Positions 1 to 22,235 are shown, numbered from the stretch's first letter. The stretch is DNA of 22,235 nt from a virus (IMGVR_UViG_3300014720_000209:1-22235), one strand, 5' to 3'. Notes: generated from the sequence alone by a model not told the origin. A program made the numbers and translations.

Positions 1-106
1 AGATATTGAACAAACAATAAGAACAAGAGTGATGAATCCATTTGAATATGAGATTACAATACCTAATTTTGAGGATGTGGAAATAATAGACATTTATAAC
101 ATATGA
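1..106 (+). CDS. C-terminal end of an unknown protein (cut by left edge)
   Basis: An open frame enters from the left edge and ends at TGA 104-106. It encodes about 34 residues ending in PNFEDVEIIDIYNI. The acidic, strand-like tail has no motif I can assign. The stop overlaps the start of the next gene (ATGA at 103-106), the usual arrangement of translationally coupled phage genes, which supports it being a real gene end. It could be a virion structural protein by position, but nothing in the visible part proves it. Confidence 0.55.
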   Translation, partial: DIEQTIRTRVMNPFEYEITIPNFEDVEIIDIYNI

Positions 107-210
107 ACCTACAAGAAAACATACAGAAAATTAAACAAATGATGGGACTTCTTACTGAAGATGAGGTGACGGACTTCCTTCGTCAAATTCAAGAATTGGA
201 AAAAGAATAA
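103..210 (+). CDS. Small tagged protein, 35 aa
   Basis: This tiny gene starts at ATG 103, overlapping the upstream stop by ATGA, and ends at TAA 208-210 just before a strong terminator. The first 20 residues are MNLQENIQKIKQMMGLLTED, an amphipathic helix ending in L-T-E-D. That matches the general pattern of the N-terminal tags seen through the window (hydrophobic-x-E then a polar residue). The remaining 15 residues are a charged helix. Function is unknown; it may be an internal virion peptide. Being last in its operon and coupled by overlap makes it credible despite its length. Confidence 0.6.
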   Translation: MNLQENIQKIKQMMGLLTEDEVTDFLRQIQELEKE

Positions 211-218
211 TAAAAATG

Positions 219-248
219 AAACCCCCTACATAAAGTGGGGGGGTTTTT
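219..248 (+). terminator. Rho-independent terminator
   Basis: AAACCCCC (219-226) pairs with GGGGGTTT (239-246) across a 12-nt loop and runs into a T tract. It closes the operon that enters from the left edge. Confidence 0.85.
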
Positions 249-268
249 ATGAAAGGGTTTGAACGATA

Positions 269-275
269 TATTTAT
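269..275 (+). promoter_or_regulatory. TATTTAT late-promoter-like element
   Basis: TATTTAT lies 17 nt before ATG 293 and directly after a terminator, so a new transcript must begin here. It is one of 15 such start-proximal copies. No Shine-Dalgarno sequence is visible between the element and the ATG. Confidence 0.6.
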
Positions 276-292
276 TATTAAAATAAATTCTC

Positions 293-1630
293 ATGAAAAA
301 AATTGTTAAGCTCACAGAGTCGGATTTGTATAACATAATTCGTAAAACCCTTTCTGAAGACGCTCCTGAACCTGTCCCATCAAATACCGAAGCCGGAAGA
401 GCCGCGAAATTTTTGTTCGACGAAAATGAAACTAAGTTCGACCCTGAAACTACCGAACTCGCCAAAAAATTCTTAAGAGATGGAATCAAAAGTTCGATTC
501 CAACCATTCGTAAGTTTCATAATGACCCTCAATTCAAAATGCCTCCCGTGGTAACCTTCCATGTTGGCACATCTTCAACAGGTGACTTTAGAACCAACAA
601 ATCCGTTGCTGAGAAAAGGATGTCTTATCTTACGGACATTTATTTGGATATTATGAATAGTTTTGGGGTAAGAGATGATGTTGCGTACAAACTATTGGTT
701 CAGAGTAATAAATCATATACTCCATCAAAAATTGACAGAGATTTTTATGACCCTTCAAAGGTTAGCCCCAATGATAAGGAAAGAATTGCGACCATAGTTG
801 TTCGTCCAATCACTACTCAAGGAAAGAATATTAGGGATATTGGTAGAATCAGTGGTGGGTTAATTGATGCCGCTTCAATTGTGAATACGTGGCTTTACGA
901 CAACGTTGATGAAAAGGGAATCCTTCAAGGTATAAAACAGCTTCAAACCTATTCGGACATCAAAGACCTTGATAGAACTTTAATCGATGCGAGAATGGGT
1001 TCACTTCAACGTTACTTGAATCGTGAGTTGAGTAACTACCCTGAGATTAAAAGACAAATTGTTAATCACTTGAATCAAATTGCGAAGAGAAGTTCCAAAT
1101 CCGCAATTGCTAATTTGGTGGGTGATACTTTGTCAATTATTCTTGAAAACAAAAAGGTCGTAAAACTTACTGAGTCGGAACTAGTTGGATTGATACAACA
1201 AGTTATCAGTGAACAAGAAACTTCACCCGAATGTCAAAAAATTATTCGTAAAATCGAATCTCATAAGTCCATGGGTAATCGTTTGATTTCCTTAGTTCCA
1301 AGAAAATATCGTGACACATTCCAACAAATTTTCGAAATGGGAATGGAAGATGGTCCTGAGGCGTTCAGAAACGCGATTCCTCAAGAGTTCAAACAAAAGT
1401 TCGAAAAAGTAATTTCAACACTCAAAAAACCCAAAACAGATGCAGAACTTGAATCGATGATTTCAAAGATTGAAAGTGATGCACAACAAATCAAAGAACA
1501 ATTTTACGGTCCATCTTGGCTCATGCCAACGATTATGATTGCGGGAGCACTTTTCATTTTGGTACTCTTAATTATTGGCTTGAAAAATAACGCTGGTGAA
1601 TATTGTGGGCAATCAGTTTGGTGGAACTAA
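293..1630 (+). CDS. Double-tagged putative internal virion polyprotein, 445 aa
   Basis: The protein starts with a tag, MKKIVKLTES then IIRKTLSE|D at residues 15-23, that ends in L-S-E like a T4 prohead-protease site. A second near-copy lies inside at residues 287-307 (KKVVKLTESE ... QQVISE|Q), preceded by I-L-E|N at 283-285. The middle part (residues 30-285) is unknown. The C-terminal part is mostly charged helix and carries one membrane segment at about residues 412-432, followed by a short tail ending CGQSVWWN. I read it as a fusion of two tagged genes, possibly cut by the phage prohead protease into two mature proteins. It is a single-gene unit between a terminator plus TATTTAT upstream and a terminator downstream. 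Function of the mature pieces is unknown. Confidence 0.85.
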   Translation: MKKIVKLTESDLYNIIRKTLSEDAPEPVPSNTEAGRAAKFLFDENETKFDPETTELAKKFLRDGIKSSIPTIRKFHNDPQFKMPPVVTFHVGTSSTGDFRTNKSVAEKRMSYLTDIYLDIMNSFGVRDDVAYKLLVQSNKSYTPSKIDRDFYDPSKVSPNDKERIATIVVRPITTQGKNIRDIGRISGGLIDAASIVNTWLYDNVDEKGILQGIKQLQTYSDIKDLDRTLIDARMGSLQRYLNRELSNYPEIKRQIVNHLNQIAKRSSKSAIANLVGDTLSIILENKKVVKLTESELVGLIQQVISEQETSPECQKIIRKIESHKSMGNRLISLVPRKYRDTFQQIFEMGMEDGPEAFRNAIPQEFKQKFEKVISTLKKPKTDAELESMISKIESDAQQIKEQFYGPSWLMPTIMIAGALFILVLLIIGLKNNAGEYCGQSVWWN

Positions 1631-1651
1631 AAGGTAATTAACCCCTCTAAC

Positions 1652-1679
1652 ACCCTCCCCACAAAGGAGGGTTTTTTTT
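1652..1679 (+). terminator. Rho-independent terminator
   Basis: ACCCTCC (1652-1658) pairs with GGAGGGT (1666-1672), followed by eight T residues. It ends the 293-1630 transcript. Confidence 0.9.
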
Positions 1680-1680
1680 A

Positions 1681-1700
1681 AGTGGTCGATTATGACCACT
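1681..1700. repeat. Perfect inverted repeat upstream of a late-type element
   Basis: AGTGGTC at 1681-1687 and GACCACT at 1694-1700 are perfect complements with a 6-nt centre. It sits between the terminator and the TATTTAT at 1706, where an operator would lie. It has no useful T tract, so it is not a simple terminator. Confidence 0.6.
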
Positions 1701-1705
1701 TTAAC

Positions 1706-1712
1706 TATTTAT
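1706..1712 (+). promoter_or_regulatory. TATTTAT late-promoter-like element
   Basis: TATTTAT lies only 5 nt before ATG 1718. This spacing argues for the 1718 start rather than the in-frame ATG at 1682, and implies a leaderless or nearly leaderless mRNA if the element is a promoter. Confidence 0.55.
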
Positions 1713-1717
1713 GGTTA

Positions 1718-2056
1718 ATGAAAAAAGTTGTCAAATTAACCGAAAAAGACCTCTCAAGAATTATTGAGAAGGTAATTTTAGAACAGGAAACGATTAATTT
1801 ACCCACAAAAGGGTTAAAACCTGTATTTGAACCCTCGAAAGTATCACAGATAAAGTCTCAGGCGAATGACTTAGCGGGTAATAATCTTATTATGATGAAG
1901 GTCTTACGGGCGATGAAGCAAGTTGACCCTGAGGCGTATCACATGATTACTAAGGGTACTGACCCTGTCGAGAGGACTCCTGTTGGTGACGCCGTAATTG
2001 GTGGTACGCTCATTTCTCTGATATACACATTGGTACAAGAATTAAAGGGAGAATAA
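1718..2056 (+). CDS. Tagged putative internal virion protein, 112 aa
   Basis: The start at 1718 gives MKKVVKLTEKDLSRIIEKV followed by ILE|QET. It is the closest relative in the window of the internal tag at residues 287-307 of the preceding gene (KKVVKLTE in both, and both end I-x-E-Q-E-T). An upstream in-frame ATG at 1682 would add 12 residues and hide the tag, so I reject it. The C-terminal end (about residues 90-108) is hydrophobic (VIGGTLISLIYTLV) and probably forms one membrane segment. It is followed after 2 nt by another tagged gene. Function is unknown. Confidence 0.75.
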   Translation: MKKVVKLTEKDLSRIIEKVILEQETINLPTKGLKPVFEPSKVSQIKSQANDLAGNNLIMMKVLRAMKQVDPEAYHMITKGTDPVERTPVGDAVIGGTLISLIYTLVQELKGE

Positions 2057-2058
2057 TC

Positions 2059-2214
2059 ATGAAGATTATTATATCTGAGAGTCAGTACAACAGATTGATT
2101 GAAACCAACTCCAAAACAGAAATTAAGGAGAGGTGTTGGAAAGGTTATACCCAAAAGGGTATGAAAACCATGTTTGGGAAGAGATATCCTAACTGTGTTA
2201 AGAAAACAAAATGA
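2059..2214 (+). CDS. Small tagged protein with two cysteines, 51 aa
   Basis: The gene lies 2 nt after the previous stop and overlaps the next start by ATGA (2211-2214). It begins MKIIISESQYNRLIE|TN, a short tag ending in L-I-E. The rest is basic, CWKGYTQKGMKTMFGKRYPN then CVKKTK. The pattern C-x(5)-G-x-K-x(2)-F-G-K-x(2)-PNC-V-K is one I associate with small proteins of marine and Bacteroidota phages, but I cannot name a function. The two cysteines (residues 26 and 46) suggest a small disulfide- or metal-stabilised fold. Confidence 0.75.
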   Translation: MKIIISESQYNRLIETNSKTEIKERCWKGYTQKGMKTMFGKRYPNCVKKTK

Positions 2215-2699
2215 AAGTTATATTAACTCCCGAACAAAAAGAGGCTTTGAAGACCAAGCTTATTAGCATGGGTTATAAAACCGCTCGCAAAGTATTCGGT
2301 AGTGAAGAAAAAATTTTGGAGTTGATTTTCGACGGAGATGTAAGACGAATGTTAAAGGAGTTGGTGAAAGAACCTCCTTCCATTTTAACGGACGAGAAAT
2401 TATACATCCACCGTCTGATGATTCCTGGTTGGGATTTACCTAAGAAAAATTATTACTCATATTTTTTAGGAAGGTACTTGGTAAATTATCATAACAAAAG
2501 GCTTCCTATGATGGTTACAGTTTCCACCCGACCAACTTTAGCCGATTATCATCGAGTAGACGGAACCACTTCTTATTTCAGTGGGATAAGTGCTCCGATA
2601 GTTGGATTGGGTCCGTCGGATTTTGTAAGTAAAAATCTATTATTGAAAAAAGAGAGGATGTCAGTTCTAAAAAGAGTGATGGACGAGTACGATTTGTAA
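2211..2699 (+). CDS. Unknown protein with tag-like N-terminus, 162 aa
   Basis: The start overlaps the previous stop (ATGA), so translation is probably coupled. The N-terminus, MKVILTPEQKEALKTKLISM, resembles the tag family (MKxIL-T/S-x-E/S-Q) but has no clear hydrophobic-x-E cleavage site. It may be an uncleaved or decayed version. The body is a soluble mixed alpha/beta protein with no motif I recognise. Four tagged genes lie head to tail here (1718-3079), suggesting co-production of virion components. Confidence 0.7.
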   Translation: MKVILTPEQKEALKTKLISMGYKTARKVFGSEEKILELIFDGDVRRMLKELVKEPPSILTDEKLYIHRLMIPGWDLPKKNYYSYFLGRYLVNYHNKRLPMMVTVSTRPTLADYHRVDGTTSYFSGISAPIVGLGPSDFVSKNLLLKKERMSVLKRVMDEYDL

Positions 2700-2740
2700 C
2701 ATCCAACTAAATCTACATAGGGATTCAAAATTTAATTTAT

Positions 2741-3079
2741 ATGAAATATCAAGTATCTGAACAACAACTTTTTCCCCTCATAGATGGACTCATGAAAAAA
2801 ATCTATGGGGATATTTCTTTCGGACCAATTTCAAATTCCAAAATACGGAACATACAAGGTTCTTCCTCATGGAGATATTACGACCCAGAATACCCCCCAT
2901 TTACAATTGAATTAGACGACAATGGTAAAGTGATTTCAATGTCGAGAAATTTTACTCCATTCGAACACAAGAAAATTATGAAGTTGACAGGACTTGACGA
3001 AAAAACTATACTTAAAATATTCTTCAAGTTCAATTTCAATTTAGACTTTGCCGATGACTTCGAATTTTTACATACTTAA
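2741..3079 (+). CDS. Unknown protein, 112 aa
   Basis: It begins MKYQVSEQQLFPLIDGLMKK, a diverged relative of the tags (MKxxxSEQQL). The sequence just before the start reads TTTAATTTATATG, a weak variant of the TATTTAT element. The body has a strand-rich section (YYDPEYPPFTIELDDNGKV) and a C-terminal helix with alternating F/N/D residues (KIFFKFNFNLDF). Similar architecture (a helix after F-x-x-L/I-x-x-hydrophobic-K-K, then a short strand region) recurs in the genes at 5376 and 5666, so these may be one small diverged family. Function is unknown. Confidence 0.65.
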   Translation: MKYQVSEQQLFPLIDGLMKKIYGDISFGPISNSKIRNIQGSSSWRYYDPEYPPFTIELDDNGKVISMSRNFTPFEHKKIMKLTGLDEKTILKIFFKFNFNLDFADDFEFLHT

Positions 3080-3218
3080 TTTTACGGATGAAAAACTCCT
3101 TCTTGAATACGAAGGTATCGTAAAAAATGGTGTCAAAACACAATCTTCTTGGATAGGAAAACAATTATTGAAACAAGAAATTATTAGGAGAGGTCTTCTT
3201 TTACCCCATTACGGATAA
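3054..3218 (+). CDS. Small protein containing an IVKNGVKT motif, 54 aa
   Basis: An ATG at 3054 lies inside the end of the previous gene and opens a 54-codon frame ending at TAA 3216-3218. Residues 18-30 read LEYEGIVKNGVKT, which resembles the repeated motif (EDTIQNGVKxT, TVKNGVKET) of the convergent gene on the other strand. The C-terminal half is basic and hydrophobic, ending GLLLPHYG. It overlaps the convergent gene by 35 nt. No function is known; the shared motif with its neighbour is the best evidence that it is real. Confidence 0.5.
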   Translation: MTSNFYILNFTDEKLLLEYEGIVKNGVKTQSSWIGKQLLKQEIIRRGLLLPHYG

Positions 3219-3894
3219 CCTCACTCACTCTTGTTTGAGATTGTTTCTCATAACCCCAAATTTCCTTGATTCCTGACTCGATGACACTATCAACAAAGGT
3301 TGGATGGTTGTCAACACATCTCCAATTTGTTTCTTTGACACCATTCTTAACCGTCTGAACCACTTCTCGTAATCGATGATGTTCTTCCATGTAGGTTTCT
3401 TTCACCCCATTTTGAATGGTGTCTTCAACTTCGTTATTCTGTTTTGGTGATTCAAATTGATGAATTTTCTTACCTTTTTTACTGACAAAACCCAAATATC
3501 CGCCCGGTGTTGTTTTTTTTACACCATTTTGAATGGTGTCCTCAGCTTCAAAATCAATAAACCCATTGCCAGCTTGGGTGTGTTTCACCCCATTTTGAAT
3601 AGTGTCCTCAGCGAAAACAAATTGTTGGAATTTTAGACCTCTGGTGTGTTTCACCTCATTTTGAATGGTGTCCTCAGCCCATTCGGTGATAAACTTTTGG
3701 TTTTCAATCAAATCCATGGAAAAAAACTTGAAAATTTTCTCAAAGAAATAGTAATTGTACCAAAGAACCCCTTCCTTTGATAACTCAAACACCCATTTCT
3801 TTTGGTCAGTGAATATTAACCACAAACTTCCTTTGTGTCGGTAGAAATCCGCACCCTCAACAAAATCTTCGAAAAAAGTAAACATATGTTTCAT
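3184..3894 (-). CDS. Peptide-repeat protein with EDTIQNGVK repeats, 236 aa
   Basis: I start it at the ATG at 3894, just after a host-type promoter, rather than at 3930. Residues 1-70 form a compact domain rich in aromatic residues (SLWLIFTDQKKWVFEL, LWYNYYFFEKIF). From residue 74 the protein has seven copies of a short motif: four near-identical (EDTIQNxVKxT at 74, 96, 118, 157) and three diverged (TVKNGVKET at 181, VIESGIKEI at 204, VIRNGVKED at 226). The segments between motifs vary freely in sequence and length (11-28 residues). I do not know the function; possibilities are tandem binding peptides or a fast-evolving surface. Its own promoter class suggests early expression. Confidence 0.75.
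   Translation of the reverse strand: MKHMFTFFEDFVEGADFYRHKGSLWLIFTDQKKWVFELSKEGVLWYNYYFFEKIFKFFSMDLIENQKFITEWAEDTIQNEVKHTRGLKFQQFVFAEDTIQNGVKHTQAGNGFIDFEAEDTIQNGVKKTTPGGYLGFVSKKGKKIHQFESPKQNNEVEDTIQNGVKETYMEEHHRLREVVQTVKNGVKETNWRCVDNHPTFVDSVIESGIKEIWGYEKQSQTRVSEVIRNGVKEDLS
3193..3675 (-). repeat. Seven coding repeats of about 30 nt
   Basis: On the plus strand the repeats read roughly TTTCACCCCATTTTGAATGG followed by TGTCCTCAGC, at irregular spacing of about 60-120 nt. Four copies are near identical at DNA level and the three nearest the 3' end of the gene are diverged. They encode the EDTIQNGVK motifs. Confidence 0.8.
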
Positions 3895-3899
3895 ACCAT

Positions 3900-3931
3900 C
3901 AAATATACAACATAAAAAATGACTCACCAAA
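3900..3931 (-). promoter_or_regulatory. Bacteroidota-type promoter, TTTG-N20-TATATTTG
   Basis: On the minus strand TTTG (3931-3928) is followed after exactly 20 nt by TATATTTG (3907-3900), matching the Bacteroidota consensus TTTG / TAnnTTTG. The start codon at 3894 follows after 5 nt, so the mRNA has almost no leader. Confidence 0.75.
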
Positions 3932-3949
3932 TAACTTCACCTGTCGAGG

Positions 3950-3956
3950 TATTTAT
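3950..3956 (+). promoter_or_regulatory. TATTTAT late-promoter-like element
   Basis: The context is GAGGTATTTATC, 11 nt before ATG 3968. It lies head to head with the host-type promoter at 3900-3931, so the 73-nt divergent region serves one gene of each class. Confidence 0.6.
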
Positions 3957-3967
3957 CTGATATTGCT

Positions 3968-4861
3968 ATGTCAAAAATGAAAATAGTCGTCAACCAGAAC
4001 CAATTCGAGCGTCTACAAGAAATTCAAGAAAAAGACCAAGTCAATCAAATTTTGGTCGAGTCTTTGGATGAATCGGATTATTACGAATTGGGAGTTGAGT
4101 ATATTAGGGATTGGATAAAGAAAAATAATATAAAACTTCCACAACCAAAAGTTCCGATGTCTTGGGTCTTAAAAAATTATGGGAATGATATTGTCTCATC
4201 GTTGGATATGGCTCTTGAAAGAGGTTTTCGTTCGGGTTTGATGTCAATTGGGTCTATTGGTAAGGCAGCATTATTGAAAGGGTTTGTGGAAGACCCCACT
4301 ATTAGTAGGGAGGGTACTTTTACTGAGAAATATGGTCCTTTATTGAAAAAAATGTCAAAATTTTATTTACCCGATTATGTGGAATTGGGTAATATAAATG
4401 AGTCCTCTTCTTGGGATGCCACAGTTGCTTTCACTTTTGACCCTGATGCTGTTCTAAAAAAAGGAAAAGTAAGTGAGTTGAGAAAATTTAAACAAGGAAT
4501 TGTCGAGAGCAACTTATTTAAGGTATTAGGATTGAAACAGGGGAAATCAAAGGCTCATGGTGGTGTGGATTTGAATGTCAAGTTCTACCCCAAATATGAT
4601 TGGTACGAGGAGGTTGCCCCAAGTCTGATTAAAACAATCAAGAAAAATTTGAATACAAACAAACAGATTTGGCAAATTAAGAGAAATACGGGTGTTTTTG
4701 AATATGGGTTCTCCCCTTTGAAAATTTATGTACACTATAATTTTAGAATTAAAAAGGGTGATAACTCCTTCTATGATTGGGAAAGAGAACTAAACAAACT
4801 TTTACTTGATTTGGGATATGAGTTTCCCGATGCGGTATATTCTATCGAAACAAAATACTAA
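3968..4861 (+). CDS. Tagged unknown protein, 297 aa
   Basis: The start at 3968 is the first ATG after the TATTTAT; an in-frame ATG at 3977 would give MKIVVNQNQFERLQE, which resembles the other tags more closely and is an alternative. A longer N-terminal helix follows and ends QILVE|SLDES (residues 27-36), a possible hydrophobic-x-E cleavage site. The rest appears soluble. It includes a glycine-rich stretch (residues 87-106) and a strand-rich C-terminal half with many aromatic residues (KFYPKYDWYEE, IYVHYNFRI). No family recognised. It leads a run of four genes separated by 2 nt or overlapping. Confidence 0.75.
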   Translation: MSKMKIVVNQNQFERLQEIQEKDQVNQILVESLDESDYYELGVEYIRDWIKKNNIKLPQPKVPMSWVLKNYGNDIVSSLDMALERGFRSGLMSIGSIGKAALLKGFVEDPTISREGTFTEKYGPLLKKMSKFYLPDYVELGNINESSSWDATVAFTFDPDAVLKKGKVSELRKFKQGIVESNLFKVLGLKQGKSKAHGGVDLNVKFYPKYDWYEEVAPSLIKTIKKNLNTNKQIWQIKRNTGVFEYGFSPLKIYVHYNFRIKKGDNSFYDWERELNKLLLDLGYEFPDAVYSIETKY

Positions 4862-4863
4862 CA

Positions 4864-5379
4864 ATGAAAAAAATATTAAGTGAATCGGAAAAAAATGAGA
4901 TTCGTAAATTATACTACGAGTCTGATGAAGACCAAATTAGAAATCTATTAGACAACGAAGAGTTTAGGCAAATTTTTACTGATTTTTCCTCAGGAAGAAT
5001 CACTGAGAAAGAGATGGAGATGAAGGTCAAAATTATGCTTTTGGGTGAAGAAGTAAAATACCTGAGGGAGATATTCGAAGATTACCCCCACATTGCCGAG
5101 AGAGTAAAAGATTCTGATGTTGTTGAAATGGCAAGAGACACCATCCGTACTGTCAATAATAATTCAGATGCGTTCTTTGGTAATTATGGGGATTTGAATA
5201 TGTTACCCAAACACGCTTATTCCACAATGATTATTGCCGGTTTAATTAAAAGACTTGAAGATATGTATCCTGAACTCAAACGTGATTTGGATTGGTCTGG
5301 TGATTTTATTAATTACATGAAATTTTTCCACGACGACATTCTCTTCGGTGGTTTTGATGAGCTAAACATGGACTTATGA
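4864..5379 (+). CDS. Tagged unknown protein, 171 aa
   Basis: It begins MKKILSESEKNEIRKLYYES, a second subtype of the tag (S-E-S-E-K-N/D-x-I-R-x-L-Y-E) shared with the genes at 13332 and 13610. The rest is largely helical and acidic, with no recognised domain. It lies 2 nt after the previous gene and its stop overlaps the next start (ATGA at 5376-5379), so it belongs to the same operon. Probable internal virion protein by its N-terminus only. Confidence 0.75.
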   Translation: MKKILSESEKNEIRKLYYESDEDQIRNLLDNEEFRQIFTDFSSGRITEKEMEMKVKIMLLGEEVKYLREIFEDYPHIAERVKDSDVVEMARDTIRTVNNNSDAFFGNYGDLNMLPKHAYSTMIIAGLIKRLEDMYPELKRDLDWSGDFINYMKFFHDDILFGGFDELNMDL

Positions 5380-5669
5380 ATTTTCACAACGCATCGGAAA
5401 GACCAAGTGAGTTTTTGGATGGACTACTTAAAAAAGTGGTTCCACCGTACCTTGACGTTGTTGAAGTTGAGGGTGACCCCACCATTGTGGAGTTGTATGA
5501 AAAAACTAATAAGCAAGTCCCTGTCATTCGATGGTACAGAACCAAAAGTACTTTTAGTTTGAGAAAGGACATTAAAAACAAATTTGACAAATACGTGCCT
5601 TTGAAAGAACAAGAGTTTGAGCAGGTATTCAAAAATTGGTTTCTCAAACACTATCGAATGGTAATATGA
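5376..5669 (+). CDS. Small unknown protein, 97 aa
   Basis: The start overlaps the previous stop and the stop overlaps the next start (ATGA at 5666-5669), so it is coupled on both sides. It has an N-terminal helix (EFLDGLLKKVVPPYLDVVEV), a central strand region and a C-terminal segment FEQVFKNWFLKHYRM. The N-terminus is similar in layout to the next gene (EKFLSTILKKDFPEIYMLDV), suggesting the two are diverged tandem copies. The C-terminal W-F pair resembles the end of the protein at 8112 (LEYLLRDWFEKK). Function is unknown. Confidence 0.7.
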   Translation: MNFHNASERPSEFLDGLLKKVVPPYLDVVEVEGDPTIVELYEKTNKQVPVIRWYRTKSTFSLRKDIKNKFDKYVPLKEQEFEQVFKNWFLKHYRMVI

Positions 5670-5938
5670 CGGACGCTTCATCTGTTGAGAAATTCTTGAG
5701 TACAATCCTCAAAAAGGACTTTCCTGAGATTTATATGCTCGATGTACAAGGTCCATTGGGTGGTGATGACATGGACGACAGGTTTATGAAAAAACTAGGA
5801 ATCCACATTTGGTTTGACAAAAAAAGAATCGCTAATTTGAGTGAAGAAGAAATGAATGAACTCACTTACAAAATCAATCAAACCATTCACAAGTTTTCAC
5901 CCTTTATCACCGCAGACTACTTTGTTCGTTTCAACTGA
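5666..5938 (+). CDS. Small unknown protein, 90 aa
   Basis: I choose ATG 5666, which overlaps the upstream stop, over an in-frame ATG at 5636 inside the previous gene. The N-terminal helix and following strand (FLSTILKKDFPEIYMLDVQG) align with the preceding gene (FLDGLLKKVVPPYLDVVEVE), consistent with a small duplicated family. It contains an acidic turn (GGDDMDDRF) and a C-terminal helix plus FITADYFVRFN. It ends the operon that starts at 3968. No terminator hairpin is visible after it. Confidence 0.7.
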   Translation: MTDASSVEKFLSTILKKDFPEIYMLDVQGPLGGDDMDDRFMKKLGIHIWFDKKRIANLSEEEMNELTYKINQTIHKFSPFITADYFVRFN

Positions 5939-5974
5939 TATTGAGTTATCGTAATAAAAACCTATTATTTTTCT

Positions 5975-6142
5975 ATGGAAGATTTAGGAACAATTCAATA
6001 CACGGACGCTAAAATCACCTTGATAAGTCCAAACGGTAAGAAAGAAATTTATACAATACAAAAAAACCCCACGTATGAGGTGGGGACTGTCTTTGTCAAA
6101 TTCAAAGGTATGATTTACTTCCTGTACAAAACGGTGGGTTAA
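5975..6142 (+). CDS. Small basic beta-rich protein, 55 aa
   Basis: A 55-codon frame runs from ATG 5975 to TAA 6140-6142. It encodes a strand-rich peptide (ITLISPNGKKEIYTIQ, GTVFVKFKGMIYFLYKTVG) that looks like a small barrel or hairpin fold. The stop overlaps the stop of the convergent basic-protein gene by 4 nt, the same tight convergent arrangement used elsewhere in the window. A hairpin lies inside the frame (CCCCAC 6067-6072 with GTGGGG 6080-6085) without a T tract. Function is unknown. Confidence 0.6.
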   Translation: MEDLGTIQYTDAKITLISPNGKKEIYTIQKNPTYEVGTVFVKFKGMIYFLYKTVG

Positions 6143-6273
6143 CCCTGACCGTTGTAACCCTTGCGATAGAGTTTGGATTTCTTGTTCTTGGAAGTCTTGG
6201 TCTTCGAGTGAACACCAGGACGTGAAACTTTTGACTTGGTTTTGACAGAGGAGGCGGAAGAAGATTTTGCCAT
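6139..6273 (-). CDS. Tiny basic SRPGVHxKTK protein, copy 1, 44 aa
   Basis: The product starts MAKSSSASSVKTKSKVSRPG and continues VHSKTKTSKNKKSK then LYRKGYNGQG. It is extremely rich in lysine and serine. A second gene at 15321-15461 encodes a paralogue sharing KVSRPGVHxKTKxS and SKLYxK...GQG at the end, so the family is real although short. I recognise this as a recurrent small protein of Bacteroidota phages but know no function; nucleic-acid binding or DNA condensation is an inference from charge. A host-type promoter lies 34 nt upstream. Confidence 0.8.
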   Translation of the reverse strand: MAKSSSASSVKTKSKVSRPGVHSKTKTSKNKKSKLYRKGYNGQG

Positions 6274-6306
6274 TTGAAAATTTAGTTTTAGTTTTGTTTA
6301 ACATTC

Positions 6307-6338
6307 CAAAGGTAATAAAAAAGTTTGAAATGAACAAA
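6307..6338 (-). promoter_or_regulatory. Bacteroidota-type promoter, TTTG-N20-TACCTTTG
   Basis: On the minus strand TTTG (6338-6335), 20 nt, then TACCTTTG (6314-6307). It drives the tiny basic protein starting at 6273, leaving a leader of roughly 30 nt. Confidence 0.65.
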
Positions 6339-6352
6339 TCGTCAGAAAAATC

Positions 6353-6359
6353 TATTTAT
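6353..6359 (+). promoter_or_regulatory. TATTTAT element that decides the start at 6366
   Basis: TATTTAT lies 6 nt before ATG 6366. It falls between two candidate starts (6330 and 6366); by analogy with the other copies the start is 6366, which also exposes a canonical tag. Confidence 0.6.
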
Positions 6360-6365
6360 AGTGAT

Positions 6366-6968
6366 ATGGACTACCTCTTGAACGAATCCCAACTCAAAGT
6401 AATTTTGGAAAACGTGACTGATAGCCACGTATTCAAGACCGAGTACAACCCAGGTAATAAGACCGTCTTGGCGTCTTACTATCTTTTGGAGGAGAACGAC
6501 AAGACCTACAAAGTTTTGAACCCCATGGAATTTGAACAATCTACTGTTTGGGCGGATAGTAAGGCGGTCTACAAAATCAAGATGCCGGTCATCACCCTTC
6601 CGAAAACTCAAGTAACAAAGTTGGGACCCGAGTCCAGTTTCAAAGGGTATTACAAATTTCAAATCCCGTATTGGCTTTACAAGAAAGAGCCCAACATGGC
6701 TATCAAGAAGGTTAACAAACCAAAAAGATTCACATCACCTAACGATAGTGAGTTTATCCGAGCCTTCACTAATTCCGATTACAGAGATGCTTTTGAAGCT
6801 ATTGGTACCGATATGAGAAAGTGGACTGCCATGAGTAACATATTGGAAAAGTGGTTGGAAATCGAAAGACAAAAGGCTGCAGGTACTTATGTAGAACCTG
6901 AAAAACCAGGTAGTCAGCCATCCCAAGGATTTGGCTTTATGAGTGGAGCACGTTGGACAGGAGATTGA
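6366..6968 (+). CDS. Tagged unknown protein, 200 aa
   Basis: With the start at 6366 the protein begins MDYLLNESQLKVILE|N, nearly the same as the minus-strand protein starting at 20709 (MEYILTESQFQKLILE|S). Both end the tag in I-L-E. Upstream ATG 6330 would add 12 residues and bury the tag. The body is strand-rich and basic, with a proline/glycine-rich C-terminal tail (VEPEKPGSQPSQGFGFMSGA) that looks disordered. No domain recognised. It is flanked by TATTTAT elements on both sides and is therefore probably a single late gene. Confidence 0.8.
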   Translation: MDYLLNESQLKVILENVTDSHVFKTEYNPGNKTVLASYYLLEENDKTYKVLNPMEFEQSTVWADSKAVYKIKMPVITLPKTQVTKLGPESSFKGYYKFQIPYWLYKKEPNMAIKKVNKPKRFTSPNDSEFIRAFTNSDYRDAFEAIGTDMRKWTAMSNILEKWLEIERQKAAGTYVEPEKPGSQPSQGFGFMSGARWTGD

Positions 6969-6970
6969 TA

Positions 6971-6977
6971 TATTTAT
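6971..6977 (+). promoter_or_regulatory. TATTTAT late-promoter-like element
   Basis: It begins 2 nt after the stop of the upstream gene and lies 15 nt before ATG 6993. Confidence 0.55.
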
Positions 6978-6992
6978 AAAAAAAAGACAGTA

Positions 6993-7277
6993 ATGAGTGC
7001 CACTATTGAAGCTTTAAAACAACAACTACACAGACACGCAGACAAACTGAGTCGTCTTCTTAAAGAATCATTGATTGATATTAATCCTTGTGAGTTCAAA
7101 GATGAAAATGATTTTGTAAAAAAAATGATTGCGGGTATCGTAAATTATTTCTTCTATGAGATTCGTTCTATGGGAGGAACAACGAAGGATTTATCACGTT
7201 CGGTAATTGAGAAAATTCTCATGGAAATGAACGAATCCAAACTCAGAGAGTACTACCGAAACGCCAATTGTAATTAA
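6993..7277 (+). CDS. Small helical unknown protein, 94 aa
   Basis: The protein is predicted almost entirely helical. An N-terminal amphipathic helix (residues 4-25) ends LSRLLKES, loosely reminiscent of the tags but without a clear hydrophobic-x-E end. A central part (KMIAGIVNYFFYEI) is hydrophobic but too short and interrupted for a confident membrane segment. Two cysteines are present (C33 and C93). It is transcribed from its own TATTTAT and followed by hairpins. No family recognised. Confidence 0.65.
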   Translation: MSATIEALKQQLHRHADKLSRLLKESLIDINPCEFKDENDFVKKMIAGIVNYFFYEIRSMGGTTKDLSRSVIEKILMEMNESKLREYYRNANCN

Positions 7278-7284
7278 CAACATC

Positions 7285-7304
7285 CCCTCGAGAGAGGGTA
7301 TTTT
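7285..7304 (+). terminator. Weak terminator-like hairpin
   Basis: CCCTC (7285-7289), loop GAGA, GAGGG (7294-7298), then TATTTT. It lies 8 nt after the stop of the preceding gene. A stronger terminator follows 30 nt later, so this pair bounds a short segment without a gene. Confidence 0.4.
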
Positions 7305-7331
7305 AGGACCGTTCCGTTATGGGACAACAGA

Positions 7332-7358
7332 AAGGGGAATTCGCTACTCCCCTTTTTT
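7332..7358 (+). terminator. Rho-independent terminator
   Basis: AAGGGGA (7332-7338) pairs with TCCCCTT (7348-7354) and runs into TTTT. It insulates the next operon, whose TATTTAT starts at 7370. Confidence 0.85.
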
Positions 7359-7369
7359 ATTTGCCAAGG

Positions 7370-7376
7370 TATTTAT
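7370..7376 (+). promoter_or_regulatory. TATTTAT late-promoter-like element of the five-gene operon
   Basis: The context is AAGGTATTTATGG, 18 nt before ATG 7395. It overlaps by 2 nt the inverted repeat at 7375-7389, so a protein bound to that repeat could block or modulate this element. Confidence 0.6.
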
Positions 7377-7389
7377 GGTATAATACCAT
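7375..7389. repeat. Inverted repeat ATGGTA-N3-TACCAT, copy 1
   Basis: ATGGTATAATACCAT is a perfect palindrome (7-bp arms, 1-nt centre). The same ATGGTA-N3-TACCAT arrangement recurs at 12386-12400, in both cases between a late-type element and a start codon. It could be an operator or a small 5' hairpin. Confidence 0.5.
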
Positions 7390-7394
7390 TCTGT

Positions 7395-8111
7395 ATGAAA
7401 TTTTCTCATTTTTATGAAGACTTAGTTCTTGAGGACAAGGGGAGACCTATGGACCCCGATAGATTCGATAAACTCACGAGTTTATTCGGGAAATATATGT
7501 TTGACGAATTTGCCGCAAAACCAGCACAATTGTCAAGAATACCTATGTATAGTGAGTTGAAAAAGTATGCCATTTCTAAACAGGGGCCTGGTGAAGATGC
7601 CAATGATATGGACCAATTGGTTCTAATGTTAGCTCCTGACGCTGCTGAAAAGGCAAATTTGGTTTATGATTGGTTGAACACTCTACCTCAGCTTTCGGCA
7701 CAAAAGTTTATGAATAGTGTTGCTGAAATGTTTCCCAATATTGGTGAGAAGAAAAGATATTTCGAAAAACCCGAAGGTTATCAACCATCAGGGAGAGGAA
7801 GGAAAAGAGGTTCAAAAAACAAACCAAAAACTCCCGTTATCTCAAGACCACCGATAGTTCAAGAACCGATTGCGGTTGATGAACCTGTTACTTCACAAGA
7901 ACCCGAAGTTGATTTAGATTTAACCTTGACAGAACCCGTGAGTGTTGAAAGAGGAAAAAGAGGAAGAAAACCCGGTCTTACCCCAAAGACAGTTGATAGA
8001 ATTTCTCAAAACCTATACAAGGTTCACTCAAACATGGAAAATCAGTTATCAAAGATGAAAAATTTGATGGATGATTTGATTAAGAGAAAAGATTTCTTCG
8101 GAAAACAATAA
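7395..8111 (+). CDS. Tagged protein with AT-hook-like basic segments, 238 aa
   Basis: The N-terminus, MKFSHFYEDLVLE|D, is compact and looks like the T4 capsid-targeting sequence (short, F/Y-rich, ending hydrophobic-L-E). Residues 20-120 are helical. Two basic GRxRK-type motifs resemble AT-hooks: SGRGRKRGSKNK at about 134-145 and GKRGRKPG at about 190-197, separated by a proline/acidic linker. The C-terminal 40 residues form a helix (MENQLSKMKNLMDDLI). I infer a DNA-associated internal capsid protein; the cleavage and packaging are not proven. It leads an operon of five genes with gaps of 0 nt or overlaps. Confidence 0.75.
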   Translation: MKFSHFYEDLVLEDKGRPMDPDRFDKLTSLFGKYMFDEFAAKPAQLSRIPMYSELKKYAISKQGPGEDANDMDQLVLMLAPDAAEKANLVYDWLNTLPQLSAQKFMNSVAEMFPNIGEKKRYFEKPEGYQPSGRGRKRGSKNKPKTPVISRPPIVQEPIAVDEPVTSQEPEVDLDLTLTEPVSVERGKRGRKPGLTPKTVDRISQNLYKVHSNMENQLSKMKNLMDDLIKRKDFFGKQ

Positions 8112-8483
8112 ATGAGACAAACTGTCGAGGAACGCAACTTGATGAACACCCTGAAAAGGTTGGTTGGTCAGTATATGCCCATTGAACTCGACAATTACGA
8201 ACAAAACATCCAAGATTTTTTGGATGATAGTTATTCTGATTTGAAAAAGGTCGAATCCTCGGGAACAAGTGGGTTATTTTTTTTCTTAAACGGAAGACGT
8301 AATGTTTTTAACTACATCAAACAAAATCAAAAATTAATTTTTCCTGAAGAAACTTTCACTCGAATCATGAGACAATTTGGCGTTGATGACGACCAACTTG
8401 AATATCTATTGAGGGATTGGTTTGAGAAAAAAACCAATTTTGAAGTGAAAGACTTTTATCTCAAAACCAACAATGATAATTGA
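8112..8483 (+). CDS. Unknown operon protein, 123 aa
   Basis: It starts directly at the base after the previous stop (TAAATG) and overlaps the next gene by 11 nt. The product is helical, beginning with RNLMNTLKRLVGQYMPIELD and ending with a helix containing LEYLLRDWFEKKTNF. The layout (a helix, a short strand region, a C-terminal W-F helix) is like the genes at 2741, 5376 and 5666, so it may belong to that small family. No tag cleavage site and no known domain. Its fixed place between an AT-hook-like protein and a nuclease candidate suggests a shared pathway. Confidence 0.7.
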   Translation: MRQTVEERNLMNTLKRLVGQYMPIELDNYEQNIQDFLDDSYSDLKKVESSGTSGLFFFLNGRRNVFNYIKQNQKLIFPEETFTRIMRQFGVDDDQLEYLLRDWFEKKTNFEVKDFYLKTNNDN

Positions 8484-9384
8484 GGATAAACAAACACTAC
8501 TTAAGGTAATTTCTGAACAGGTCCTCCCGTTCGGAAGTGGTGCGTTGTCCCCAAAAGATATCGGTAAAATCAAATCAGAAGGAAAAAAAATTTATAAGTT
8601 TTTGAGAGAAAATTGGGTTGACACAATCAATCAATATTTCCAAAGAGAAAACAAAAAATTGAGAATTGGTCCACCAAGTGATGAATTTACCCAAAAAAAC
8701 CTCAACGACATAAATTGGGTATTGAATGGACCTGGAAAAAATGTTTTACATTTTGATGAATATCGTAAAGGTGTTGCCAAAGACAAATTACTCAACCTCA
8801 AAAGAAAACTTCAAACAGGAGAATATGTAATTTTTCAACACGACAATGATGAAGGGGTTTTGGATTGGAGTTTTATAAATCTGTTTGACACAGGATATAT
8901 GTTTTGGGTTGATAAAATCAAAGAAGCCTACGAAAAGTATCCTAATTTCAAAGACGAAATTGATAGGATAGAAAATTCCCCGAATAAAAACTCTCAAATT
9001 ATTGATAGGTTTTTTAATTTTGAGGACCCCACAAAAATCAATTTCAGTCCAGCCTTTTTATCTTTTTTGAGTTCTCTAATCTATGAAACAAACATGTTAG
9101 AGCAAAGATTACAAAGGTTCATGATACCAGCTGAGGGAGTTGAGCAAAATTTCATCGATTGGGCAAAGAAAAGGTTCCCTGAAAAAGAACCATTTGTTTT
9201 TGCCTCAAGAGGTGGAATCGTTGACCAACAAATGGGTGTCGATGTTATGGTTTACGATAATAAAAAATGGATTCCAATACAAGTTAAATCTAGTGCTCCG
9301 TCACAGTATTCAAAACCTCCTGTTGGTGGTTGTATTGTTTGGCCAAGTGGTGGCCGTTGGGGAATGAAATGTGATTACTTTTGA
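8473..9384 (+). CDS. Tagged PD-(D/E)XK-type nuclease candidate, 303 aa
   Basis: The protein begins MIIEDKQTLLKVISE|Q, a tag ending I-S-E. The C-terminal third carries a PD-(D/E)XK signature: an acidic helix (EGVEQNFIDWAKKRF, E221/E224), then GVDVMV (D257), then WIPIQVKSS (Q270, K272), the core D...QxK arrangement with Q in place of the usual E/D, as found in several families. It ends shortly after this core (VWPSGGRWGMKCDYF). The N-terminal 200 residues are unknown. I infer a DNase carried in the capsid, which could act on host DNA or on competing genomes after injection. The start lies 11 nt inside the previous gene. Confidence 0.7.
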   Translation: MIIEDKQTLLKVISEQVLPFGSGALSPKDIGKIKSEGKKIYKFLRENWVDTINQYFQRENKKLRIGPPSDEFTQKNLNDINWVLNGPGKNVLHFDEYRKGVAKDKLLNLKRKLQTGEYVIFQHDNDEGVLDWSFINLFDTGYMFWVDKIKEAYEKYPNFKDEIDRIENSPNKNSQIIDRFFNFEDPTKINFSPAFLSFLSSLIYETNMLEQRLQRFMIPAEGVEQNFIDWAKKRFPEKEPFVFASRGGIVDQQMGVDVMVYDNKKWIPIQVKSSAPSQYSKPPVGGCIVWPSGGRWGMKCDYF

Positions 9385-9389
9385 TACAA

Positions 9390-9821
9390 ATGACTAAAGA
9401 AGAATTTAAGAAAAGTTTGGACTATAAATTGTTGAGTAAATCACTCAAGCATCGATTCCCATATTTAATTGGAATCGAACCTACTGATAACTTTGAGGTA
9501 AAAGAATCAGAATACCCAAATTTCATTTTTATTGATTTTATTTTTTCTTTGGAAAAACTACTCGAAACTTTTCCATATTGGGAACCTTTCATTTGGACAA
9601 AACAAGATTTGAATAAACAGGGTTTCAGTGAATCTCTTACACTTGGAAGTTTGGTAAATTGTATTGATGAAAATGATTGTCCTGAGGAACCCATCAAAGT
9701 CGTAATTAGAATGGAAAATTATGGGCAAGAAACTCTGAAAACCAGTAAAAAATTAATACCACAAGAAATGAGGTCTTCTAAAGAAATCATAATGACCACA
9801 AAAATATACGTTGTGAAATGA
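9390..9821 (+). CDS. Unknown protein after the nuclease candidate, 143 aa
   Basis: I prefer ATG 9390 (5 nt after the nuclease stop) over the in-frame TTG at 9381, which overlaps that stop by TTGA. The product is acidic with alternating helix and strand and no tag. A cysteine pair lies at NCIDENDCPEEP. The stop overlaps the next start (ATGA, 9818-9821). Lying directly after a nuclease candidate it could be an immunity or inhibitor protein, but there is no sequence evidence for that. Confidence 0.65.
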   Translation: MTKEEFKKSLDYKLLSKSLKHRFPYLIGIEPTDNFEVKESEYPNFIFIDFIFSLEKLLETFPYWEPFIWTKQDLNKQGFSESLTLGSLVNCIDENDCPEEPIKVVIRMENYGQETLKTSKKLIPQEMRSSKEIIMTTKIYVVK

Positions 9822-10792
9822 AGTTAGGGAATATATTAAGGAGTTTGATTTATGAGGATGTGAATGAAAAGGCATTTACACCACATGAGGTTTTTATTTT
9901 CAAATTCTTACAAAAGAAAAAAGACTCCTTACAAACCAAAGACGATTACATTAGGGTTTTACAACCAATACTCAGAGCCGCTGGTATGCCAGTTGAGGAC
10001 GCTTTGTATTATTATACTATGTTCCTTCTTAACATGAGAGCCGATGGAAAATATGAAGAGACTACCGTAGACCAAGTTAAGGATTTTTCAGGTGAAAGGG
10101 CTAAAAAAACACCTAACTACAAAATGTCCAATTTTGCCAAGATGAAGATGCCTTTTGAAGGTAGTAATGTTCGTGGGTTTTGGGAAAGAGATTTAAACGG
10201 TGTTAAACAATACATTATTACTTCGTATGATTGGTATCCAATTTACATTTACAAAGACCGTAAATGGTATAGTGTAAATAGACCATATAGTAGAAGTACA
10301 GGTAAACAAATAAATCAAGCCGGCATTGGTCGTTCATACCCTTTGACTCCAATGGAAATGAACCAACTCAGAAACGGGAACTCCATAGAAGACATTTTGA
10401 AGGAGAAAATAAAAAGGGTTACAGGATTCCTCAATGGAGAGTATTTGTTCAAAGTTAAAACCCGAAGAACCTCAGCCGGTTGGAGACATAGATATCCATT
10501 GAAAGTCACTTACGAAGTAACCTCTGTAGAACCTCAAGAAAGCACAGTCATCGTAAATGTTGAAGTTTCCAAGATTGAGGAGTACAGGGAGACCGGTCAA
10601 AAACCTGTTGAGGTGAATATCACTCCTGAATTAAGTTTCACAATTGATAATTTCATCAGAGGTGATTTATCTTGGAAAACCGAACAACAAGGTTATGATG
10701 GATACATTTTAAGACCAGTTATTTCTTATCCAAATATACAAACTCCTCCTCCATCCGATAATACAGACGAGGAACCGAATAATAACCCATAA
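9818..10792 (+). CDS. Tagged unknown protein, 324 aa
   Basis: The N-terminus is MKLGNILRSLIYE|DVNE, a short tag ending I-Y-E|D like the operon's first gene (V-L-E|D). Residues 20-85 are helical; the middle is strand-rich with repeated Y-x-Y/W motifs (SYDWYPIYIYKDRKWY); the C-terminus is a low-complexity P/D/E/N tail (TPPPSDNTDEEPNNNP). No catalytic motif recognised. The last 74 nt overlap the convergent SAP-domain gene, and since the tail is low-complexity this overlap may have arisen by extension past an older stop. Likely a capsid-packaged protein by its tag. Confidence 0.75.
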   Translation: MKLGNILRSLIYEDVNEKAFTPHEVFIFKFLQKKKDSLQTKDDYIRVLQPILRAAGMPVEDALYYYTMFLLNMRADGKYEETTVDQVKDFSGERAKKTPNYKMSNFAKMKMPFEGSNVRGFWERDLNGVKQYIITSYDWYPIYIYKDRKWYSVNRPYSRSTGKQINQAGIGRSYPLTPMEMNQLRNGNSIEDILKEKIKRVTGFLNGEYLFKVKTRRTSAGWRHRYPLKVTYEVTSVEPQESTVIVNVEVSKIEEYRETGQKPVEVNITPELSFTIDNFIRGDLSWKTEQQGYDGYILRPVISYPNIQTPPPSDNTDEEPNNNP

Positions 10793-11060
10793 GTTGGGAT
10801 TGTTTTTTTTCAACTAATTGACCCATCCTCACAAGTTCTGTGCGATTTCTATAATCGATACCAATTAACCACCAACCCTGTTTCTTTTTTTCTTGGGTGG
10901 TGTGGTAAATGAATTTGTTTTCGTCATCAAGTTTGAGACTTTGTACCATATCCTTGATGGTTGGGTTACAAACAATTCCTCGGTCTTCGCAAATTTTTTT
11001 CAGTTGCGGAGATTTAAGTTTATTATAATCTAAAATAACTGGCTCAACCTTCTTCCTCAT
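10719..11060 (-). CDS. SAP-domain protein, 113 aa
   Basis: Residues 11-42 match a SAP motif (YNKLKSPQLKKICEDRGI ... TIKDMVQSL), a helix-extension-helix that usually binds A/T-rich DNA. The second half is basic and aromatic (GWWLIGIDYRNRTELVRMG) and of unknown fold. Start at ATG 11060, 25 nt from the divergent endolysin start. A TATATTTC sequence lies at 11080-11073 on this strand but no TTTG partner is in place, so the promoter is uncertain. The 3' end overlaps the convergent gene by 74 nt, the longest overlap in the window. Confidence 0.65.
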   Translation of the reverse strand: MRKKVEPVILDYNKLKSPQLKKICEDRGIVCNPTIKDMVQSLKLDDENKFIYHTTQEKKKQGWWLIGIDYRNRTELVRMGQLVEKKQSQLMGYYSVPRLYYRMEEEFVYLDKK

Positions 11061-11062
11061 AA

Positions 11063-11069
11063 TATTTAT
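11063..11069 (+). promoter_or_regulatory. TATTTAT element of the endolysin gene
   Basis: TATTTAT lies 16 nt before ATG 11086. This places the endolysin in the same motif class as the tagged genes and the holin. Confidence 0.6.
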
Positions 11070-11085
11070 TGGGAAATATACACTT

Positions 11086-11697
11086 ATGAGTTTAAAAAAT
11101 CTACAATCAAAAATCGGTGTAACTGCGGATGGAGCTTTCGGTCCTGGTACACTTAAAGCTGCTATGGCTTATTATAAAATGTCACCTGAGAGGGCGGCTC
11201 ACTTCTTTGCTCAAACAGCTCACGAAACGGGAGGTTTCAAAGCATTCTCTGAAAACTTGAACTATTCGGCGGATGGTCTTCAGAAAATCTTTGGAAAGTA
11301 TTTTCCTGGTGTTTTGGAGGAGTCTTACGCGAGAAACCCTGAAAAAATTGCTAACCGTGTCTATGCGGATAGAATGGGTAATGGTCCTGAATCATCAGGT
11401 GATGGATGGAAATACAGAGGGCGTGGTGCTCTACAATTGACAGGTAAATCCAACTACAAGGCATTCTCAGATTATCTGAAGAATCCTTTGATTATGGAAC
11501 AACCTGATTTGGTAGCGGGTGAATTGTCTTTTGAATCAGCTATGTTTTTCTTCGACAAGAATAAGTTGTGGGAAATCTGCGACAAGGGTGTCAACAAAGA
11601 CACAATTTTGGCACTTACGAAAAGAATTAACGGTGGAACACACGGACTTGCTGACCGTGAAGAAAAAACCATCAAGTTTTACGGTTGGTTGAAGTAA
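11086..11697 (+). CDS. GH19 endolysin with N-terminal peptidoglycan-binding segment, 203 aa
   Basis: The enzyme should cleave the glycan strands of host peptidoglycan at lysis. Residues 5-30 (LQSKIGVTADGAFGPGTLKA) match the core of a peptidoglycan-binding domain type 1 (DGxFGPxT). The GH19 lysozyme/chitinase domain follows, with the catalytic region FFAQTAHETGGF (E47), a second acidic residue in FSENLNY (E56) and the family motif YRGRGALQLTG (110-120). There is no signal peptide, so export would depend on a holin; a holin gene lies at 15838-16083. It is a single-gene unit bounded by a TATTTAT element and two terminators. Confidence 0.92.
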   Translation: MSLKNLQSKIGVTADGAFGPGTLKAAMAYYKMSPERAAHFFAQTAHETGGFKAFSENLNYSADGLQKIFGKYFPGVLEESYARNPEKIANRVYADRMGNGPESSGDGWKYRGRGALQLTGKSNYKAFSDYLKNPLIMEQPDLVAGELSFESAMFFFDKNKLWEICDKGVNKDTILALTKRINGGTHGLADREEKTIKFYGWLK

Positions 11698-11706
11698 GAT
11701 GATTAT

Positions 11707-11746
11707 AAGGGTAGTCGTTTCTTTTTTCGAAATGACTCCCTTTTTT
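11707..11746 (+). terminator. Rho-independent terminator after endolysin
   Basis: A long stem (11707-11721 with 11729-11742, minor mismatches) around a T-rich loop is followed by TTTTATTTT. It closes the endolysin transcript. Confidence 0.85.
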
Positions 11747-11760
11747 ATTTTCAATGTTGA

Positions 11761-11790
11761 TAATCACCCTAAGGGTGATTATTTTTTTTT
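11761..11790 (+). terminator. Second tandem terminator
   Basis: TAATCACCCT (11761-11770) pairs with AGGGTGATTA (11772-11781) and is followed by T residues. The perfect 10-bp arms leave almost no loop, so the tip pairs must open. The next gene starts only 15 nt later with no recognised promoter. Confidence 0.8.
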
Positions 11791-11804
11791 AAAACGTTTT
11801 TACT

Positions 11805-12026
11805 ATGACTTTAAAAAGACTTTTCTACAAACTTGTCTCAACAACACCAACTCGTGAACTCACATGGAGCCCTGAAGATTTTGAAATGGGGCGTAAGTGG
11901 GCGAAATCACTACCTCATCCCTACAGTGATAATTCCGATTTGTGGGAATATTTGAAAAATAGAGATTCTGTCGAAATTTTGGATTATCTGAACCAAAAAA
12001 TTAGGTCTTTGGACAATTTATCGTGA
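11805..12026 (+). CDS. Small basic unknown protein, 73 aa
   Basis: It begins MTLKRLFYKLVSTTPT, an amphipathic basic helix, then a W-rich section (WSPEDFEMGRKWAKS) and a C-terminal helix. The stop overlaps the GTG start of the next gene, which supports coupling. No promoter motif is visible in the 15 nt between terminator and start, so transcription may come from read-through or an unrecognised promoter. No family recognised. Confidence 0.65.
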   Translation: MTLKRLFYKLVSTTPTRELTWSPEDFEMGRKWAKSLPHPYSDNSDLWEYLKNRDSVEILDYLNQKIRSLDNLS

Positions 12027-12232
12027 AATTTTTTTTCAGTTTTGTCGGTTTTTTTGTTCGTTGGGTGGCAAATAACCTATCGATTCCGTTTTGGATGGTG
12101 GGACACGTTCATTTGACTATGAATGTATATGAAGACATATACGAAATCATCGCATCCATGGGTATGAATCTTGTAGTAGGTTTGGGTTTTTACCTTGATT
12201 GGCGAGAGTACAAGAAAAATCAACAAAGTTAG
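12023..12232 (+). CDS. Small membrane protein, 69 aa, GTG start
   Basis: The GTG at 12023 overlaps the upstream stop (GTGA), the usual sign of coupling, and there is no better ATG. Two hydrophobic segments are visible: residues 1-28 (FFFSFVGFFVRWVANNLSIP) and about 42-58 (IIASMGMNLVVGLGFYL). The short tail is basic (REYKKNQQS). The topology would fit a small accessory membrane protein of lysis or superinfection exclusion, but nothing specific is recognised. Confidence 0.6.
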   Translation: MKFFFSFVGFFVRWVANNLSIPFWMVGHVHLTMNVYEDIYEIIASMGMNLVVGLGFYLDWREYKKNQQS

Positions 12233-12234
12233 TA

Positions 12235-12241
12235 TATTTAT
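12235..12241 (+). promoter_or_regulatory. TATTTAT late-promoter-like element
   Basis: It lies 14 nt before ATG 12256 and 2 nt after the upstream stop. It helps distinguish the 35-codon gene at 12256 from an overlapping longer frame. Confidence 0.55.
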
Positions 12242-12255
12242 TACGAAAACCCCCT

Positions 12256-12363
12256 ATGTATTATATCATTATCTGTTTAGTCACCGCAATTTCTTCAATA
12301 ACGGGTTGTTACATTGGCAAAACCCTATCGAAAAAGGTACAAAAAGAGGAATTGTTTGGTTAA
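12256..12363 (+). CDS. Single-pass membrane micropeptide, 35 aa
   Basis: The product is MYYIIICLVTAISSITGCYI followed by a basic tail (GKTLSKKVQKEELFG). The first 20 residues would form one membrane helix or a lipobox-like signal: ...SSITGC at 13-18 is not a clean lipobox (no L at -3), so I favour a membrane anchor. Such a peptide could be a small holin-like or o-spanin-like factor; unproven. It is supported by its own TATTTAT element and ATG spacing. An overlapping longer frame (12195-12410) begins with TTG inside the previous gene and is rejected. Confidence 0.55.
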   Translation: MYYIIICLVTAISSITGCYIGKTLSKKVQKEELFG

Positions 12364-12384
12364 AACCAACATTAAGAGTTTATA

Positions 12385-12401
12385 AATGGTATTTTACCAT
12401 T
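12385..12401. repeat. Inverted repeat AATGGTA-N3-TACCATT, copy 2
   Basis: Perfect 7-bp arms around TTT. The inner ATGGTA-N3-TACCAT is shared with 7375-7389. It is followed by TATTTTAT (12401-12408), a one-base-longer variant of the late element, and by ATG 12420. Confidence 0.5.
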
Positions 12402-12419
12402 ATTTTATAAGAAAAAACT

Positions 12420-12611
12420 ATGAATGGTTCGCCCGATATGAGAAAGGCTCGACTTTATGAGCAACTTATGAATCGTTTTCAACGTGTTCAAGAAAGAATT
12501 AAGGATATTGAAACTGAAAACACCTACATTAGTAGAGATACTCCCAAAGAATTGGAAGCACTCAAGAGAGAGTCGGTTAGACTCCAAAATGAAATCAGAA
12601 GAATGTATTAA
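12420..12611 (+). CDS. Small coiled-coil protein, 63 aa
   Basis: The whole product after residue 7 is one long charged helix with regular hydrophobic spacing (RLYEQLMNRFQRVQERIKDI, LKRESVRLQNEIRRMY), so it probably forms a coiled coil. No tag of the main type is seen, although RLYE|Q at residues 11-14 resembles the end of the second tag subtype. A terminator overlaps its stop region. Function is unknown. Confidence 0.7.
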   Translation: MNGSPDMRKARLYEQLMNRFQRVQERIKDIETENTYISRDTPKELEALKRESVRLQNEIRRMY

Positions 12612-12634
12612 AACTCCATTTTTGGAGTTTTTTT
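12611..12634 (+). terminator. Rho-independent terminator
   Basis: AAACTCCA (12611-12618) pairs with TGGAGTTT (12623-12630) followed by TTTT. Confidence 0.88.
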
Positions 12635-12650
12635 GTTTATATTCATATTT

Positions 12651-13316
12651 GTGAATATTTCGAAAGAACATAATTTGATTTGGGTACCATTTCCCTCGTC
12701 AGGAGAGCGTGCTTTGGCAGACTTTTTTTCAAAAAATGGTTTTTTTCGTGAAAATACCGTTGGAAACTATGAGCTTGAAGATTTAACACCCGACAATTTT
12801 TCCTATACAAGGTTGAGGGATGAAAAATATGAGGATTACGACTTAATTTGTTCGATTGACAACCCATATAGACTTATTATCAATCATTTCAAGAAATTCT
12901 CGGTTATAAATTGGAGTTTAAAGTCCAACACCAAAGAAATGTTGGGTGAAAAATTCAATGAGTGGATTCATCCTGTGATTTTTGATGATATCCAACAGAT
13001 AGACCCGATGGACAATACTCATTTTTTCTTATTTCCATTTTTTGAACCTAAAAAGGGAAAAACATATTATATCAGAGTTGATATGTTGGAAAAGGATTTG
13101 AAAAGATTGGGATTTACAATAAAAAAACCATTTGGTATAAAAAAACAACTTTTACCTGATTTATCGGACTCTTACAAAGACGTATTTTCTTATGAACACG
13201 CAAGAATTATTTACCATATCAATAAGACCACATTTGATAAACTTGATTATGACCCATTCAGTTTCACAACACGTGAATTGACCTTGAAAGAAAAAGTTGA
13301 TTTTATTCACAACTAA
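12651..13316 (+). CDS. Sulfotransferase-like protein, 221 aa
   Basis: I choose GTG 12651; a TTG at 12633 lies inside the preceding terminator. The layout recalls sulfotransferase family 2: an N-terminal strand and turn at the nucleotide-loop position (IWVPFPSSGERALADFF), then a strand followed by N-P-Y-R (DLICSIDNPYRLIINHFKKF), like the R-x-P-x-x-R-hydrophobic-x-S 3'-phosphate motif, and near the C-terminus HINKTTFDKLDYDP, like the family's Y-x-x-D-F-x-x-F-x-Y end. Key residues deviate (the usual K in the first loop is absent), so activity is doubtful. It might modify a surface glycan or be a remnant. No promoter of either class is visible. Confidence 0.45.
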   Translation: MNISKEHNLIWVPFPSSGERALADFFSKNGFFRENTVGNYELEDLTPDNFSYTRLRDEKYEDYDLICSIDNPYRLIINHFKKFSVINWSLKSNTKEMLGEKFNEWIHPVIFDDIQQIDPMDNTHFFLFPFFEPKKGKTYYIRVDMLEKDLKRLGFTIKKPFGIKKQLLPDLSDSYKDVFSYEHARIIYHINKTTFDKLDYDPFSFTTRELTLKEKVDFIHN

Positions 13317-13320
13317 GTAG

Positions 13321-13327
13321 TATTTAT
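13321..13327 (+). promoter_or_regulatory. TATTTAT element that decides the start at 13332
   Basis: TATTTAT lies 4 nt before ATG 13332, the shortest spacing in the window. The in-frame ATG at 13326 overlaps the element itself, so 13332 is preferred; it also aligns with the paralogue's N-terminus. Confidence 0.55.
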
Positions 13328-13331
13328 GTGT

Positions 13332-13607
13332 ATGGGACAAAGACTTATTGTAAATCAGGAAGAGAAAGAAAACATCCAAAAAATGTATGAACAAATGACA
13401 GGGGTCGCATTTGGTGGTGAAATGAACGCATTTAAAACACCTCAGGTACCAATTGAGACAGGTCAACAAGTCGACATTAAATCTTTGAACCACGACCTCA
13501 AACTTAGAAATGTAGATTTCTATTATGACGATGTAACAAAATCTTTCGAGGTTGTAGTTCGTGATGGTGGAAAAGTAATAAGATATACCGCATCAATTAA
13601 GAAGTAA
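13332..13607 (+). CDS. Tagged protein, tandem paralogue 1, 91 aa
   Basis: It begins MGQRLIVNQEEKENIQKMYE|Q and continues MTGVAFGGEMNAFKTPQ. The first 38 residues align with the next gene throughout (MGKRFFVTESEKDNIRNLYE|Q, then VAGVAFGGEMNGFKKPK), including the block G-V-A-F-G-G-E-M-N just after the putative cleavage site. The remaining 53 residues are a small strand-rich domain (VDFYYDDVTKSFEVVVRDGG) with no counterpart in the paralogue. This is a duplicated leader joined to different bodies. Likely an internal virion protein. Confidence 0.8.
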   Translation: MGQRLIVNQEEKENIQKMYEQMTGVAFGGEMNAFKTPQVPIETGQQVDIKSLNHDLKLRNVDFYYDDVTKSFEVVVRDGGKVIRYTASIKK

Positions 13608-13609
13608 TC

Positions 13610-14149
13610 ATGGGTAAAAGATTTTTTGTAACCGAATCGGAAAAAGACAACATTCGTAACTTATACGAACAAGTTGCTGGTGTGGCATTTGGTGGTGAAA
13701 TGAATGGGTTCAAGAAACCGAAAGAAGAAAAGGGAGGAAAACTTTTCTGTAATGCCAAAAACACTAAAACTATTCACGACCTTATGGGTGGCGCAGACCC
13801 CGAAACATACATTGACGGTATACAACTCAGAAAAGGTGGTGTAAACGGATTGGTCGACAAGTTGGAGGTTCTCAAAACAATGAGACTTTTCCCACAAATC
13901 ACCGATGGGGGTAATGATTTGTCATCTCAAATTGCCAAGGACCTTCAGGAGTTCAAACCTTACAACTACTTTGACGAAAACAAAAAAGAGTGTTGTAGAG
14001 CGATGGACAAAATTATCGAACTTTACAAAGAGAACGAACACGGAGAGGAGTTGGTCAAAGACATCGAAAAAATATACGGACTTAGTTACTTGGACGCAAG
14101 AGCAAAAGAGTTTTTGAAACACTCTTTAGGAGTTATTAAGGGGGAATAA
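13610..14149 (+). CDS. Tagged protein, tandem paralogue 2, 179 aa
   Basis: It lies 2 nt after paralogue 1 and shares the leader and the G-V-A-F-G-G-E-M-N block. The body is different: a basic linker (KKPKEEKGGKLFCNAKNTK) followed by a mainly helical domain with LMGGADPETYIDGIQLRKGG and a C-terminal helical pair (CCRAMDKIIELYKENEHGEELV, two adjacent cysteines). No domain recognised; the ADP-ribosyltransferase-like or peptidoglycan-related roles sometimes seen for injected proteins are not supported by any motif. Its stop lies inside the stem of the terminator. Confidence 0.8.
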   Translation: MGKRFFVTESEKDNIRNLYEQVAGVAFGGEMNGFKKPKEEKGGKLFCNAKNTKTIHDLMGGADPETYIDGIQLRKGGVNGLVDKLEVLKTMRLFPQITDGGNDLSSQIAKDLQEFKPYNYFDENKKECCRAMDKIIELYKENEHGEELVKDIEKIYGLSYLDARAKEFLKHSLGVIKGE

Positions 14150-14167
14150 TTTAATCCCCCTTTTTTT
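14138..14167 (+). terminator. Rho-independent terminator
   Basis: AAGGGGGA (14138-14145) pairs with TCCCCCTT (14155-14162), then TTTTT. The stop codon of the preceding gene (14147-14149) lies in its loop. Confidence 0.88.
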
Positions 14168-14184
14168 ATGCTTATACTTAGGGT

Positions 14185-14544
14185 ATGTCAGAGAAACGAT
14201 TAGCTCTATACGAGTATTCTACATCCCTGTCTTCACCTAAAATAGAACCCATAGACATCACTTCTTTCAAAAGATATGGTGTCACTAAGGCAAACGACTT
14301 TTTTGGTGGGAAATGGGAGGATTTGCTCGAAGAGGCTGAAATCCTGAAAGAGACTATCGAACTTAACGATAGGATATACAATTGTAAGTACAATTTTGAA
14401 CCCAAGATAGGTAATACCTATCACATCTATGAGGGAAAAGATGGGAAAGAATTTTTGTCCATCATTGCTCCCCACGAATGGACTCAAAAACACGTCATCT
14501 CAGTAAGACTGAACTCGGATTCGGTTTGGAAAAAAATTTCCTAA
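14185..14544 (+). CDS. DUF2452-like protein, 119 aa
   Basis: The C-terminal half, FEPKIGNTYHIYEGKDGKEF then LSIIAPHEWT, followed by a strand and a D-S-x-W end, matches the pattern I remember for DUF2452 (F-x-P-x-x-G-x-x-Y-x-L-Y ... L-S-x-I-x-P-x-x-W). DUF2452 is a small bacterial domain without an established function. The N-terminal half is a helix (WEDLLEEAEILKETIELNDR). The start ATG 14185 lies 18 nt after the terminator with no clear promoter motif. It may be a host-derived gene. Confidence 0.5.
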   Translation: MSEKRLALYEYSTSLSSPKIEPIDITSFKRYGVTKANDFFGGKWEDLLEEAEILKETIELNDRIYNCKYNFEPKIGNTYHIYEGKDGKEFLSIIAPHEWTQKHVISVRLNSDSVWKKIS

Positions 14545-14697
14545 TATATTATACTAATTTTTTATAAAATTTTATTAATAATTAATTCTATATTAATAAT
14601 ATAATACTAGAACTAGTACTTAGTACACGTCAGTGAAAAAGACCAAGGGAGTCTCCAAATTTTTTTGTAGGTATTTATAGGGATATAGAAAAAAGTT
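14545..14697. other. AT-rich intergenic region with short repeats
   Basis: No gene is visible here. 14545-14610 is almost entirely A and T, with a 10-nt direct repeat TATTAATAAT at 14573-14582 and 14591-14600. It is followed by ACTAGAACTAGTACTTAGTAC-type short palindromes (about 14606-14627) and by GGAGTCTCC (14649-14657) before a T run. The last part holds the TATTTAT element of the next gene. This is the least coding-like stretch of the window and may be a regulatory region; I cannot support calling it an origin. Confidence 0.45.
14672..14678 (+). promoter_or_regulatory. TATTTAT late-promoter-like element
   Basis: The context is GTAGGTATTTATAGG, 19 nt before ATG 14698, ahead of the spanin-like gene. 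Confidence 0.6.
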
Positions 14698-15000
14698 ATG
14701 GACGAAACTTCAATTTGGACTGTGATTGTAACTATCGTTACGGTTTTGGGTTCAACAAGTGCGTGGAAATTTTATGAGAAAAGAGCGGAGGCCAAAAAGG
14801 ATGAGGATAATTTTATCAAACAGGATTGTCGTGAGCGCATCACCAAGTTGGAGGTTTTGTTGAAAGAAAGTTCTGTAGAAAAAGACAAAATGAGAGAAAC
14901 CATTTTGGGTCTCACAGAAAAGGTTTCTGCCCTCACGGTAAAAGTAGAATTTTTACAGAAAGAAAATGTGGAATTGATTAGTCGTTTGAAAAACGATTAA
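14698..15000 (+). CDS. Membrane-anchored coiled-coil protein, spanin-like, 100 aa
   Basis: Residues 5-25 (SIWTVIVTIVTVLGSTSAW) form one N-terminal membrane segment. Residues 28-100 are a continuous charged heptad helix (ITKLEVLLKESSVEKDKM, VSALTVKVEFLQKENVELIS). An N-in anchor with a periplasmic coiled coil is the topology of an inner-membrane spanin (Rz type), which joins inner and outer membranes at the end of lysis. No partner outer-membrane lipoprotein is evident nearby. It shares the TATTTAT element with holin and endolysin. Its stop overlaps that of the convergent gene by 2 nt. Alternative: an unrelated membrane-tethered structural protein. Confidence 0.65.
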   Translation: MDETSIWTVIVTIVTVLGSTSAWKFYEKRAEAKKDEDNFIKQDCRERITKLEVLLKESSVEKDKMRETILGLTEKVSALTVKVEFLQKENVELISRLKND

Positions 15001-15284
15001 ATGTCGAACCCAACCATTACGATTATCCGATAATCGGCTAAAAAATATTTGGATACATCTCGGATAAAAACCTCAGCGGGGTCGGGGTCTAAATCAATTT
15101 CCCTATGTAAGTCCCCCAAGACAACAATAGAATCGATTAGGCAGTGTTTCTTGACTGGACTGAAGGTCATACTCCTAATATAGATTTGAGTGTCTCTACC
15201 GTAGAATTCTTGAATGTCCTTTCCCCTACTTTCGTTGAGGAAACTCTCTAAAGATTTACATAATAAGAGGTTCGAGGACATCAT
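14997..15284 (-). CDS. Unknown protein, 95 aa
   Basis: I start at the ATG at 15284 (ATGATG) directly after a promoter-like TAAATTTG; a TTG at 15290 would lie within that promoter. The product has an N-terminal helix (LLLCKSLESFLNESRG), a strand section (DTQIYIRSMTFSP), a hydrophobic strand followed by an acidic loop (IVVLGDLHREIDLDPDPAEVF) and a C-terminal strand (YRIIVMVGFDI). The DLHREIDLDPDP sequence is acidic but I recognise no catalytic motif. It is convergent with the spanin-like gene. Confidence 0.6.
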   Translation of the reverse strand: MMSSNLLLCKSLESFLNESRGKDIQEFYGRDTQIYIRSMTFSPVKKHCLIDSIVVLGDLHREIDLDPDPAEVFIRDVSKYFLADYRIIVMVGFDI

Positions 15285-15287
15285 GTC

Positions 15288-15317
15288 CAAATTTACAAGT
15301 GTTTTATGAAAATCAAA
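15288..15317 (-). promoter_or_regulatory. Bacteroidota-type promoter, TTTG-N18-TAAATTTG
   Basis: On the minus strand TTTG (15317-15314), 18 nt, TAAATTTG (15295-15288), then ATG at 15284. Spacing is two bases shorter than the other four host-type sites, so it is weaker. Confidence 0.5.
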
Positions 15318-15320
15318 ACC

Positions 15321-15461
15321 TTAACCTTGTCCCCTTGAGCGTTTTTTGTAAAGTTTCGACCTCTTTGAGTTTGAGTGTTTTGTTTTAGCGTGAACACCGG
15401 GTCTTGATACTTTTGGTTTCTTTTTGAAGACCGTAATATTGGAAACTTTTGCCTTTGCCAT
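15321..15461 (-). CDS. Tiny basic SRPGVHxKTK protein, copy 2, 46 aa
   Basis: The product reads MAKAKVSNITVFKKKPKVSR, then PGVHAKTKHSNSKRSK, then LYKKRSRGQG. It is a clear paralogue of the 6139-6273 gene (shared KVSRPGVHxKTKxS and a GQG C-terminus). Unlike that copy it is preceded on its own strand by TATTTAT (14 nt upstream) rather than a host-type promoter, so the two copies may be made at different times. Nucleic-acid binding is inferred only from the charge. Confidence 0.8.
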   Translation of the reverse strand: MAKAKVSNITVFKKKPKVSRPGVHAKTKHSNSKRSKLYKKRSRGQG

Positions 15462-15475
15462 TGTTTTCTTTTGCG

Positions 15476-15482
15476 ATAAATA
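15476..15482 (-). promoter_or_regulatory. Minus-strand TATTTAT element
   Basis: On the minus strand the context is GTATTTATCGC, 14 nt before the ATG at 15461. It is one of two minus-strand copies, which shows that the element's orientation follows the gene. Confidence 0.55.
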
Positions 15483-15487
15483 CTTTG

Positions 15488-15495
15488 TATCTTTG
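15488..15495 (+). promoter_or_regulatory. TATCTTTG, partial host-type promoter
   Basis: TATCTTTG matches TAnnTTTG and lies 4 nt before ATG 15500. The nearest TTTG (15470-15473) is only 14 nt upstream, so the match is incomplete. Confidence 0.4.
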
Positions 15496-15499
15496 TTTG

Positions 15500-15805
15500 A
15501 TGAAAATTTCGGAAGAAAACCTATCTTTATTGAGTCAAAGGTACACTGGTGAGACCTCTGAGCAAGTTTTCAATTTTATAAAACGGAGGGTTCACTTTGC
15601 GATTGTGAAAAATTTCTTCACGGGAAAAATTATCAGATTAATTTACATCAAAGGCAAACAATATTGGATTCTCAATAATAAGAAGGACTTGAAATATCGA
15701 TTGGTTAAATTAATAGATGTTGAATTTCCAAACGTTGATATATCCGTTATTCATCGGACTGTCAAAATGTTTTTGGATATGGTGAATTCGTTAGATGAAG
15801 ATTAG
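15500..15805 (+). CDS. Unknown basic protein, 101 aa
   Basis: I start at ATG 15500, directly after TATCTTTG, and not at 15449, which lies across the divergent gene and its upstream region. The product begins MKISEENLSLLSQRYTGETS (no hydrophobic-x-E cleavage site) and continues with basic strands (GKIIRLIYIKGKQYWILN) and a C-terminal helix (VIHRTVKMFLDMVNSLDED). No domain recognised. The divergent region of 38 nt shared with the tiny basic gene holds one promoter-like element of each class, on opposite strands. Confidence 0.65.
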   Translation: MKISEENLSLLSQRYTGETSEQVFNFIKRRVHFAIVKNFFTGKIIRLIYIKGKQYWILNNKKDLKYRLVKLIDVEFPNVDISVIHRTVKMFLDMVNSLDED

Positions 15806-15809
15806 GTGA

Positions 15810-15816
15810 TATTTAT
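15810..15816 (+). promoter_or_regulatory. TATTTAT element of the holin gene
   Basis: The context is GTGATATTTATTG, 21 nt before ATG 15838, the longest spacing in the set. Confidence 0.58.
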
Positions 15817-15837
15817 TGATACACTAATCTACACACT

Positions 15838-16083
15838 ATGGCATTCAAAGACATTTTTAAGGATAAAAACGACTACAACGAAAAAACAATCGTTGGATTT
15901 ATGTCGTTCTCAGTTATGAGTTTGGCGGCAATTGCGGATATCGTTACAGGTATCATGGGTCAAGAGTTGGTCATCTCAGACACTGTCTTCAATTCGTTTG
16001 TAATCATTACTTTAGGTGCGTTCGGTATTGCCGAAGCAGGAAAAATCTTTGGTAAGAAAGGTTCATCAGACGACGGGTTGTAA
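15838..16083 (+). CDS. Putative holin, 81 aa
   Basis: A short protein with a charged N-terminus (MAFKDIFKDKNDYNEK), two hydrophobic helices (about residues 17-40, IVGFMSFSVMSLAAIADIVTG, and 51-68, FNSFVIITLGAFGIAEAG), and a hydrophilic basic-then-acidic tail (KIFGKKGSSDDGL). Two membrane segments and about 80 residues fit class II holins, which open the inner membrane to the endolysin. It shares the TATTTAT control element with the endolysin and spanin-like gene although the three are several kilobases apart. Membrane topology and timing function are inferred. Confidence 0.75.
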   Translation: MAFKDIFKDKNDYNEKTIVGFMSFSVMSLAAIADIVTGIMGQELVISDTVFNSFVIITLGAFGIAEAGKIFGKKGSSDDGL

Positions 16084-16090
16084 AAAGTAA

Positions 16091-16113
16091 GGGGGTCATT
16101 GACCCCCTTTTTT
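16091..16113 (+). terminator. Rho-independent terminator after the holin
   Basis: GGGGGTCA (16091-16098) pairs with TGACCCCC (16100-16107, sharing the centre) and is followed by a T tract. It sits between convergent genes and may act in both directions, as A-rich sequence precedes it on the plus strand. Confidence 0.88.
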
Positions 16114-16805
16114 TATTCTTCCCAAATAACTTCGTTGGTTTCAGGATTCCAATCTACCGTAAATGGTTTTCGGGTGAAGTTGTAACTTTCATCCAAAACG
16201 GCGGCATTGAAGTAGTGAGTATCTCCGTCAAACTTGTATCCGTATCCTGTGTGGATGTGACCGCACACGTGAATCTTAGGTTTAAGAACCTTCATTCTCT
16301 CAGCCAACAACTCACATCCCAAAGGAACACTATGACCTTTGATTGTATCAAGATGACCCCAAGCAGGACCGTGAGTAATCAAGATGTCAGTGTTCTCGGG
16401 AATGTCATTCCACTTTTGTTCAAGTTCCCAACCCATTCTTGGTAGATTGAAGGCCCAATTCCAAAACTCAGGTTGCCACGGAGACCCATAGACTTTTACT
16501 GCAGTTTCATAGTCTTCACCGATAACCTCCAAATTATCTTGAAGATAGGTTACATTCGGGTACATCTTCAAAAGCTCACGACACATATCGGGACTATCTT
16601 GGAAACCCCAATCGTGGTTACCGGCAATGAAAATCTTATGGGTGTAATTATCCAAACCATCAAACCACTTTAGGAAGTCTGTGATTTCTCCTTGGTAACC
16701 CATACTACTCATATCACCAGCATGGATGAGCAAATCACCACCAGGTAGACTTGAAGTCACCTGATTGTGTTTGGTGTGTGTGTCTGATATGAATGTGATT
16801 TTCAT
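16113..16805 (-). CDS. Calcineurin-like metallophosphoesterase, 230 aa
   Basis: A dinuclear-metal phosphoesterase. The full motif set is present in order: SDTH (D8, H10), AGDMSS (D31), GNHDWG (N63-H64-D65), ITHGPAWGH and CGHIHTG (the G-H-x-H end). Length and the TKHNQ insert after the first motif resemble the MPPED/UPF0046 group, whose members hydrolyse phosphodiesters including cyclic nucleotides. Substrate here is unknown; degrading a cyclic-nucleotide defence signal is possible but only a guess. The ATG at 16805 overlaps the upstream stop (TAATG), so the two genes form an operon from the promoter at 17382-17413. Confidence 0.9.
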   Translation of the reverse strand: MKITFISDTHTKHNQVTSSLPGGDLLIHAGDMSSMGYQGEITDFLKWFDGLDNYTHKIFIAGNHDWGFQDSPDMCRELLKMYPNVTYLQDNLEVIGEDYETAVKVYGSPWQPEFWNWAFNLPRMGWELEQKWNDIPENTDILITHGPAWGHLDTIKGHSVPLGCELLAERMKVLKPKIHVCGHIHTGYGYKFDGDTHYFNAAVLDESYNFTRKPFTVDWNPETNEVIWEE

Positions 16806-17377
16806 TATTCCCACCATTTATCAATATTACGGTTTAGAAGTTCAAAGATAAGGCGTTTTGCTTGTTCGTGCCGCACAAACCCCATAGCCATTGCCAAACT
16901 TGCCGAACTTGGATTTTCTTTGTAAATCTTGTGATTGATAGCCCGTTTTTTAAGGAGGGGATACTTGGCAAAATATTCATCCAAGTCATCACGAAGATTT
17001 TTCGTTCTCACTTCAAAAAAGTCCGTTCCTTCGATTTTTACGAATGTGTGTTCATCATCAACATAGGTGAAATACTCATGTAGATACTCCTCTGATTGAA
17101 ATTTGTCAATCAACCGAACAACCGTTTTCATAATTTCTACGTTTCGCTCCGAACCCATGTGAGGAAATATTTTACCGTGAGATTCCGCCATTTTTGAGAT
17201 TTTGAATTTTATAATCTCGAACAAAAAAGTGTCATCCCAATCACGGTCCTTCCAAATTATCGGACCCCATTTGATTAGGTTTTTAATACCACGGACAAAG
17301 TTTTGTGGGTAATAACGATATTCTTGTTTCCAAAACAGAACTAATCGTTGCCAAAAGTTGAGTTTGTAGTCTTTCAT
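16805..17377 (-). CDS. Conserved phage protein of unknown function, 190 aa
   Basis: I start at ATG 17377, 4 nt after the host-type promoter, instead of 17500, which would run through the divergent gene. The N-terminus is aromatic and basic (YKLNFWQRLVLFWKQEYRYY, then PQNFVRGIKNLIKWGPIIW), followed by KDRDWDD and long amphipathic helices. The block NLIKWxPIIWKDRDWD is one I recall from conserved phage hypothetical proteins; no biochemical function is known to me. It is translationally linked to the metallophosphoesterase by TAATG, so they may share a role early in infection. Confidence 0.75.
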   Translation of the reverse strand: MKDYKLNFWQRLVLFWKQEYRYYPQNFVRGIKNLIKWGPIIWKDRDWDDTFLFEIIKFKISKMAESHGKIFPHMGSERNVEIMKTVVRLIDKFQSEEYLHEYFTYVDDEHTFVKIEGTDFFEVRTKNLRDDLDEYFAKYPLLKKRAINHKIYKENPSSASLAMAMGFVRHEQAKRLIFELLNRNIDKWWE

Positions 17378-17381
17378 TCTA

Positions 17382-17413
17382 CAAATATACAAAACTCTGA
17401 GGTATTTATCAAA
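17382..17413 (-). promoter_or_regulatory. Bacteroidota-type promoter, TTTG-N20-TATATTTG
   Basis: On the minus strand TTTG (17413-17410), 20 nt, TATATTTG (17389-17382), then ATG at 17377. The spacer contains the complement of the TATTTAT that serves the divergent gene, so the two promoters physically overlap and may exclude each other. Confidence 0.78.
17403..17409 (+). promoter_or_regulatory. TATTTAT late-promoter-like element
   Basis: The context is GAGGTATTTATCA, 14 nt before ATG 17424. It lies within the spacer of the opposite-strand host-type promoter. Confidence 0.6.
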
Positions 17414-17423
17414 AAAAGATTTA

Positions 17424-18050
17424 ATGATGGACATCAAAGGAATCCTCAGAGAATACGTTGAACGTCTTGAAGACCCAACACTAGTTTTAACGGAAGACAT
17501 AAAGATTTCCGAAGCCTTGAAATATCACATTGATAATAAGTTGTCTTTGACGGACAATATTTTTCGTGTCTATTCACAATCCTACTTCGATTTGGTAAAT
17601 GAAGTTAGAAACCTTTATCAGGACAACAAAATCAAACTTAACGAAGAGGATACCTTGATGGTTGAATCCGATTTGGGTCGTATCTATTCCTATAAAGGTG
17701 AAACCATTTATTTGGATGCTCCCTACATTTTGGAGACCGAGACAGAGGAAGATATTTTGGAGGAGGCAACTCACAGAGGTAAAAAAGTTAATCTTGGAAA
17801 GCCGTTCAGAACTCCAGGCGGACCCAAGAAATTTGCGGTGTACGTAAGAAAACCTGGCGGTGGAATTAAAAAGGTTACTTTTGGAGACCCTAAGCTTAAA
17901 ATTAGAAACGCTAACAAGAAAGCTGCGAAATCATTCAGAGCAAGGCACAACTGTAAGGACAAGAAAGATAGAACAACAGCAGGATATTGGAGTTGTTCGA
18001 TTGGTCGTTACGCAAAACAATTGGGCTTATCTAGTAGTAATTCTTGGTAA
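17424..18050 (+). CDS. Probable virion-associated protein with DUF5872-like C-terminus, 208 aa
   Basis: The N-terminus (DIKGILREYVERLED) is tag-like. Residues 20-115 are acidic and helical. The C-terminal 90 residues form a distinct basic domain: GKPFRTPGGPKKFAVYVRKP, a turn with FGDPKLKIR, then SFRARHNCKDKKDRTTAGYW followed by SC (C177, C191) and IGRYAKQLGL. This RHxC...YWSC pattern is what I remember for DUF5872, found in tailed phages and giant viruses, with no established function. A switch from acidic to basic halves suggests DNA or scaffold contact. ATGATG gives two possible starts (17424 or 17427). Confidence 0.7.
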   Translation: MMDIKGILREYVERLEDPTLVLTEDIKISEALKYHIDNKLSLTDNIFRVYSQSYFDLVNEVRNLYQDNKIKLNEEDTLMVESDLGRIYSYKGETIYLDAPYILETETEEDILEEATHRGKKVNLGKPFRTPGGPKKFAVYVRKPGGGIKKVTFGDPKLKIRNANKKAAKSFRARHNCKDKKDRTTAGYWSCSIGRYAKQLGLSSSNSW

Positions 18051-18087
18051 TTTGTAATGTTGGTAGATACTTATAATTAAAATAAGT

Positions 18088-18756
18088 GTGCAGATTTACA
18101 AAATAACTAATACTTTGAATTCAAAAATTTACATCGGTAAAGATACTACCTCGAATTCAGAATACTTTGGGTCGGGTAAATTAATCAATCGAGCAATCCC
18201 TAAGTATGGGAAAGAAAATTTTGTAAAAGAAATAATTGAAGAGTGTTCAGAATACAATGAACTAAGTTCTAAAGAAAAGTTTTGGATTGACTACTACGAC
18301 TCAACCGACCTAAACAAAGGATATAACATAAGTAAGGGAGGTGACGGTGGAGATACTATCTCGAATAATCCTGAAAGACAGGTCATTATCGAAAAAATAA
18401 GTAATAAGATGAAAAACAGAGTGTTCTCTGAAAGTCATAGGAAAAGTTTGAGTCTAAATCACGGTAGTAGTAAACTCAAAAAGGGAAAAAGTTATGAAGA
18501 AATTTATGGAAATGAAAAAGCCCTTGAAATCAGAAACAAATTGAAATTGTCAAGAACAAAATATAAAACTGAGAAGGAACGACTCGGTGAGGAATATGAC
18601 AGGGTTATTCAAATACTCAAAACCAAATTTCTTGGGGATAATAACCCAATGAAAAAAAATAAATACTATTGGTACCACAATCCAATTTCATGTGAAACTA
18701 CACGAATAAAAGAAGGTGGTTCAATCCCCGAAGGATATGCCAAAGGAAGAAAATAA
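18088..18756 (+). CDS. GIY-YIG homing endonuclease with NUMOD3-like modules, 222 aa
   Basis: A free-standing mobile nuclease. Residues 1-90 are the GIY-YIG domain: IYKITN (3-8), KIYIGKD (14-20), an invariant-type R56 region and ISKGGDGGD. The module SESHRKSLSLNHGSSKLKKG matches NUMOD3 DNA-binding repeats. A C-terminal module with NPMKKNKYYWY ... IPEGYAKGRK is typical of phage homing enzymes. GTG 18088 is the only sensible start, 13 nt after TACTTAT, a one-base variant of the late element. It is inserted between a virion-type gene and the cupin-like gene; no intron is evident. Confidence 0.9.
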   Translation: MQIYKITNTLNSKIYIGKDTTSNSEYFGSGKLINRAIPKYGKENFVKEIIEECSEYNELSSKEKFWIDYYDSTDLNKGYNISKGGDGGDTISNNPERQVIIEKISNKMKNRVFSESHRKSLSLNHGSSKLKKGKSYEEIYGNEKALEIRNKLKLSRTKYKTEKERLGEEYDRVIQILKTKFLGDNNPMKKNKYYWYHNPISCETTRIKEGGSIPEGYAKGRK

Positions 18757-18760
18757 TACG

Positions 18761-19030
18761 ATGGAATTTCCCTTCCAACAACAAACACAAGACAACAAAC
18801 TAATCAGAACCTTCACTACTGATGTCGAAGACCTCGACTTGGTATGGCATCAAGACAATAAAGACCGATTGGTTGAGATAATCGAACCCGGGGGTTGGAG
18901 TTTCCAAATGGAAAATGAGTTGCCAAACAAATTAGAGAGGGGACAAAAGTTTTTTATACCCAAATTAGTTTGGCATAGAGTTATCAAGGGAGAATCCGAG
19001 ATGGTAGTTTCCATCGAGGAGTTTGATTGA
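18761..19030 (+). CDS. Cupin-like conserved phage protein, 89 aa
   Basis: I use ATG 18761, 4 nt after the homing endonuclease stop, instead of 18716 inside that gene. The pattern LVWHQDNKDRLVEIIEPGGW ... LERGQKFFIPKLVWHRVIKG is a small all-beta fold with two W-H pairs. It fits the cupin-like proteins often found in marine T4-type phages (W-H-x-D-x-x-D-R, then G-x-x-x-x-I-P-x-x-x-x-H-R). Metal-binding histidines may be H32 and H73 but no substrate is known. It lacks a tag. Its last codons overlap a host-type promoter for the next gene. Confidence 0.65.
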   Translation: MEFPFQQQTQDNKLIRTFTTDVEDLDLVWHQDNKDRLVEIIEPGGWSFQMENELPNKLERGQKFFIPKLVWHRVIKGESEMVVSIEEFD

Positions 19031-19053
19031 GTCAATAATTTGCGTTATCTTTG
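19022..19053 (+). promoter_or_regulatory. Bacteroidota-type promoter, TTTG-N20-TATCTTTG
   Basis: TTTG (19022-19025), 20 nt, TATCTTTG (19046-19053), then ATG at 19059. It is the only complete plus-strand site of this class. Confidence 0.75.
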
Positions 19054-19058
19054 ACCCT

Positions 19059-19490
19059 ATGAAAAGGGTAGGACTTCTTCTGTTATGGATTGTAGGATTG
19101 AGTTCCCAAGCACAATCAACGGACATTATTTATGTTCCTGACGACAATACTTTGATTGCCACTTACAAAACTGAAATTGTGGGTTTATACATCGGAGGAA
19201 AATATATGACCGCTTATCCCGCACCTTACCTTTATACTACCCCTTCGGCTTTTGTCAACCGATTTGGCGCGGACATTAGTTTATTCAAAGATGTTTCAGT
19301 TTTAGTCGGTGCCCAAGTCCCAATGTACACCACATCTTGGATAGGTATTCAATACAAACCCGAAGTTTGGTTCAAGTCTCGTGTGGTTGGGACAATTCTT
19401 CAGAAAAAGATGAGGTACGACCTCACTACTATTCTACAAATCAGTAAAACCCCCTATTATGGTGTTGGAGTTTGTATACGACAAGGGTGA
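19059..19490 (+). CDS. Secreted protein with signal peptide, 143 aa
   Basis: ATG 19059, directly after the promoter, gives MKRVGLLLLWIVGLSSQAQ|S, a textbook Bacteroidota signal peptide with an A-x-A-like S-Q-A-Q cut. The mature part is beta-rich with alternating aromatic residues (VGLYIGGKYMTAYPAPYLYT, YTTSWIGIQYKPEVWF), like an outer-membrane or periplasmic barrel. A phage gene for an envelope-exported protein suggests superinfection exclusion or envelope modification, but that is inference. Its last 32 nt overlap the start of the next gene. It may be acquired from a host. Confidence 0.7.
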   Translation: MKRVGLLLLWIVGLSSQAQSTDIIYVPDDNTLIATYKTEIVGLYIGGKYMTAYPAPYLYTTPSAFVNRFGADISLFKDVSVLVGAQVPMYTTSWIGIQYKPEVWFKSRVVGTILQKKMRYDLTTILQISKTPYYGVGVCIRQG

Positions 19491-20100
19491 AAAATACCCC
19501 TTACAAAAATACCGTCAAAAGTTAGTGAGTCAACTTCAATACATGGTGGGAGAAGTCTTTCCTGATTTTTCTACCATTTTGTCCATGGGTAAAACGGGCG
19601 AAATTACCTTACCTTATGACGCCACAGGAGAAGATTTTTATTTTTTTCGCAATATCTCAACCCCACTCTCTGTTGAATTACATCTTACCATAAATCAAGG
19701 TTTGGATTTTCCCACCGGTGACGCCGAATACTATACAGAGGATAATACTATCGGGATTCAATTGACAATACCTGAGTTTTACGACTTTCAGGATGTTTCT
19801 CTTGTTTTGACTGAACTTCTCGCCCACGAGATGACTCACTTTATTCAGGACGTTGCTGGTTACCCTTTACCAGGTAAATTCAAGGGTAAAAAAATTGAAT
19901 ATTACTTACAGCCTCATGAAATCGAGGCACAATTCTTTGGTTTTTCCATTGCTTCACGGAAATTCGGAGTCTCAATAAAAGTTTTGTTTTTTAATTGGGT
20001 AAAAAATAGTAAATCAATGAAAGGTGTTTCAAGTTTGGACATTTCAATCCTTGAAACCACCATATTTGAAGACTATATGACTTATGACCTATTCTTTTAG
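19459..20100 (+). CDS. HExxH zinc metallopeptidase candidate, 213 aa
   Basis: The catalytic motif is ELLAHEMTHFIQD (H123, E124, H127), followed 26 residues later by QPHEIEAQFFGF, which offers the third ligand (E154 or E156), the gluzincin arrangement. The N-terminal part (residues 1-100) is strand-rich. There is no signal peptide, and ATG 19459 starts 32 nt inside the previous gene, which supports co-transcription. Substrate is unknown; release of packaged proteins or attack on host proteins are both possible. The last 12 nt overlap the convergent tagged membrane protein gene. Confidence 0.75.
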   Translation: MVLEFVYDKGEKYPLQKYRQKLVSQLQYMVGEVFPDFSTILSMGKTGEITLPYDATGEDFYFFRNISTPLSVELHLTINQGLDFPTGDAEYYTEDNTIGIQLTIPEFYDFQDVSLVLTELLAHEMTHFIQDVAGYPLPGKFKGKKIEYYLQPHEIEAQFFGFSIASRKFGVSIKVLFFNWVKNSKSMKGVSSLDISILETTIFEDYMTYDLFF

Positions 20101-20709
20101 TCGATTCACCACTTTGGAAACAAAGTTGTTCAACGCCGCGCCCACAATCAACACAACTCCTGACGCCAAAATTCTCTTAACAATCAATTTGGTCGTTTCT
20201 ATAGTATCTTCCCCTTGGGATAAGTCATACAAGTCCCCCAAGACAGGCAGGATAAAGGCGTAACTCAAGATTGAGTACAATGAATTAGCGGTAACTTTAA
20301 GACTATTAAGGAACATGCCCAAAGAACGTTTCAGTTCTTCGGCTTTGTCGTAGAGTTTACGGAAAACATCCAACAAACCCTCTTCTTTGATTTTTTTTAC
20401 AACCTTACGGATGAAGGTTTCATTGTCATAGAAATAGTTACTGGCAATTCCCAATATTAGTAGAATAATTTGTTCGTGTGTGAGTTCAGGATTGTTGTTT
20501 TCCAAGTAATCTTTTAATGGAACAATCATACCTCCCAAAGCCGCTCCCCACGTGATAAGGAATTTAGCGTTGAGACCCCATGTTTGGGCACATTCATCGA
20601 GAAGATTCTTGGCTTCTTGATAAAGTTCCTTTAAACTTTGAGTAATATCTTGGTTTTTTGACTCTAAAATGAGTTTTTGAAACTGAGATTCGGTTAATAT
20701 GTATTCCAT
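20089..20709 (-). CDS. Tagged multi-membrane-segment protein, 206 aa
   Basis: The product starts MEYILTESQFQKLILE|S, a perfect member of the tag family ending I-L-E. The rest is helical with hydrophobic segments near residues 49-65 (FLITWGAALGGMIVPL), 80-93 (IILLILGIASNYFY), 145-163 (YSILSYAFILPVLGDLY) and 182-197 (ILASGVVLIVGAALNNF). A membrane-active protein with a capsid tag could be one that is ejected and forms a channel or inserts in the host membrane during DNA entry; this is inference. It is the only tagged gene on the minus strand and has its own minus-strand TATTTAT. Confidence 0.78.
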   Translation of the reverse strand: MEYILTESQFQKLILESKNQDITQSLKELYQEAKNLLDECAQTWGLNAKFLITWGAALGGMIVPLKDYLENNNPELTHEQIILLILGIASNYFYDNETFIRKVVKKIKEEGLLDVFRKLYDKAEELKRSLGMFLNSLKVTANSLYSILSYAFILPVLGDLYDLSQGEDTIETTKLIVKRILASGVVLIVGAALNNFVSKVVNRLKE

Positions 20710-20715
20710 GTTCCA

Positions 20716-20722
20716 ATAAATA
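20716..20722 (-). promoter_or_regulatory. Minus-strand TATTTAT element
   Basis: On the minus strand the context is ACTATTTATTGGAAC, 6 nt before the ATG at 20709. It is separated by only 3 nt from a plus-strand copy. Confidence 0.6.
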
Positions 20723-20725
20723 GTA

Positions 20726-20732
20726 TATTTAT
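20726..20732 (+). promoter_or_regulatory. TATTTAT late-promoter-like element
   Basis: It lies 5 nt before ATG 20738, back to back with the minus-strand copy at 20716-20722. The whole divergent control region is only 28 nt. Confidence 0.6.
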
Positions 20733-20737
20733 CTAAT

Positions 20738-21313
20738 ATGGTAAATCCTAAGGTAAATGTAGGTGATAGATTAGTGGTACTTTACATGTACGACGAAATC
20801 GGTGTTCCGATGGGGACAAGAGGAACTGTTATAAAAGTTTCAAGGGACCCCTTCGAACCTGTCGGATACATTATCCAAATGAAATGGGATAACGGAAGTT
20901 CGTTGAGTTTATTATCAAGCAAAGACATCTACAAAAAAGTGGAGGACGAAGATAATATTAACGAAAGTAAACAAGGCAAATTCGTAATCGACAACGAAGA
21001 CTTATTTGATGATTTTGATTTTAAGATGATTCGTCGTTTCTTGGAGGACCTCCGTGACTCGGGAGTTGTTAATATGTTTACCGCAGCTCCGTTCCTTTAT
21101 ATGGGTAAAGAGACCATGGAGAGGTATTATGGTGAAAACCCCGCAGACCCCGATGCGTTTGAGAGAGCTCTGAGCAAAGCCGAAGAAGTTAAAAACGAAC
21201 TCATCTCAGGAACCATGAAAAAAATCGATGACATTTCTGACATCCGAAAATTTGAAAGGAAGGTCAAAAATAACGCTACAAGGTTCCTTAACCTTTACAT
21301 GGTTTATTACTAA
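20738..21313 (+). CDS. SH3-like (DUF4314-type) domain protein, 191 aa
   Basis: Residues 5-68 form a small beta domain: VGDRLVVLYMYDEIGVPMGT, RGTVIKVSRD, YIIQMKWDNGSSLSLL and SSKDIY. This pattern (G-x-R-V-x-L, P-x-G-x-x-G-T-V, V-x-W-D-N-G, L-x-x-x-x-D) is what I recall for DUF4314, an SH3-like domain of mobile elements. The C-terminal 110 residues are acidic and helical (DLFDDFDFKMIRRFLEDLRD). No tag is seen, although INESKQGKF at about residue 76 hints at a linker. The stop overlaps the convergent gene's stop by 4 nt. Confidence 0.6.
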   Translation: MVNPKVNVGDRLVVLYMYDEIGVPMGTRGTVIKVSRDPFEPVGYIIQMKWDNGSSLSLLSSKDIYKKVEDEDNINESKQGKFVIDNEDLFDDFDFKMIRRFLEDLRDSGVVNMFTAAPFLYMGKETMERYYGENPADPDAFERALSKAEEVKNELISGTMKKIDDISDIRKFERKVKNNATRFLNLYMVYY

Positions 21314-21840
21314 AACTCTGGCTTCAGTTGCCAATCATCCCAAAGGATACCATTTTTATCTTTATCAGAAATCACAGGGTCGGTGGTGTATCGACCGATT
21401 AGCTCTTTGAATAGGGGTACACTTGAGTATAACAAGGAACGTTCATTCTCGGGAGAATAGGTGTTATCCACCAAGTATTGGATAATGGTGTTTGGTTCCA
21501 AAGTCAAAACTCCGTTGGCGTAACCACGAGGAACAAAAACCGCGTGGTCTTTGTCAATCTCGAAAAGGTCTGTGTAACCATACTCAGGACGATTTGGGTC
21601 AACACAGATAATAAAATTCAAAATCTTGCCCCAAACAATCTTCATGTATTTGGACTGTTGAAAGTTTCCAACCTGAAAGTGCATGCCTCGTAGCGTAAAT
21701 GGTTCCACACTGATTGAGGTGTTTACCTGAACCCAATTTTTATCTACGGGTTTCTTACTCATCATGTTGATGGGCATCTGACAAAAATTACCACGATGGT
21801 CCCCAAAAGTGGGGTGGTTGAGAAAGAGAGGAAAATCCAT
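21310..21840 (-). CDS. RmlC-like dTDP-sugar 3,5-epimerase family protein, 176 aa
   Basis: The cupin-type sugar epimerase fold is shown by DHRGNFCQ near the N-terminus, VQVNTSISVEPFTLRGMHFQ (R51, H54), QQSKYMKIVWGKILNFIICV then DPNRPEYG, and VPRGYANGVLTL followed by YLVDNTYSPENE. The family normally reads G-F/Y-A-H-G-F at the fourth block; here it is Y-A-N-G-V, losing one conserved histidine, while the H-F-Q histidine is kept. It might act on a different nucleotide sugar, for host surface glycan or phage DNA/virion modification. It lies 1 nt after the thyA stop (TAATATG), so it is in the same operon. Confidence 0.82.
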   Translation of the reverse strand: MDFPLFLNHPTFGDHRGNFCQMPINMMSKKPVDKNWVQVNTSISVEPFTLRGMHFQVGNFQQSKYMKIVWGKILNFIICVDPNRPEYGYTDLFEIDKDHAVFVPRGYANGVLTLEPNTIIQYLVDNTYSPENERSLLYSSVPLFKELIGRYTTDPVISDKDKNGILWDDWQLKPEF

Positions 21841-21841
21841 A

Positions 21842-22235
21842 TTAGTTACTGAGTGGTGCTTTGATTGATGGGTGTGATTTGTAATTTGTTAGGACAATAT
21901 CTTCAGCTGTCAAATCTTTCAAATCCTTACTGTACTCCCCCTCTCTATAGTCCAACAAAATTGATGGAAGTTTCAGGGGTTCTCTACTAATCTGCTCTTT
22001 AGCCTGTTCAATATGATTACTATACAAGTGAACATCTCCTAAATTCCCAACTAATTCATCAGGAATCATATTCACTTCTTTAGCAATGATTTCAAGCAAC
22101 AGTCCGTAAGAGGCAATGTTGAATGGTAAACCTAAGAATGTGTCTACTGAACGTTGATTCCACATAAGGGAAATTGCTCTACGTGGTATATTATAATAAT
22201 CCAAATGTTCGTGAAAATAATCTGAGTGGAAATTA
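21842..22235 (-). CDS. thyA: Thymidylate synthase, C-terminal part (cut by right edge)
   Basis: ThyA makes dTMP from dUMP with methylene-tetrahydrofolate, supplying phage DNA synthesis. The visible 131 residues hold the classical C-terminal blocks: WNQRSVDTFLGLPFNIASYG, GNLGDVHLYSNHIEQ (nucleotide-binding D and H, Y), SREPLKLP, and the C-terminus YKSHPSIKAPLSN. The reading frame continues open to the edge (FHSDYFHEHLDYYNIP), so the catalytic cysteine lies outside the window; a TTG at 22204 is not the true start. It is the first visible gene of the minus-strand operon that continues into the RmlC-like gene. Confidence 0.93.
   Translation of the reverse strand, partial: NFHSDYFHEHLDYYNIPRRAISLMWNQRSVDTFLGLPFNIASYGLLLEIIAKEVNMIPDELVGNLGDVHLYSNHIEQAKEQISREPLKLPSILLDYREGEYSKDLKDLTAEDIVLTNYKSHPSIKAPLSN

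Follow-up and report, generated by a model that had tools for sequence, protein, structure and literature searches.

Interchangeable N-terminal leaders as predicted capsid-targeting sequences on unrelated proteins of large uncultured T4-like phages

The internal proteins of phage T4 carry N-terminal propeptides of 10-19 residues, which direct them to the core and which gp21 removes by cutting after L/I-x-E (PMC9026906). For IPIII the first 10 residues suffice for targeting, and T4 Alt undergoes C-terminal processing too (PMC9026906). At least 10 internal proteins, found by one common leader, have been reported from T-even phages (PMC12373910, PMC9026906, PMC3012670), and Ip1-3 block GmrSD nucleases (PMC12373910). 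In the giant phages phiKZ and SPN3US, many head proteins lose N-terminal propeptides that are cut after a short E-ending motif by gp175/gp245, a distant gp21 relative (PMC10052503). DarA and Hdf of phage P1 are reported to be head-carried proteins that act on host defence (PMC12810830); the likeness to the present proteins would lie in head carriage.

The window analysed here (22,235 nucleotides) is a complete IMG/VR record and a fragment of a phage genome, and megablast against named phages gave no near match. As in the T4 system of IPI-III, Alt and gp21, it has a short N-terminal leader with an L/I-x-E end on unrelated small proteins. Also as in T4, there is a gp21-family S77 protease and a gp23 with an aligned E cut site (both from relatives' genes). 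Judging from the motif TATTTAT, expression may be late too. Unlike in T4, the leaders have no clear similarity to MKTYQEFIAE, so they were not filed as T-even internal proteins; compared by eye, the T4 ipI-III leaders and the class 1 profile described below have only M-K and the end motif in common. There are at least four leader families here against one in T4, and a single giant-phage contig can hold 19-25 cargo genes, compared with three internal proteins in T4. Tandem leaders in one ORF, recognisable enzymes among the cargo, and phages that are uncultured and in some cases exceed 300 kb also separate this group from T4. The propeptides of SPN3US are mostly long (111-254 residues, compared with leaders of 10-28 residues here), no leader family common to unrelated bodies has been reported for that phage, unlike here, and the phiKZ-type protease is a diverged homologue, whereas the matches here are to canonical PF03420. 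What would be new relative to T4 is thus the interchangeable leader families, the number and kind of cargo and the tandem units; the T4-type principle would be the known part.

The preliminary description had proposed one leader shared by 14 proteins. Judged from the related sequences, the tag is at least four leader families, each with an [ILVFYM]-x-E end, and not one sequence. Because [hydrophobic]-x-E occurs near a start by chance at a frequency estimated at roughly 30%, the original list of motifs is insufficient as proof by itself, and it is the related sequences that supply it. Class 1, the commonest leader, reads MKKII[RK]LTESDLxRIVKRVIxE. A degenerate DNA pattern fixing only about its first 16 residues gave at least 120 matches in viral contigs, from records as long as 412 kb with several copies per record, and among the matches listed the leader heads at least 115 distinct, unrelated bodies. 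Across the 115 distinct-body instances among those matches, the part outside the search pattern reads KRVIxE, E22 is kept in 107, and position 20 is I, L or V in every one. In the same 115 instances E22 has an information content of 3.86 bits, and the positions after it have 1.34 and 0.76 before a background of about 0.3-0.6 is reached. The codons of the invariant class 1 residues vary widely, so selection acts on the leader peptide.

Class 2 (MKIIITESQYxxL..E) stands before 52 distinct bodies, with E at residue 15 or 16 in 37. For class 3 ([I][TS]E[ES]EKxRIxx[LM][YH]E, or a longer form with a YLxE end), a fixed pattern over viral_contigs was too strict (2 matches only) and a search of retrieved loci was used instead; it found this leader on 46 different bodies in the leader-bearing loci, with 0 matches in 0.66 Mb of control loci. 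Class 4 has the fixed form MNLQENIxRIKxMMGL[LIV]xE and heads about 20 bodies. A tblastn search with a 23-aa leader returned no match, the query being too short for significance, and a literature search for the core string LTESDL found no occurrence. Leader-like N-termini without a clear [hydrophobic]-x-E were observed at window positions 2211 (MKVILTPEQ...) and 2741 (MKYQVSEQQ...). A few leader-like copies lie at the extreme C-terminus, in L299 (residues 123-146), L312 (residues 85-110) and L464 (near the C-terminus), and these might be C-terminal targeting tags.

All 14 starts named in the preliminary description were translated and scored with profiles built from other contigs only, against 4,906 null Met starts (Table 1). 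In total, 10 starts have profile support (weak for two), three are supported by relatives and one is uncertain. The leaders are therefore real, although they belong to several families. Profile support reaches the null limit (p 2e-4) at 293, 1718, 2059, 4864 and 20709(-) and is weaker at 3977 and 6366. The starts at 7395, 8473 and 9818 match no profile; in their orthologues the leader is either retained or replaced by another, with the junction at the same point. Two details of the earlier list did not hold: the leader placed at 3968 has a better start at Met 3977, and the cut LTE/D (a slash marks the predicted cut throughout) proposed for 17424 is not kept in relatives, which have LKKN and LKED there, while ILRE/Y would be.

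Table 1. Leaders, TATTTAT motifs and associated genes (window coordinates unless another record is named)
Feature	Position	Strand	Support or remark
Class 4 leader MNLQENIQKIKQMMGLLTE/D, 35-aa ORF	103..159	+	family pattern
TATTTAT before leader ORF 293	269..275	+	
Two-cargo fusion ORF, 445 aa	293..1630	+	
Class 1 leader MKKIVKLTESDLYNIIRKTLSE/D, ORF 293-1630	293..358	+	profile
Internal class 1 leader (IILE/NKKVVKLTESELVGLIQQVISE/Q), residues 286-307 of ORF 293-1630	1148..1213	+	profile, relatives
TATTTAT before leader ORF 1718	1706..1712	+	
Class 1 leader MKKVVKLTEKDLSRIIEKVILE/Q, 112-aa ORF 1718-2056	1718..1783	+	profile
Class 2 leader MKIIISESQYNRLIE/T, 51-aa ORF 2059-2214	2059..2103	+	profile
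TATTTAT before leader ORF 3968/3977	3950..3956	+	
Class 2-like leader, cut LVE/S as in the preliminary description	3977..4060	+	profile p 6e-4; Met 3977 the better start
Class 3 leader MKKILSESEKNEIRKLYYE/S, ORF 4864-5379	4864..4920	+	profile
TATTTAT before leader ORF 6366	6353..6359	+	
Class 2-like leader MDYLLNESQLKVILE/N	6366..6410	+	profile p 3e-3
TATTTAT before leader ORF 7395	7370..7376	+	
Leader MKFSHFYEDLVLE/D	7395..7433	+	G031 orthologue MKLSHYYEELINE/R
Leader MIIEDKQTLLKVISE/Q, PD-(D/E)XK-like nuclease candidate	8473..8517	+	orthologue with class 2 leader MEILISESQLKVLITE/S
Leader MKLGNILRSLIYE/D	9818..9856	+	same junction in relatives: MKSLRLYSILLE/E and LKKTLTE/S
TATTTAT before endolysin ORF 11086-11697	11063..11069	+	ties motif to late genes
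Endolysin ORF	11086-11697	+	
TATTTAT before leader ORF 13332	13321..13327	+	
Class 3 leader MGQRLIVNQEEKENIQKMYE/Q	13332..13391	+	class 3 search
Class 3 leader MGKRFFVTESEKDNIRNLYE/Q	13610..13669	+	class 3 search
TATTTAT before ORF 17424	17403..17409	+	
Uncertain short leader MMDIKGILRE/Y	17424..17453	+	ILRE/Y kept in relatives
Class 2 leader MEYILTESQFQKLILE/S, predicted all-helical protein	20662..20709	-	profile, homologues
TATTTAT before leader ORF 20709(-)	20716..20722	-	
S77 protease of G032	18365-19081 (G032)		Pfam PF03420

The bodies behind these leaders had been described as unrelated, but 13332 and 13610 are alike over about 38 residues, extending past the leader. Among six homologues of the 20709 product at 24-55% identity, E7, Q9 and E16 are invariant; its AlphaFold model is poor (pLDDT 59), and in that low-confidence model the leader is helical and amphipathic. 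The model of the 8473 product (pLDDT 34) gives no structural support for the nuclease candidate, and a search of viral_contigs for relatives of 8473 found none. In G087 the homologue of 6366, at 63059(-), has no leader and its start lies close to the body; a leader may have been gained or lost here. The 35-aa ORF at 103 may be a tiny cargo or a remnant. The 51-aa gene at 2059-2214 is nearly all leader plus a 31-residue tail (ERCWKGYTQKGMKTMFGKRYPNCVKK), and this tail is the end of a 179-aa leader protein in G031 (94% identity).

Homologous bodies can stand behind different leaders. The 472 leader proteins with a length of 120 aa or more (a count that includes redundant overlapping loci) fell into 205 body clusters, and homologous bodies were found behind different leader classes in eleven cluster/class combinations. 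One body carries three leaders, of class 1 (VINE/GLHDTSW), class 4 (LLTE/GLHDTYW) and class 2 (LQKE/GLHDTSW), with the junctions VINE/GLHDTSWQNDEGDK, LLTE/GLHDTYWQNEDGDK and LQKE/GLHDTSWENDEGDK. A second body carries two, of class 1 (VINE/NQEEVD) and class 2 (LLE/NQNYVD), with the junctions VINE/NQEEVDRILDKIS and LLE/NQNYVDSLLDKIS. In the best swap cases the join is exactly at E; in others the similarity begins deeper in the body, and these have no bearing on the join.

ORF 293-1630 has another leader inside it, which the preliminary description had overlooked. In an alignment with G032, a relative of 22 kb, this segment falls on the N-terminal leader of a gene that stands on its own, and the downstream half of the ORF is homologous to that separate leader gene. 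A leader-like N-terminus together with an internal leader-like segment was found in four ORFs (window 293, L083, L446 and L001) and in none of the controls. The fusion in the window may be an assembly or sequencing error.

An S77 (gp21-type) protease, Pfam PF03420, was found in 44 of 85 leader-bearing records and in 0 of 34 control records (Fisher p 6e-9), an association that is with the T4-like lineage and not itself proof of function, because the controls, drawn by an unrelated 16-mer, include few records above 200 kb and are of mixed phage type. The matches are well above the cut-off and come from 28 of the 35 leader records first tested and 16 of 50 further, shorter ones; they include all 14 leader records of at least 200 kb and also the 22 kb G032, and for leader records of at least 100 kb against controls the Fisher p is 5e-4. 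The absence of a prohead protease from the complete genome had been named beforehand as grounds for rejecting the capsid reading, and in the relatives the protease is present in the 44 records given above. A PF03420 search of the 22-kb window found none, which is uninformative for a fragment. The capsid protein gp23 is encoded by 31 of the 32 leader-bearing records examined, and [HFY]LI[NY]E/[AS] is present in 30/30 capsid proteins inspected, at the column of T4 E65/A66, so that the gp23 cut site and the leader ends have the same motif. G032 holds leader genes, terminase, portal, S77 protease and gp23 within 22 kb, and its leader genes in common with the window have 49-61% identity. Protease and gp23 are absent from the examined parts of G031 and G087, the window's two closest long relatives; G087 (74 kb), whose endolysin is 90% identical, is the way into the window's own clade. 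The distant isolate Flavobacterium phage immuto, which has S77 and gp23, has no leader array of such kind in its genome. G023 (268,739 bases) encodes the S77 protease and gp23 twice each, at widely separated places, and may be two phages joined in assembly or contain a duplicated head module.

Among the matches listed, 83 of 112 class 1 starts have TATTTAT within 60 nt upstream, compared with 8.5 in shuffles and 16 on the other strand, and in those matches its spacing before the class 1 ATG is mostly 11-13 or 21-25 nt. In five genomes, with a crude gene caller, the motif lies within 50 nt of 39 of 68 leader genes and 205 of 823 others (p 6e-8). It is also upstream of the endolysin and holin-like genes in the window and, in G032, of the portal, protease, scaffold-region and leader genes. 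We infer that TATTTAT is a late promoter, and the leader genes look late, since the motif is common to protease, portal, endolysin and holin-like genes. It stands directly upstream of gp23 in only 6 of 30 cases, so gp23 is probably read from upstream promoters.

We consider it highly probable that the leaders are capsid-targeting sequences cut off by the prohead protease, as in the T4 internal proteins. Capsid targeting with cleavage is favoured because leaders are exchanged at the E, the boundary is sharp and late-type promoters are common; together with S77 and gp23 in the relatives, this supports the original interpretation of the leader. A late gene would be expressed with an N-terminal leader of 10-28 residues, mostly amphipathic and helical, which would bind the scaffold core during prohead assembly. 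The gp21-type S77 protease would then cut after [ILVFYM]-x-E, the motif also used for maturation of the major capsid protein; the cut tag would leave, and the mature cargo would remain in the head beside the DNA and be ejected into the next host. As a self-contained module ending at the cut, the leader would fit nearly any protein, and several leader families would be deployed, sometimes with two leader-cargo units per ORF. Core binding, cleavage, packaging and ejection are steps that we infer from what can be read in the sequences, namely the leader families, their end at E, the swaps at E, the protease, the matching capsid site and the shared promoter motif. A literature search for virion proteomics of this phage group found none.

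The leader might instead be an uncleaved peptide that docks onto the assembly scaffold or some other component of the virion (core, tail tube or baseplate), with the E lying in the docking helix. Amphipathic leaders, helical in a single low-confidence model, would suit such a role, late-type promoters suit any virion protein, and a clear cut motif is missing from some leader-like N-termini. Even so, we regard docking as improbable, because conservation ends exactly at an E matching the protease motif, different leader families are joined to bodies exactly at that E, and gp23 of the same phages has the same motif at a known-type cut site. Short N-terminal helices on unrelated proteins are also typical of intracellular signals that have nothing to do with the virion, for instance tags for localisation or stability or an address for the host membrane, and some cargos look membrane-active; that explanation would leave the S77/gp23 association, the promoters in common with head genes and the gp21-like end motif unaccounted for, and we think it very unlikely. 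Even harder to credit is that the common N-termini are a recombination by-product of similar 5' gene ends, without peptide function. The leader genes do lie in arrays with upstream DNA motifs in common, but codons at invariant residues vary widely, leaders of unrelated sequence replace each other on the same body, and E16 is invariant though bodies fall to 24% identity.

Under the targeting and cleavage reading, a large uncultured T4-like phage group, some of it giant, most likely tags dozens of unrelated proteins for head loading. A relaxed search yielded 25 leader genes in G018 (304 kb; chance could account for one or two of them) and 19 in G023 (269 kb). Most cargo has no known family (148 representatives); the matches among these representatives include tRNA nucleotidyltransferase, DHH protein and P-loop kinases and, for the cell wall, peptidoglycan-binding, lysozyme or GH19 proteins and Tae4-type amidases, and a sigma-70-like factor was found by inspection (L127:2357-2932). 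These names are family matches only and denote candidate activities. It is somewhat more likely than not that the whole amounts to a modular head-loading code, in which unrelated leader families would use the same core and protease, be swapped at the cut and bring tens of effectors into each virion, sometimes as tandem units that two cuts would set free; candidate effectors would include the sigma factor, tRNA nucleotidyltransferase, DHH-family proteins, cell-wall enzymes and amidases. To our knowledge, phage-injected material other than DNA has been described in only a small number of laboratory phages. If the reading is true, virion-delivered effectors could be picked out by their first 10-28 residues among the genes of unknown function in a large uncultured phage group, some of whose members exceed 300 kb. 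That would give a direct candidate list for anti-defence and host-takeover screens, as well as a set of exchangeable tags with which proteins could be loaded into phage heads; the T4 principle would have been scaled up and diversified in nature.

No Pfam or PHROGs family was matched by most of the window bodies tested, and PADLOC gave weak matches only. The recognisable genes, mostly without a leader, are a GH19-type endolysin, a metallophosphoesterase, a GIY-YIG nuclease, a dTDP-sugar epimerase and a thymidylate synthase fragment. ORF 3184-3930 (-) repeats the peptide EDTIQNGVK(E/H)T (E or H at that position), with 36-nt DNA repeats at 66 nt spacing, and a homologous repeat ORF lies at about 23234-24370 in G031. 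The window also encodes two paralogous small basic proteins, at 15321-15461 (-) and 6139-6273 (-), with the pattern KVSRPGVHxKTKxSxxKxSKLYxKxxxGQG, and a single place in G031 matches both.
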